Below, one piece after another: positions 1 to 64,000 of a stretch of 64,000 nucleotides of DNA. Under the pieces are notes generated by a model that ran no database searches, was not told the DNA's origin, and saw only the letters and a program-made list of their open reading frames with translations. This stretch comes from Amphiura filiformis (lineage: Eukaryota; Echinodermata; Ophiuroidea; Amphilepidida; Amphiuridae), in assembly GCF_039555335.1 (NCBI RefSeq), contig NC_092631.1, forward strand, positions 4,493,501 to 4,557,500, read 5' to 3'. Position 1 is the stretch's first letter. Every line of letters begins with the position of its first letter. The position numbers were made by a program, and so were the translations under genes.

Positions 1-421
1 ATCCCGGCCCCCGTCTCTGTTGAGCTTGACTTGTTTTTCCTGTCTGATGGCTATGGACTCCTTTATCTTGCGATTTAGGAACTTGCTTTCCTTCTTAACA
101 ATCTTGATATTGGGGGAGTCCAATTTGTGACCTGTGTTCTTGAGATGTTCTGCGACAGCAGAACTCTTGACTGTACTTTTGCTTTGTGACGTGTGTTCTT
201 TCAGACGATCACCCAAAGCCCGTGCAGTCTCACCGATGTACACACTCTCACAGTCTGAACACGGAATACGGTACACCACACCCGATTGATCTACAATCTT
301 GGACTTGTCCTTTGGAGCAACAAGCTGTTGACGGAGAGTACTGAGCGGTTTAAAAGCCGTCTGAACGTTGTAGGTGCCAAAAATGCGCTTGAGTTTCTCT
401 GAAACTCCTTTCACATACGGG
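1..421 (-). mobile_element. Penelope-like retroelement, GIY-YIG endonuclease end (fragment)
   Basis: Read on the minus strand, this stretch encodes the C-terminal part of a Penelope-like element. It starts with a linker (PYVKGVSEKLKRIF) and continues into a GIY-YIG endonuclease with the typical pieces VVYRIPCSDC, VYIGETARALGDRLKEH and AVAEHLKNTGH. In this family the domain follows the reverse transcriptase and nicks target DNA. The window edge cuts the 3' end. The reverse transcriptase part of the same copy lies at about 1190-1470, separated by a later insertion of roughly 770 bp. The endonuclease frame looks open across this fragment. The family call is sound; the subfamily is not resolved. 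Confidence 0.85.
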
Positions 422-1190
422 ACATGATGCAGTCATGTCTACAGTAGAATTCATCTCGACCTTTGCAGGACTTAACCCCATTAAAAGCTATTAAACCAAG
501 ATAACACTCATTGAAACGGCTCAACTGATTAAATCGGATCTTCTCTGGTTGTGCACAAGTGACTGTTTTCATGTGCGATATCGCAATAAAGCTGGTATTC
601 ATAGCTTCAGTTGGGTAACCGATTATAAAGGAAACGAAAGGAAACAATGTTATGTGTGGCTTTGTTCACGAAATCAGACAATGTCGTGCTTTTTGTAAAC
701 CAGCATTCTTGAAAATGAGCAACATAATGATTTTTGACTTAACACGGTTTAGAAATAATTTCTTCATATTTTTGGTGTTATCTGTCGTTTACATATCCTT
801 CCTAAAACACCAAAGTACGAGTATTTCCAAACATCTAAATTTGCTAAAAATTTAGGACATGTTACAAAACTATATTGTCTAGAATTTTAGAAGAGTACTT
901 TTAATATTGGCCGGTTATTTTTCACACAGCGACGTTAACTAGGCAATGTACTATTACCTATAACATTAACTAAAACACCAAAGTACGAATATTTCCAAAC
1001 ATCTAAATTAGCTAAAAATTTAGGACATGTTAAAAAACTATATTTTCTAGAACTTTAGAAGAGTACTTTTAATATTGGCCGGTTATTTTTCACACAGCGA
1101 CGTTAACTAGTCATATCCCCATACTGTTAACGTAGGGCTATTTGTAAAGGTCACGCGTCAATGGGAAAGAGCACTGTGTATTGTGTATAG
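421..1190. mobile_element. Insertion that splits the Penelope-like element
   Basis: This segment of about 770 bp separates two parts of one Penelope-like coding region on the minus strand: upstream ...TVRFP at about 1190 and downstream YVKGVSEKL at about 421. It shows no coding capacity that I recognise. Its main internal feature is a direct duplication of about 140 bp (803-941 and 971-1110). I could not identify clear terminal inverted repeats or a convincing target duplication, so the superfamily is unknown. Confidence 0.55.
803..1110. repeat. Two direct copies of a ~140-bp repeat
   Basis: The stretch beginning CTAAAACACCAAAGTACGA and ending near CAGCGACGTTAACTAG occurs at about 803-941 and again at about 971-1110. 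The two copies are nearly identical and are separated by about 30 bp. Both lie inside the insertion that interrupts the Penelope-like element, so the duplication is internal to that inserted DNA. Confidence 0.85.
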
Positions 1191-1470
1191 GAAAACGGAC
1201 AGTAACTGCAGTATGAGAAGCGTGAGGGGCGGCTTTCTTTTGAAGCCAGAGCCAGATGTGGCTGCAGTGCTGTTGGTTTTGGTTTCTTTTTCTGAGTAGC
1301 TTTAGAAAAGTCCAGTTCTCGTATCCACATCTGGAAAGCGCACCCTTTATATGCGAAAGTTCCTGATCGCGATCCTCCTTCTCGGTGACGATATTATCCG
1401 CTCTATGGAACAGTGTTTTGACCACGCTAAGTTTGTGTTGAAGTGGATGGTGACTTTCAAAGTGCAAATA
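1190..1470 (-). mobile_element. Penelope-like reverse transcriptase, C-terminal part (fragment)
   Basis: The minus-strand translation contains HHPLQHKLSVVKTLFHRAD, then a KGALSRCGYENWTF segment. This matches the conserved region between the reverse transcriptase and the GIY-YIG domain of Penelope-like elements. It joins logically to the fragment at 1-421 across the insertion. The 5' part of the element is missing: at about 1466 the sequence changes to a TIR-type repeat. The copy is therefore truncated as well as interrupted. Confidence 0.75.
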
Positions 1471-1575
1471 CGTTTGCACAGTATTTTTGTGGGACACGCG
1501 AGCACATGAGACATATCGAATTGCATTCTGTATACGAGGAATGTCTCTCTGATATGAAATAATTTTGAAATTGGC
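1466..1575. mobile_element. Half copy of a long-TIR MITE (same family as 41729-42301)
   Basis: The sequence around CACAGTATTTTTGTGGGACA and GAATGTCTCTCTGATATGAA matches one terminal inverted repeat of the complete hairpin-type MITE at 41.7-42.3 kb. Only one arm is present, and it abuts the Penelope fragment on one side and a decayed LINE on the other. It is probably a truncated or broken insertion. Confidence 0.7.
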
Positions 1576-2830
1576 GAGAGTGCCACATCAGTGGAAAGAA
1601 GCCACTATGATTATTCTGCACAAGAGGGGTGACAAGCAAGACCTAAAGAGTTATAGACCCATCAGTCTCCTCTCAAACCTGTACAAGCTGTACACAAGGA
1701 TACTAACAAACCGACTAGAAAACATCATAAACGGCAATCAACCAAGGGAACAGACAGACTTCAGGAAAGGCTTTCAACAATGGACCACATCCACACCATC
1801 AACCAACTAAAGGCGGAATGCAAGATACAACATACCACTAGATTACGAAAAGGCATTTGATTCTGTCGAAACCAGCTCAGTTCTGAACGCACTTAAAGAC
1901 CAAGTAATCAACAATGCATACCTGAAGATCTTCAAAGACATCTACTCAGATTGTTAAAACACAGTCAAAATGCACAAAGACAGTGACAGAATCATGATAA
2001 AGAAGGAAGTGCGCCAGGGAGACACTATTTCACCCAAACTCTTTACAGCCACCCTAGAAGGAAATTTCAAAATACTTGACTGGAGCAAAAAAAAAAAAGA
2101 GAATCAACATAGACGAAGAGCACATATTACGCTTTGCAGATGACATTGTCACTATATTGAACAACCTCAATGAACTTGAGACAATGCTGCAAGAGTTGAC
2201 AAAGGCAATCAGGGTAACCGGACTAAAACGAATATGAAGAAAACGAAGGTTATTACAGGAACAGAAACAGTCCCAAAGACAGTGCAAGTAAAAGGGGTTG
2301 ACATCGAGCAGGTCGAGGGATATGTAGTATTCCTTGGACAACGCTTCGCTCTTCTCAAGGTAGCAAGATTTTGGAAGATACAGCATCATCATGAAAAGCA
2401 ATCTCCCAATATGCCTTAAAAGATAGGTCTACAACTAATGCATCCTCCCAGCTATTTCATATGGAGCAGAATCATGGACACTATAACCTCAAAAATGGAA
2501 CGAAAACTGGCAGCAGCTCAGCACAACATGGAAAGAAGTATATTAAACGTCACAAGGACAGAAAAACCAAAAATGGATCGGGGAGTAGTCCCAAGCATCT
2601 TGGAAACCATTGAAAGCAGGAAATGGACCTTGGCCGGCCATATCAGCCGCAGACAAGACAATCGTTGGAGATCAACACTCACACATTGGACACCTTATGG
2701 GAGGAAGAGAAATAGAGAACCAACGGAAGTGATGGAGGGATGAGCTGCAACATTACTTGTGGGGAGAAGTGAACAACAAGCACAAAACAGAGACACATGG
2801 AGACATCATGCTGAGGCCTTCATCCTGCAG
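1576..2830 (+). mobile_element. Decayed APE-type LINE, reverse transcriptase and 3' part
   Basis: Plus-strand translations in shifting frames give a non-LTR reverse transcriptase: PHQWKEATMIILHKRGD, SYRPISLLSNLYKLYTRIL, NQPREQ and then MDHIHTINQL. About 650 bp later a degenerate ADD-box region reads RFADDIVT. The C-terminal region includes ITSKMERKLAAAQHNMERS, WTLAGHISRRQDNRW and TPYGRKRNREPTE, which are typical of one large family of invertebrate LINEs (RTE-like). Several stops and frame changes break it. The endonuclease half is missing, so this is a 5'-truncated dead copy. The clade assignment is from memory and uncertain. Confidence 0.75.
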
Positions 2831-2887
2831 TGGATGACTGAACAATTCACTGTGATAATAGGCTACTTATCAAAGTACCCATCATTT

Positions 2888-2960
2888 TAGAGGACAATAT
2901 CTCAGTTGGTAGAGTATTGGAGCGGTAGACTAAAGGTTCCAGGTTAAAACCCTGGATAGT
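2888..2960 (+). repeat. tRNA-like sequence, probable SINE head or tRNA pseudogene
   Basis: The run CTCAGTTGGTAGAGTATTGG resembles a pol III box A. About 30 bp later GGTTCCAGGTTAAAACCCTGG resembles box B with a T-arm. The acceptor stem is not convincing and the T-loop reads TTAAAAC instead of TTCGAAT. A working tRNA gene is therefore unlikely, and a tRNA-derived SINE remnant is the better reading. Confidence 0.5.
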
Positions 2961-3144
2961 GAAGTGAGTTGGTTTTTTTTCGCTGGCTATCATTTTTAGT
3001 ATCATTATTGTTGTGTGGTGAGAAGTTTAAATCAATTGATATTATTAAGCACGTTTGAGCCACTTTTCTCTAGTTGACATGCTGTGGCATAATTTTTATT
3101 ATATAATTTGTGTGAATCTTGTCAGTTTTACAGTAAATATCAAA

Positions 3145-3253
3145 ATGGCTGCCGCGTTGACATGCAGTGATACTGATAGCGGGGTTACTCGGGTTAGCAG
3201 CAATTATACTTTGGATAAAGGAAATAAGACCGAAGATGGTGGGCGCTATTTTG
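3145..3253 (+). CDS. Probable first coding exon (leader peptide)
   Basis: The start ATG sits in a good animal context (CAAAATGG) and opens a 36-codon frame, MAAALTCSDTDSGVTRVSSN and onward. The frame ends at TTTTG followed by GTAAGT, a strong splice donor in phase 1. The next recognisable exon (9312) has an AG acceptor in phase 1, so the two join in frame. The peptide is hydrophilic, without a signal peptide or a known domain. Assignment to the downstream gene is inferred from phase and direction. A LINE-bearing intron of about 6 kb would separate them. Confidence 0.5.
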
Positions 3254-3302
3254 GTAAGTTGATTGTCATTATCACTCTACATTACAAGGACTTCAAAAAT
3301 GA

Positions 3303-3440
3303 ATCCTTAAGGATGTAATTAGGGACCAATCAATTTTAAATTTTTAATGAATTTCAAAGATTTGAATTTTAAAGTTGTAAGATTTAATTTTAAATGTAAT
3401 ACTTGATTGGTCCCTAATCACAATCCCTAAGGATTTATTT
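3303..3440. mobile_element. Short MITE with ~30-bp inverted ends
   Basis: The left end reads TCCTTAAGGATGTAATTAGG followed by GACCAATCAA. The right end, reverse-complemented, reads TCCTTAGGGATTGTGATTAG followed by GGACCAATCAA. The AT-rich core is about 80 bp and partly palindromic. It lies in the intron just after the first exon and has no coding capacity. Confidence 0.7.
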
Positions 3441-3475
3441 GAAATATAGTGTATGGAAGATGATGCAAGGTAGCC

Positions 3476-3505
3476 TACAGGGTGTAACAATAAAATTTAT
3501 ACAAT
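3476..3505 (+). repeat. Left arm of a distant inverted repeat (mariner-like end)
   Basis: TACAGGGTGTAACAATAAAA begins here. Its reverse complement, with one or two mismatches, occurs at 9006-9034. Ends starting with TACAGGGTGT are typical of Tc1/mariner-type elements, with TA as the target site. The two arms flank the LINE at 3535-7270 and 1.7 kb of non-coding DNA. Confidence 0.55.
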
Positions 3506-3788
3506 TGCATTTTGACTTCTCAGAAAAAAACTAAAATAGTTATGGTGCCTTCCGGCAGCTCCTGCATCCAAGTTGATGCCAAACGTATTGCTTCGCTCTC
3601 CTTTGGACTACATCAACGAGGCCAAGAGGGGGACTCTGATTACTGGGCAGCTCAGAGTCTCCAAAAAAATTTTGCCCAGGCACGTGCCCTGGAGAGGTCA
3701 CTTCAGTGCCACTGCGTGCTGTGGCAGAAACAACACGGGATGCAGCAGTTACGAGTGATAAGCCCACACCAATTGGCGTAGGTTACGG

Positions 3789-5880
3789 GTGCTACGGGCT
3801 GCATTCGACGGTGGGAGGGATCATCGTGTCCCACCGGTCAGCTACCGCCCACCTAAAGCTGGGCAGTCCCCAGTTAGTAAGGTGCTGACCCGTCACGGTC
3901 TGCCTGCTTCACAGGGTGCTTGGAGCTTAGAGTATCAACTTAACAAGCAGACCGAAAACAGTGCACCTGGAAAGCAACAAAGAAACAAGAAATGTCCAGT
4001 CTTGCGTTTAGCTAGCTGGAACGTTAGGACCATGTGTCCTGGCATCACAGATGATCTCCGTCTGATCTACGATGCAAGGAAGACAGCCATCATTAATCGC
4101 GAGCTCAAAAGACTGAATATTGACATTGCTGGTTTGCAGGAGACAAGGCTCCTCTCTGATGGAAGTCTAAGAGAACAAGATTACACCTTCTTCTGGCAAG
4201 GAAAAGAACAAGACCAACCACGCCAGCATGGAGTCGGGTTTGCAGTGAGGAATACCTTACTCTCTTCAATTGAACCACCTACTGGAGGTACAGAACGTTT
4301 CCTCTCACTTCGCCTTTCGACATCTTCAGGCCCGGTGAACATAATGAACGTTTACGCTCCTACCCTTTGCTCCTCTACTGAGACCAAGGATCACTTTTAT
4401 GAGGAACTGGACTCAGCCATCAGATGTATAGCCACTAATGAGGACTTATTCCTACTTGGAGACTTCAATGCACGGGTAGGTGCAGATCACAGTGCATGGC
4501 CCAGCTGTCTCGGACACTTCGGTGTAGGTAAAATGAATGAAAATGGACAAAGACTGCTTGAGCTATGCTCGTATTACAACCTTTGCATCACCAACACTTT
4601 CTTCAGCACAAAACCATGCCACAGAGTGTCTTGGAGACATCCCAGATCCCATCATTGGCATCAGCTGGACCTCATCATCACCAGAAGATCATCTTTGAAC
4701 TGTGTGAACATCACCCGTAGCTACCATAGTGCTGACTGCAATGCAGACCCCTCATTAGTCAGCAGCAAAGTGCGTATGCAGCCAAAACGTATCCATCACT
4801 CTAAGCAGAAGAGGCGTCCACGTATCAACACCACAGGAACAACAATCCCTGCCTTGTGTGAGCACTTTGCTAAATCTATAGAGCGATCCCTGCAGGACTG
4901 TCCTGAAACACCCACTGTGGAGAGATGGAATTTCCTTAGAGACACTATATATAACACAGCCATGGAGACTTTTGGCAAGAGAAGTAAACAAAATCCTGAT
5001 TGGTTCGAAGCTAAAATATTGGAGATGGAACCAGTTGTTGAAGCTAAACGATCTGCTCTCATCAACTACAAGAGTGCACCCTCGAAGAAGACACTTGCAA
5101 CACTTCAAAAGGCAAAGAGAAATGCCCAGAGAACTGCAAGGCGCTGTGCCAACGACTATTGGCTGACCCTCTGTCAGAACATCCAACTGCATGTCAACAG
5201 TGGCAATGTCCGTGGTATGTACATGTATGAAGGCATCAGAAAAGCTTTTGGGCCCACCACCACCAAGACTGCGCCAATAAAGTCATCTGAAGGTGCTGTC
5301 ATTAAAGACCGAAGCAAACAGATGGAAAGATGGGTTGAGCACTACCAGGAGCTCTATTCCCAGGAAAATGTGGTTACCGAAGCTGCATTGAACAGCATTA
5401 AGAGGCAGCCTGAAATAGAAGAGCTTGATAACCCACCCTCCCTAGAAGAACTGTGTAAGGCCATCGACTCTCTCTCTAGTGGCAAAGCTCCAGGAAAAGA
5501 TGCAATCCCTCCCGAGGTCATCAAAGCAGGCAAGAATACACCCCTTCTTCATCACCTACATGAGCTTCTCTGTCTTTGTTGGCAAGAAGGGATGGTACCC
5601 CAGGATATGCGAGACTCTGTTATAGTTACACTCTACAAAAACAAAGGTGACCGCAGCGATTGTAACAACTACCGGGGTATCTCTCTCCTAAGTATAGTTG
5701 GGAAGGTCTTTGCCCGGGTAGTCCTCAACAGGTTGCAGACGCTAGCTGAGCGTGTTTATCCTGAATCACAATGTGGCTTCAGGTCTGGGAGGTCAACCAT
5801 TGATATGATATTTTCCGTACGGCAACTTCAAGAAAAATGTCGGGAGCAGAGACAACCACTCTTCATTGCATTCATCGACC
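3789..5880 (+). pseudogene. LINE ORF2, endonuclease and N-terminal reverse transcriptase
   Basis: The frame is open for about 700 codons. The endonuclease begins near residue 78 (LRLASWNVRTM) and the metal-binding and catalytic pieces follow in order. The final SDH-type motif has a Pro in place of His (NADPSLV), which should damage nicking. The reverse transcriptase starts near residue 560 (SSGKAPGKDAIPPEV). The first ATG codons come late; in this family translation may start upstream, so the true start is unknown. The frame is lost at a single-base insertion next to the FIDLTKAFD motif. Confidence 0.85.
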
Positions 5881-7182
5881 CTGACAAAGGCATTCGATCT
5901 AGTCAGCAGGAAAGGTCTTTTCACACTACTCGAGAAAATTGGATGCCCACCAAAGCTGCTCAAGATGATCATATCCTTCCATGAAGGAATGCATGGCACT
6001 GTCCAGTACGATGGCTCCTCCTCTGATGCCTTTCAAATCAGGAGTGGAGTGAAGCAGGGATGTGTGCTTGCTCCTACACTCTTCGGTATCTTTTTCTCTC
6101 TGCTACTGACGCATGCTTTCAGCTCATCAGAGGATGGTGTGTATCTCCACACAAGAAGCGAAGGTCTGTTTAACCTATCACGTCTCCGAGCAAAGACCAA
6201 GGTGCAGAGAGTCCTGATCAGAGATATGCTATTTGCTGATGATGCAGCTTTGACGGCAAAGTCTGAAGCAGATCTACAGAGACTCATCAGCAGTTTTGCA
6301 GATGCATGTAGAGAGTTTGGCCTGACAATTAGTCTGAAGAAGACAAACATTATGGCTCAGGATGCCAGTATTACACCCTGCATCAGTATCAACGACTATA
6401 TGCTTGAAGTGGTGGAAGTCTTCACTTACCTTGGTTCCAAAATCTCCAACAATCTATCACTTGACGCAGACTTGAATACACGCATTGGCAAGGCATCTAC
6501 TGCAATGGCACGTCTCTCAAAGAGAGTATGGGAAAACTCCATGCTAACCATCAACACAAAGATGAGGGTGTATCAGGCCTGTGTACTCAGCACTCTTCTC
6601 TATGGAAGCGAGGCATGGGCACTATATGCACATCAGGAACAGAGACTGAATGCTTTCCACATGCGCTGCCTCAGACGTATCCTAGGCTTCACATGGCAGG
6701 ACCATGTCACTAACAAAGCCGTCTTGGAAAAAGCTGGCATCTTAAGCATGTTTGCACTCCTGTCACAAAGACGCTTGAGATGGCTTGGACATGTCAGCCG
6801 AATGGATGATGGTAGAATCCCAAAAGACCTGCTGTATGGCCAGCTAGAAATCGGCTCCAGACCTGTTGGAAGACCAGCCCTGCGCTTCAAGGACGTCTGC
6901 AAGCGAGACATGAAAAATTGTGACATCAACCCATCAAACTGGGAAAGCATGGCTGCAGATCGCAATAGCTGGAAAGATGCCGTCAAGACTGGAGCATGTG
7001 TTGGAAACCAGAAGAAGGTCCAGCAGTGGGAAGAGAGAAGAGAACGAAGACGGCAGGGCTCAGTGTCAGCTCCGCCATCGCAAGAAGTTGTTTTCACTTG
7101 CAGCAAATGTAAGAGGATTTGTCGCTCAAGAATTGGACTGCATAGCCACAGCAGGCGATGCAGCCAAACATCAGAGTGACTT
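5866..7182 (+). pseudogene. LINE ORF2, catalytic reverse transcriptase and C-terminal finger
   Basis: This is the continuation of the same LINE protein in the +1-shifted frame: LTKAFDLVSRKGLF, then GVKQGCVLAPTLF, the FADDA active site (two catalytic Asp), and a GLTISLKKTNIM segment. The C-terminal LGHVSRM region and the CxxC...H...C finger complete it. It is uninterrupted for about 430 codons, so apart from the frameshift the copy is well preserved. Confidence 0.85.
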
Positions 7183-7275
7183 AGGGCACAAAACTCCATT
7201 GTCTCCCGAGACAGACGGATGCCATGATCTGGATCTATGGAACAAATGTTACATGCAATACAATCAGTAATATCT

Positions 7276-9005
7276 TGGCTACAAGAAGACGATTAGTTGG
7301 CTTCTTTACTAGCTTGGGTTCAAAAGTTATGTCCGATTAATTAAATCGTCCCGAAAACGTGTTGGGCCACTTTTGCCATGTTTGCACATATCAAGTTAGA
7401 ACCGCGTAGACATGGTAGATATGCTTATCGTACATTAAACATCAAAGAACTGACAATAAAGAATGATAAGTGGTGTTTCTTCATATAATTAACATGAACT
7501 TAATAATAATATGATATTTCTTTAAAATCTATAAATGAAGTCGTGAAATTTCTCTCAAATTATCTTAATAAAGTAATTTCTCATATCCCTAAGATATCAT
7601 TGGTAAAACTGAGAACAGTTTTTGCATCCATAAGTACAAAACAATAAGATTTTGAAATTAAGTTCAGCTGGGCTTCTAGCTGTTCTGGGGCGACCACTAT
7701 TGCCAGCATTTCTGTTAACAAATTCTACATACTTCTCATATGTAATTGTATGCCTTGATGGAAGAAGTGAGTTTGGAAAATGAGCTGTAACCAATCTTAT
7801 GGTTTCTGCTTGACTTCATGTGCTACCGAATGTCACAACCATAAAAATACGCTCTTCCAACGTGAATTGGGGTTGAAGTTGTTGAGCTGCAGCCACCATC
7901 ATGCAGTTATTGTTAACTACATGTATGCACACAACACAGGGGCACTCACAATTGAACCCTACTGGTAGCGCTGTGTTGTAGCTATAGGGGATGAACTAGT
8001 TAGCATCATATATCAAAAAGTATAAAAGCTATGATTTTAGTACTTGCTCTATGTTTCAGTTACTTATTCTTTTCCACATATCTGAATCTTCAACCCGTTA
8101 CAAGCTTTAATAACGGGGGAACATACATTTTTATTAAAAAGAAATCCTACCATCTATCCAAACTCGCCGTGTTATTCCAAAGCACATTTTGCTACACCGG
8201 GCAGCCATAGCTTGGTCGTATTTGGAAGATTGGTGTCATAAAACCGTCATAGGTACAAATTTAGTACTTTCTGTCAATCAAGTATGGCTTATTCTCTACA
8301 TGTCAATCTTTAAATAATTGGCAAAGTCCTTATAATAACGGTGGTCCGCCTTGATGAGTAAATGACAGCAAACAGCTGCAAACCAGTGAAAAATACCCCA
8401 AAATTCGGTCAGTGGAGCTCCGCTCGTACATGTCAATAGCATCATTATCGATTGGATTAGTCGTCCGTAGCGGACAATTCGGTCGCTCATTGGATTAATA
8501 TTATCAGGTGGTAATAAATTTGCATTGGACAATAGATTACTATATAATGGTTTAGTACTGCATATATCGGTTTAATCTTCAATAAGCGTGTTTATGGCTG
8601 GAAAGGTCACGGTGAATTTGCCGTGGACATAACTGCACTATGCGATTTCTAATAAATGAGGTTGTTATGTCAGTTCTTAGTTGTGACTTTCAAAACCTCA
8701 AAGAGATATTTTATTATGTAATCATTTCTACCACTTCGAATACCCCATTGTTTAAAACTACCTTTCATAAGAGTATCGTCCAACTGGTCCATGGTTCAAC
8801 TCTATTCTCTCACTTTTGTAACACTTACATAAAAGTGGCCCAAGCGGTTTTAAGACTAGGTTACATAATTGGCCATATCTTCACTTATATACCGTCGATT
8901 TTATTGGAACAAAGCTTAGCTGTTGGCTAAAGAAATTATCGTGATAGGCATATAAATATCAAACTCAAAAATAAGCGGCATACTTGTGTCATTCTATTTT
9001 CAAGA
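7276..9005. other. Non-coding DNA between LINE and inverted arm
   Basis: I see no exon, RNA gene or convincing repeat in this 1.7 kb AT-rich stretch. Open frames are short, lack domain signatures and run on both strands. It lies inside the inferred first intron of the ZU5-UPA-CARD gene and may be the body of a non-autonomous DNA element bounded at 3476 and 9034. Confidence 0.4.
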
Positions 9006-9034
9006 TTGTACAAATTTTATTGTTACACCCTGTA
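9006..9034 (-). repeat. Right arm of the distant inverted repeat (mariner-like end)
   Basis: TTGTACAAATTTTATTGTTA followed by CACCCTGTA is the reverse complement of the segment at 3476-3505. If both arms belong to one element it spans about 5.6 kb and was enlarged by the LINE insertion. If not, they are two solo ends in opposite orientation. Confidence 0.55.
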
Positions 9035-9311
9035 TAGTAGACAAGTGCAGTGCATATGGTTGAGCTATGTTATTTGTGAGAGAAGAAGTATAGACCGGAA
9101 TTTAATAACCATTTGATGATATTTGACAAGCTATACAAAACATGGGTCTACCAATGTTGACAACTACGGCGAGTTGTAGAATTTTTCATGAATCAAGGTC
9201 CCTTTCACAGTCCTGGATCCGCCCTTTATAGTCCCCTTGCGCAATTGTCAAAGACCCAAAATCACCAGTCAGTGCTTTTGAAAAGCTGAAATCTTTATTG
9301 TTTCTCTCTAG

Positions 9312-9439
9312 ATCTGGAAATCAAAATGCGGATTTCTGATACAGAGAAAGGAACTAGGAAGACGAAAGAGATGCAGCAACTTGTGCAAAGACTTCAAGAG
9401 GAAGTAGCGACATTAAATGCTCCAAGATTTGAATTTAAG
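9312..9439 (+). CDS. Exon A1: coiled-coil, block 1
   Basis: The exon lies between a TCTCTCTAG acceptor and AAG|GTAATG donor. It encodes DLEIKMRISDTEKGTRKTKE and a following helix (QQLVQRLQEEVATLNAPRFEFK), which looks like a short coiled coil. It is entered in phase 1 and left in phase 0. Exon A2 at 12333-12460 has the same 128-nt length and splice phases and about 75-80 percent identical protein, so the two arose by tandem duplication. It feeds directly into the TRADD-N-like exon B1. Confidence 0.75.
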
Positions 9440-9894
9440 GTAATGATATTAAAGCACCATAGCAGGGGTGGCATGGGCATTTATCTCATAGAGAGGCAAA
9501 TATACTTGTTACTGGCGAGATTTAAACAATCTTCCATTGCAAGTGGCCATGCCCTCTTCTCTTCCATATGCCTCATTTTAATATAGATGGAACTTTGCAA
9601 CCTGCTCCTACCTCCCCACCCTCTCTGTCTTAACTTCCTGTCTCCTCTTTCTCTTTATTGTCTTCTTCCCGCTCTCGTTTTTCATTTTTTTTATTTCCTC
9701 CCTTTTTCGTCGTCTGTCTTTTCCCTTTCCCCTATTTTGCAAATCATAGGAGCGGTTTCTCACAGCTATACTGTTATTAAAAGAGAAGTTGACCTTCCTA
9801 TAAAATGACACACAATGCGATAATTTGCACATTCAAGGTCATAAAGTTTGGTAGTTTCTTGGAGGTTCTCGGCTGTCGCGATTACCTATTATAG

Positions 9895-10290
9895 CTATAC
9901 CCATACCACAGTTTATACTAATTTGACCTCAGATGACCCCAAAATGACCTTCTAAAACTTTGGCTCTAAATAGTGACTGTACATACCAAGTTTCATGCCC
10001 ATACGACAATTTATACTAATTTGACCTCAGATGACCCCGCAATGACCTTCTAAAATACGACAATGTATACTAATTTGACCTCAGTCGTTGACCCCGAAAC
10101 GACCGTCCAAAAATGTGGCTCTAAATGGTGACTGTACCCACCAAGTTTCATGCCCATACGGCAGTTTATACTAATTTGACATCAAATGACCCCTGGTGCC
10201 CCCGAAATGACCTTCCAAAAATTTGGCTCTAAGTGGTGACTGTACCACCAAGTTTGTACTAATTTGACCTCAGATGACCCCTGGTGATAC
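9895..10290. repeat. Degenerate tandem repeat, ~115-bp period
   Basis: The phrases ACTAATTTGACCTCAGATGA, GTGACTGTAC and CCAAGTTTCATGCCCATACG recur about four times with an irregular spacing of roughly 60-116 bp. The array sits in the intron between exons A1 and B1 and is not present at the equivalent place in block 2 (12461-13011). It therefore arose or inserted after the block duplication, or was lost from block 2. Confidence 0.7.
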
Positions 10291-10549
10291 GTGTAATCAA
10301 ACGTTTAAATCCTGTCGCGAGTTGTTCTGCAGTTCGGTGGATCAAGGTTTTACGTGTCCGGAGTTTGTACCTTTTTCTGCATGATGTTCGCTTCAAGACT
10401 TTCTGCTAGTTGTGACTAAATCGGTCGCATTTGCATCCAAAATGTTCCAAATGCGTCCAAATGTTCACTTTGACAAGACTAAGTTCAGGGAATAGTACGT
10501 AATCATAAATCTTGTTTATCCAAAAACACTTTCTATTTCTACAATCTAG

Positions 10550-10847
10550 ACTCCTGATACACTCATCACTGCTCTATTACAAGTTTTTGCAAAGGCAGGA
10601 GGCACAGTGATGCAGATATTCTCTGGCTCTAGCCCAGCGGGGTGCATCGTGTTTGTTGTCAGGTACGACACAAGGGATAATCTACAAAATCTCTGGAAAA
10701 AGTGCAAGAGCCAGAAACTTAAGGACATGCTGAAAACCGAGGTGATCAATGAGAACAATTTTTCCAAGCGTCTCTACAAGAAGATCGATGTCAGTATTGA
10801 AATCGAAGAGAAAGAATATAAAAGAGGACTCAAATACTTCCCCAAAG
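10550..10847 (+). CDS. Exon B1: TRADD-N-like domain, block 1
   Basis: This exon of about 100 codons encodes TPDTLITALLQVFAKAGGTV, then GCIVFVVRYDTRDNLQNLWK, LKDMLKTEVINE and VSIEIEEKEYKR. The order is a helix, a strand ending in a VxFxT-type turn, a helix with Leu-Trp, a second helix and a strand with an acidic EEKEY end. It resembles the TRADD N-terminal-like domain of invertebrate signalling proteins, a protein-interaction module. Acceptor and donor sites are clean (CAATCTAG, AAAG|GTAAAT). It is paralogous to exon B2 at 13012-13312. The family call is from pattern recognition and needs a profile search. Confidence 0.65.
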
Positions 10848-11035
10848 GTAAATATTCCTAATTGTGCACTCTCTATCAAACCATAATACATAATAAAAGA
10901 AAACGAATTAGGCCTACCTAATTTGCATATTTTAACTATGACATGTAATTAAATAGTTTCTCTACATCTATATGAACTTTCCAAAGCTGTTCGCGAGGAA
11001 AGAACGATGATTGCTGCTGCTACATGATTGGGTGC

Positions 11036-11300
11036 TATACTTTGATGAGCTCGTAATCGGCGGGCCTTATAACATCGCGGATTAATATCTAAATATTTTA
11101 TTTTGATAAATATCTTGTGATATCTCGCCAGAAGCATCACAAATTATTAATTGAAGTCCTGTACTTTGTCTACTTTCTTTAACACATAACATATAGGCCA
11201 GACAGGTCAACTAATAGCACTCTTAACGTGGGTCTACTTTTCGGCGTAGTTGTATTAAAAGCCTAACATTTCCCGCCTATTAAGAGCTGATCAAACTATA
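11036..11300. mobile_element. MITE, ~262 bp, copy 1 (ends TTTGATNAGCTCGTAATC)
   Basis: The left end TTTGATGAGCTCGTAATCGG and the right end AGAGCTGATCAAAC form terminal inverted repeats. The whole element is clearly homologous to 58303-58562, sharing internal phrases such as TTGTCTACTTTCTTTAACA and CACAAATTATTAATTGA. It lies in the intron between B1 and C1. No coding capacity is present. Confidence 0.85.
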
Positions 11301-11427
11301 CATAAGTTTGGGTCAAGTTAATTGCGTTGGCTTAGCCCAGCCTATTATGTTTTTCTGTCCATGCGGGAACAACCCAACATCATCATATCATGCGATATTA
11401 TGATACCTTTTCAAAATATCTCTGCAG

Positions 11428-11727
11428 ACACAGGGAATCAAGCGGCGACGGCTACCCAGAGCACCGAAATAGCAAAGGATGAAACGACCATGTCAAGCAA
11501 ACCTCCACCGGTACCCGGGACACTAGTCCAGTTCCTAACGCATGCAACAAAATCAGTTGCTGATGCTGATAAAGAAATCGAAACAATCAAAAAGCAGATT
11601 GAGGAAAACTGGGAGCAGTCACGAGAACTCAGTAAAGACCGAGAAAGCCACATGAGTGCCGTCAAAAGGAACTTGGAAAGTTTTGCAGCGAAAATTACAT
11701 TCGAAAATCCCGCTGATCAAGTACAAG
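11428..11727 (+). CDS. Exon C1: linker plus coiled coil, block 1
   Basis: The exon encodes about 100 residues. The first half is rich in Ala, Thr and Pro (DTGNQAATATQ to SKPPPVPGT). The second half is a helical region (LVQFLTHATKSVADADKEIE to RNLESFAAKITFENPADQVQ) that looks like a coiled coil. Entry and exit are both phase 1 (CTGCAG|ACACAGG, CAAG|GTAATT). Exon C2 at 13758-14057 is exactly the same length with about 60-70 percent identical protein. Confidence 0.7.
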
Positions 11728-11944
11728 GTAATTTAGGTAAGGCGTGTTTAGTGTTGTCTCTTTATTCTTTTTAGACTTGTTATTAGTCCGAAACCACATG
11801 TCGCGGAGAGTTTGGGGCCTCCAATTTTTGCTTGACCCTAGGCGCCCAAACAAGTAAATCCGGCCCTGCGTACATGTACATTTATGAGAAACCGTGATTT
11901 CACTGAGGCAAAGTAGAATTGAATAACGACTTTGTCATTACTTC

Positions 11945-12045
11945 ATAGATTCAGAACGGCAGATACAAACTCCAAATGAGTTAGGTTGAAAATAAGGATC
12001 AAAATGCCACAATCTTAAAATAAATCTTCGGTATATTATTAGGGC
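11945..12045 (+). pseudogene. Decayed copy of exon D in block 1
   Basis: The segment ATTCAGAACGGCAGATACAA followed by ACTCCAAATGAGTTAG matches exon D (16965-17024) and its 3' intron (GGTATATTA..AGG), and the homology extends upstream through GAAACCGTGATTTCAC. The start of the exon, its donor (now TTAGGTTG) and part of the reading frame are lost. It shows that the duplicated block originally contained four exons, A to D. Confidence 0.7.
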
Positions 12046-12332
12046 TACATAATACCTAGATTTAAGATCACCAAATGTTTTGGTTGGAATGTTGGTTGAA
12101 AATATTAAAAACATCTACAATAATTATTGTTTGGAGGGTTAAAAAATATTATCGAAATGTCCAGCCCTAGTGTCTAAGGAAATAAGGAAAGAAATCAAAA
12201 TGAAATGTAAATTCTGCCTATGCATTCGCGGCTGAGGGGGTCAGGGTGTAGGTGCGTAAATTTAGAGTTTCCTCTAAAGGTGTTCAGTTTGTCACTAACT
12301 TGAAATACTTCGAGATCTTTGTTTTTCTGCAG

Positions 12333-12460
12333 ATCTGGAAATCCAAACGTGTATTCGTGATATAGAGAAAGGAACTAAGAAGACAAAAGAGATGCAACAA
12401 CTGGTACAAACACTTCAAGAGGAAGTAATGACGTTAAATGCACCCAGATTTGAACTAAAG
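12333..12460 (+). CDS. Exon A2: coiled-coil, block 2
   Basis: Second copy of exon A, encoding DLEIQTCIRDIEKGTKKTKE and TLQEEVMTLNAPRFELK. The length (128 nt), acceptor (CTGCAG) and donor (AAAG|GTAGGC) match exon A1, and phases are 1 in and 0 out. Most differences from A1 are substitutions that keep the heptad-like pattern, which suggests both copies remain under constraint. Confidence 0.75.
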
Positions 12461-13011
12461 GTAGGCCTAAAAAAAGCATCGTATTAGTAGACCTATTATC
12501 AATTTATGGGACTGCCATAAATGCGATAATTTGCAAATACCGTATTGGCTGAACCCATAAAATTGCTCTAAGGTCACACAATTCAACAATTGTGGTAGTT
12601 ATAGCCAAATGTGTAAACCATGTCGCGGGTTGTCCTGCAATTCGCTAGATCAAGGTATTACGAACCCGAATTACGAAGTTTCTGCCTTTCCTTCATGATC
12701 TTCAGGACTGTTAGTTGCCACCAAAATTTGCATCCAAAATTATTCCAAATGCGACCATGAGTTCAGCTAAACACGTTATTACAATTCTGGTCATCATTTC
12801 ATATTTGCCTGGGTAGGATTGGTCCTCTGTTCACTTAACTGGAGGGGTACGAAAAGTAGCACTGCAACGCTTGTATTGATTTTTCAAAGTAAAATGCTAA
12901 TACCTATTTCAATGCATTCAAAGGTCCAGGAAAATTAACGAGGTGACTAGGGAGCTGGAATAGATATTTTTTTTGAATAATCTGAAAACACTTTCCATTT
13001 CTACAATTTAG

Positions 13012-13312
13012 TCTCCCGATACGCTGATCACTGCTCTGTTGGAAGTTTTTGCGCAAGCAGGAGGCACACTGATGCAGGTATTATCTGGCTCCACCCCAGG
13101 AGGATACATCGTGTTTGTAGTCCATTTTCATTCAAGAGAGGATTTACAAAATTTCTGGAAAATGTACAACAAAAGCAAGACAATTCATGACATGCTGAAA
13201 ACTACACTGATCACCGAGAAGAATTTTGGCAAGCGTCTCTGCAAGAAGTTATATATCACTGTGGATATTGACGAGAAAAAATATAAAAGAGTGCTCAAAA
13301 ACTTCCCCAAAG
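13012..13312 (+). CDS. Exon B2: TRADD-N-like domain, block 2
   Basis: Second copy of the TRADD-N-like exon: SPDTLITALLEVFAQAGGTL, GGYIVFVVHFHSREDLQNFW, IHDMLKTTLITE and LYITVDIDEKKYKR. It is one codon longer than B1. The core pattern (hydrophobic strand, Leu-x-x-(Phe/Leu)-Trp helix, Leu-Lys-Thr helix, acidic strand end) is conserved between copies while surface positions differ. That is expected for a functional duplicated domain rather than a recent sterile copy. Confidence 0.65.
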
Positions 13313-13757
13313 GTAAACGTTTTTCTTATTTTGTACTTTCTGTCATATCATCTGCATGTCAAAGAATATCAATGACCTAATTTTCACATTTTAACCACCA
13401 TGTGATTAATTGGTCACTTGTCTTCTGTCCATGCAGGACTGCCCAACCTCCATTAGATATCATGTGAGAATTAAAGCTTTAATATACGATCTTTTTAAAT
13501 TTTTAGATTTTTATTTTTTCTTCCAAAATGATAAAATAGTTAATATGCAATCATTATAAAAGTTCCCAATACATTTGGACGCGAAAAACGCTGGTAATTT
13601 GCAAAGAAACAAATAATAAACTTCACCTCTATCACTCGAAATATCTCGTACTTTTTGGAATAGGATGCCGAGTGCGGCCTCGGAGTTTTGAAAAAAAACC
13701 AGGTATATTCTGAAAAAAGATCGTACATTAAGGCATACCTTCAAAATATCTCTGCAG

Positions 13758-14057
13758 ACATAGGAAAGCAAGCGGCTACTACACAAGGCGCCGAAGCAAC
13801 AACCGAGGCTGAAACAAGCAAACCTCCAGAGCTTCCACCGGTCTCCCAATCACTTGTCCAGTTCCTAACACAGGCAGGAGAATCAGTTGCTGATGCTGAC
13901 AAAGAAATAGAAAAAATCAAAATGGAGATTCAGAAAAATTACGAGCAGTTACGAATACTCAGTATAGATAGTGCAAACCGCGCGTGTGCCGTCAGAAGGA
14001 ACCTGGAAAGTATGGCGGCGAAAATTACATTCGAAAATACCGCTGATCAAAGACAAG
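13758..14057 (+). CDS. Exon C2: linker plus coiled coil, block 2
   Basis: Second copy of exon C (DIGKQAATTQGAEATTEAE, then QFLTQAGESVADADKEIEKI and RNLESMAAKITFENTADQRQ). It has the same 300-nt length and 1-1 phase as C1, with acceptor CTGCAG and donor CAAG|GTAATT. Thirty bases after the donor the intron is interrupted by the hAT-type element at 14096-15735. Confidence 0.7.
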
Positions 14058-14095
14058 GTAATTTAGGAAAAACGTGTTTAGTGTTGTCTTTTAAT

Positions 14096-15735
14096 CAGGG
14101 GCTATTTTAACGTGCCTCCTGGCACGTTTGTGTAGTGAGATTAAAATTCCGTGCAGTGAGAATTAAAAATCCGTGCTTAAAATATTTCGATGCAATTCGA
14201 CAAACTCAATAGGGATGCTTTAAATATAGCACCTACCGTATGGTCACTTTCAGGTAAAGTTGTAAAATTTTAACACTTAACACTTCATCACCCCTTTCCT
14301 TGTGTTCCTTGTAAACTCCAATTTTCAAAGGACCTTATGCATATTATACGCATAGCTGGCGTACCGCTACTTAGTATCATCAACTCCCCCACGCTTTGCT
14401 CACAATCTAAATAAGGTCTGGCAGCTTTCCATATGCTAACGTGCGTGCTATATGGGGTGGGGTGCGGCAACGCTTGGAGATCGCAACAAAAGACACAGGC
14501 CTAGATACCCGGGGGGTGATCCACCATTTTTTTAAAATATAGGAGATGGTCCATGCAATCATCCTCCCCCATGTTGACGCCCGTATGTGAGTTTCTGACA
14601 AAATTAACCTTATATTTGGCCATTTTATCCTACCTGAAATCTACGCCCATGCAAAAAAAGGAGAGTGAGATTAACCCAAGTTTTAGCTCATTTTAGCATT
14701 AAAATGCCCTTTTTTCGTGCTTCGCGCAGGTCAGCGGACCGGCTTCGTAATTTTTATCCCTTTGAAAATTTATCTCGAACTTCTTCAAAAATCAGAGATT
14801 ATAGTTCCATCCTTTCTAAATTATATAAATCATCAATATGAGTGCTGGGGAAGCTCTACGGTCCGATGCCTTGAAAAGGCCTAAATGTAAAAACTAGTGA
14901 GCGTGGGGCTCTACACCCTGGATCCCCGCCAGGGGCTTTGATACACGACTCCACCAGGGGATCTAAGGACCCACTCCAACCCGTTTGAGCTCTCAACATT
15001 GATAACCTGCCAATAAAAAATAGTCCTATAATCCCTACAAGCATGACAAGTGAGCAAAGTGTTGGACTGCAGAAATTTCCCCCCTAAAATCATTTTGTTG
15101 GGCCTTCGGCCAAGTTGCTTTTTTAAACTTCAATGTTAGGGAGAATTTTTTTGTGAAAGTGGAAGAGTATTTTGTACTCATTTCGTGGGTGTTCTTTCTG
15201 TTTTCAAAAAGTAACAAAATAAGAGCAAACAAGAGTATTTTGCAGGTTTGTTTGTAGATACGGCTTAACGTTATTTTATAACTCAAGAGTGTCAGGTGTC
15301 CAATCTGGTAACTAATACGGTCAAAAATGAGTCGCTTAAATGAGTGATGTTGTACAAATGTCCAAAACTCCCCTATAACCAGGTTTTATTTTTGGAGGCT
15401 GATTTTGAAAAATGGGACCTTTTTGGACCTTTTCTTAAATTTTGGACTTTTTTGACCAAGAAAGTATAAAGAACCTGATTTTTTCGCTCGCTACGCTCGC
15501 AAATGGGCGAATTTGCATATTGTTTGACAGAAAAAGCATAAAAAACATGTTTTTTTTGGCTCGCTACGCTCGCAAATTGGACCTTTTTGGCCTTTGGTGA
15601 TTTTTTTTGGGGGTGCTATCCCTGCCTACACCCCTGCCTCCAACACTCTCTCCCCGCAAGCTTGTTGCCGCTGTTGATCACCAAGACTTTACATCGCCAA
15701 CGTGCAGTGACTTTTTTCATCTAAAATAGCCCCTG
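14096..15735. mobile_element. Non-autonomous hAT-type element with 8-bp target duplication
   Basis: The ends are inverted repeats beginning CAGGGGCTATTTTA (left) and TAAAATAGCCCCTG (right). They are flanked on both sides by CTTTTAAT (14088-14095 and 15736-15743). That 8-bp duplication fits the hAT pattern nTnnnnAn, and CAGGG is a usual hAT end. The 1.64-kb interior has no transposase that I can see; it carries repeated phrases such as CTCGCTACGCTCGCAAAT. The block 1 intron (11751-11815) is an empty-site paralogue: it reads through TTGTCT...TTATTC...TTAGTCCGAAAC, just as the element's two flanks do when joined. Confidence 0.9.
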
Positions 15736-15743
15736 CTTTTAAT

Positions 15744-16964
15744 TCTTCTTAGTCTTAATATTATTCCGAAACTCTATGTCCTTTGATCTACTCGTAATTC
15801 ACGCCAATATTGTCAGTTAAGACAAACAGGACAAAGATGAGAATATGTTTTTTTAACAGTTTCAGAAAAAGTATTATAATTGCAATTTACCGTCACACAT
15901 GATATTCGGTCACTTTGGCCAAATAGCAATGTAAAACTATACACTGCAATATAAATATTTGACCGTAATTTTCACGGCAGTATCTGGCAATTAAAGTCAT
16001 AATGTACGATCTTATAATATGAATTTGGTTAATTTTTTTCAAACCTGATTTTTTTGCATATTTGTAATGTTAACACATGTCACGACTTGCACCTAAATGG
16101 AATCAGCCAAATTTGTTGTGTTTGTAGGTAAACAGAACAAAGTTTGACATAAAGTCATAATTCAAGAAATTATGACTTTATGTCCGCCCATAGAACTGTG
16201 TGTTAAACGGCCAAAATAACAGCAGTGTTTCTTTCACGTTACCTCGTTATTTCAGCTCAAAATGGACAGAAACCATTCCCGATCATTATTACTAGTATTA
16301 TTTCAGCATTTTGAGTATATAATGACAAATTTAAAATTTGAAGGAAATCGTACATTAAGCCTTTAAGTTGGCAGCATTCTACCGTAAAAACGACAATTTT
16401 ACAAGTATTTCACCGTAAAATTAGAATATATACGATATATTGCCTTAAAAGTACGGGTGAATGCCCATTATCCTGTATAAAATATGGTAGAAGCACATAA
16501 ATTTTACGGGAAAATAACTGGGTTCCCAACATTCTACCGTTAAAATTACAATATACACTATACATTATACGAAATCGAATTTACACACTCAGGACAATAC
16601 GGCTAAGATGCAACACTTTACACCTCCCCCCAACACAGAAAATACAGTCTAGTGGTACTAACATGCCTATATTCCGTAAAATAGTAATTAAATTTTACGA
16701 TAAATAACAGTCAAGTTTATGGGAAAGTACCAAAATATCGTAACGGTGATATTTGTCAGTGTGTGTTCAGAAGTACAATAACATGGTCTTTCCGAAATTC
16801 TCGTTTTCTCTCGTAAAGTTAAAGTAATATCGTAAATTTGTGTGAAACCGTGATTCACGGTCTGACACAAAATAGAATAGAAAAACGCCAGCTTTGTTAA
16901 AAGATTTTTATCCAAGCCGCATTTATGGTAACAAGAATAAGTCCGTTGTCGTTAATTTATATAG
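15744..16964. other. Intronic DNA with dispersed TACCGTAAAA-type motifs
   Basis: No exon is apparent. The stretch contains a short perfect hairpin near 16147-16185 (GACATAAAGTCATAATTC and its complement) and several short segments built on TACCGTAAAATT or ATTTTACGG. These look like remnants of small repeats. The last part, from about 16845, is homologous to 11890-11945 in block 1. Confidence 0.5.
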
Positions 16965-17024
16965 ATACACCAACTGTCTCCAAGAAAGCTTCAAAACGGA
17001 AGGCACAAACTTCAAATGAGTCAG
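16965..17024 (+). CDS. Exon D: short basic linker
   Basis: This 60-nt exon lies between an AG acceptor (TATATAG) and TCAG|GTATGT. It encodes DTPTVSKKASKRKAQTSNES, a basic, serine-rich segment with a KKASKRK cluster that could act as a nuclear localisation signal. Phase is 1 in and 1 out, like all neighbouring linker exons. The decayed copy in block 1 confirms that it belongs to the duplicated unit. Confidence 0.55.
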
Positions 17025-18336
17025 GTATGTTCAAAATAAGCATCAAAATCTTATATGCTTGGTATATTACTAGACTTCTCCGTAGTCCACTTGCCCATTT
17101 TGTATACTCTGGCTATTACATTTAAACATAAAACTCTAATTTGTATTACTTTGTGTGCAATTGATAGATTTTCACATCTGATCTTTTCAGTCACCGTACT
17201 CCCTCTGTTTGCCAGCTTCCCAAGGATTTTTACTCGGGCTTTCGCGATCAATAATCTGGTAAATTCCATAATCAGAATAATTGTTCAGTATTGAAGTGGA
17301 CCATTACAATTTATGCAAGATGTGTTGCATTCAATAACATGTCACTAATTATATAAACTCTTTATGACCATTTTACTGTTAGTTTTAATAAACATCAGTA
17401 TAATTTTGAGTCCAACAGGATGCGTTCATCATGATTAATAATAACATAGTTTTATTTATCAAAATTTGACTATGGCATAGTCTAGTATATTACCTGATAG
17501 GGCAAGACATATTACTAATTCGGAGGGGGTGGGAAGGATGAGCAGTGAGTTAATTTGTTCTAAGTTATATTTGGTTGGATAAGTTGTCCCTGGTGAGTAA
17601 GTTACCCTGAGTGGATGAGTTCTAGTTGTCCACTTACACGGTATAATTTTATTCGGATATAAAATATTAAATAAAATAGCAAAACATACATCTGTAGCTG
17701 AAGAACAAATTCAAGTAGAATCTAGTAGAAATCAGTAGAAAGTTGAAGTCAGCATGGTCAGTAAAAAAACAAGACAACAATATTAGAAGAAAGTTAAGCC
17801 ACAAGCAAGTTCATTGCCAGTTTTTACTTGTCCTTAAACCACAGCATATATTTTTTGCTGTTTAATTTAATATCTTGTTGTTTGTCCATGAAAAAGAGCA
17901 GTTTATCTGCATCTGTTCGAACATCGGTCGGTTTTTTTTGTCTTTTTGATTTAAACCAAACTGTGGGTTCCTGAATTGGTAATTTTTGGCCACCTAATTA
18001 TAGTAGTTTCATCAGTTTTGTTTAGGTCGCAGTGAATAATTTGATTGGCCCATTGGTGCTTCCTTATTCTGGTAGAACTATTATTCAGAATGATTGCTTT
18101 CTTATACAAAACGTGGATAAATGTGCGTCCAGCCGCAGGTGGTATGATGAGTTCTCGAGATGTTAATTGAATGGGAAAATTGATTCCGATGACAAAAAGT
18201 ATACATAATTTGTGAAGTTTATGTTGTCACCTAATGATTGGCACGTCTTACGGCATGACACATGTATTGTCCTCAATACCAATGACACTGCTGATGAACT
18301 GATTAATTCGTTATGTTTTTGCTAATTAAGATACAG
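17025..18336. other. Intron with no recognised feature
   Basis: AT-rich sequence of about 1.3 kb between exons D and E. I see no exon with matching splice sites, no inverted-end element and no RNA gene. Confidence 0.5.
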
Positions 18337-18372
18337 GGCCAGAGAAGCAAAAGGTGAAGAACCCCGGCAAAG
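18337..18372 (+). CDS. Exon E: micro-exon (linker)
   Basis: A 36-nt exon, GGPEKQKVKNPGK in phase 1-1, lies between ATACAG and AAAG|GTAGGT. Its 3' half and following intron (TTTAATAGTCAAAAATGATG) are homologous to the end of exon N and its intron (27360-27430). This indicates an older duplication within the gene. Because of its size it is less certain than the larger exons. Confidence 0.45.
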
Positions 18373-18378
18373 GTAGGT

Positions 18379-19113
18379 TTAATAGTCAAAAATGATGATC
18401 GAATAATTTTTAAAGCTATCTTCACACTCCACACATCTTCGGTTGATTCTTTGGCCTCTTCCAACCAGTCTTGATAGGCAATGATAGGCGGTATTGTCTT
18501 CCAGATCAGAACTAGACTCATTTTCACCCAATGACTCGACATCTTTAGACTCGGAGTCCTCTTCCTCTGAATTCTGGCGGTTCACAATACGATGCGCTGC
18601 CAGCGGTTGCCCTTGTCAGTCCAATTTTTTACCTTTAGGGTCGACATCGCCGTTCCAGCCACCATTGGATTTTCACGCGAGTGTGATAATAATGTTGGAA
18701 ACGACCCTACGAAGGATTCCGTGTGACCAATCGTTGGAAAATGGATCTACTATAATTGTAAATAACTGTTTTACTGTGCGTTCGCGTATAACATCATTAT
18801 ATTGACATTTAAACACACAATAACATTACGTTGCTGTGTTGGATGTCGACATTCTCCCATTATGTACTGCGTATTTTGACCTCTCCCCAGCAAACGCTGG
18901 AGGCGCATCGTATTCTGAATCGACCGAATTGTTATCTTTATCCGGAGATTCACTTTCAGAATCTTCTACTTCTGAATCTTCAATCCTATGCTCTAAACAA
19001 AGGTTCATAATTGTTTCCCATAGAATATTCTGGATCATCGTCAACAAGATATCCGGTTCATCGTCAACCTTTTCATTCATTGTACCATCCTTTTCGGTGT
19101 GTAGTGTGTACAC
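18379..19113 (-). other. Two acidic open stretches on the minus strand, unknown
   Basis: The minus strand carries two short acidic open stretches: one at 18379-18585 (NSEEEDSESKDVESLGENES) and one at 18826-19113 (EDSEVEDSESESPDKDNNS). Both combine Glu/Asp/Ser runs with hydrophobic patches. They could be remnants of an element-encoded protein or of a small host gene, but no domain is recognisable and no splice structure is obvious. They may also be chance. Confidence 0.2.
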
Positions 19114-19200
19114 TTTCTTTTATGTCTGCTTTAAGTTATACATCCGACCACAGTGTTTGTCACACAGGTGCCAAGGGTTAGTTGTGACTGTGGTAATAAT

Positions 19201-19707
19201 CCGGGGGGGGGGGCACTTCAATATGAAATAGATATAGGTGTAGGGCTGGCACTTTCGCAGTAAGGGCATTCGTTGAGAGCGAAATGTCAAAAATATGGGG
19301 TCAATGGGTGAGAGCATGATTTTTGGCATTCGGTGAGAGCAAAATATAAAAAATATGGGGTCAATGGGTGAGAACATGACCTTTTGTTAAAATGGGACCT
19401 TTGGGTGAGAGCCGAAACAGCGCTACAGAAATCTCGAACATCGAATTTCTAGTTCTAAATGGCTTCAAATTTCTTTGGTTTGTTTTTTCAAAATAAGTAA
19501 CAAAATCAGTGATAAATGAAATTTTCTGTTCAAATTGCAAAATAAGGGCCTTTGGGTGACAGATCAAATGGAAAAATAAGGGGTCTTTGGGTGACAGAGC
19601 ATGTGTTCGTAAAAAAATATGGGTCTTTGGGTGACAGCGACGCTGAAAAGGGGGGGTCTTAACAGTCCTACATAGGCGTCACCTCCAAAGTGGGAGTGCC
19701 CCCCGGG
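19201..19707. mobile_element. CCCGGGGGG-ended TIR element with 7-bp target duplication
   Basis: The left end reads CCGGGGGGGGGGGCACTTC. The right end is AGTGGGAGTGCCCCCCGGG, extending inward as an imperfect inverted repeat (TAGGTGTAGGGCTG against CAGTCCTACATAGGCG). TAATAAT flanks both sides (19194-19200 and 19708-19714). The interior is a degenerate tandem array of about 50-60 bp units containing GGGTCAATGGGTGAGAGCAT or GGTCTTTGGGTGACAG. It has no coding capacity. The same family occurs at 48881-49358. Confidence 0.8.
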
Positions 19708-20299
19708 TAATAATATCCATGTTGACTCTTTGAAGGTAAATCATCGAATGACAAGAACTTAGTGAAACCAGTTTTCACAGTGTTATCAATATGCTTTCGC
19801 TTAATTGCTCGTTCCTTGCTCATTTTAGAAATGAGCAGTGAAATGAGCATATTAATGAGCAAGGAATAATAATAATAAGAAGGAAAATATCCTTTTTTGG
19901 ATCCCGTGTCTCCTCGAACTGAACTGTGACAAAGTTCTTAACGAACAGACCTTTGCCCCAGCATTATTACGCCCCTGGGTAGTATTGTCGTGGATAGGGG
20001 CTTCCATTAGTATACATTGTGACGTCATCTAAAACCCAAAAGGTTATACCAGTTAGTCAACCAATCCAAGATAATGATTCGACATCGTTTCCAAATCTCC
20101 TACTATCATTGACAACGCAGATTAATCACAATTTAAAATATAAATATGGTCTACATTTTATTTATTTTTATTACGTATCTGCCTTAAAATATTTATATAA
20201 TTTATTATATATATAAAATTTCTTAAACGTTCATCAATTGACTGGGTACGTTCGACTCGCCTCTTTACAAATGCGCACAACACATTTTAATAGTTTCAG

Positions 20300-20446
20300 A
20301 CACTGCCAAATCGGGTGCAGATGTTGTTTCTGACAAGCCTACAGAAAGCAAGCAAGTGGCTGCTCCCTCACCTCCGCATATGGATTACAATTCTACTTCA
20401 AGTAGACTTGAAGATGTCAACAAGGATGGCTCAATTCAAAATAAAG
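20300..20446 (+). CDS. Exon F: low-complexity linker
   Basis: This 49-codon exon encodes DTAKSGADVVSDKPTESKQV, then APSPPHMDYNSTSSRLEDVN and a Lys-rich end. It lies between TTTCAG and AAAG|GTGAGT in phase 1-1. The segment is polar, probably disordered and without a known domain. It links the TRADD-N-like half of the protein to the middle part. Confidence 0.55.
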
Positions 20447-20488
20447 GTGAGTAACAAACCGTTCGTATGGTTATTGATACTGAGGATA

Positions 20489-20700
20489 TACCGTAAAACC
20501 TCGTCTACAAGCATATAGTGTTTTTAATGAAAGCTAAATTTATACGATACATACGTAAATATGCCAAGACTGTTATGTTAGATTGGTCTAACAATAATAC
20601 TTGTTTATATACGCTTATATCTGTAATTTATTTGCTCAAATTCCATAATTTAGCTTTCATCAGAAGCACTCTATATGCTTGTAGACGAGGTTTTACGATA
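20489..20700. mobile_element. Hairpin MITE, ~212 bp, mariner-like TA ends
   Basis: Left end TACCGTAAAACCTCGTCTAC and right end GTAGACGAGGTTTTACGATA are inverted repeats that stay similar for about 50 bp (CAAGCATATAG, ATGAAAGCTAAAT). TA at both borders fits Tc1/mariner-type target use. It lies in the short intron between exons F and G. Confidence 0.85.
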
Positions 20701-20853
20701 ATTGCTCAGTGGCGCAAAACAGTTATTAGTCTTGAGAAGCGAAAAGACCCAATCATAAGTACATTTGCTGCGTTGTCGCTGCAAATAAAATCTAAGATTT
20801 ATCTGTTCCGGTATACAAGCTCTCTAACTTTGTTTCGCATTTATTAAATTTAG

Positions 20854-21132
20854 ACTCTGGAAGTACCCACCCATTGCCAAATCCTATATCAACTGGGGAG
20901 GCCAGCAAGCTTATGGAAGAATATTTTTCTACTGCTTTCAAAGATAATCGGCTCCACAGCTTTTATACTTGTTCAAAGACATGTTCAGACATATCAGACG
21001 CAGAAAAGGAACGAATTCGCCATTTGAAGCCAGTAAGGTCAGAAGAAGATTCCGCTAAGAAGAGGCGTAGTGCAGACATGTTCAAACACTCATGGATAAC
21101 AGCTAAAAAAACGTCATTTTACGAGAAAACTG
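20854..21132 (+). CDS. Exon G: helical segment before the zinc-finger-like exon
   Basis: The exon encodes about 93 residues, STGEASKLMEEYFSTAFKDN to KRRSADMFKHSWITAKKTSF, in phase 1-1 between TTTAG and ACTG|GTAATT. The basic stretch KKRRSADMFKHSWI just before exon H resembles sequences preceding TTF-type zinc fingers in hAT-derived host proteins. It may be an alternative exon of the ZU5-UPA-CARD gene or part of a separate gene. Confidence 0.5.
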
Positions 21133-21257
21133 GTAATTTTATTTGATTTAACTATTTATACCATAACTTTGGGAAATAGAAAAAAATGGAGTTTGAAAAA
21201 ACAAGTTCATAAACATTTTAATACTCACATGATGTTTTTTTATGATTATGTTTTCAG

Positions 21258-21523
21258 GAATATGGTGGCTGGTCTACGTTGAAGGTGAGGGTATGTTTTG
21301 CCTTCTGTGCCGTATTCACCGTGACGCCAAGAACAAGCAGAGTACTTTCAACCAAAATCCTTGTCTGAGCTTCAAACATAGCGCAGTCACTGGTCACGGC
21401 GAGTCATCTGGGCATGTCCACGCTATTAAATGTGAATTAGACAGACGAATTTCTCCCTGGCACAAGAATTCCAGGAAGAGCACCACTTTGCTGACAACAT
21501 CACAGATAATAAACCTGGCGCTG
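21258..21523 (+). CDS. Exon H: TTF/BED-like zinc-finger segment
   Basis: Joined in phase to exon G, it encodes WWLVYVEGEGMFCLLCRIHR, then LSFKHSAVTGHGESSGHVHA. The pattern Trp, Cys-x2-Cys, a spacer with Phe-Lys-His, and His-x3-His or Cys resembles the zinc-binding module found in hAT-transposon-derived proteins. It exits in phase 0 (GCGCTG|GTGAGT), so it cannot splice to the phase-1 exons J2, I2 or K. Joining to exon L at 25252 would keep frame. That makes the G-H pair alternative to J-I-K, or a domesticated or dying insertion. Confidence 0.5.
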
Positions 21524-21668
21524 GTGAGTATCTTTGCAATGTGACAGTGATATCATAGGATCAACCATTTCAATGATATATTGCTATCATGGTAGTTAAT
21601 CCTATAACATCATCATTACGACGGCTAATAGTGTCTATTTTGAAGTACATTGACAATGTAGATCACAT

Positions 21669-21696
21669 GTTTGTTTGTTTGTTTGTTTGTTTGTTT
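21669..21696. repeat. (TTTG)n microsatellite
   Basis: About seven perfect GTTT units lie in the intron after exon H. Confidence 0.9.
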
Positions 21697-21950
21697 AAAC
21701 GGTCGCCCCGTGTTTAGACACGCTTGGGTCCTGATGGGACCAGGCTCAAACACAATGCTCAAGCCAGGCTAAAAAGTCTATATAAGCATGCTGGCCTGTA
21801 TTGGCTCTGGCTGATCGTATCGGTGGTACAAGGGTCCTGGATATTAGTTCATCCGTAATGTCTCCCAAAACGAAGCGCGATATAGCGGCCTACTATAAGA
21901 TTTTATTAATTATGATGATATTAATACTTAACAATTTACAATATTAGTAG

Positions 21951-22003
21951 AGAAAGGTGTACCAAATGTGAAAAACATAGACAAGGAAGCGAATATTCTA
22001 CCT
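21951..22003 (+). pseudogene. Exon J1: older copy with weak donor
   Basis: Phase-1 reading gives EKGVPNVKNIDKEANILP, homologous to exon J2 (22529-22582). The acceptor (TAGTAG) is plausible but the donor position reads CCTG|GAATGT without a GT. The copy is probably skipped or dead. It belongs to a tandem duplication of about 550 bp that covers J and I. Confidence 0.55.
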
Positions 22004-22147
22004 GGAATGTGTCGCTTTTTTGTACTTTTAAAGAGCTTCGTTCGCATGCAACGTTACTATGAAAATAGTTATTAGATTTTTTTGTGATGATTTAATGAAT
22101 CCAACATCTTTCATTATATTGAAATTTTGAATAAACATTTCCCACAG

Positions 22148-22192
22148 GTTACGAGTCAACAATGAAAATGGAAGTCAATCAGGAAACAGAAG
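22148..22192 (+). CDS. Exon I1: 15-residue exon, copy 1
   Basis: A 45-nt phase 1-1 exon (YESTMKMEVNQETE) lies between CCCACAG and AGAAG|GTAGGT. It is nearly identical to I2 at 22684-22728, including about 130 bp of following intron. The peptide contains MKMEVNQE, which resembles a SUMO acceptor (psi-K-x-E) only loosely. It may be used together with, or instead of, I2. Confidence 0.4.
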
Positions 22193-22528
22193 GTAGGTAA
22201 ATGAAGCGAACAACACCAACTTAACTGTTACTTACAATCTTGAGTTTTCAGGCGAATATGGATTTGGATGCCATCCGCAGAGATGATGTTGCGATATTTC
22301 AAGTGCAATCCGAATACAGAGAAATTCCGCGGGGAGGTACAGCTGCCTTATAATATATTTTTCAAGCGCAACTGTTAAATTATGCCCTTGTGTATCATTT
22401 GTCGTGGATAGGGGCTTCTATTAGTGAACATAGTGAAAGTCATCTAGCACTCAACATGATTTATTGCCTTTGTATTTATCAGACGACGCAAATTGACAAT
22501 CTATACCATCATGTTATTTCTTTTACAG

Positions 22529-22582
22529 AGAAAGGAGTACTAAAAGTGGAAAACAAAGAGATGGAAGCGAACATTCTATCAG
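22529..22582 (+). CDS. Exon J2: 18-residue exon
   Basis: A 54-nt exon (EKGVLKVENKEMEANILS) lies between TTTACAG and TCAG|GTAAAT in phase 1-1. Both splice sites are good, unlike those of J1. It contains VLKVENKE, where LKVE matches the psi-K-x-E SUMO consensus. It sits in the second unit of the small tandem duplication. Confidence 0.5.
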
Positions 22583-22683
22583 GTAAATGTACCTTATTAA
22601 GCTACGTTCGTTACGTTACAATGAAATACTTTTAGATTTTTCTGTGATGATTTAATGAATCCAACATTAAACATTTTCCACAG

Positions 22684-22728
22684 ATAATGAGCCAACGATG
22701 AAAGTGGAAGTCAAGCAGGAAACAGAAG
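22684..22728 (+). CDS. Exon I2: 15-residue exon, copy 2
   Basis: A 45-nt exon (DNEPTMKVEVKQETE) lies between TCCACAG and AGAAG|GTAGGT in phase 1-1. MKVE and VKQE both match the SUMO-attachment consensus, as does LKVE in J2, so these micro-exons look like a SUMO-site cassette. That function is an inference from motif only. Confidence 0.5.
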
Positions 22729-22834
22729 GTAGGTAAATGAAGCGAACAACACCAACTTAACTGTTTCTTACAATCTTGAGTTTTCAGGCGAATATGGATT
22801 TGGATGCCATCTGCAGAGATGATGTTGCGATATT

Positions 22835-23235
22835 TCAAGTGCAATCCGAATACAGAGAAATTCCGCGGGGAGGTACAGCTGCCTTATGATATATTATTCA
22901 AGTGCAATCCGAATACAGAGAAATTCCGCGGGGAGGTACAGCTGCCTTATGATATATTATTCAAGTGCAATCCGAATATAGAGAAATTCTACGGGAGGTA
23001 AAACTGCCTTATGATATATTATTCAAGTGCAATCCGAATACAGAGAAATTCCGCGGGGAGGTACAGCTGCCTTATAATAATTATATTATTCAAGTGCAAT
23101 CCTAATACAGAGAAATTCTACGGGGAGGTAAAACTGCCTTATGATATATTATTCAAGTGCAATCCGAATACAGAGAAATTCCACGGGGGAGGTAAAACTG
23201 CCTTATGATATATTATTCAAGTGCAATCCGAATAA
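22835..23235. repeat. 63-bp minisatellite, about six to seven units
   Basis: The unit starts TCAAGTGCAATCCGAATACA and continues through GAGAAATTCCGCGGGGAGGT. It repeats at 22835, 22898, 22961, 23023, 23090, 23153 and 23217, with more diverged units to about 23420. A single copy exists at 22295-22355 in the first unit of the small duplication, so expansion followed that duplication. The period is mostly 63 bp, a multiple of three, giving a local 21-residue peptide repeat (CNPNTEKFRGEVQLPYDILF). Each unit carries a GGGGAG|GTACAG donor-like site. Confidence 0.9.
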
Positions 23236-23642
23236 ATACCGAGTAATTACATGCAAGGAGGAACTGACACTGACTTATATTGAGGTATTTAAAGTTCAAT
23301 CCGAATACAGATAAATTCTGAGGGAAGAGCTTCCTATATACTGAGGTATTTAAAGCAAATAGATGAGGTAATACCTTATTAAATACAGGAATGCAGAGGG
23401 GAGGTAGAACTACCTTATGATATTTGTTGCTTTTGAATTTTAATTTTAGGCACAGGTTATTTCACAATTCGAGAGTCGTTATCCTATTACTTTGTGAGCT
23501 TTTATTGGTTTCATTATAGCTTTATACGTGAAATTTACTGATTATTTGTACGTAAAATTTACCCTAGGCAAAGGAACCCAAGTTCGCATCAGACGAATCT
23601 TTACCGTATTGCCTAATTACCTCTTCATTTTTTTCTTTTCAG

Positions 23643-23698
23643 GAGTACTCCAACAGCAAATTACTGCCACGCTTCTGAAAGCCACGCGTGTAAAGGAG
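23643..23698 (+). CDS. Exon K: start of TPR-like helices
   Basis: Phase-1 exon between TTTTCAG and AAGGAG|GTTTGC encodes GVLQQQITATLLKATRVKE and exits in phase 0 into exon L. With L it completes the first helix of a TPR-like repeat (LKATRVKE ALQLLDTIQ). Confidence 0.55.
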
Positions 23699-25251
23699 GT
23701 TTGCTTTCTTCAATGATCACTCTCGTCTAAATAATAAAATTCCACAAACCAAATATACCTATGTTTGTTTAAACGGTGGTGCACATATATTTGGGACCAA
23801 AATTGAAAAATTATCTGATTTCGATTTCTCAGATTGCTCCATCGGATTGCTCCACTTGCAAAAGCATTTAAAAAGGAATAGTTTGCAATACCACATGGTT
23901 TGTTACCTTGTTAACATGGCACAAAAAGCTACAAAAATCAGTCAATTGAACCCTGTTGACCTTGACCTATTTTGTGATGTTACCTATATAAGAAAACATC
24001 CAAAACAATGCAACCATTCTCATTTTGATTTATTTTTGCCAAAGTAACAATTTGAGACCCATTCAGTGATTCCAGCTCAAGTATAAAAAAGTAAAGTATA
24101 AGTCATTCAAATTGTCATTTGGTATTTTTGAAATAAAAAAATGGCAAAAAATAAAGAAAACAGCAGTATTGACGAAGTTGAAGCCCCATTCAAATTCATG
24201 TAGCTGACAGTATGTAAATTACAGATTACATGTAAATGCCTTATTTTGTCATAAATACACGGCTTTCGGCTGAACCACTCGCAGGCTATGTTAGCACATC
24301 TATGACAATGACAAAGGTACCAAAATCTGAATTTTGATGTTTTTACGATCGGCCGGATGAGCAAATCACTGAACGGGCCTTTAAGATCGGAGTAGTTTTG
24401 AATTGTAGACGCCTGTGGACGCCACAATTTGTCATTTGACCTATAACGCTGGAACTATATGTCGGAGACAGGTCAAACTATACTTTTACTGAACCATTAT
24501 GATGAGAGGAATACATTGGTATGGATTCTAACCAGAGTTTACCAACTTTGAAATTTCACACCTACGGTCATTTGGAATTCGTGCAAATAGGTACTCTTCC
24601 ACTACTTGGATTTTCGGGGACTTTTTGTTATTTAATGTGCTTTTCTGAAACGACTTGTGATTAAATGGATTCCGTTGCTATTAGTGGTGGGTTGACCCCA
24701 GAGGTTGTTTAAATGTAAGCCCAGAATACATTGCAGCCACTGACAGCATGTTTGAGAAACACATGGTTTATTTTCAGAAAATATCACACTGGGGCTCCTG
24801 CTGTGCATGGTCAAGGTTGTTATACAACAAGATAAGCTATGTGTCTGCATGCATGCATGTGCAAGAAAACTTTGCTGGTTCCACCTTCTTTTCCCAAGCA
24901 TTTAAAATAGCTAAAATTGTTTTAAAAACACACGACTTTTTAACTTTCTTGGTAGCAATTTATCCACAAACATCACCCGTACCCAATTATCAATTCAAAA
25001 CATAAAAGTCGCGATGAATATTCCATCAAAACTACTGGTTCTTATTTTGTACATAAATTTGAATGTGAAATGGTGTTGAAATGGCTCCTTTATTACATTG
25101 CCCATAATAACATACTGCATGCTGGGATTACATTGAATCAACCTCTGGGTTGACCCCTTATCTCCCTTAATTTGAATGGGCTATTGTGTATTCTGCTAGA
25201 GTGCTGGATAAATTGTGATGTGTTTATTTTTCTGTCTTTCAATCCATATAG
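23699..25251. other. Intron with a dispersed repeat fragment
   Basis: No exon is seen. At about 24278-24390 the phrases CAGGCTATGTTAGCACATC and CCGGATGAGCAAATCAC match 59085-59160, so a fragment of a dispersed repeat family is present. The remainder is unremarkable AT-rich DNA. Confidence 0.5.
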
Positions 25252-25449
25252 GCATTACAACTATTGGATACAATTCAACCTTCATCTACCAAAGATATCC
25301 AGAAAAAAGACGACATGCTTCTGAAGATATATTCACATATTGCCGAGTGCTTTCTTCGGTTAAAAGATCCTGGAACGGCGTTAATTTACAGTGGAAAAGA
25401 GCTGCAAATAAACCCGCTTGATACCAAGACATTATTTAGACACGGTGTG
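25252..25449 (+). CDS. Exon L: TPR-like repeats
   Basis: A 66-codon exon in phase 0-0 (ATATAG acceptor, GTG|GTAGGT donor) encodes ALQLLDTIQPSSTKDIQKKD, LKIYSHIAECFLRLKDPGTA and GKELQINPLDTKTLFRHGV. The spacing of Ala/Gly, Leu and Tyr and the closing NPLDTKTLFRHG follow the tetratricopeptide consensus as in co-chaperone-type TPR proteins. The helices are likely to mediate protein binding. Confidence 0.7.
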
Positions 25450-26207
25450 GTAGGTGACATTTATATAATCAAACGTGCATGTATCATTCTAATGTAACAC
25501 AAAGAGATTTTGAAAACGCTGTTTTTCAGGCTAGACCCTTTGATTACACTCAGAAATGACCTTTCATGGCTTTTGGGCTTGTAAGTAAACTTATTCCATT
25601 AAGTGACAGCCACGCATTTGTTGAGTTTAGTCGAAACATTTAAGCAAAAAAGGCTTGATGCCCTAATGCCTGTAAATTAGTTACAACTCAAGGAAACTTA
25701 CCCACCAATTCAACTCAGAGAAAGAGTCAATTTTTAATTTTTAATTGAATACATGAATACAAAACCCACCCAAGTCCATGAAAAGTGATTTTGAGAAAAC
25801 TAAAAACAACCCTGTGTATCATTTTAATTCCTTCAGTTAGATTTACCTGGTACATAGGACAAGTTTTACATGCAAATGAGTGGGTTAAACTGTATATTAG
25901 GTATTAGAATTTCGGGGACTTCGTGGGGGTTATTTTGTATGCCGGACTTCTTTTTTTTTTATTACATTGTATTCTTTTTTCTTGTTCTGTGCCCATTCAA
26001 CTTCATTTCTGCGTTTGTAGGACTTATTCCGTCATTACTGTTGCTGTCACCTCCTGACGTCCTGTTTGCGAGAGATGTGTGCAAAAACCACCCATTGGTT
26101 TTGGGTGGTTTTTGGATTCAGAGTTCAATTGACAGATTCAAAATTCAGTTTGGCAACCTTGATTTTCACAATTCATTTACGAATCACTCTTGGGTCATTC
26201 ATTCATT

Positions 26208-26347
<140 letters not shown>

Positions 26348-26418
26348 ACGACATATCTGTAACTTATATCGTTATTTTGTATACATAGAAATGCCATTTT
26401 AAGATGTATTTTATCTAG

Positions 26419-26549
26419 GCAAGTCATCGGTTGCAGCAGCTAGACACGTCGGAGGAATATTTGAAACAGGCACTTGTGAATTGTTCATCAGGTGACACAA
26501 TGGATGAGGTGATCATTAGAGAACTGACAGAAGTAAAGAAGAAAAAAAG
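26419..26549 (+). CDS. Exon M: last TPR-like helix pair
   Basis: The exon encodes ASHRLQQLDTSEEYLKQALV, then a helix ending ELTEVKKKKR. Entry is phase 0 and exit phase 2 (AAAAAG|GTCGGG). The ASHRL..LDTSEEYLKQAL pattern completes a TPR, and the basic helix resembles the C-terminal capping helix of TPR domains. Without splicing the frame would end nine bases later (SGT, stop), so a shorter isoform ending here is possible. Confidence 0.6.
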
Positions 26550-26649
26550 GTCGGGTACATAAGTTTTTATCGGTGCTTAATTTAAAGTATAATAATAATT
26601 ATTATATACTTCATTAATATATTCTTGTTCATTCATTGGTTAACAGTGG

Positions 26650-26790
26650 ATCACATGACCAAAAATAGTTCTACCATCAGTACTCCTATCCGCAAATAGT
26701 ACCTCTAAGCCGTAAATAGTATTTGCAATGTCCCGGATGAGCCGTAAATAGTACCTCCAAGCCGTAAATAGTACTTTTGACCATGCCTTC
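26650..26790. repeat. Short tandem motif AGCCGTAAATAGTACCTC
   Basis: About five diverged units of CCGTAAATAGTACCTCCA lie between inverted phrases GACCAAAAATAGT and ACTTTTGACC. It is probably the remains of a small TIR element. Confidence 0.55.
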
Positions 26791-27028
26791 CGCGTGCGCG
26801 CATTTGATGCGACGGAACAGTTCACGCACGCGAATCTGCCATAGCGTGATTTCGCGCTGCTGTAATTGGTTAGCCCGATTTTAGCCTATTCGATTTTTTG
26901 AAGGGCAAAATATAGGTTCTGCTTAAATTGGTCGCGCTGTTCACTCAGGATAGAAACTGGAGAGTCAAAACGTTTTTTTCTTTTAACCAATCAATGAACA
27001 AAGAACATATTGATGAAGTATATAAAAC

Positions 27029-27182
27029 AAATACATACTGCCTTTGTTCGAAGTTCTGGTTAAAACTATGGGCCCTCGTTGAGATCAATTAATACTATTT
27101 TCCTGAGGGGCGCAGTACTATTCTATTGATCTCACCTCGGGCCCATAGTTTTAACCAGAACCTCTCATGGCAGTATATATTT
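27029..27182. mobile_element. Hairpin MITE, ~155 bp
   Basis: The arms contain GTTCTGGTTAAAACTATGGG and its complement CCCATAGTTTTAACCAGAAC, with matching outer ends ACTGCC and GGCAGT. The loop is about 40 bp. The structure is nearly a full-length hairpin and lies in the intron before exon N. Confidence 0.85.
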
Positions 27183-27205
27183 GTATAATAATAATAATAA
27201 TTAAT

Positions 27206-27206
27206 C

Positions 27207-27256
<50 letters not shown>

Positions 27257-27260
27257 ATGG
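27206..27260. repeat. (CTG)n followed by (ATG)n microsatellite
   Basis: About a dozen CTG units pass into a short GAT run. It is intronic, about 40 bp before the exon N acceptor region. Confidence 0.9.
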
Positions 27261-27298
27261 TAATGATGATTTGTAACTGATTCTCTTGCCTGTGTTAG

Positions 27299-27393
27299 GA
27301 ACTGGACTAGTGATAGTGTTACCGGTGGAAGCTCTGGAGATTTGCTTGTTTCAGAGCCGTCGGCGAAGCAAGAGGTTAAAAATTCTCACAAAG
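27299..27393 (+). CDS. Exon N: serine-rich linker before ZU5
   Basis: Entered in phase 2 from exon M (AG|G gives Arg), it encodes RNWTSDSVTGGSSGDLLVSE and PSAKQEVKNSHK, and exits in phase 1 (AAAG|GTAGGA) into the ZU5 exon. The unusual phase-2 junction matches on both sides, which supports the M-N join. Its 3' half is paralogous to exon E. Confidence 0.65.
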
Positions 27394-27559
27394 GTAGGAT
27401 TTATGTCAAAAACAATGATCGTATTACATATCATTAGTTACAAATATGGTGCTTTGTAGGGTAAAAAGATGTGGTACTCCCACGATGTGGTACTTCCGCG
27501 ATACTATAAGTGTAAAAGAGGAACAGAGATTGTATGGTTAGACGGTAGATGTTACACCT

Positions 27560-27895
27560 TAAACGGAGTCTCCGGTAGTCATAACATTATGCCTAAACAG
27601 CCAGCTCTCAACACGCGATATTCAAAATTCCCGCGCCGAAATTAATTGTCTAAGTGCAATGACGTGATAGTTATTTGTGCTCAATTGTCGTCAGTTTTCA
27701 TTGTATACTAGGACGTCATTGCATTAGAAAATTTCAGCGCCCGGGAATTTTGAATATCGCGTGTTGAGAGACGGATATTTTATTCGTTTTATTCGTTTTT
27801 ATGGTCACTATGAAACCATGTGATTCGTTCTTGATAATTATTTTCCTTATATATAAGGCATAATGTTGTTATTGCTGATTGCCGGAGACTTAGTT
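27560..27895. mobile_element. Nested hairpin MITE, ~335 bp
   Basis: Outer ends GAGTCTCCGG and CCGGAGACTT are inverted, followed by CATTATGCCT against AGGCATAATG. A second, inner inverted pair (CTCAACACGCGATATTCAAA and its complement) spans 27605-27773. The inner hairpin may be a separate element inserted into the outer one. Confidence 0.75.
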
Positions 27896-27975
27896 TTTCT
27901 TATCGTGTCGTTTAAAACCACTATTATGTTTTAATATTTTCCTCTTGGTCTCGTGCATTTTTATGGATTTCGCAG

Positions 27976-28308
27976 TTATTAAAACACCAAGAGATAATTT
28001 CGAAGTAGCAGAAAATTTAGATCAAATATCTAAACTCATCGGACCTGAAGGAGGCACTCTATCCTTTGATGACAACATCGCACAACTGAACATTCCACCA
28101 GGAGCCTTGGACAAGCCAATACAGATAACGCTATCTATCGTCTCACCAGGGACCGACCATCCACCACTAGGCGACAAGTTCATTATTGCACCAATAGTGC
28201 GATTAGAACCTGATGGGCTTCAGTTCTTGAGACCTGTGACATTGACTGTGAAACATGCGGCAGTTGATTTGGCTCTGGAGAACCTCGAAGTCTGGACAAA
28301 GGCAACAG
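27976..28308 (+). CDS. Exon O: ZU5 domain
   Basis: This 111-codon exon in phase 1-1 encodes the ZU5 signature: IGPEGGTLSFDDNIAQLNIP, then PGALDKPIQITLSIVSPG and a Gly-Leu-Gln-Phe-Leu-Arg-Pro-Val-Thr-Leu strand pair. GPEGG followed by NIPPGAL is the hallmark of ZU5 domains in PIDD1, UNC5, ankyrins and the FIIND half of NLRP1/CARD8. The domain is essentially one exon. It packs against the UPA domain encoded by the next three exons. The call is firm. Confidence 0.9.
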
Positions 28309-28824
28309 GTAGGTGGTTATGGCAAAATGTTTTAAGATATCGAAGCAAATAATATACATAATTATACAAAACATTGGAAGTATATATGAAACAACTAGAA
28401 GAGCCTTAATAAATCATGATTTGTAAATTATATCACCGCGTATGACAACTCTGATTTCTTATCTGATCGATGTTCGAGCATGTCGACCAGTAGTATTCAG
28501 ATTTTCTGCAAGTACCCATTTGCTCCGAATACTGCAGATTTCTTACACGATTGGTTCCAATTGGGAGCTGTTGCGAACGTGTTTCGGAACACAAATCTAA
28601 TATGAATATAAAAGTGAACTATAAAAAACCCATCTTGTCATTTTCATTTTTTAAAGATAGGTGCGTTGTATTTAATTTAATCGCGGGAAGCGATAATGGC
28701 AACTTGATATTTAAAGTTGTTATGAAATGCCGCCCTCTATACGATCGATCATAACAATGACCTTTGACTCACTAAATGAGATCCTAATACAAATTGTGAC
28801 AAAACTACCTTTGACCTCTTTCAG

Positions 28825-29051
28825 GAGGTATTGCAAAATGGCACCCACACTTTGACGGTCAGAGAGGTGTCAGTCCAGATGTACTGTTAACAAAGGATGT
28901 AGTGAAGATACGAGTTACCCATTTCTGTGTCTGGTGTTGGCTGGGAGGGGGTAAACTACGAGTACAGATTCTGCCGTTTATTCCTGTTGACTTGCAAAGG
29001 TCAAAGGAAATTGGATTGACAGTATATGCACTGAAAAGCTTTGATGTAAAG
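28825..29051 (+). CDS. Exon P: first UPA exon with His-Phe-Cys
   Basis: Entered in phase 1 and left in phase 0, it encodes GIAKWHPHFDGQRGVSPDVL, then VVKIRVTHFCVWCWLGGGKL and a strand LRVQILPFIPVDLQRSKEIG. In PIDD1 the equivalent place reads His-Phe-Ser and is the autoproteolysis site, and FIIND proteins cut between Phe and Ser. Here the codons at 28920-28928 give His-Phe-Cys. Cys can act as a nucleophile in comparable N-S acyl shifts, so self-cleavage remains possible but unproven. Confidence 0.85.
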
Positions 29052-29104
29052 GTAAATGAATAGGAAACACATGGTCTAAAAGGCAAAGCTAAGGTTTGAG
29101 CTAT

Positions 29105-29340
29105 TTCGGCCAATATTTTGCCAGGGGGGTGATTGTATGGCCCCCCCCCCCCCCTTGTTGACACCTGTATGTGGGTTCTGACCAAAATAACCTCATAATA
29201 TTTGGCCATTTAAACTCCAAAAGTGCACATTTTTGCTAAAAATTCTCTTGCTAAAAGGTGCTGGATTCACTATACTTCCAACTTCCAAAAATTCCAACCC
29301 CATCCCCCCAATGTCAAAAAGAAATCTACGCCACTGACTC
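29105..29340. repeat. Fragment related to the hAT-type element interior
   Basis: GGGGGGTGAT..., TTGACACCTGTATGTGGGTT and TAATATTTGGCCATTT match 14510-14640 inside the hAT-type element. The fragment ends near ATCTACGCCACTGACTC. It shows that a second, truncated member of that family sits in the intron after exon P. Confidence 0.65.
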
Positions 29341-29772
29341 TCAGGGAGGTTGTACTGTGGTCAAGATGGAGATTTTTTTAATTAAGATTTCCGCTTTGGG
29401 CTATGTTGACGTCTGACAATGTCGGGAATAACGCAAAAAACGGGAGATTTTACTGATGCGCGCGAGGGCTTAGAGACGAATTATTAAATCAAGATTGCCT
29501 TAGCACTCTGGCTATACTAATAGATCCTCTATTGATATTTGAATCCGTGGAAAGGCTTGAAAATGAGGGACTTTCGTAAAATTATTATATTTCAAGAACG
29601 GTACGGTCAATTGTCAAAATTCAAAGTCAAAAGTTGTGGCGTTAACATGCCCAAACAATTAAATTTTCGACGATACAGTTGTTTCAGGGACATCCTGTAT
29701 ACGAATATCAAAATAAACAATAACTTTGTAAACTAAAATCATAACTCGAGAATGTTTTTCTTTTTTACGCAG

Positions 29773-29934
29773 TTTGTGCAGGAATATATGACAAAGGCAA
29801 ATAATACACTTTGCCTTGATAGTGTGGTAAAGGTGTATGATATTTGTAGATACAATGATAAGCTGGAAATTGACCTGAGAGCTGTCAAGGATAAAAACAG
29901 TACTGATGTATGGGAAATACAAGAAACACCTAAA
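29773..29934 (+). CDS. Exon Q: second UPA exon
   Basis: A 54-codon exon, phase 0-0 (ACGCAG acceptor, AAA|GTAAGT donor), encodes FVQEYMTKANNTLCLDSVVK and YDICRYNDKLEIDLRAVKDK. The alternating hydrophobic strands fit the middle of a UPA beta-sandwich. It directly continues LTVYALKSFDVK of exon P. Confidence 0.8.
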
Positions 29935-29983
29935 GTAAGTTTCCTTTATAACATAATAATGCGCGTATGTGTCTCTATTTGTC

Positions 29984-29984
29984 A

Positions 29985-30044
<60 letters not shown>
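29984..30044. repeat. (ATG)n microsatellite
   Basis: About twenty ATG units lie in the intron between exons Q and R. Confidence 0.95.
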
Positions 30045-30256
30045 CTAGTGACGATGATGAAAATGAAATTGATGATGATGAAATTCATGGAATTGAAACA
30101 ACTCTTTTGTTTTTGTATATGTCTGTTAGTGTATTTCTATAATCTTTGCCTTACTATCTCTCCACATATGGCACAAGCCATCGCTCGTCTTCAAGTCCTT
30201 CGAACAGCTGGAAACACACAAGTTAATTATCTGCCTTTGTCATATTTTTCGTTTAG

Positions 30257-30578
30257 AACATAGACGGGGAGAGTATTAATAATGGTTTCGGAAACGCAAG
30301 TTGTCGGTTTGTTCTAACTCCCAAAGCCGACAAGGTTGATAGCATTATAGCAACCCTTAGCGTCCAAAGGGAAGCTAATGACCCACGTGCTATGGATGTG
30401 TATATTACACACATCATGGACAAGTCATCTCCTCATGTCAAACAACTGCAAGGAACCACAGGCGCCAAAACTACGGCAAAACTCACCAGTTTCAATGCTA
30501 ACAACGCAGATACCACCGAACATAGTTCTATCAATGTACCCGGTACTTCTACAGCATCATCACCCTGGTATAGGAGTG
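30257..30578 (+). CDS. Exon R: end of UPA and Ser/Thr-rich linker
   Basis: It encodes NIDGESINNGFGNASCRFVL, ATLSVQREANDPRAMDVYIT and then a Thr/Ser/Asn-rich tail (FNANNADTTEHSSINVPG). It ends AGGAGTG|GTAGGT in phase 1. CRFVL and SVQREANDP..DVYIT fit the last UPA strands. The tail is a flexible linker toward the CARD. The next phase-compatible exon with a matching domain is the CARD exon at 50392, on the far side of the Ngaro-type insertion. Confidence 0.8.
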
Positions 30579-30634
30579 GTAGGTATCAGAATCCTTTTAC
30601 TATTATGCGGGATTACAGCTGTAGAAGGTTTCGT

Positions 30635-30778
30635 TTATTTTCTCTTTCGCGCATGCTCAGCCGAAAATAAATGATTTTCTATTTAACTCATCGCTCCTTT
30701 TGCGCACATATATACAACATAACACACCGACCTTATGGTCCTTAGGGGAACACCGGACTGCACGACGAATTCAGTAGT
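30635..30778 (-). repeat. Ngaro-type element, terminal repeat B2
   Basis: This 144-bp repeat is the 3' end of the element. It is identical or nearly so to 31197-31340. A non-repeated segment of about 260 bp separates it from repeat A2. Confidence 0.9.
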
Positions 30779-31042
30779 TGGCTCGCTTGATGAGGGCGGT
30801 ATGATGCTCATGGTTCCAGTGAACACCAGCACATACATGACCCGATGGTATACTTACTTATTCCAAAGTTACGCCCTTACCACTCACCACCTCCCAACTC
30901 TTCATTTTCCAAAACTCCATTGCAAACAGCTCCTTCTTCATTCTTAAGTTTTCTTGTTGTGATCCTCCACTTCCACTGAAACTGAAAAGAATAACTCCGC
31001 AAAAACTTGTCAGTGATAAGTTTTTGTAATAAAAATAAATTC

Positions 31043-31340
31043 AACGGCGTAGCCAGCGACTGAAGTCTGTGATGTGCAAACGGTCAATGACTGCTACCTA
31101 CCAATCTTGCCACTCCCACCCCTCCGATCTCAATAGAATTTCCCGCCATACATTTGCATATGCAAAATACAACTTTCGACCAATAGAAAATTAGCATTAT
31201 TTTCTCTTTCGCGCATGCTCAGCCGAAAATAAATGATTTTCTATTTAACTCATCGCTCCTTTTGCGCACATATATACAACATAACACACCGACCTTATGG
31301 TCCTTAGGGGAACACCGGACTGCACGACGAATTCAGTAGT
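31043..31340 (-). repeat. Ngaro-type element, adjacent repeats A2 and B1
   Basis: A2 (31043-31201) copies the 5' end of the element (36463-36621). B1 (31197-31340) copies its 3' end. They overlap by TTATT. This head-to-tail junction is the diagnostic split-direct-repeat layout of Ngaro-type elements. Confidence 0.9.
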
Positions 31341-31541
31341 CTCCCCTTAGTCAATACTAAAGAACGGGCAAAGGAAGCAATAATATAGACTTTCATATTT
31401 AATATACATCATTTTACGTTCTAAGATCTCATACCGGGATCTCATATTTACAAATTAATTGAATAAAGGTCTACTATTTTCACATTCTGAAGTAGGCCCT
31501 ATAAAAGGCAAAACATCATAATTATAACAATAAGCTGCATT

Positions 31542-32546
31542 TTATATACCTAAATTCATAGATACCAGGAGTTTGTTGGACATAGTCTCCTTCACGTACC
31601 TGTCCTTAGAGGAATCTGACTTCCAACGTCCATGACGTTTAAACAACCTGTCAGGTACTCCGAAGGCTGCAGCTGCCGATGCACCCCCGGCACGCAAACT
31701 GTGCACTCCGAACTTGCTAGCATCTAAACCAATCTCTCCCAATGCCTCCTTGAGTATCTCTCTACACCTTGAGTAAGATAATTTTCTAGAACGTACAACA
31801 TATTTGTTTTGAGATTTGAGCATAGTAATTGATGTGAATAGATATTGAGATATATCTAAACCGATAAAACCTGCGCACTCCATATATCTCCTAAGCATAG
31901 CAACTGGGCATGTACTCTTACCGGTCGCACCAATTATGACCCATGCTCCCTCTCTAAGTTGATCCGTCTTACTCTTTTCTATAAAGATTTTTACATGTGA
32001 ATCACACAACTCTAAGTCGCAAACCTTAATATTCGACAATTCATCATATCGCAGAAAACCTGCGTATGCTACAAGCATCATGGTACACAATCTCAAATCC
32101 TTTAAATTATCTTGATTAAACTTATCAATAATAGAACGTAAATTGTCTGCTGTAATAGGCTCCTTTCTATTATCAGCTGGCTTTGCCAACAAGCGTTTCA
32201 GACCATCCATTAACAGCTGTAAAAAACGCGTTTCACATGGATTATTCATACATGTCTTTAGACAGCAATTAAAATGCCATTTAATTGCGAAAAATGCCGT
32301 TTCAATCCTGCTATAAGGAGCATTGTCGTTGAACATATGAATAAAATACCTTGCGATATCCTCGTGTACAGCTTCTTTAGAGTTAACTTTATTCAGTCTA
32401 CACCAGACTTCCCAAGTTGCAATGGCATGCTTATACTTCTTGACTGTGCTCTCAGCCCTCGAAGCATCCATAACGTGAGCTATTGTATTTCGGAATGCAT
32501 TCTCTCTGAAAATAAAAAATAGGAAAACACACATCCGTCCATCCAT
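31542..32546 (-). CDS. Ngaro-type element: tyrosine recombinase
   Basis: A long open frame encodes a phage-integrase-like tyrosine recombinase, with the C-terminal HSLRAGG and HGRW segments followed by the catalytic Tyr region. In this family the enzyme integrates a circular DNA copy. It is the 3'-most ORF of the element. An intron-like start or a different initiation site is possible, since the first residues are hydrophobic and unlike relatives. Confidence 0.85.
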   Translation of the reverse strand: MDGRMCVFLFFIFRENAFRNTIAHVMDASRAESTVKKYKHAIATWEVWCRLNKVNSKEAVHEDIARYFIHMFNDNAPYSRIETAFFAIKWHFNCCLKTCMNNPCETRFLQLLMDGLKRLLAKPADNRKEPITADNLRSIIDKFNQDNLKDLRLCTMMLVAYAGFLRYDELSNIKVCDLELCDSHVKIFIEKSKTDQLREGAWVIIGATGKSTCPVAMLRRYMECAGFIGLDISQYLFTSITMLKSQNKYVVRSRKLSYSRCREILKEALGEIGLDASKFGVHSLRAGGASAAAAFGVPDRLFKRHGRWKSDSSKDRYVKETMSNKLLVSMNLGI

Positions 32547-32639
32547 CCAATATTTATCTTATTACTGGTATATCCATTACCAAATTCATTTCTTGCATAT
32601 ATTCATATAATATTATACTAGGCCTATGCCTACATAATT

Positions 32640-32985
32640 CCAGTGAATATTAATTCCGGAGAGAAAAATCTGACATCAGTTCCAGTGAACTATAATGCAT
32701 TAAACAAAAACGCTCGTATATACATAAAGCCCCGTGATCGTGAACCATTAAAGCTCCAGTGAGTTATATAACAGGCATACTAAATTCCAGTGAATTTAAA
32801 TTCTGATGAATTAAACATCCAACTTCTGCTCCAGTGAGCTATCGTATGTATTCACATAAAAGCTCCCGTGAGCTATATAATATCTGGCTCCAGTGAGCTA
32901 TTTCTTAGCTCCAGTGAGCTATATCCCAGCTCCAATGAGCTATATAATTATCTTAGCTCCAGTGAGCATAATATCCCATAAACTT
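32640..32985. repeat. Short tandem motif CCAGTGAGCTAT between two element ORFs
   Basis: About ten diverged copies of GCTCCAGTGAGCTATAT separate the reverse transcriptase and recombinase ORFs of the Ngaro-type element. Confidence 0.8.
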
Positions 32986-32990
32986 CAGGA

Positions 32991-35015
32991 TTACCTTCTT
33001 CCGTCCAATCTTACACAAATTACTTCACTAGTGAATTCTGCTGAGCCAAATATAGATTTCTTATTTCTACCTTGAACAAATATAAAAGCGGGGTCAGAAA
33101 ACCTGATCACTTTTACAGCTATTTTGGCAAACTCACTATCCTTAGAGAACAGGACAGGCCAGAACGGTGCCGATGGCCAGTGGGGAATAACAAGCGATGC
33201 TTGTGCTTTACAAACTTTCACATGTTTAACAGCTTGACCAACAAGAGATATAGGTGGGACCAACCAATTGTTCTCCCCTGCCCATGAAATTGCAAAAGCG
33301 TCTACCTGGCTAGTGTTGTGACACCAGAATTTTGAATTAAACGACCTTAACTTCGCATTCTGATTGTCTGCAAAACGGTCAACAGAATGGGGACCCCACA
33401 AAGAATCCATAAAATTAAAGAAACTCTGGGAAACTCCCCAATCATCAAAATCTATCTCCCTGCTTAGAGAATCTGCTAGGGTGTTCTCTTCTCTCGGAAC
33501 CCATTGAACATGGAGATCTATGTTCTCCTCTCTGCAAAAAGATGCTATATCAATACTTAATGTATGCAGATCCAATTTCATGCTTCCTTTCTTGATCACA
33601 GCTGCAACACCCATATTATCTGAGAAAACTTTCACACACTTGCCTTGTAATCTAGGAACAAACGCTCTCAGCGCTAAATCCACGCCTTTCAATTCCCTCC
33701 ATGTGGAGCTCTTACCGATTTCTTGTTCCGACCAACTCTGATTAAACATGATTATAATATCATCCTGTCCCCTTGTCCATGCTCCGCAGCCACTGTGGCT
33801 GGCATCTGAATACAGTAATACCTGTGGTAACGAATATTCAAACACATATCTGTTATTCATTTTTCTTAGGTTCGTTCTCCAGAAAAACAATTCTTCAATA
33901 ATAGGGCTGTCCCCTGGAACCTTGAATATCTTATCCCAGTGTGTCTGATGATCACAAATCGTCATGATCGAGAATCTAGTTCTTAGCTGTGCAACGTGTC
34001 CACATACTGGTATCAGAGATATAATTCTCCCTACAAACTCAGCTAACTGGCGAGCTGTAATATAAGGTAGCTTACCCTTAAGACCATCAATACATGTGAT
34101 GATATTATTCACTCTTCTCTCTATTACTTTCAACAAACCTTTCTCTGTATCCCAGGTAAGTCCCAGCCAATCAATCCTCTGTGATGGCGTCCAGACGGAC
34201 TTCTCTGAATTAGGGACCAATCCAGCTTTCAAAAGATCCTGTTTAACAGAACTAGCAATGATTTCACAAGCACTATATGATGGTGCAGTGCACCAACCGT
34301 CATCTAAATACACTACAATAAAATATCCCTTGTCTCTCCAATGCTTAACCAAAGGTCGAATTATTTTGGTAAAGACTCTAGGTGCCGAAGTTAACCCGAA
34401 GGGTAGGACTCTAAACTCAAAGTACCTTAAACCTGTCCCAAAATCCCACGCAAAACTGAGATATTTACATTGATCTGGATAAATGTCTATGTGGTGATAC
34501 CCAGATTTCAAATCAAATGAAAACATATAATTGTTCTTCTTAAAGTATAATAACGCATCAGACCAGTCTTCGAAATGAATTTTCGTTTTCCAAACGTGAT
34601 TGTTGATATAACGAAGATCTAAAATAAGCCTCTTCTTCCCTGAACTTTGAATAGAAACTGAAAGAGGGTTTATAATGTCAGGCGGTAAAAATAATTCAAC
34701 AACTAAATTCTTCGATAATAAATCATTAACGGCTTCCGAAACAAAATCAGAATTGTCACGAGCTGATTTATTGTTCCTGAAAACTGCTGGCTCAGGAGTA
34801 TTGTAAAACGGGATCACATAACCAAATTCAATAACACGGAGAATGTCAACTGGTGCTCCAATCTCTTTCCAAAATGCGATGTTCGCCTTCATTCTTCCTC
34901 GCACTATAGGTTCAGCATTGCCTTGTTCGTATTCGTAAAAATTGTTCAAAAAGAAATCAAAATCGTACCTAAAATCAGTGTCCCCAGCCGAAAGAACATG
35001 TTGTAATTTCACCAA
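32991..35015 (-). CDS. Ngaro-type element: reverse transcriptase and RNase H
   Basis: The open frame of about 670 codons carries a DIRS/Ngaro-type reverse transcriptase with YLDD at its active site and an RNase H-like region (LLYSDASHSGCGAW). It is followed by a domain typical of this group. No break is evident. The order relative to gag and recombinase is as usual for the family. Confidence 0.9.
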   Translation of the reverse strand: MVKLQHVLSAGDTDFRYDFDFFLNNFYEYEQGNAEPIVRGRMKANIAFWKEIGAPVDILRVIEFGYVIPFYNTPEPAVFRNNKSARDNSDFVSEAVNDLLSKNLVVELFLPPDIINPLSVSIQSSGKKRLILDLRYINNHVWKTKIHFEDWSDALLYFKKNNYMFSFDLKSGYHHIDIYPDQCKYLSFAWDFGTGLRYFEFRVLPFGLTSAPRVFTKIIRPLVKHWRDKGYFIVVYLDDGWCTAPSYSACEIIASSVKQDLLKAGLVPNSEKSVWTPSQRIDWLGLTWDTEKGLLKVIERRVNNIITCIDGLKGKLPYITARQLAEFVGRIISLIPVCGHVAQLRTRFSIMTICDHQTHWDKIFKVPGDSPIIEELFFWRTNLRKMNNRYVFEYSLPQVLLYSDASHSGCGAWTRGQDDIIIMFNQSWSEQEIGKSSTWRELKGVDLALRAFVPRLQGKCVKVFSDNMGVAAVIKKGSMKLDLHTLSIDIASFCREENIDLHVQWVPREENTLADSLSREIDFDDWGVSQSFFNFMDSLWGPHSVDRFADNQNAKLRSFNSKFWCHNTSQVDAFAISWAGENNWLVPPISLVGQAVKHVKVCKAQASLVIPHWPSAPFWPVLFSKDSEFAKIAVKVIRFSDPAFIFVQGRNKKSIFGSAEFTSEVICVRLDGRR

Positions 35016-35638
35016 TCCTCTGTTTGGCCCGGCTGAAAAAAAATATCTGAAGTTGAATGACCCGCTTCTTGACCTGCACTAAGTCCGGGTGAAAAAATAC
35101 CTGCTGTATTTGAAGTCATAGACCCATAAGATGGAGCTATATAAAATGTATAAAAATAAAAATCTATAATAACCAACGCCCGGAACAAACGGCATTTTCG
35201 TTAACTTGTATTACAACACATCCGTATTAAGATTACATAAAAATCATTGATTTCTCTCCACCGAGAAAACAATCATTTAACCACGTCGGTTATTCACCTA
35301 ACCAACCAACTTCGACACAAAAACTCCCAACTCGGGTTTATAGATCGGTTACATAATTATTATTCATTCAACAAAACTAGTCATACGACGTATAAATCAC
35401 AACTTAAACTGCTTAAACCCGCTTACACGGTCCCGTGCATACACGATAAAGAAACAAAAATTCCTATAAAACGATCGTCACTCACGCGTTCAACTATGAC
35501 AACACCGATTGGGCATTTCATTATTATATTATCACGCGTTACACTCGCTCGATTCTTTAATTCACAATACACGAAACATTAAACAACTACCATCCACCAA
35601 ATTTATAAAATATGTGCCTACCTGCACATTGATCAGCT

Positions 35639-36400
35639 TCACTGGCCTTGTTTGTAATCTGGCTTGAATTGTCTAATTGCTTGACAATTATACTGCCAGT
35701 GCCCCTTTTCTCCACACCTGAAACATTGGTCAGTAGGTTTGGGAACTCCCCTCCTTGTAGTATTAAAGGTGACACCGCTTCCTGAATACGGGTATCTATT
35801 CTGTTGCAAATAGCCACGAAAATTACTATGAGGATTGGGATAAGTCTCATGACGACGGCTCTGAGGGTATGGGGCATTCCTACGGAATTGACCTTTCTTA
35901 GGCTTTCTTTCTTTTGCTGACGCGGCTCTGACAGCCGCCTTGATTCTCTTTTCATCATCTGAATTATCTGCTAACTCCTCCGCCTTATATTCATCTACTA
36001 CCTTCCAACTTTCGTTCTTATCAGCCAATTTTATATGCTTGTTTCTGGTTTTAATATCTTCTAGACCAGCCCTCAGCTCTGCTTTAGCGAAGGAAATATC
36101 ACCTTTCTCTAACTTTTCCAACGCCCTGTCTATTCTTTCTTTAACCTGGACGTTGAATTCAAACTGAAGCTTGTTACCTCTGAACTTGAAATGTGCCTTG
36201 GCCGACTCTCTCGCTGATTCAAGAACTTGATTTTTAGTTGAACTTAATGCGTCATCTATATACTCTCTGACGCCACCCACTTCAGCTTTAATAATATCAG
36301 AAATACTCGCTAAAGTTAAAACTTGAATAGGTTGTACTTCACCTTGTTCTTGATGAACTTGGCCTGCTACTACTGGAGCTTGTCCTTCTCTGTTCGACAT
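35639..36400 (-). CDS. Ngaro-type element: gag-like protein with zinc knuckle
   Basis: The open frame of about 250 codons is charged and helical in its middle and ends in a CCHC zinc knuckle (CFRCGEKGHWQYNC), as in nucleic-acid-binding gag-like proteins. It is the first ORF of the element, starting about 60 bp inside repeat A1. Confidence 0.85.
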   Translation of the reverse strand: MSNREGQAPVVAGQVHQEQGEVQPIQVLTLASISDIIKAEVGGVREYIDDALSSTKNQVLESARESAKAHFKFRGNKLQFEFNVQVKERIDRALEKLEKGDISFAKAELRAGLEDIKTRNKHIKLADKNESWKVVDEYKAEELADNSDDEKRIKAAVRAASAKERKPKKGQFRRNAPYPQSRRHETYPNPHSNFRGYLQQNRYPYSGSGVTFNTTRRGVPKPTDQCFRCGEKGHWQYNCQAIRQFKPDYKQGQ

Positions 36401-36462
36401 AATCAGACTCGAAAATCCAAAAAATCACACAAAGTTCTAGAAGAACACTATATCCAAATTGA

Positions 36463-36621
36463 AACGGCGTAGCCAGCGACTGAAGTCTGTGATGTGCAAA
36501 CGGTCAATGACTGCTACCTACCAATCTTGCCACTCCCACCCCTCCGATCTCAATAGAATTTCCCGCCATACATTTGCATATGCAAAATACAACTTTCGAC
36601 CAATAGAAAATTAGCATTATT
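36463..36621 (-). repeat. Ngaro-type element, terminal repeat A1
   Basis: This is the 5' end of the element, nearly identical to A2 at 31043-31201. The flanking TTATT is followed by host DNA (GTTTGCAGATAATC). Confidence 0.9.
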
Positions 36622-37185
36622 GTTTGCAGATAATCAGAAATAATACTACCCCTGATTCCAGAAAATTATTTTTGGGGATTGAAAAAATATTGTCCTGTTT
36701 TGACAAATAAGAGATAGCTCAATCCTAATCCTTAAGTTGGATTGGAACTAACTGGCCATGAAAGTCCGTTATAATATTTGGCCAAAATTTGGAAACAAGG
36801 GCAAAAAACGTGTTTTTATGATGTGTTTCGTATGCTGTGTCAATGAAGGGGTAAAGACTTGTACAAAGTCTAATTTAAGTTTTAGCAAACACATGTTCTA
36901 TTCGATTATATAATCATTATTAAGATTTACATACAATAGTAAGATTAAAAGTATTTTTTTCGCTTATACTTTGCTTTATTTATGCTTAGACTTGTGGCAA
37001 GTCTCTGAATTGTGTCACTGCAATTGTAAGAAAATGTGCAAGTTTGCACATTTTTGTCCATTTCCCTCAAATAATTCTCAAAAATATAGGCCCCTACAAA
37101 TTTGATTTTATTGCTACTAAGTTTCAAGTAATGGATTGGATTTGGCTATAGATGTTCATTTGGCAAAACAGGAAAATATCATCAT
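36622..37185. other. Intron DNA, nothing recognised
   Basis: AT-rich sequence after the Ngaro-type element with no exon, repeat or RNA gene that I can support. Confidence 0.5.
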
Positions 37186-37189
37186 CATC

Positions 37190-37440
37190 ATCACAGCAAA
37201 CACCCACCAGCACTGGACCAGTAAAAGGGCCCATTTGCACTGGTCCAGTACTGGACCAGGGTTGGGCCACATAAAGTGAGCGCCAGCACTGGACCAGACC
37301 AAGTCGGTCACAACTGGTCCAATATAGTGTGTCACTTATGGACCACATGATGTCGCCAGAGCTGACCCAACGCTGGCCGGGCTTTCGTGTGGCCCAGCAC
37401 TGGCGCTCACTTTATCTGGTCCACATGGGGTGGGTGACGT
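37190..37440. repeat. Palindromic CTGGACCAG cluster (foldback-like)
   Basis: Many copies of the self-complementary word CTGGACCAG or CTGGTCCAG are packed here. A larger inverted pair, GGGCCACATAAAGTGAGCGC with CCAGCACTGG, is mirrored by CCAGCACTGGCGCTCACTTT at 37393-37425. The same words form a second cluster at 50150-50335, 13 kb downstream in the same intron. Confidence 0.75.
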
Positions 37441-40100
37441 GCTCACACTGGCGAAACAATCAATTAAATACAGTTTTCAGACTAGTCTAGGCCGGGAGTC
37501 TAGGCTAGGCCCGGGGGCTAGGACTATTTGAATTGATGTTTTTAGTGGAAGTGCAACTTTTGCGGGAACTTTGATTTTATTTTCAAATATTGGTGTGTGG
37601 CTACAAATTTGGTACCAAATGAAAGCTAACAGATTAAATTTTATTGTTTATTATTGAAAAGTGAATATAAATATTGTATGAAGGAATATTTTTACAGTGA
37701 TTTTACTATTTTTAGCTCATTTGTGACAATTTAATAGGAATATTTAGGCATGTTTAAATTTCAACTTATACTTCTATCCTATTGGTAGGGAAAAAATCAA
37801 AATAATTTTTCATGTCCCTTTGATTTCTAGACCATCCTCTAGCGCCTACTGATTTACGGACCGGGTCCAGATTTGACCCTCACCATTTTGTACCTGAGCT
37901 TCGCGTATAATTAATTTTGTGAGGTAGGCCTATACAACTTTTAAAGCATTTTATATAATATTTATTCTGTTTTTATTCAGTATAATTTACCTATCATTTC
38001 TTTGGGCCCCGGGTTTGGGCCTAACCAACTGGCTAGGTCTATGCCATGTCGGGCCTCCATATGAATATATTAAATAGTAGGCCAAGGCCAAATAGTAAAT
38101 ACTAGTACTACGTCTATCAAGTAGGTCTTTAAATTAAATAGGCCTAGGCCTATGCATGATACGTTACAACATGTATCAGTAATAGACCTAATAGGGCCTA
38201 TTTTTCTCTCCCTAGGCCTAAGAGCTTCAAACTGATAATAAGCCTATAACTTTCCATAGGCCGTGTAAAATTAATGTTTTGGTTCTCGTCCAGAGGATTT
38301 TCATGAATTGATGAGGCAGGGAGGTTTTTTTTTTTCAATGTAAAATTAGCCCCGGTAATTAGCATGGCTTAGTTTTCGGTCTTTTTAGAGCAAATGAGGA
38401 AGCCCTTTTTTTTCATTTTAATGTGACATTCTGAGGCCGGATAAATCCCTAGATTACCACAAAAATTCTTGGAAGTGATATTTGTTCTCTAATATTAGGC
38501 ATATTTGTAAGCCTATAAAGTTTTCGTAAAGTAGGCTATTCCTAAGTTTTAAAAAAGTTGAAAAATCTACTTTAAAAAAATCTGACAAATCCCGTAAATT
38601 GAGGAGGGAGAGGACGAGAACCAAAATATTTAATATTTATTCAAAATTTCAGAATAGGGTGTTCCTAGGCTAGAGGGTGTTATAGCTTGAGCTATGGCAC
38701 TTGAAACTTGATATCGAGTTTATCGTCCTTTTTTTCAGCTCGTAATGAAGCAACTATTTCATTATTCATTATTTTCAAGGTTTCGTTATACGCGGCCTTT
38801 TATCAATGCTAAGACACTTTTGTTCATTCTATTTGGGTCTCAAATGTCACAAATAGGCCTACACATACCGGTAAACGTTTATAAAAGTATAATTATCTTG
38901 CTTTTTGTTTAAATCAAGTTTTAAAACTCAATGTATTACGAAGTATATCAGTCTTCTTCACTCCAATTTGTAGTAACCTCTCTGTATACATTTGAGGATA
39001 GGGGAAAAAAAATGGGGGGGGGGGGGTTGACTCATTTATACAAAAATAACAATCATGCAGAACATTGAAATAATTATTATTGGCACCAATTTGTTAAAAA
39101 TAGGTCTTTTATATATATAGTATCTCCTATCTTAAATTATAAATATATCATGTCTACCCTGGTATCCCAAAGGTATAGTTGAAATAATTGGATAGAGCAA
39201 GGGTCAAAAATCTGTATATTTTTAATGCTCAAATATTTAGATGAATTCTTCCACTAGTTGTTAAGGTTTTCTATAGTTTTTGAAGGGGTTTAAAATTTTG
39301 CACAACAAATTTTCTTTCTGGTTCGTAGAACAAAAATGAATTATTTTCAGATTTCACATCTCAAATGCGGCACAAAATTCACAACGCGGGCGGCGGACGC
39401 TAAACTCAGAATCAAGTTTCAAGTGCCTTTTCTTATAGGGCGTAACTCCAAAATTTACAGTTAAGTTATTTGTGGTTTCACCGCCTTTGACCGGGAGGGG
39501 GCACTCGAATCCTGAGTCGAATATGAAAGTGACATACCTGTGAGGCGATTATTTGTCAAAAAAGGGGGTCATTCAGTGGCGGCTCCAAGAAAATGTAATG
39601 GGCCATTACGTATGGAAAGGATTAGAATTGCATGAATTGTGTGTCATTGAATAACTTTCTGGGCAAAAATGTGCTACAAAATGTAAAAATTGTACAATTT
39701 GCGCATTTTTATTTGTTTGTCTGAGTGTAAATTTCTATAAAAAAAAAAGGGGGGGTCATTGGGTGTAAGCTGATGACAAAAGGGGGTCATTGGGGTAATT
39801 TTAGCCTTCAATAAATAAATAAATGATAATAATAATAAAATAATAATAAACGCTCGACAACCCCTACTAGAATAGGGTTTTTGGTCTCCTAATGTATATC
39901 GTATTAAACTCCCTGAAGATTACAGATGACAGAGAAATAATGGAGACTCACTCAATGAAGTGCAGATATTTCAAATTTAATTGAAAATTTAAAATCAAAC
40001 AAACTTATATTCCCCCGGCTTGTACTTTCTCAAGTCAAAATCAATTCAAGTTATTTTGAAAATGACAAGTCCCCTCACAAGTTGACTCTTTACAACACAA
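37441..40100. other. Long intron stretch with only repeat traces
   Basis: No exon is visible. A poly-G run lies at about 39016-39028. Around 39490-39805 a partial member of the CCCGGGGGG-type family is present (GACCGGGAGGGGGCACTCG, then AAAGGGGGTCATT repeated). The rest is AT-rich with many AGGCCTA words, but no structure that I can define. Confidence 0.45.
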
Positions 40101-40102
40101 TA

Positions 40103-40292
40103 TCTAGGGACCGTTTTTTTTATTATTTATGAATTATGACCAACTATAAGAAATTTGCACCAAAAATGGTCAAAAAATGCAAAATTTTCAAAAAATCATA
40201 AAAAAGCCTGATTTTCGCCCAAATTTCAAATATTTTTGGTGAAGTTGGTCAAAATTAAAAAAAAATGAAAAAGGTCCCTAGATATTTTTATC
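40103..40292. mobile_element. MITE with AATATCTAGG ends, copy 1
   Basis: AATATCTAGGGACC at the left and GGTCCCTAGATATT at the right form inverted ends. The inner arms (GACCAACTATAAG, GAAGTTGGTC) are also inverted. The core phrase CACCAAAAATGGTCAAAAAA is shared with copy 2 at 41470-41670. Confidence 0.8.
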
Positions 40293-40636
40293 TAGTTTTT
40301 AAAAATTGATAAAAAATTTTTTTTGGCCAAACAATTTTTTGTTACGTGCGCGTTGCACGAAAATATTTGGGCCAAAAAACCTGTTTTGGGGGATTTTCTC
40401 CAAAAATGAGCATTTGGGCCCAAATTGGACCTCACAGCTGAATTCATCAAATCATTTCCATTCTAAAAATGTATACTTTTATATTCTTTAGACTAATAAT
40501 TTAGCAGTTATGAGGCCCGAAAGTTTTCATAATTCCAGGGTTCAGACCAACCTTAAGGATACGATACATGATTTACCGACAAGTGACTCATTTCGGAATG
40601 CGATCATGAATTTTGAAGAAAAAAAAAGTTTCCACA

Positions 40637-40718
40637 GGCCTCGTTGGGACTCGAACCAGCGATTCTAAACTTCCTTCGATTACGCGTCTAGCGCTTTACC
40701 GCTCGGCCACCGTGGCAG
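40637..40718 (-). repeat. tRNA-like sequence, minus strand (SINE head or pseudogene)
   Basis: On the minus strand GGTGGCCGAGCGGTAAAGCG resembles box A of a Ser/Leu-type tRNA, and GGTTCGAGTCCCAACGAGG resembles a good box B and T-arm. The anticodon arm does not pair and the acceptor stem is weak, so I do not call a functional tRNA. Confidence 0.5.
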
Positions 40719-41469
40719 TTGAGCGGAGGAGTGTAATGATAAAAGATAAATCTCATAATGCCATCTTTAGCCTTTTGTTTACTAAAAAAAGACGCGTTTT
40801 GTAAAGATAGATTAGCCGTTTTATACATACATAGCACGAACGTTTGGGAAAGGTTTCAAACAAATATTAAAGACACTGATGTGATGATGAAATTGCGTAA
40901 GTCGGGAATTATCTGCGTCGCAATGTTTTGTTTTGGTTTTAGGAATTTGACCTTAAAATTTACGACTTCATGACATTATCATTCGAAATCAACAAAAGAT
41001 ATTTCAACACTATATGGCCTCATTCTTTCTCTAGAATGTTTTGTACATGTATGTGAAATAGCTTCAACAATGGTTCGCTGCATAATGGTAAAAATAGCCT
41101 TGACCTAAAAAAGGGCGAGAGGTACCATATTTACGGATTCAGGCTAAATTTAAAATTGATATAAAACGTTTGTTTTTTGATCGATTACAAAAATAAATTT
41201 TTGTCGTATAAAGAAATTGTATCTGGCGTGAATTACTCTAGTTTTTATTCCTAGGGCTCTTTGACGTCTTCAAATAATTTTTTTAATGATAGAGTGAATC
41301 CCCTGGCCCTATTATGCACAAAAGATCGAGTCCCCTTAATACTTCCCAGCAAACACAAAACAAAAAACCCAAAATCCCCAAAACAAAAAATCCCCAAAAA
41401 CCTTTTTTTTTGGCCCACTTCTTTTTCGTAAATCGTATTAAAAACTGTTTTTTGTATTAATTTTTTAAA

Positions 41470-41670
41470 ATAAAATATCTAGGAGCCATTTTTTCATTTT
41501 TTTGAATTTCGACCAACTTTGAGAAATTTGCACCAAAAATGGTCAAAAAATGCTGAATTTTCAAAAATATCATAAAAAGCCTGATTTTCACCTAAATTTC
41601 AAATATTTTTGGTGAAGTTGGTCAAAATTCAAAAAAATGAAAAAAAAAGGCTCCTAGATATTTTTATTTA
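41470..41670. mobile_element. MITE with AATATCTAGG ends, copy 2
   Basis: AATATCTAGGAGCC and GGCTCCTAGATATT are the inverted ends. The interior is closely similar to 40103-40292. Two copies 1.3 kb apart suggest local insertion or segmental duplication. Confidence 0.8.
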
Positions 41671-41728
41671 GTTTATAAAAAAAAATAAATAAAAAAAAAA
41701 ATTGGCCCATGAATTTTTTTTTTACGTT

Positions 41729-42301
41729 TAAGGGAATGGGTATGAACGTTTGGACAGTATTTATTGTGGGACATTAGAGCACATCGGACATACATGTATC
41801 GAATGGTATTCTGAATACGAAGAATGTCCTTCTGTTATCAAATAATTTTGATTTTTGAAATTCGCAATGAAATACACATTTTATGGCAAATAATTAAAAA
41901 TTGATATTGTTGACATTTAACAGTACTTGAAGTGTATGTAGGTGGGATGAAAGGCCGACGATCAATTGAAAATTTTGACCTTTCGTATTGAAGATATGGA
42001 TTTTTTTCCAAAACACCAAAAAAAAATAGCTTTTTCTCCCAGCTACATACACTTAAAGAATATATTATTAGATTTATAAAATTTACTTCGAGGACTGTTA
42101 TTATATCAAAAATGTGAAAAATATCAAATTTTAATAATTTGTCATAAAATGTGTATTATATCGTGAATTTCAAAAATGAAAATTATTTGATATCAGAAAG
42201 ACATTCTTCGTATTCAGAATGCAATTTGATATGTCTGATGTGCTCTCATGTCCCACAAAAAATACTGTCGAAACGCTCAAAACGCTCATTCCAGATCCTT
42301 A
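41729..42301. mobile_element. Long-TIR hairpin MITE, ~570 bp
   Basis: Left arm (GGGACATTAGAGCACATCGG, TCTGAATACGAAGAATGTCC) and right arm (GGACATTCTT-type complement near 42190-42300) are inverted for about 180 bp or more. Little unique sequence lies in between. A half copy is present at 1466-1575. No coding capacity is present. Confidence 0.85.
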
Positions 42302-42340
42302 ACGATCTGGCCATAGCCATGAAGATCTGACCATAGCCAT

Positions 42341-42680
42341 GCAGATGGTGCCCACCTGGACTAGCTTTAAACTAGTCAGTACTGCTGGACTAACAAGGAT
42401 GACTAACCTATCTTAGTCCAGCTTGACTAGCTTTTGCTTAGTCGCTTGACTAGTTTGATGTTAGTCCAGCACGCTGGACTAGTTAAGGTTAGTCACTCGA
42501 CTAGTTATTGACTTAAGTTAGCCCAACTGGTGCCCATCTGGACTAACATAGCGCTAGTCAAGCCAGCTGGACTAATGTAACATTAGTCCAGCTGGCTTGA
42601 CTAACATGCTCAAACTAGTCGATCCGACATGACTAACCTCAAGCTAGTCCAGCCTGCCGGACAACCCTAATTTAACCATA
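42341..42680. repeat. Palindromic CTGGACTAG / CTAGTCCAG cluster, left
   Basis: The words GGACTAG, CTAGTC and TTAGTCCAGC recur about fifteen times in both orientations, making a self-complementary array. A related array lies at 46323-46445. The two may be the arms of one foldback element of about 4.1 kb that contains several other insertions. Confidence 0.7.
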
Positions 42681-43177
42681 CATGCAGTTGCAGATTGGAT
42701 AGTCTGTAAAGGGTTATACAGTTGGAAGGTAAATGAGTTTGTCACTCATATTCACAATAATGTAGTCACACAATCAAAAGTTTTGATGGATCCATTTTGC
42801 ATGTGCATCAAATCATAAATCAGAAAAGTTTCATGTGCATGATTCAGATAAATCCATCTTTGACAGGCAAAAATCACATGACTTTTTTGTGTAACAGCTT
42901 AACTCGTTATTTTGCACAGCTGATGTATGCAGGATATACAGCATTTTTTTTCTTTTTGAGTTGGAATTGTTGGAAGTCTATTCCTACCACAGTTGGGTCA
43001 CATTTCAGCAGCACCTGAAAGCAAATTATGCAAAAAGTTACTGTTAGTTAAACTTCAATTAGCAAAATGAATATTCCGCTTTCACATCTGGCGGTTTTCT
43101 GAAAAAAGTACCAGTGAAAAATTCGAAATTCAGGATCATCAAAATAATTTACTTTATTTACAGTTTAATACATAGTG

Positions 43178-43815
43178 TACGGAGCCCCCAAAGTGACATG
43201 GAAGAAAAAAACTCTGGGTCCGACTTTGTAACTCTGGGCCCCGAAATAGTAACTTTGGGGCCAAGATAGTAACTTGGGGCCTGAGATAGTAACTCGAGCG
43301 CCCCAAGATAGTAACATGGGCCCCGGGGGTCACTCCCATTGTGGCCTGTACACCATCCGCGATAATCAACTTTTGAAAAGCACCCTAAACAAGGATTTAA
43401 CCCTTGGCTAAAACGACACCCTAAACAGGGATTTCATTCCTAACATCAAATTTCATACCCTAAATTTCATTTCCGCGTATTTAGAAATTGCAATTTTGCT
43501 ACCCTTTTTTCCAATTTTTCATGTTTTGACACCCTAAACGCGATACGCGCGTATCGTGCCTACCCACGAAAAACGACCCTTTTTACGCGTTTTCATTATC
43601 GCGGATGGTGTACAGGCCACAATAGGAGTGACCCCCCTGGGCATGGGCCCTGACTTAGTAACTCGGGGTCCAAGATAGTAACTCGTAGCCCCGAGATAGT
43701 AACTTGGGGCCCGACTTAGTAACTCAGGGCCGGACTTACTAAGTTGGGCCCTCAAGTTACTATGTCGGACCCCAAGATAGTTCTTTTTCTTCCGTGTCAG
43801 TTCAGGGGCTCTGTA
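43178..43815. mobile_element. Foldback-like element with GATAGTAACT repeats in its arms
   Basis: Inverted ends TACGGAGCCCCCAAAGTGAC and (reverse complement of the right end) TACAGAGCCCCTGAACTGAC both continue into GGAAGAA. Each arm is an array of about five units of GGGGCCCNAGATAGTAACT. An inner inverted pair (GGCCTGTACACCATCCGCGA and its complement) encloses about 220 bp. ATAGT flanks both ends and may be a short target duplication. Confidence 0.8.
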
Positions 43816-44197
43816 ATAGTCCCATCAATTAAGGGCTGAAATCAAAACTCAACCGGCGGTTGACTGGCGGTTCTGTCCAGGTGCCATTGTTTAGAACAAT
43901 AGCAAAAGGACAGGTGGTCAACCGCCTGTCGAGTTTTGATTTCATCCCTAAACCAACAACAATTTTTTTTTTATGTTTCAAAATGGGAGCTTAATTTTGA
44001 CAAATGACAACGGGCAGGAAGCTTTAAGAAGTTCTTACACCTCCAAAATATTGGTTGGTCATGTATTTCCACACCATTTTTTAGAGTCCACCATCAGGGA
44101 CAGTACTTAATACAAATATAGTATACTGTCTTAAATTGCACAAGCAGTTTTCACATTTAGAACCAAAAATGTGTTTCATAATGGCCATAGAACCATC

Positions 44198-44480
44198 ATT
44201 GGTGGCACCGGGGCATTTGCCCCCTCAATATTCTTCCCCCACCCCACTTATTCTGAAAAATTATCACTTTTTGGGATGATTTTGTACTCATTCACTTTGC
44301 CACCCCCAAAAACCAATCTGTGGCAGCACTATACAGGGAGCATTTTTCTTACTCCCCAAGTTTTTGAACTAAAATTACAGAAAATTTCACTTTTTGCAGC
44401 AATTTTGTGCAAATTTAGACGATTTTCCCCCCCTTTCACCCCCCCCCCCCGAAAAAAATTCCTGATGTCGCCACTGAGAA
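44198..44480. repeat. C-rich degenerate element ending in GCCACTGAG
   Basis: Begins GGTGGCACCGGGGCATTTGC and ends GATGTCGCCACTGAG, with C-rich interior and repeated CACCCCC and AAAATTTCACTTTTTG phrases. A similar fragment occurs near 44935-45045 (ACCGCCACTG). It is probably an old non-autonomous element. Confidence 0.45.
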
Positions 44481-45251
44481 CCAGTTTATATCATCTAAAC
44501 ATGCTAAACGGAACATATTTCAGGTCTAAAATATCACCGGGATTATGAGAATATATATGAGGTTTCTTCTGATACAAAATGTCTCCATTTTGATCTAGGA
44601 TAAAGAACTAGTATGAGGCTGTCGATCACACATTTTTCAATTACCTTTGGTATTTGAACGAAATCATTCAGACTAGTTGTATGTTGGCGTTGAGTCTTTC
44701 AAGCTTCACGGTTGCATCGTCAGCCACAGAGCCTATAAAAAAAAATCATGGAATTAAAATGGGATTTGACAAACTGTCAATTGTAGATTTTGGGTCACAG
44801 TTGTTATTCTTTAAAAAAGTAATTGGTTGCAGACCATGCACATAGCATTTTTTTGCCTAAGTTGTTGCTAATTTAAGGTACGGTATGATATATTTAAATG
44901 AGTCATATTTGAAATTTTTTTTGAATTTTTTTTTCCAGCAATTTTGGGCAAAATTTGTTGAAATTCACTTCCCCCTTCATGGGGGGAGGGGAGTGAATTT
45001 CAGGGGCCATGTCACCGAAAAAAAATTCTGGCACCGCCACTGTACTTAAAAAACCTATTCAAGTGTTCTGTTCATGAAAGTCAAAATTGTGAAAATAGGG
45101 CTAGTTTTTCAATCCAAATTCCTGTTTTAATTCAATCGTTTAGAACAAAATAAGGGTAAAATAAAGCTCAAAATGCAATCTGCAACAGGGGTTGTTTTGA
45201 ATTTTCTGACAATCATCATCATCATATGTTATGCCTTTGATAAATTTATAT

Positions 45252-45592
45252 TAAGGGGAGCCCTGTGCAATAATTGTGAGCCCCCTGGGGGAATTTTCAA
45301 ATGGCAGAAATGCTTGCCCCCCCACCCCCCTATAAAAAAAAAAAAAATTGCTCTTGAACTTTACGACCAAGGCCCACTTTTAGAGCAATTTATTTTTAGC
45401 ATTTTAGAGCATGTTATTTAAAAAACGCCTTATGAATGTGTGCCAATTATTGCTTGCCCTCACCCGGGGTGTCACCCCCCCTTATCGGAGCAAAAAATTG
45501 CCCCCCCCCCCCTTTGGCTGGCCAAAATAATCTTGCCCCTACCCAATTTTACCTCAGGGCTCAGTGCTCATTACACAGCCCTTAATTTAACT
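45252..45592. mobile_element. MITE with AAGGGCTGTGYAATNANNNTGAGC ends, copy 1
   Basis: The left end (GGGAGCCCTGTGCAATAATT, GTGAGCCCCCTGGG) and the right end (CAGGGCTCAGTGCTCATTAC, ACAGCCCTTAA) are inverted. The C-rich interior encodes nothing. A second, partial copy lies at 46832-47030. Confidence 0.7.
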
Positions 45593-45739
45593 TGGACTAT
45601 TGGATAACTTGGGCCCCACAAGCTTATCAATACCACCAGGGTGCTTATAATAATAATCATTAAAGGTAAAATATGGTGCCATGGCTTGAACTTTTAGGGC
45701 CAAGGCCCAATTGCAAGGGCATGTACACATCTAGGTAGA

Positions 45740-45975
45740 CCCGTACGCAGAATTTTTTTTGGGAGGGTGCTGATTTTGAAAAAGTGGACCTTTTTTCCAA
45801 GGGGGAGGGGGCGGTTATGTAAAAAGTGGACTTTTCCTCAAAAATTTGGACATTTTTTTGGCCAAAAAAGCGTAAAAAACCTGTTTTTTTGCTCGCTATG
45901 CTCGCAAATTGTCATATTTTGGGACTTTTGTATACTTTTGCACCCCGGCACCCCCCCTGCGTACGGGCCTGCATC
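45740..45975. repeat. Fragment with CTCGCTATGCTCGCAAATTG phrase
   Basis: GTGCTGATTTTGAAAAAGTG, GCGTAAAAAACCTGTTTTTT and CTCGCTATGCTCGCAAATTG match the 15.39-15.62 kb part of the hAT-type element. It is a third location for that repeat family in this window. Confidence 0.65.
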
Positions 45976-46322
45976 TAGGGTGTATTGCTGGCACTACATG
46001 TATTGCTATACAACTAAAAAAAATAGTACACAGGCCTACATGTTGTATCACAGTGTTGTATATTTTTGGTCTTTCTGATGTAATATATTATAATAATTGC
46101 AACTTTACATAATCAAAGCAAGACTTACATTGTAGCGGAAGACATCTTCTACAAAATCTTGATGCATTTAATTCCAGGACATTGGGGCAAGAACTTGAGG
46201 TGTTGCTCTGCAGTGCAGCGTATATGTGTAGTACAGTATCAGTAGTTGACTCTGACAGTTGACAGTTGTGTTTCCCCACTTAGAGTTGGGTCAGAGGTCA
46301 CATACCACAGAGTGGCAAAATT

Positions 46323-46445
46323 TAAACTTGAAGCTAGTCGAGCAACCTAGTCAAGCCGGATTGACTTAACGTTAAGCTAGTCCATCTACCTTTACCAGTC
46401 CGTCCAGCTTGACTAACCATAAACTGGTCAAACTAGTATGCAAAT
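46323..46445. repeat. Palindromic CTAGTC cluster, right
   Basis: GCTAGTCGAGCAACCTAGTC and several further CTAGTC, AAGCTAGTCCATC and CCAGCTTGACTAAC words form a short array related to 42341-42680, in the orientation expected for an opposite arm. Confidence 0.6.
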
Positions 46446-46831
46446 ATTCTAGCCTGGTTGGTCTGAATGGCATGTATTCCTATAGTCACGGTTGAAATAT
46501 GCAAAATCAATGCAATTTCAATTAACAACATTTGAACTGGAACACATAGTGACACATCTATGATGTTGATTTGAAGTCATTCCAATTGTCTGCTTTCACT
46601 GTCACCATATGTAACCATTTTCATACTTGGCTCTGTGAATGATGTTGATCAAGTCACGATACTTTCTGATGTGATATTCCTCAATTCCTGTCTGAAACAA
46701 CAAAATAAAATATTGATACAAAGTAATAAACATTTTGGTCATCTAAATGTTTATTCATATCATTTTCAGTACCGCGGTATTTATTTAAAAAGTCACTAAA
46801 TAACACATGTTCCGATTCTTTATTCTTGTCT

Positions 46832-47030
46832 GGGGCTGTGCAATAATTATGAGCACCCCTGGGGGGTAAAATTTCCAACGGCTCGCCAAAAATCGCTTGC
46901 CCCCCCACCGGCCCACCAAAAATCGCTTGTTTTCCTAAGCCTTTTATAGCATTTTATTTAAAAGGCGCCCCAAGAATGTGCGCCAAAATTGCTTGTTCCC
47001 CCCCGACCCATAGTTTTTGACCTATGACCT
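46832..47030. mobile_element. MITE with GGGCTGTGCAATAATTATGAGC end, copy 2 (partial)
   Basis: GGGGCTGTGCAATAATTATG and AGCACCCCTGGGGGG match the left end of 45252-45592, and AAAAATCGCTTGCCCCCCCA and AAAGGCGCCCCAAGAATGTG match its interior. The right end is not found. Confidence 0.7.
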
Positions 47031-48873
47031 CCAGCAAACCACAAGCCATTTCAGCATGAAACACATATTATTTGGATTTTTCTACTTTTATAAGCCTACA
47101 TGTAAATACATAGGCCTATAAGCAGAGAGGCTGCAATAAGAGTCATGATTTAAGATTTAAAGAGGCCATATGATTTTAAGGTTTTTGAGCAGCACTTTTG
47201 GACAAAGCTTCTAATGGCGATAAAATTTATTTACACACATTTTACCCGGCTGGCATTCCTGAAAAGTGACTTGATATTTGGGTTGCAAAATGCAAAAACG
47301 CTATACCGTAGCTTTTAAACATAATTAAGCAGGGGTGCAAATTGTGATTTCTTCCTCAGGAGCAAGGTTTTTAGGCTCAAGATTTCCTCAATCGTACCAT
47401 GCATAAAATAGCTTTATTCTGTACTTCAAAAGATGAGAATGTTAACACATTGTGTATTTTTAGAGCGACTCAATGTTAAGTCTTCAAGCGTCAAAAAAAG
47501 GCTTCATGAGGACAATGTGCGCGCGTAGCGGGCAAAAAATTGGTATTTTACACTAGTTTGGGGTCAATTTTGGTTGGACAAAGGCTCATATCCCCTTTTA
47601 TTTTCCTTTACCCCCCATTTCCTCTTTCATTTTATGTCAGAGGGAGCACAACTTGTTCAGTACTATATGGTGCTTCTTTTTAAATTTCCTCAATATTTTC
47701 CAGTTTGTCCTCTTCTCAGTGGCAGTAGTATTGATACACTAAATTCCTTCATAACTTTTGTTCCCATAAAATCCTCATTGCTGCCTCTCTATAAATTTCC
47801 TCAGATATGATTGCCGCCTCTCTGTTAGTTTCCTCAGATATGTGCCATGTTTCCACCTGCCTCATCCAACTTTTTTCTTTCCTGTTAAATTACATTGAAT
47901 ACCTCCTATGGTGATGAATTGTAAATTTCCTCATATCCCATTTCCATATTCTAACACCAACATCTTCCTCTTTTTGCTCTTATTTCTTGAACAATGTTGT
48001 GAATTCCTCCAAATTTTGCACAACCAGTGTCTTTAAAGATTTCCTCTCTTCCATTCAGTAGCTTCACTGCCTCACAGTCCTCCCCTAATTTATCTTGTAC
48101 CTCACTCCTCTTCTTTTTCTTTCCTCTTTCCCCCTTCCTCTCCTCTCCTCTTTTTCTTTTCTTCTCTCTCCCTTCCTTTTTCCTCTTTTTCTTTTTTCTT
48201 CCCATGGCATTATTTCCTCAATTTTGACTCTCATTTCCTAGGAGCGGTGCTCCCCGCTCCCGCACAATTTGCATCCCTGATAATTAAGTACCGTATGCGG
48301 TTCAGAATAAGCAGTTCAAAATAGGCCTAGAATAGGCCTAAACACCCAGGCGCAAGGCGTATAAAACTGGATGCCCAACAAGAGCCCAATTTCAGAAAAA
48401 GTAATTAAAATTTTAAAATTGCCGCATAGCGGCTATCGCGTCGCACTTGCGCGACGCAGGGTGGGTATCTGAGGGTTGATGTGATCATGTTCCCCCTCAG
48501 AAGTAAGAAACTTTTGCCAAATGAAGACCTAATTGAAGCGATTTGGTGGACAATTTTTGCACTATTAGTTTGTAAAATCTTAGTTTGAAAAAGCAGAGAA
48601 TTTGTGAAATGAGCAGTCCATGAAGTCTTTTGTGGGGCTTTTGTGGACAAATTTTAATTGACAAATGTCGAAAGCAGAAGCGAAAATGGCTGGCCACTTG
48701 TTTATCCACTACGCAGGAGGTGTCTGAGCCTGAGGGGGATGTTCCCCACACAGAAGTTTGAAAATGAATGTCCAATTGAAGCCATTTGCTGCATTATTTT
48801 TAAACTATCAAAAAACATGAAAAAGGGGGTGGGCAAACTCAATTTGCAAAATTTTAAATGTTACACAAGCGAC
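47031..48873. other. Intron stretch with pyrimidine-rich zone
   Basis: From about 47570 to 48240 the plus strand is strongly pyrimidine-rich, with many TTTCCTC words and a dense CTTTTTCT run near 48100-48200. No gene is apparent. Two diverged direct copies of an AGAAACTTTTGCC..AATTGAAGC segment lie near 48500 and 48750. Confidence 0.45.
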
Positions 48874-48880
48874 ATTTAGG

Positions 48881-49358
48881 CCCGGGGGGCACTCAACTAA
48901 AATTTTGGTAGGGGCGTGCGGCGCGGAGCGCCAAACTTTGGGAACTAAGAACTAATTTTGGGTCAAAATAGGGGCTTGATGAACTGAAATTTCAACATAT
49001 TTGTGGGGCTCTGTGAACTAAAATCGGCCAAATTATAGGCTTTGGAGCTAAAATTTCCAAATTTTAGCTAAAGAGCTACAGTTGTCAGAGTTTGAGGCTC
49101 AATGAACTGGAGCATATTGCAAATGTGGGGCTTAAGGAACTGCCGGAGAGCCTGAAAAAGGGACCCTTGATCGCTGCACATATTCAGATTCCCTTTGACA
49201 AATTAAGCGTACTGCTAGCCGTCCAGCGCGTATTATTTGCACAAGGTCCAATGCACACGCTTGACGTCGCGCGCGTATACGCGATGGTTAAGCTGTCAAA
49301 TGAAATCTGATTAAGAATTTACCCGTACCACCTTTACATGTGAGTGTCCCCCCCGGGT
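48881..49358. mobile_element. CCCGGGGGG-ended TIR element, second copy
   Basis: Ends CCCGGGGGGCACTCAACTAA and GAGTGTCCCCCCCGGGT are inverted and match the element at 19201-19707. ATTTAGG flanks both sides (48874-48880 and 49359-49365), again 7 bp. The interior is a degenerate array around GGGGCTTGATGAACTGAAAT. Shared ends, target-duplication length and internal repeat style place both in one family. Confidence 0.8.
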
Positions 49359-49365
49359 ATTTAGG

Positions 49366-50149
49366 CCTATAAAACTTGAAACTCGCAATTAAAGCATGGA
49401 TCGATGTTGAAGTAAGCAGAGTCAGTCTTCATAGGCATGTAGACGGGCCAGCAGTAATTTTCACATGTTTTTGTGCCGAGGACCCGCCTTCAAGTAATGC
49501 CTATATAAAATTAATCACAGGCCTAGCCTAGGGCCTATATAATTATAGGGCCTACTTACGAACCAAATGTCCGTTTTTTAGGCACGGGCCTATGTGCAAT
49601 GTAAGTATTTCTCTTCTCCTTTTCTCCTCTCTCTTTTTCTCCTTTCCCTCTCTTTCTCTTCTCACCTTTTTCTTTGCAAAAGAGTGGAACACCTAAAATG
49701 CATTGCAAGGTGGCATGCCAATGCAAGTCATACATTCACCAGAATGAACTTGCGTCTTCTAATGATTTAATAAACTGTTCCATTAATCGTGGATTCAAAT
49801 TCAGTCAGCATATTTACCACAAATAATGTTATTTTCATATCTCCTAGTCCTACATCGTGTTCATAATTCATGTTCTTGAGCTGACATGCATGACATGACA
49901 CTCTCCGCTCGCGGAAAATGAAACCAAATGCGATTTATGCATGTGAAATTACAAATTTTTTTTTATAGTTTATACATACCTATTCGATGTCGTCAGTGGT
50001 CAGCCTGAATCCTCAAACATTCTGTTAAATATGTATATGCTTTTGGGCCAAGATATATGAATAAAAACCTTGTAAACGGCATCTAATTTACTTTTTATAA
50101 GCTTAAACACATCCGGTGATTGATTAGAATTTTTATGAAAACTTAAAGA
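49366..50149. other. Intron stretch, nothing recognised
   Basis: No exon or defined repeat. A short TCTCC/TTTTCTC-rich run lies near 49610-49675. Confidence 0.45.
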
Positions 50150-50335
50150 CAGCTCGTGGTACTACCAGCTCTGGGCCAGCAAAAGTGGCTTGATGTGGCC
50201 CATTGCAAGCGGCTCACACATATGGTCCAATCCAAGTGTCACTTTTGCTGGACCACACGAAAGGTCCTTTTGTTGATTCAATCGCCGGTTCCAGGTGTGG
50301 CCCAACACTGGCCCAGTACTGGACCAAATCTGCCA
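50150..50335. repeat. CTGGACCA/TGGCCCA cluster, second site
   Basis: GGGCCAGCAAAAGTGGC, its inverted partner CACTTTTGCTGGACC, and TGGCCCAGTACTGGACCA make a compact self-complementary cluster that shares words with 37190-37440. It ends about 55 bp before the CARD exon acceptor. Confidence 0.7.
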
Positions 50336-50391
50336 AGTTCCCTGTGATCACCATCGTTGTGTTCTGTTATTTATTTTAAATTGTTTTCCAG

Positions 50392-50708
50392 ATGACCAGA
50401 CACCAAGTGCCAACCCAATTCAGTATCATTTAATTCTGGATTACGCTATGGACACCCTACACCGTAACCTAAACACAAACAATATTCTGATAAGGCTCAG
50501 ATCTAGAGGTGTTCTGAGCGAAGACGAGGTCGCCGAGATTAACAATATCCAAGGACTTGGAGAAAGGGTGACGAGGTTACTCGCAATTCTCAAAAGCAAA
50601 GATGTACACGCCTACGATGAATTCATGAGTGCCTTGCGTGAATTCGACCATGATTTATTTTGTGAAGTAAAAAACATCGAAACTTGGAGGTATCCAAATC
50701 GGTTGTGA
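50392..50708 (+). CDS. Exon S: C-terminal CARD, last coding exon
   Basis: Acceptor TTTTCCAG leads into a phase-1 exon of about 105 residues ending in TGA. It encodes IQYHLILDYAMDTLHRNLNT, LIRLRSRGVLSEDEVAEINN, ERVTRLLAILKSKDVHAYDE and FMSALREFDHDLFCEVKN. The six-helix order, the GVLS-E-DEV-EI turn and F..AL...DHDLF match the CARD family, which assembles by homotypic contact with caspases and adaptors. The phase fits exon R at 30578, and a C-terminal CARD after UPA is the NLRP1/CARD8 layout. If the R-S link is wrong, this would be the last exon of another CARD gene. Confidence 0.85.
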
Positions 50709-50902
50709 AAAGCAACGCAGATAATTAGTGCTTTTAAACTTGTTAAACATGTAAAACAAGGTTAAAAACGTAAGAGAAGCACCAAATTTGACAAAAATAT
50801 TCTTCGTTGAGTCTTCACCCTATTTCATGTGTGAAATGTAGAGTTGCGTGCAAAAAATTACGCGCGGTAGTAATCTCTTCATACTTGTTTGATGATAAGA
50901 GT

Positions 50903-51170
50903 CATCAGACAACAAGTGCCGACCCAATTCAGTATCATTTAATTCTGGATTACGCTATGGACACCCTACACCGTAACCTGAACTCTTAACAATATTCTCA
51001 TAAGGCTCAAATCTACTGGTGTTCTGAGCGATGACGATGTCGCTGAGGAGAAAGGGTGACGAAATTCATGAGTGCCTTGCGAGAATTCGATCATGATTTA
51101 TTTTGTGAAGTAAAAAACATTGAAACTTGGAGGTATCCAAATCGGTTGTGAGAAGAAGCAACGCAGATAA
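50903..51170 (+). pseudogene. Decayed duplicate of the CARD exon
   Basis: The sequence is about 90 percent identical to exon S where alignable (AGTGCCGACCCAATTCAGTA, ACGCTATGGACACCCTACAC). It has a one-base insertion that brings a stop near 50985. It also lacks one piece of about 25 bp and another of about 45 bp in the middle, and has a weak acceptor. Similarity continues past the stop codon into GCAACGCAGATAAT. It is a recent, dead tandem copy of the last exon. Confidence 0.9.
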
Positions 51171-53500
51171 TCATTTATTGATTGAATACAATGCCACTCT
51201 TTTCAAAGATACTAATTACGATCCAGGTCTATATCCCTCTTCTTTGACATCTGTGGTTCAATGCATCAGTCGTAGGGCGATATATTCAAAAATTATATTC
51301 ATGTATTGATAAGAATATTAAAAGCTATTAAACAAGCACCCGAGTAAGCGTAAAACGGAAATGACGTTGATGGCTCTTCAATCGTAGTGACCAATAGCTA
51401 ATTAACGTCCAATGTAACATGTGACATTCGCGAGTCGCCGAATGAGGCTATTAACATGACAAAGACGACTTTCCCACTAAATAAAGAGAATGTCGCCCTC
51501 ATGAGTCCATATAATGCAAGGGGTGGTTTATTATAGTATTAACGGGTTCGTCACTATGCAAAAAACACGGATGATGTTAACAACACCTGTCTGGTTAGAC
51601 CTATCGGGTGACGTCCATCAAAATATGACGATCAAAGAGCCCGGACAAAGAGATTAGGAAAAACACTCTATTCAATTAAATTTATTCATGCTGAGATGAA
51701 TTTCCTTAAGGAACATCAGTGTGTGTGTAGTGTACAATTTATAATAGTAGTGTGTAAACTCCTACTTGAAAAATTGGTACCCAATAATTATTGTTGTCAA
51801 GCATCCCAACGTTGTGTTTGAGCGGTCTCAAGCGTACAAAGTAGACTTCAACCGCCGATATACAGTTGAATAAATGTCATACAAATATTTTGTATTATGA
51901 TTGCCAATCCCTTTCACACTGAACTTGCTGCAGCTTTTGCATTAATAAGTCTTACTACATTTACTCGGAGATAGATCTATGAAATCCCCATCAGGTGAAC
52001 CGTATTTTATGCACCCTCTTGTACCCAGTTTTTGTTCCCCTCCTTGACTCCTTCCATTTTTTTTTTTTTTTCGAAATTTGTCCTGTTTTTTCATCTGTGT
52101 TTTTCTCATTCATACTTTTAAGAGTTCTTTATTATACATATTTCACACTTCTTGCGCCTGCTTCTTTTTATTAACTCCGACTCCTCTATCCACTTTTCTA
52201 TACATTTCCTCCTCCCATATTTTGCTACGTGTTTTAGCCTGTATATCCCACTTTACAATCTTCTTCCAATATATATTCTTGTTATTTTCATTCTTCTGTT
52301 TTCAATTCTGTTAAAAATGTCTACCCGCCCTTAATACTGACCTATTGCGAACCAAACATTCAATTAATGAAACTCTTTTTTGTAAGGAGTAAAGAAAACA
52401 GGTCGAAAGAACTACAGAAAAACAGTGCAATTGGGTCGGTGTGTTTGTTTAATTGTAAAAGAGTGTTAAATGACATGACAAACAATTAAGAAGAGGTTCT
52501 AAAAGGACAACCATACGCATGCGGTTGTTGGTTGTATTGTTATGCTTTGTTGTGGTGTGTGTTTTAACACAGAAATGGGTGCTAAAATTTAATTATAGGT
52601 CTTGGACGTGATCAGGTACAAATGTCAGTAGTTGCTAAATTCAATTAGAACTTGACCAAATTAATTTCAGCCGGTGAAACTTGAACAAATGGGCTGTTCC
52701 AGCTATGGGCTCAAATCCCACACCCGTTCCCATACAGGGGGAGGGGATGTAGATTTCAAATGGAGTTCAATTCAGATTACTTCATTTGAAATTCACACCA
52801 CCCGTGTGGGAGATTAAAGGTCATGTCTTCCATAAAGGGTGTATGGATTTCAACTAGAATAGCCCAATTGTAGCCGGTCAAACTTGAACAAAATGATCCA
52901 GGCCAGTGAAAGAATGTTCTTTTAACATGTAATCACGAAATTTTCACAACCAATTATACATTTGCAGTAGGTTATGGTACCATAGAATGTCATTTATAAA
53001 TTCGGACTATTTTAGAATATTTTTGCGTGATCAACGGTTAAAATACATAACCGGCCGACGCGATCTGGATCACTGCCAAACTGAATGAGGCTACCGTGTT
53101 GGTTAACGTCGTCTGTTTCAACTAGTGGCGAAATAAATCCGACTAACGATTTGCTCAATACTGGAGAGAATAAAGTAACATCACCGGGACAAACACAAGC
53201 ATCAACTGTTGCATATTGGGACTATTACCATTTAGCAGATGAGACAAAGTAAGTTGACGGCTGCCGTTCACGTTGAAATAAGATTTCATCCTTTTTTCTA
53301 ACCATAATATTCTAGAAATATCCCACTTACGGAAGTATTCCCGATGATCTGTGCTCAGTGAGAGCTATATGAGACTAGTATGTTGGTGATCAGATCAAAA
53401 CGGTGAAATTTTAGAGACTATTATTAAACACTCTCTGCAGTTTGCCCCGGTATAAATTGATTAAAGTGCGAAATTTATTTGGTTACAGTTGTGTTTTAAT
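51171..53500. other. Intergenic region between CARD gene and GPCR
   Basis: No coding exon is visible. It contains the MITE at 52680-52880 and a T-rich stretch near 52055-52330. The upstream promoter of the GPCR may lie in its last part, but I see no clear core element. Confidence 0.45.
52680..52880. mobile_element. MITE with GGGCTRTTCYAGYT ends, copy 1
   Basis: AATGGGCTGTTCCAGCTATG at the left and CAACTAGAATAGCCCA at the right are inverted, with matching inner pieces (CCACACCCGTTCCCATACAG, GGGTGTATGG). A related copy in opposite orientation is at 56770-56895. Confidence 0.75.
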
Positions 53501-53507
53501 TATTATC

Positions 53508-53707
53508 AATACGCGGATTTAGGGTTTCTCTGCCGGAAGTCAATTTGTGCCGAAATTCCTCCCACAATGCAATATGCGTATTGCATAACAAAGAATATTG
53601 ATTAACCTCCGAACTGTATCTATTGTTATGCAAAACGCTTATTGCATTGTGGGAAGGAATTTCGGCACAAATTGACTTCCGGTAGAGAAACCCTAAATCC
53701 GCGTATT
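53508..53707. mobile_element. Hairpin MITE, ~200 bp with ~75-bp arms
   Basis: AATACGCGGATTTAGGGTTT through GAAGTCAATTTGTGCCGAAA is repeated as an almost perfect inverted copy ending TAAATCCGCGTATT. The loop is only about 30 bp. It lies about 110 bp upstream of the GPCR start codon and may therefore be within the 5' UTR or promoter. Confidence 0.9.
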
Positions 53708-53817
53708 AGATTTGACCCTTTGCTGTTTTCTATAAAAGTTTGAAAGACGTAGAGCATGGTGCAGAAGTTTTAAAATATGCATTTTCTTTTCTATATCAAT
53801 AAAAACAGTCTTTGGTA

Positions 53818-54864
53818 ATGGCGAGTATGGCAACTGAAGAAGAATACTTCGAAGGAACTGGTATTCCACTGACATCTACCGATGATCTTAGCAAAGAGGA
53901 AAACAACGAAAGCATCGGTCTGACATTCACCGAAGGTTTCAAGATAGTCGTTGGTATCATGGGACTACTGGGGAACATGACGGTATGTCTGGCGGTAATC
54001 CAGATGCGTTCTAAAGAAGTGAAATTCTTGATTGGTTCGCAAGCAGCAATTGATCTGCTGACATCCATCGTGCTACTTGCTGGGACTTTCACCAGTCGAT
54101 ATACGTTTGTCCAGTTGGTATCTCCCGATAGCTACTTTTTTGGTTATATTTATTGCGTGTTTTGGCATTACGATGGACTGCTTTTCTATCTCTCTACTAT
54201 GTCTACTTATAATCTGGTGGCCATCTCTGTTGAACGTTACATTGCCGTTTTGCATCCTATGTGGTATAGAACAAACTTTTCGAGGAACAAAGCCATCGTT
54301 CTGGGAGCTTTGCTGTGGTTGATAGCTCCAACCATGCAACTTGTGACCTGCATTGGACAGACGTACTACATTGACGGGCGTTGTCGTTGGATAGGTTTCA
54401 CGCCGATCGTTGAGGCCATCACAGGCATCCTCCTCTTCATTTGGGATTTCTTCGGGCCTTGCATCGTTATGGGATATTGCTTTGCGAGAATAATATTCGA
54501 ACTGATGACGCAAGATGAACGAACGAAAGAATTACAAGCTGATAACGAAGTATCAACCGTATCGAGAGTCAAAGAAGAAGGTCACAAGGAGTCTGGGAAA
54601 GCTGTCACCGCTGCAGGAACAAACCGAAGCCGAAACGTGACCAAAACGTTCCTGCTCGTGTTTATCGCCTTTGTGTTATGTTGGGTTACCAATCAAGTGT
54701 TGTATTTGCAAAAGAATCTGGGTGGGTATGGATACCATGGCACTTCATTGAATCACTTTGCCAATGGAATGGCTATTCTGAATTCGGCTATAAATCCATT
54801 TATTTATGTTTTCCGTTTCAAACAATATCGAGAGAGAATGAAAGCTATGTGCTGCTTCCATTAA
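53818..54864 (+). CDS. Class A (rhodopsin-like) G-protein-coupled receptor, single exon
   Basis: The 348-residue frame encodes a seven-helix receptor. Key residues are Gly52-Asn53 in TM1, Asp79 in TM2, Cys113 at the top of TM3 pairing with Cys189 in loop 2, Glu-Arg-Tyr 139-141, Trp167 in TM4, Pro214 in TM5, Cys-Trp 288-289 in TM6 and Asn-Pro-Phe-Ile-Tyr 326-330 in TM7. TM6 has CWVTN in place of the usual CWxP, which is seen in several invertebrate orphan groups. The N-terminus is acidic with an Asn-Glu-Ser glycosylation site (Asn30). Cys345-Cys346 near the C-terminus may be palmitoylated. The start is either 53818 or the in-frame ATG at 53827. The ligand is unknown. Confidence 0.92.
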   Translation: MASMATEEEYFEGTGIPLTSTDDLSKEENNESIGLTFTEGFKIVVGIMGLLGNMTVCLAVIQMRSKEVKFLIGSQAAIDLLTSIVLLAGTFTSRYTFVQLVSPDSYFFGYIYCVFWHYDGLLFYLSTMSTYNLVAISVERYIAVLHPMWYRTNFSRNKAIVLGALLWLIAPTMQLVTCIGQTYYIDGRCRWIGFTPIVEAITGILLFIWDFFGPCIVMGYCFARIIFELMTQDERTKELQADNEVSTVSRVKEEGHKESGKAVTAAGTNRSRNVTKTFLLVFIAFVLCWVTNQVLYLQKNLGGYGYHGTSLNHFANGMAILNSAINPFIYVFRFKQYRERMKAMCCFH

Positions 54865-55025
54865 ACATGTTAAACAAAGCTTTAACCTTATAGACGAACC
54901 GATCAAATTAAAATTATTTCTTGATTGACCCAAAAGAACATTAAGGTTTTAGTTAGACCATTGGCTCAGACGGATAGAATATAGTCTAAGTAGAAAAATT
55001 CTTACAGTTAAATTTGCACTTTCAA

Positions 55026-55840
55026 ATGGTAAAAGTGTTGCTTTTTAACCCACGCGGTGAAATCGCCGTTGTCTCGTCTCACACAGACTCTGTCGTTCAT
55101 GTGTTTGATGGAAATGGGACAAAAAAGAAAACAATCAAAACCAGTAGTAACCACTATGACCATTCAGCTCCATGTGGCTTAGCAATCGCGGAAAACGGAG
55201 ACTACTACTACTACATTACGGGCCAATGTTCGTACGTTATAGGCCTACATTTCAACGCGCAGGGAAACTTCAAGAAAAAGTTCGGTGTTCAGAATGGCAG
55301 CTATTCATACCAAGAGAATTCCCATTTGTTGGGTATAGCCATTGACACCAAGGGCCGCGTGTATATCGGAAGTTGTAGTCAGTACATTAGTATCCATAAT
55401 CAAGACGGTACGCGCATTTATCTGGTTTCACCCTCAATTATCTGATTCCACACTTTATTGCCATTACCGCAGATGATCATGTTATTGTTAGCGATCATGG
55501 TGGCAAGCAAAGGGCTGTTCACGTGTATGACATCAAAGGCACTCTACTTCACACTTTCACCACTCCACCAGGAGGAAATCTTTGCCCTTCCAGGAGTATG
55601 CGTTGTCCAAGATGAAGTTTTCGTCGCAGAATACCAAGGAGTTCCAGCAGTCTATCGTTACTCTCTAAAAGGTGACTATATTGGGACTTTGACCAAAGAC
55701 GTCTCATCTCCCTGAGGACTTGCAATCAAAGACAATGGAGAAGAGCTTCTTGTATGCGACAACAATTCCATCAAAATTTTCCTGCTGATCGAATTAAGAA
55801 CATTTCTTGGGCAGAGTGCAAGACTATCGTAAGTGAAGTA
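55026..55840 (+). pseudogene. NHL-repeat gene remnant (TRIM/NHL-like)
   Basis: The frames together read as NHL beta-propeller repeats: NPRGEIAVVSSHTDSVVHVF, CGLAIAENGDYYY, LLGIAIDTKGRVYIGSCSQY, then ITADDHVIVSDHGGKQRAVH and EVFVAEYQGVPAVYRYS. A last piece, GLAIKDNGEELLVCDNNSIK, follows. A stop near 55443, a frame change near 55600 and a stop near 55713 break it, and no RING, B-box or coiled coil lies upstream. It is a truncated dead copy of a TRIM-NHL-type gene, of the kind that has expanded in echinoderms and other invertebrates. Confidence 0.8.
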
Positions 55841-56769
55841 GAATGTTATAGCTGCTTTATGTAAAGCACCTATTGTGTGCAGCACAATCACCTCATAATC
55901 TTTTGATGTTCTATATTCCTGATGGTAACCAAGCTAATCACTTTTACACGTAGTTAGGGTTCTTCATGTGTTATTGGTCTAAAATAAATACATTGATTGA
56001 AATATACCAATTGGCAGCTATTACATTTTACTGCATTTAGAGGTGGTGCAATAAGTATGTGTATTTTGGCAAAATAAAAAATGTCACCCCTGTACAACCA
56101 AAACTACTTTTTTAAACCCCAAAATGAGGTGTTTTTGTAGAATAACTCTGGAACGATAGGTCGTAGATAGCACAAACTATACTTTTTTGAGATCCTTGTG
56201 ATCAGAAGAATAATTTGACAAGATTGGATGATTTTCAAAGTTTTACCCCTGGGTGACCTTTCGTGACCTCTAACGGTCACTAGGGGTCAAATCCAAAAGG
56301 GCTCCACGTCTTAAAATTAAATTTGGACCATATGTACTTTATGTGTGGAAACTCCTATGGTTTTATCGCGAAGTGCACAATTGTACCCGGGAATTGTACC
56401 AAATTATGGAACTGGGAAAATAAAGTCGCACCGTGCCGAATGAGGCATCAAAACACGCAAAACAAACCTCTCCATCTATTGAGTACTTTATTTGGTAATT
56501 TAGATTGGGTGTCTTTGAGATATTGCTTTTGTTTAAGTATACGGATACTTTTGTGTGCAATATATCACCCACAATGCACTTTGTTACTTGGTTCTGAGAT
56601 TGTGGAAGGGATTATATCACAATCAGTTCTTTAGCATTTTTTGACATTTAATAGATACAAGATTGCAGTAATATTGCATCCTGCTTGTACGGGAAGTTAT
56701 TGTTGGAACCTTTGATCAAATCAAACCAGTTATGACCATAACCCCATCAACTCTATTTCCCTGTGCAGA
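55841..56769. other. Intergenic DNA, nothing recognised
   Basis: AT-rich stretch between the NHL remnant and the MITE near 56.8 kb. Short open frames lack domain signatures. Confidence 0.45.
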
Positions 56770-56895
56770 TCCCTGATTGGGATATTCCAGTTGAAGTCCA
56801 TACACCACATATTAAAGACATAACCCTAATCGTCCAAACAGGGAGTGTGAATTTTAGATGGGGTTACTTGAGTGAGTGACATTTAGAACCTACAC
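56770..56895. mobile_element. MITE with GGGATATTCCAGTT end, copy 2 (diverged)
   Basis: ATTGGGATATTCCAGTTGAA, GTCCATACACCACATATTAA and AGACATAACCCTAATC match the reverse complement of the right half of 52680-52880. The other end is diverged (GACATTTAGAACC). Confidence 0.6.
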
Positions 56896-57024
56896 TCCAT
56901 GTGTAGATAGTTTCAAGTCAAATATAAAAAGTTTCCGAACACACTGAGATATGTAAGAACTGTATTGAAATGGACAACACGGAAGAATAAATTTCAGTAA
57001 CTTCAGTTCTGCTTACCAACGCAG

Positions 57025-57669
57025 GTGTGTACAAATTGTGTATTCTGTGCAAAGATGGGTTGCATTCCGTGCAAGGTAAATGACTCTGGTCATCGTAGTA
57101 ACCGTGATACATATCTCCAGCAGCATGGTTATGGTAACAGATATGGCATAAGCGATGCATTTGGAGATAAAGTAACCTTAAGCATCAGAAATGGTGATAT
57201 AACCAGCCTGGACAAAACAGACGCAATTGTGAACTATGTTTATGAAGCCCACATTTATGGTACAATTGGTATATTTGATAGAACTGGAGATGCAGTAAAA
57301 CAACAATATGACACAAGACGTCTCAGAGAAAATCAACTAGGTGTCCGATCTGAAGTTGTCATGACAACAGCTGGGAACCTGCCGTACAAAGCCATTTTCC
57401 ATGTTGAGGTTTTCCCAAATTCTGCTAAGTTTGAAAATGCTATGTTTCAGGCACTACGTCTTGCTAATAAAGAAGGAATGAGATCCATTGCCTTCCCAGC
57501 ACTGGCAGATACGAACCACATTGTGAGCTACCTGAAGGTATTCTATGAATTTGAAAAGCGACAAAGTCCTCTTTGTCTTCACATGATAGACATAATTACT
57601 ACCAATGACAGGGATCATGAATACCATGACAACGAAATGGGTAAAAGAGGGGAATATCTGAGCTGGTGA
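57025..57669 (+). CDS. Macro-domain-like exon with altered ligand loops
   Basis: An AACGCAG acceptor precedes an open stretch of 214 codons ending in TGA. It starts with a Cys cluster (CTNCVFCAKMGCIPCK). A macro domain follows: VTLSIRNGDITSLDKTDAIV, GDAVKQQYD, EVVMTTAGNLPYKAIFHVEV and EGMRSIAFPAL. The order and spacing match PARP14-type macro domains that bind ADP-ribose. The usual NAAN after DAIV reads NYVYE, the Gly-rich loop reads IYGTIGIFDRTGD, and the second loop lacks GxxG. Binding or hydrolysis is therefore doubtful. Upstream exons were not found. If not spliced, translation could start at the ATG at 57055. Confidence 0.75.
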   Translation: MCTNCVFCAKMGCIPCKVNDSGHRSNRDTYLQQHGYGNRYGISDAFGDKVTLSIRNGDITSLDKTDAIVNYVYEAHIYGTIGIFDRTGDAVKQQYDTRRLRENQLGVRSEVVMTTAGNLPYKAIFHVEVFPNSAKFENAMFQALRLANKEGMRSIAFPALADTNHIVSYLKVFYEFEKRQSPLCLHMIDIITTNDRDHEYHDNEMGKRGEYLSW

Positions 57670-58302
57670 GAGAAAAATTACTCAAAGACTTGCTTCACTT
57701 CTGTAGTCGGGTTAAATGTAGTGGAACTTGATAAACTACAGAGAACACTGATACATAAACATACCAAAGCCGAGTATTAAAGACAAAATAAGACATTTTA
57801 TATATGCAATGCATCAAGCTAGTTAACCATGCGCGTATTTTTTTTTGTTTGGGGGGGGGGCCTATGGGGGCGCGAGCCCCCGGGGTAAAAGCATGGGGCG
57901 GCCAAAACGAATGGGCGGCGGAAGAAGAAGGGGCGGCAAAAAGAATTAATAAAGAAACAAGGGCGGGAAAAATTTGAAAAAGTATTAAAAAATGGTGAAA
58001 AATGGTACATCCAAATGTGTTGCTTTTAGGGCGCTAGCGCCTATAATCCTTTTTCTTTTGCTCTTCATCTTTTTCAAACCGCCGAAAAAAAAAATTGGGT
58101 CAACCTTTTCGGGCTGTTGAGGAAGGGGCGGCAAAATTGAATTTTCTTCAGCCCCCCGGGGTAGGAGCGGCCACGGTACGCCACTGTTAACTGTGTAATG
58201 TTATCATTGCTATCAGCAATAGATAGTAAAAAATGATACTGTACTAAATTAGCTTTTTGCATCAAGAGAAAACTCCTTAAAATTGAAATAAACTAATCTT
58301 CC
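57670..58302. other. Non-coding DNA with a G-rich repeat patch
   Basis: Around 57850-58180 the phrases GGGCGGCGGAAGAAG, GGGGCGGCAAAAAGAA and CCCCGGGGTAGGAGCGGCCA recur and end at GTACGCCACTG, a common border of degenerate repeats in this window (compare 44198-44480). No gene is seen. Confidence 0.45.
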
Positions 58303-58562
58303 TATAGTTTGATCAGCTCGTAATCAGTGGGCCTTATAAGATCGTGGATTAATATCAATATATTTTATTTTCAGAATTGTCTTGTGACATCTCGCTAGAA
58401 TGATCACAAATTATTAATTGATGTCCTATATTTTGTCTACTTTCTTTAACAGAGAAAATATAGACCAGACAGGACAACTCTATCAGTCTAAGTCTGGTCT
58501 ACTTTTCAGCGTAGTGGCAAAAGCCTGACAATTCACGCCGATTACGAGCTGATCAAACCATA
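58303..58562. mobile_element. MITE, ~260 bp, copy 2 (ends TTTGATCAGCTCGTAATC)
   Basis: TATAGTTTGATCAGCTCGTA and TACGAGCTGATCAAACCATA are clear inverted ends, and the body matches 11036-11300 throughout. The better preserved ends here define the family. Confidence 0.9.
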
Positions 58563-59290
58563 CGTTACCAGTATCCAAATCTATGATAAATTGTAAACAT
58601 GTACGTGTTTGAATTCTTTAGAGTGCACACCTGTAAATAGGAATCTCCTATGCACATTTGAGGAAAAATCAGTGTTTCGAAAAGTGATTAAATGGCATGA
58701 CACTTAAAGTAATACATTGGGAAAGGCTAAAAAACTACCAATTAGGCCCTAATTCATATTTACTCCTCATTTAGACCTGGTATTAGATTGTCTTTGAAAA
58801 ATAAACAGGATCCGACTTTTTATGATTTGGCTAATTATCGTTCAAATTGTGTTACATTTCAGAAACACCAGGCTATTTGTAACCTGGCGCAAGCTGTATT
58901 GCCTATATGGTGATCTAGACGTCAAAATTTGGCAAGAGTCACTGGACTCAGTATGTTTTCTCTGCACTGACTGTCTTTATCTGGCCTTCAACTGAGTCGC
59001 TCTCAAGTAAAAAAAAATGACGTTTTCCCGGACCCTGTTTCTACAGAAAGTCAATGGGGCTTATTTACAGGTGTGCAGCCAGCAGGCTATGTTAGCACAT
59101 CAACATCTGCGTTGTTATGACTTTTCCTATCCTCCGGATGAGCAAATCACGGAATACGTCTCTAATTAATAATGATTACTTGAACTTCGGACTATTAAGT
59201 AAAAAATATTATTCATATTAATTATTTTGTATACAGGATTTGTTTGAACAGTTAGCATGTGTAGTGCTATATACAACTAGGACATTTAGC
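58563..59290. other. Intergenic DNA with a dispersed repeat fragment
   Basis: At 59085-59160 CAGGCTATGTTAGCACATCA and CTCCGGATGAGCAAATCACG match 24278-24390. Otherwise nothing is recognised. Confidence 0.5.
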
Positions 59291-59641
59291 AGACTTGTAT
59301 GGCAAGTATATTGCACACTAGAACAGAAAAACCTGGTTTTTCGTCGATAAACCTGGTTTTTCAATCGAAAAACCTGGTTTTTCGATCGAAAAACCAGGTT
59401 TTTCAAATCGAAAAACCAGGTTTATCAATTCGATTGTCAGAGTTTTTTGATAAACTTGGTTTTTCGGCTGATAAACCAGGTTTATCAAAAACTATGACAA
59501 TCCAATCGATAAACTTGGTTTTTCGATTTGATAAACCTGGTTTTTCAATCGAAAAACCAGGTTTTCGAATTTGATTGTCATAGTTTTTGAGAAACCAGGT
59601 TTATCGGCCGAGAAACATGGTTTTCACTGATAAACTTGGTT

Positions 59642-60135
59642 TTCAATTCGATTGTCATAGTTTTTATTGATAAACCTGGTTTTCAATCAAAAACCAGGTT
59701 TTTCGAATTCGATTGTCATAGTTTTTGAAAAACCAGGTTTATCGACCGAGAAACCTGGTTTTTCGCCGATAAACTTGGTTTTTCAATTCGATTGTCATAG
59801 TTTTTTTGATAAACCTGGTTTTCAATCTAAAACCAGGTTTTTCGAATTTGATTGTCATAGTTTTTGATAAACCAAGTTTATCGACCGAGAAACCTGGTTT
59901 TGCCCTGATAAACTTGGTTTTTCAATTCGATTGTCATAGTTTTTTTGATAAACCTGGTTTTTCAATCGAAAAACCAGGTTTTTCAAATTCGATTGTCATA
60001 GTTTTTGAAAAACCAGGTTTATCGACCGAGAAACCTGGTTTTTCGCCGATAAACTTGGTTTTTCAATTCGATTGTCATAGTTTTTTTGATAAACCTGGTT
60101 TTTCGAATTCGATTGTCATAGTTTTTGATTAACCT
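59642..60135. repeat. 140-bp higher-order repeat in the foldback left arm
   Basis: The phrase TTCAATTCGATTGTCATAG occurs at 59642, 59782, 59921 and 60062, a period of 139-141 bp. Each unit holds four CCTGG/CCAGG palindromes in a fixed order, so the arm grew by duplicating a 140-bp block rather than single words. Confidence 0.85.
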
Positions 60136-60689
60136 GGTTTATCAAAAATAAAAATATGACAATCGAATACTATACGCTTGCACTCCCCGATTGCACTTAG
60201 GCTAGATCCTCCAGGCCTCGAATACCGGTACTCACGCACGGCCGCTTCACTGTGTTGTATTGAGGACTGGAGCAGGGCCTGGACTGGAGCAAACAACGTT
60301 CGAAAATATGAATATTGAGTAGATTTTGATTACGTCATTGATTTCAGAGACGGGGAATATAAAAACAACAGACGCTTATGAAGCCGAATGGATTTGCTGA
60401 TTTATTGTGGTTTGTACGCTACATAGGCCTACAAGGAGCTTGAAAACAAACTGTCGAGTACCACAACTTCGTACACGCATCGATTCCCCCTGGTACTGTA
60501 CACTCCATGCCAGCACATTTTCAGCAATTTTCCGTCCGCCATTTAGTGATAAATCATGATGTGCTTACAGGTTTTTAACATGATATTGGTAGGATGGATG
60601 TGGAATCTTCAAGGGGTATATGTAAGAGCACCTTTACCAAATCGGCAGGAGCGATAAAATACCAGATTCAGGCGTGCTTGCCTTTATAA

Positions 60690-60870
60690 AATGGGGACGG
60701 AAAAAAGAAGAGAAAAGAGAAAAAGAAGGGAAGGAGAGGAAGAAAGAGAAGGGAAGGAGAAGGAGAGGGAAGAAAAGGGAAGGAAAAGGGAAAGAGAAGG
60801 AAAGGAGAGGAAGAGGAGGAAAGGGAAAGAAAGAAAGAGGGAGGGAGAAGAAAAAGTGGGAGAAGGGAGA
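60690..60870. repeat. Purine-rich (GGAAGGAGA)-type tract
   Basis: About 180 bp of almost pure G and A with GGAAGGAGAGG-like words lies in the centre of the foldback element. Long open frames on either strand here (Lys/Glu/Arg or Ser/Phe/Leu runs) are composition artefacts. Confidence 0.9.
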
Positions 60871-61539
60871 TTTAACCCCAAAAATTTCGGCCGATAAACT
60901 TGGTTTTTCAAATCGATTGTCATATTTTTTTTGATAAACCTGGTTTTTCAATCGAAAAACCAGGTTTTCAAATTCGATTGTCACAGTTTTTGATAAACCA
61001 GGTTTATCGACCGAGAAACCAGGTTTTTCGAAAAACTATGACAATCGAATTCAAAAAACCTGGTTTTTCGTTTGAAAAACCAGGTTTATCAGTGAAAAAC
61101 CAAGTTTATCGGCGAAAAACCAGGTTTCTCGGCCGAAAAACCTGGTTTTTCACCGAAAAACCAGGTTTCTCAATCGATAAACCAGGTTTATCGACGAAAA
61201 ACCAGGTTTTTCTGTTCTATTGTGCAATATACTTGCCATAGACTTGTGATTGTGTTGGATATTGTATTTTCAAAGATTTAATTTCGATATAAATCACTTT
61301 CAAAACAGGTTACAAATCTTGATTGCCCACTGTAGTTTATAGGATAACAAAATGTGACTGTTATAATTGTCAATCCCTTTCACACTGAACTTTCACACTA
61401 ACTTACCAACAAGAGTTACTGATCACAGTGCAACAATAATTTTCACCTCTCAACCTGATTTGTTCGTGGACAGTGGAGTTATTCAAACATCCATTAGGCT
61501 GAGTTCACATAGAAGTATACGGTATACGGTATTCGGTAT

Positions 61540-61627
61540 ACGAAATACGCTCATTCGATCAGGCTGAGTTCATATAGGAGTATACTATGTGAACTCAGCC
61601 TGATCGAATGAGCGTATTTCGTATAGC
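61540..61627. repeat. Near-perfect palindrome inside the Harbinger-like MITE
   Basis: TACGAAATACGCTCATTCGA is followed by TCAGGCTGAGTTCATATAGG and then by the inverted complement of both. The centre repeats the element's own terminal sequence, so a fragment of a second copy probably inserted or was captured here in opposite orientation. Confidence 0.85.
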
Positions 61628-61881
61628 GAATAGCGAGTATGTCAGTTTACCCATTTTCTTCGTCTTATCAAATGCTTGTAACCTTACTTCTTGAGGTCAC
61701 ATTGCATTCAATGAGGTGTCATAATGTGCAGAATTAGATAGTGCATCTATTAAAAAAATGAATTTGCCCACATATGGTTTAGGTTTTTAAAATTTGGACG
61801 GTATACGCTGCACTAAAATCGAACACGCGCGATTCCCACTATAATATACTATACGCAGGTATACGGCCTTTTCGAATAGCT

Positions 61882-62099
61882 CTTATGTGACCCGGTACTA
61901 TGAAATTACCTTGCTCGATTTAATCTATACGCGTGCACCTGCAACACGTGCATCGTATACCCGAATAGTATATTTCTATGCGATCGTAGCCTTATGTGAC
62001 CCGGTACTATGAAATTGCCTTGCTCGATTGAACTATATACGCGTGCACCTGTAAAACGTGCACCGTATACCCGAATAGTATACTTCTATGTGAACGCAG
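61882..62099. repeat. 109-bp tandem duplication inside the Harbinger-like MITE
   Basis: CTTATGTGACCCGGTACTAT begins at 61882 and again at 61991. The two units are about 90 percent identical through CCCGAATAGTATA. The second ends at the element's right terminus. Confidence 0.9.
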
Positions 62100-62461
62100 C
62101 CTTAGTGACCATTTTATGATATATGCAGTAAGAAAGAGTAAACCGATTAAAGGTATGCATAAAACTATTGAGTATCGGTCTTATAAGAATTTTGATGAAA
62201 AGTGTTTTCTTGATGAGCTTTTAAATGTTCCGTGGAATGATATAAAAAATTGTGAAAATGTTAATGATGCATTGTATATGTGACAGAAAATGTTTAATAA
62301 TGTTGTAAATAAGCATATTCCTAAAAGATGCAAGCGTGTTAAAGCTTCCCCCTCCCCATGGCTTAATAGCAACATCACAAAGCACATGTCAAAACGTGAT
62401 TATTTACATCGTAAAGCTATTCGATCTAAAGCAACTTCTGACTGGGAGGCGTTTAACGCGG

Positions 62462-63533
62462 CTGTGTACTCTAGACATTGTTTCTTTCGCGAAATTGAGC
62501 TTTTTTGAAATGTTTTTACTTTGTTATGTTTTTTATAAATACAAGGAAAGAAAATCCAGATTTGTTAACTCCAACTGCTCTATTTTATGGATTTTATTTC
62601 ACTATTTCACTCGTTCCCGCAATTTAAAAGGAAAGAAAATCTTTGTTGTACCATCGTGTTTTGTAGGCGCGCAATTTGTTAACGCACAGATACGCTACGC
62701 ATACGCAACGCTTATCTGCATGCGCGGCGCATCTTATGGAAGCACCACGGAAGCACTGATTTCACAAAAACCTAGCGGTCAATTGGCTCCGTTTTAGCTG
62801 ATAAAATGAGAATTTTATCAAGTTCTTTCCCCCGATTTAAACATGAAGATATTAATAGATTTCGCCCAAACTTCTCAAGGGGCTGTGGATTTACCCGATG
62901 TTTGCCTAATGTAAGGTAGAAAAACGAGAACGGACGCATTCTCCTGTGAGCTTTGATCAAAGTGCAAAATGTGATCACTTTAAACTTCAACGGCTTTTAT
63001 TTCAATGTTCATTTTCTCGGTAAAATGACGATTTAGGTACACGATAACTCAATAAATACAGCATCTATAGGTAAGCAATTATGCTCATCATAAAAAGCAT
63101 GATCGACTTAAGAAACGGTTTTCTCATTTTTTTATATTTTGGTCTATTTCCGATTTTAGGCATCATTTTGTGCAAATAGGCGTTTGTGAATTGTAAAAAG
63201 TTCATTTTGATGCCTTATATGGTCAATATCTCAAAAAATAAGGCCGATATCAAAAAACTAAAAAAACCGTTTTTGGAATGGTGCCTCCAGATTAAGAAAA
63301 AAAAAATAAAATTTTGGAAAGAGTGTTTTTTTGTTATGATGTACCGAACAAAAATTGCAAAAAATTCACTTTTTTGTGATTTTCTTCATAATTGTTGTTT
63401 TTACACCAAATCTGTATTTATATTGAGATTCATTGATGTCTTGCCTTTATAAAAATGTATACTTTTATATATCTTGCGTGAATAATTACAAAGTTACGGC
63501 ACTTTTACTACATGCATGTCTGAGAGTACACAG
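62462..63533. mobile_element. Second TIR element inside the LINE, ~1.07 kb
   Basis: CTGTGTACTCTAGACAT at the left is mirrored by ATGTCTGAGAGTACACAG at the right, one indel apart. The insertion separates LINE residues WEAFNAA from YRNKMTAMI. The interior is AT-rich and encodes no transposase that I recognise. A target duplication could not be settled; GCTG lies at both borders but does not restore frame. Confidence 0.7.
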
Positions 63534-64000
63534 CTGCCTTAAGTCATATCGGAATAAGATGACTGCAATGATCCGTGAGTCTAAGAAGTGTTATTTTACT
63601 AATACTGCGCAACAATGTATGGGTGATTCTGGTAAGCTGTGGAAAACGTTGAAAAATATTCTTCCATCTAAACCATCCACAAACCCTTCGTCTATTGTTG
63701 TTAATGATAATGTTTTAACAAGTGATAATGACATTTCAAATGGTTTTAACGAGTATTTTGCTAATGTAGCAAAGACATTGATTGAGTGTGTTGATGAGAG
63801 TAATGATTGTATTCCTAATGTTATCACACATAGTATCGATGTGAAGCCGCAATTGCATTTACCTTGTATTTCGCATGATTTTGTAAATAATGAAATTCTT
63901 AACATGAGTCCAGCGAAAGCTACTGGGCTTGATGATATAAGTTGTAAGCTCCTCAAAATTGCTAGACCTGTCATTGTTGATAGTTTAACATATATTATGA

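What the first reader, a model, noticed from the sequence alone, without database searches (positions are those of the whole stretch)
27976..50708. Invertebrate ZU5-UPA-CARD protein joined to duplicated TRADD-N-like domains
The exons encode ZU5 (GPEGG, NIPPGAL), UPA and a C-terminal CARD, the FIIND-CARD core of vertebrate NLRP1 and CARD8. The N-terminal half carries two coiled-coil/TRADD-N-like blocks and a TPR-like region instead of NACHT-LRR. About twenty exons fit one phase path summing to 3747 nt (about 1248 codons). I do not know of a described protein with this order. A cytosolic sensor or adaptor that links TNF-receptor-type and CARD-type signalling is inferred.
Basis: partly seen in the sequence, partly recalled or inferred. 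Interest (0 to 1): 0.93.

Follow-up and report, generated by a model that had tools for sequence, protein, structure and literature searches.

The report
Brittle-star CARD8-like cell-death sensor gene
A brittle-star gene appears to join two TRADD-type adaptor domains to the kind of tail found in the human inflammasome sensors NLRP1 and CARD8, and related tails occur in this animal behind other front ends, which suggests a mix-and-match sensor family outside vertebrates.

Summary
A 23-exon phase-consistent path (3145-50708, +, 4071 nt, 1356 aa) encodes two TRADD-N blocks, a TPR-like region, ZU5, a UPA-position block and CARD. ZU5, CARD, TRADD-N block 1 and an overlooked C17orf113-type zinc finger pass Pfam cut-offs; TPR is sub-threshold, UPA undetected. 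Source: Amphiura filiformis or a close relative. By my reading 19 of 22 joins recur in other A. filiformis protein models; the link between exons 8 and 9 has only indirect support from a paralogue. No transcript was seen. A one-base difference breaks the full zinc-finger exon. At the ZU5/UPA border the window reads H-F-C; seven related models read HFS, HFC or HCC, where PIDD has HF/S and CARD8/NLRP1 SF/S. Related ZU5 tails sit behind other front ends (RING-B-box, weak TNFR-like, Roc-COR-kinase). Best reading: a sensor whose N-terminus restrains a self-cut UPA-CARD fragment. Cutting, release and output are inferred. TRADD-N fused to FIIND or UPA-Zu5 is already published (Kaur et al. 2021), so this is a new variant of a known kind. 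The TNF-receptor link is unsupported.

The parts
3145..3253 (+). exon 1, start ATG (MAAALTCSD...)
   Evidence: aligns with the N-terminus of paralogue P0010, 57% over 37 columns; phase fits
9312..9439 (+). exon 2, opening strand and helix of TRADD-N block 1
   Evidence: P0010 and P0009 alignments; P0010 model and fold match 27-174
10550..10847 (+). exon 3, TRADD-N block 1
   Evidence: PF20694 4.3e-06, above cut-off
11428..11736 (+). exon 4, coiled-coil part of block 1
   Evidence: P0009 joins FPK|DTGNQ and QGNL|DLEIQ; long helix 224-271 in the P0010 model
12333..12460 (+). exon 5, opening strand and helix of TRADD-N block 2
   Evidence: 98% to P0009; copy of exon 2, 84% DNA identity
13012..13312 (+). 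exon 6, TRADD-N block 2
   Evidence: 98% to P0009, whose segment is 61% identical to block 1; acceptor weak, accepted on the protein alignment
13758..14057 (+). exon 7, coiled-coil part of block 2
   Evidence: P0009 and P0010 alignments
16965..17024 (+). exon 8, basic linker (DTPTVSKKASKRKAQTSNES)
   Evidence: P0010 residues 281-308, 64%, E 0.002
20300..20446 (+). exon 9, linker; reference model P0006 starts at an internal Met of it
   Evidence: P0006 1-23, 91%; join from exon 8 rests on phase
20854..21132 (+). exon 10
   Evidence: P0006 residues 20-117, 85%; acceptor weak
21258..21523 (+). exon 11, zf-C17orf113 zinc finger; the path uses the in-frame donor at 21284, because the full exon is out of frame relative to P0006
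   Evidence: PF25431 2.7e-09; frame change
22148..22192 (+). exon 12, acidic linker
   Evidence: similar, not identical, to a linker exon of P0006
22529..22582 (+). exon 13, linker
   Evidence: P0006, 94%
22684..22728 (+). exon 14, linker; exons 13-14 resemble a linker in TRADD-N paralogue P0010
   Evidence: P0006, 94% over 17 residues; linker test
23643..23698 (+). exon 15
   Evidence: P0006, 89%; weak donor, score 3.4
25252..25449 (+). exon 16, TPR-like
   Evidence: P0006, 97%; TPR_12 2.2e-05 in P0006, below cut-off
26419..26549 (+). exon 17, TPR-like
   Evidence: P0006, 94%
27299..27393 (+). exon 18, partly derived from an antisense copy of exon 7
   Evidence: P0006, 91%; 80 nt at 91% to 13888-13809 inverted
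27976..28308 (+). exon 19, ZU5
   Evidence: PF00791 2.4e-11; P0006 and P0001 alignments
28825..29051 (+). exon 20, end of ZU5 region, H-F-C motif, start of UPA-position block
   Evidence: P0001 73%; motif context
29773..29934 (+). exon 21, UPA-position block
   Evidence: P0001 76%
30257..30578 (+). exon 22, end of UPA-position block and linker
   Evidence: P0001 65%
50392..50708 (+). exon 23, CARD and stop
   Evidence: PF00619 5.6e-08; P0001 74%; CARD fold of P0001
50906..51155 (+). degenerate second copy of the CARD exon (stops, gap)

Best explanation
One gene of Amphiura filiformis or a close relative encodes a cytosolic sensor: two TRADD-N/coiled-coil blocks, a zinc finger (or none, by an alternative donor), a TPR-like region, then ZU5, a UPA-position block and a C-terminal CARD. 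Shown: the domains except UPA and a full TPR, the exon path, the recurrence of most joins in other models, and H-F-C at the ZU5/UPA border. Inferred: the bond before this Cys (Ser in three of seven related models) breaks by an acyl shift as in PIDD, CARD8 and NLRP1; the N-terminal part stays bound and restrains the UPA-CARD fragment; destruction of the N-terminal part by an invader or by regulated turnover frees UPA-CARD, which polymerises and recruits a CARD-bearing partner such as a caspase. TRADD-N, TPR and zinc finger would be bait or recruiting surface. Related tails behind other front ends in the same animal fit this division of labour.
Against: No transcript. Join 8-9 has no crossing protein; the short donor of exon 11 is my choice to keep frame; a 21-residue TPR segment of P0006 between exons 15 and 16 was not found in the window. 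Reference models split the locus into P0009 and P0006. UPA undetected; residues 1-358 of the P0001 model are under pLDDT 50. The window has Cys, not Ser. A His near -27 (CARD8 H270, rNLRP1 H942) has a counterpart, at -26, only in the window and P0001, 2 of 8. P0005 and P0012 are near-copies in ZU5 and so not independent. CARD passes Pfam's cut-off in P0002 and P0011, falls below it in P0001 and P0004, and is not found in P0003. PF20694 is below cut-off in P0010 and not found in P0009. The full-length search found no TRADD-N...CARD protein. A survey lists NLR and gasdermin E/pejvakin but not caspase-1 for echinoderms, and ASC only in vertebrates (PMC11508797, passages), so the downstream partner is unknown.
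Confidence: 0.45

Rival explanations
1. Two or three neighbouring genes: a TRADD-N gene (exons 1-8), a zinc-finger/TPR gene (9-18) and a stand-alone ZU5-UPA-CARD gene starting near 27963, as paralogue P0001 is modelled.
For: Reference models P0009 and P0006 are separate; P0001, P0002 and P0003 lack TRADD-N; an in-frame ATG lies at 27963 just upstream of the ZU5 acceptor; no protein crosses 8-9.
Against: P0006 crosses TPR to ZU5; P0009 starts at an internal Met of exon 3 and ends in a changed frame; exon 9 is open upstream of P0006's Met to an acceptor in the right phase; P0010 joins TRADD-N to a linker of the exon 13-14 type.
Confidence: 0.25
2. A decaying locus: a recently broken copy of such a gene amid transposon traffic.
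For: One-base change in exon 11; frame changes at other places in the reference models; degenerate second CARD exon; TPR segment not found; a 20-kb last intron with a retroelement.
Against: All 23 exons as used are open in one frame, exon 11 only with its short donor; dN/dS between blocks below 1 (no significance test); window and reference break at different places. The published Flye assembly is from Nanopore R9.4.1 reads, QV 31.6, 3.22% heterozygosity (PMC11310086, passages), so length errors are likely if the protein models derive from it, which I assume; how the window was sequenced is unknown.
Confidence: 0.2
3. A scaffold without autoproteolysis: ZU5-UPA as an uncleaved, ankyrin- or UNC5-like closed module in front of CARD.
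For: Cys instead of Ser in the window and in 4 of 7 related models; upstream His mostly absent; the nearest solved ZU5 by sequence are ankyrins.
Against: His-Phe-Ser/Cys sits exactly at the border, Phe in 7 of 8; Cys is a usable nucleophile in this reaction class (PMC3210808).
Confidence: 0.25

Closest known systems
TRADD-N proteins with FIIND or UPA-Zu5 in invertebrates (Kaur et al. 2021, eLife, PMC8195603)
   Same: TRADD-N of the TRADD/DEDD2-like kind in one polypeptide with ZU5/FIIND; TPR fusions also reported; lineage-specific expansion with retrotransposon associations; autoproteolysis predicted there too
   Different: Here two tandem TRADD-N blocks, a C17orf113-type zinc finger and a C-terminal CARD in a defined exon order, and Cys at the predicted cut. 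'brittle' and 'Ophi' occur 0 times in its main text; its supplementary architecture tables were not read
CARD8 and NLRP1 (FIIND-CARD inflammasome sensors)
   Same: ZU5, a UPA-position block, C-terminal CARD; F-[S/C] at the border; a different N-terminus in each
   Different: No NACHT-LRR or pyrin domain found; TRADD-N, zinc finger and TPR-like region instead; HF/C rather than SF/S; no profile match for UPA
PIDD1
   Same: HF-type motif after ZU5
   Different: PIDD cuts at HF/S and has LRRs and a death domain (recalled); this ends in CARD and has one ZU5
Amphiura filiformis P0011 (RING-B-box-ZU5-CARD)
   Same: ZU5-to-CARD part 63% identical over 449 positions
   Different: TRIM-like N-terminus instead of TRADD-N
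Vertebrate TRADD
   Same: TRADD-N domain
   Different: TRADD has a C-terminal death domain and no ZU5 (recalled)

Membership tests
FIIND-CARD proteins (NLRP1/CARD8) | ZU5 domain | tested here: met
   PF00791 2.4e-11; also 7 of 7 members of A4
FIIND-CARD proteins (NLRP1/CARD8) | UPA domain | tested here: inconclusive
   conserved ~150-aa block in the right place but no Pfam or PDB profile match and no usable model
FIIND-CARD proteins (NLRP1/CARD8) | C-terminal CARD | tested here: met
FIIND-CARD proteins (NLRP1/CARD8) | F-S cleavage site with Ser nucleophile | tested here: not met
   window has H-F-C; of seven related models three have H-F-S, three H-F-C, one H-C-C
FIIND-CARD proteins (NLRP1/CARD8) | catalytic His 27 residues before the nucleophile | tested here: inconclusive
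   His at -26 and -28 in the window, at -26 in P0001, no counterpart there in the other 6
FIIND-CARD proteins (NLRP1/CARD8) | observed self-cleavage into two bound chains | not testable with these tools
   needs protein
TRADD-N proteins of invertebrates (TRADD/DEDD2-like) | TRADD-N domain | tested here: met
   PF20694 above cut-off for block 1; not so for block 2, P0009 or P0010 taken alone; a poor P0010 model lists TRADD-N structures first
TRADD-N proteins of invertebrates (TRADD/DEDD2-like) | Death-superfamily domain in the same polypeptide | tested here: inconclusive
   CARD in the same phase path but no transcript; join 8-9 only indirectly supported
TRADD (vertebrate) | C-terminal death domain | tested here: not met
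   C-terminal domain is CARD
PIDD1 | HF/S cleavage motif | tested here: not met
   H-F-C in the window
TPR proteins | TPR motif above curated cut-off | tested here: not met
   best TPR_12 25.0 bits in P0006, cut-off 30.1; 16.5 bits in the window's pieces

The most novel reading that the evidence does not exclude
Brittle stars have an expanded, combinatorial class of 'functional degradation' sensors: one autoproteolytic ZU5-UPA-CARD cassette, using Cys or Ser, paired by exon shuffling with interchangeable baits (tandem TRADD-N with zinc finger and TPR, RING-B-box, TNFR-like receptor, and ZU5-UPA alone behind Roc-COR-kinase), so that the NLRP1/CARD8 logic exists outside vertebrates without NLR domains.
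Probability: 0.3. Interest if true: 0.8.

Novelty: new variant of a known kind. Interest (0 to 1): 0.6.

Why it matters
If true, the guard-by-destruction logic of NLRP1/CARD8 is not tied to NLRs or to vertebrates: one animal carries a related releasable CARD tail behind several front ends, which makes it testable whether the tail is the ancestral part and the N-terminus the swapped bait. A natural series of H-F-S, H-F-C and H-C-C sites in one genome would also test which nucleophiles this fold tolerates.

Tried and rejected

Papers: PMC8195603 section 11 whole plus passages; PMC3210808, PMC8081665, PMC7483925, PMC11310086, PMC11508797 passages only; all others seen as search listings. That this exact order is undescribed rests on 9 paper searches (one search was for the genome) in an open-access library without preprints, main texts only.

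Limits of counts: the 19 of 22 supported joins are my own reading of alignments, not a program's count; the three unsupported are 8-9, 11-12 (short donor) and 15-16. Splice sites were scored with a position table recalled from general knowledge, and some weak acceptors (13012, 20854) were accepted because of protein alignments. Exon ends were partly chosen to fit the phase, so the phase path alone is weak evidence. The 34-residue linker match was noticed by eye before it was tested. The border motif was pulled out with a pattern that already allowed only F/C and S/C; all 8 of 8 sequences tried matched it. The dN/dS values carry no significance test. Of the 8 proteins, P0007 and P0008 (ZU5 part only, no source name) and P0006 (ends inside ZU5) were left out of the motif count. 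My confidence in the best explanation went from 0.5 to 0.45 and that in decay from 0.15 to 0.2 on re-checking, because CARD is below cut-off or undetected in three of the five other models with this tail (P0001, P0004; P0003) and because the echinoderm survey lists no caspase-1.
Full report
WHAT WAS CHECKED. The window is animal DNA. Ten of the twelve proteins returned by three searches are named Amphiura filiformis (brittle star); the other two (P0007, P0008) have no source name and share only the ZU5 part. P0006, P0009 and P0010 are all given with a contig of 86,018,223 bases. The window is therefore from A. filiformis or a close relative. It is not the copy behind those models: P0009 is 94.6% identical over 349 columns and exons match P0006 at 85-97%. 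A published A. filiformis assembly was built from Nanopore R9.4.1 reads, with QV 31.6 for its Flye stage and 3.22% heterozygosity (PMC11310086, passages); I assume the models derive from it. Whether the window is another allele or a recent duplicate I cannot say.

DOMAINS. Single exons give ZU5 (2.4e-11), CARD (5.6e-08) and TRADD-like_N (4.3e-06, block 1), all above Pfam's cut-offs, and zf-C17orf113 (2.7e-09, above cut-off). Block 2 gives no PF20694 hit, nor does P0009, and P0010 is below cut-off. But block 2 is a tandem copy of block 1: exons 2-4 and 5-7 have lengths 128/298/309 and 128/301/300 and DNA identities of 76-84% in the self-comparison. dN/dS between the copies is 0.395 for the two TRADD-N exons together, 0.436 for the central exon and 0.665 for the coiled-coil exon (Nei-Gojobori counts in my own script, no significance test). 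TPR is weak: 0.0095 in the window's two exons, 2.2e-05 in P0006, below cut-off.

GENE PATH. Twenty-three exons from 3145 to 50708 join into one frame of 1356 codons plus stop, with GT-AG at all 22 introns. By my reading 19 of 22 joins appear as contiguous residues in other A. filiformis models: 11 in P0009 or P0006, 7 in paralogues, 1 through a similar exon. P0009 and P0010 cover the TRADD-N half, P0006 runs from exon 9 to the start of ZU5, and P0001-P0004 and P0011 cover ZU5 to the end. The unsupported joins are 8-9, 11-12 and 15-16. For 8-9 there is indirect support: P0010, after its counterpart of exon 8, runs into 34 residues that align without gaps to window exons 13+14 with 16 identities; none of 200,000 shuffles reached the score, and the next best placement in P0010 scores 14 against 70. 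So in a sister gene model the TRADD-N exons and linker exons of this type are together. The split of the reference into P0009 and P0006 looks like an effect of changed frames and internal Mets rather than of gene ends, but that is inference.

A BREAK. Relative to P0006 the zinc-finger exon differs by one base in length, so the full exon leads to an early stop. A strong donor at 21284 (score 11.4 in my table) keeps the frame without the zinc finger, and the path uses it. P0006 and P0009 change frame at other places. Assembly error, allelic breaks and decay are all possible.

THE BORDER MOTIF. At the ZU5/UPA border the window reads THFC. The seven related models read HFS (P0001, P0005, P0012), HFC (P0002, P0004, P0011) and HCC (P0003); P0005 and P0012 are near-copies of each other there. 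PIDD cuts at HF/S and CARD8/NLRP1 at SF/S; Ser, Thr and Cys can all start this kind of reaction; CARD8 F296H is severely defective, and UNC5b has Leu at that place (PMC3210808, passages). The His 27 residues upstream that CARD8 and NLRP1 need (PMC3210808, PMC8081665, passages) has a counterpart within one residue only in the window and P0001. The motif is suggestive, not proof. UPA itself matched nothing, and the ZU5-UPA part of the P0001 model was too poor to use.

OTHER FRONT ENDS. The full-length search returned 2 proteins of 7992 candidates scored: P0011, RING-B-box-ZU5-CARD (each above cut-off), and P0012, Roc-COR-kinase-ZU5 without CARD. P0004 puts the tail behind a weak TNFR-like region (0.0073, below cut-off) and what looks by eye like a membrane span; its CARD is 20.1 bits, below the cut-off of 23.9, as is P0001's (21.9), and P0003's is not found. 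P0001 to P0003 carry only short N-termini. These are gene predictions, and their joins were not checked.

MECHANISM. I propose a sensor of the NLRP1/CARD8 type: self-cut at the border, N-terminal restraint, release of UPA-CARD when the N-terminus is destroyed, CARD polymerisation and recruitment of a CARD partner. In NLRP1 the release step is called functional degradation (PMC7483925, passages). Shown here: domain content, exon path, border motif, related tails. Inferred: cutting, restraint, release and output. Kaur et al. [quoted passage not shown] Against a copy of the vertebrate pathway: a metazoan survey lists NLRs and gasdermin E/pejvakin but not caspase-1 for echinoderms, and places ASC in human, mouse and fish (PMC11508797, passages), so the partner would have to be another CARD protein.

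NOVELTY. TRADD-N with FIIND or UPA-Zu5 is in print, so the kind is known. The exact order, the tandem TRADD-N, the zinc finger, the Cys at the border and the set of front ends in one brittle star were not seen in the passages, sections and listings named under Tried and rejected. I file it as a new variant of a known kind, interest 0.6.

Noticed in passing
window 30635-36621, minus strand: DIRS-like retroelement (family name recalled) in the last intron: zinc-knuckle ORF 35642-36424, reverse transcriptase ORF 32994-35078, tyrosine-recombinase ORF 31545-32558, with split direct repeats 30635-30778/31197-31340 and 31043-31201/36463-36621 at 100% identity. It begins about 57 bases after exon 22.
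   Followed up: partly
window 27299-27393: Exon 18 is partly built from an inverted copy of the gene's own coiled-coil exon (80 nt at 91% to 13888-13809), read on the antisense strand; model P0006 contains it too.
   Followed up: partly
window 50906-51155: Second, degenerate copy of the CARD exon with stops and a gap just downstream of the real one.
   Followed up: yes
window 21949-22371 and 22527-22907: Tandem duplication carrying a pair of small linker exons, 81.6% identical.
   Followed up: partly
window 3762-7176: LINE-like element with endonuclease and reverse transcriptase in the first intron, in two overlapping ORFs of different frame.
   Followed up: no
window 53803-54861, 54990-55712 and 57001-57666: Rhodopsin-family GPCR in a single ORF (7tm_1 2e-30), ORFs that look NHL/beta-propeller-like by eye (no match above cut-off), and a Macro domain (3.7e-07) downstream of the gene.
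   Followed up: no
window 59326-61212: Long array of a roughly 20-nt unit around AAACCTGGTTTTTC in both orientations.
   Followed up: no
window 1-432, minus strand: GIY-YIG endonuclease fragment (1.9e-06), possibly from a Penelope-like element (recalled).
   Followed up: no
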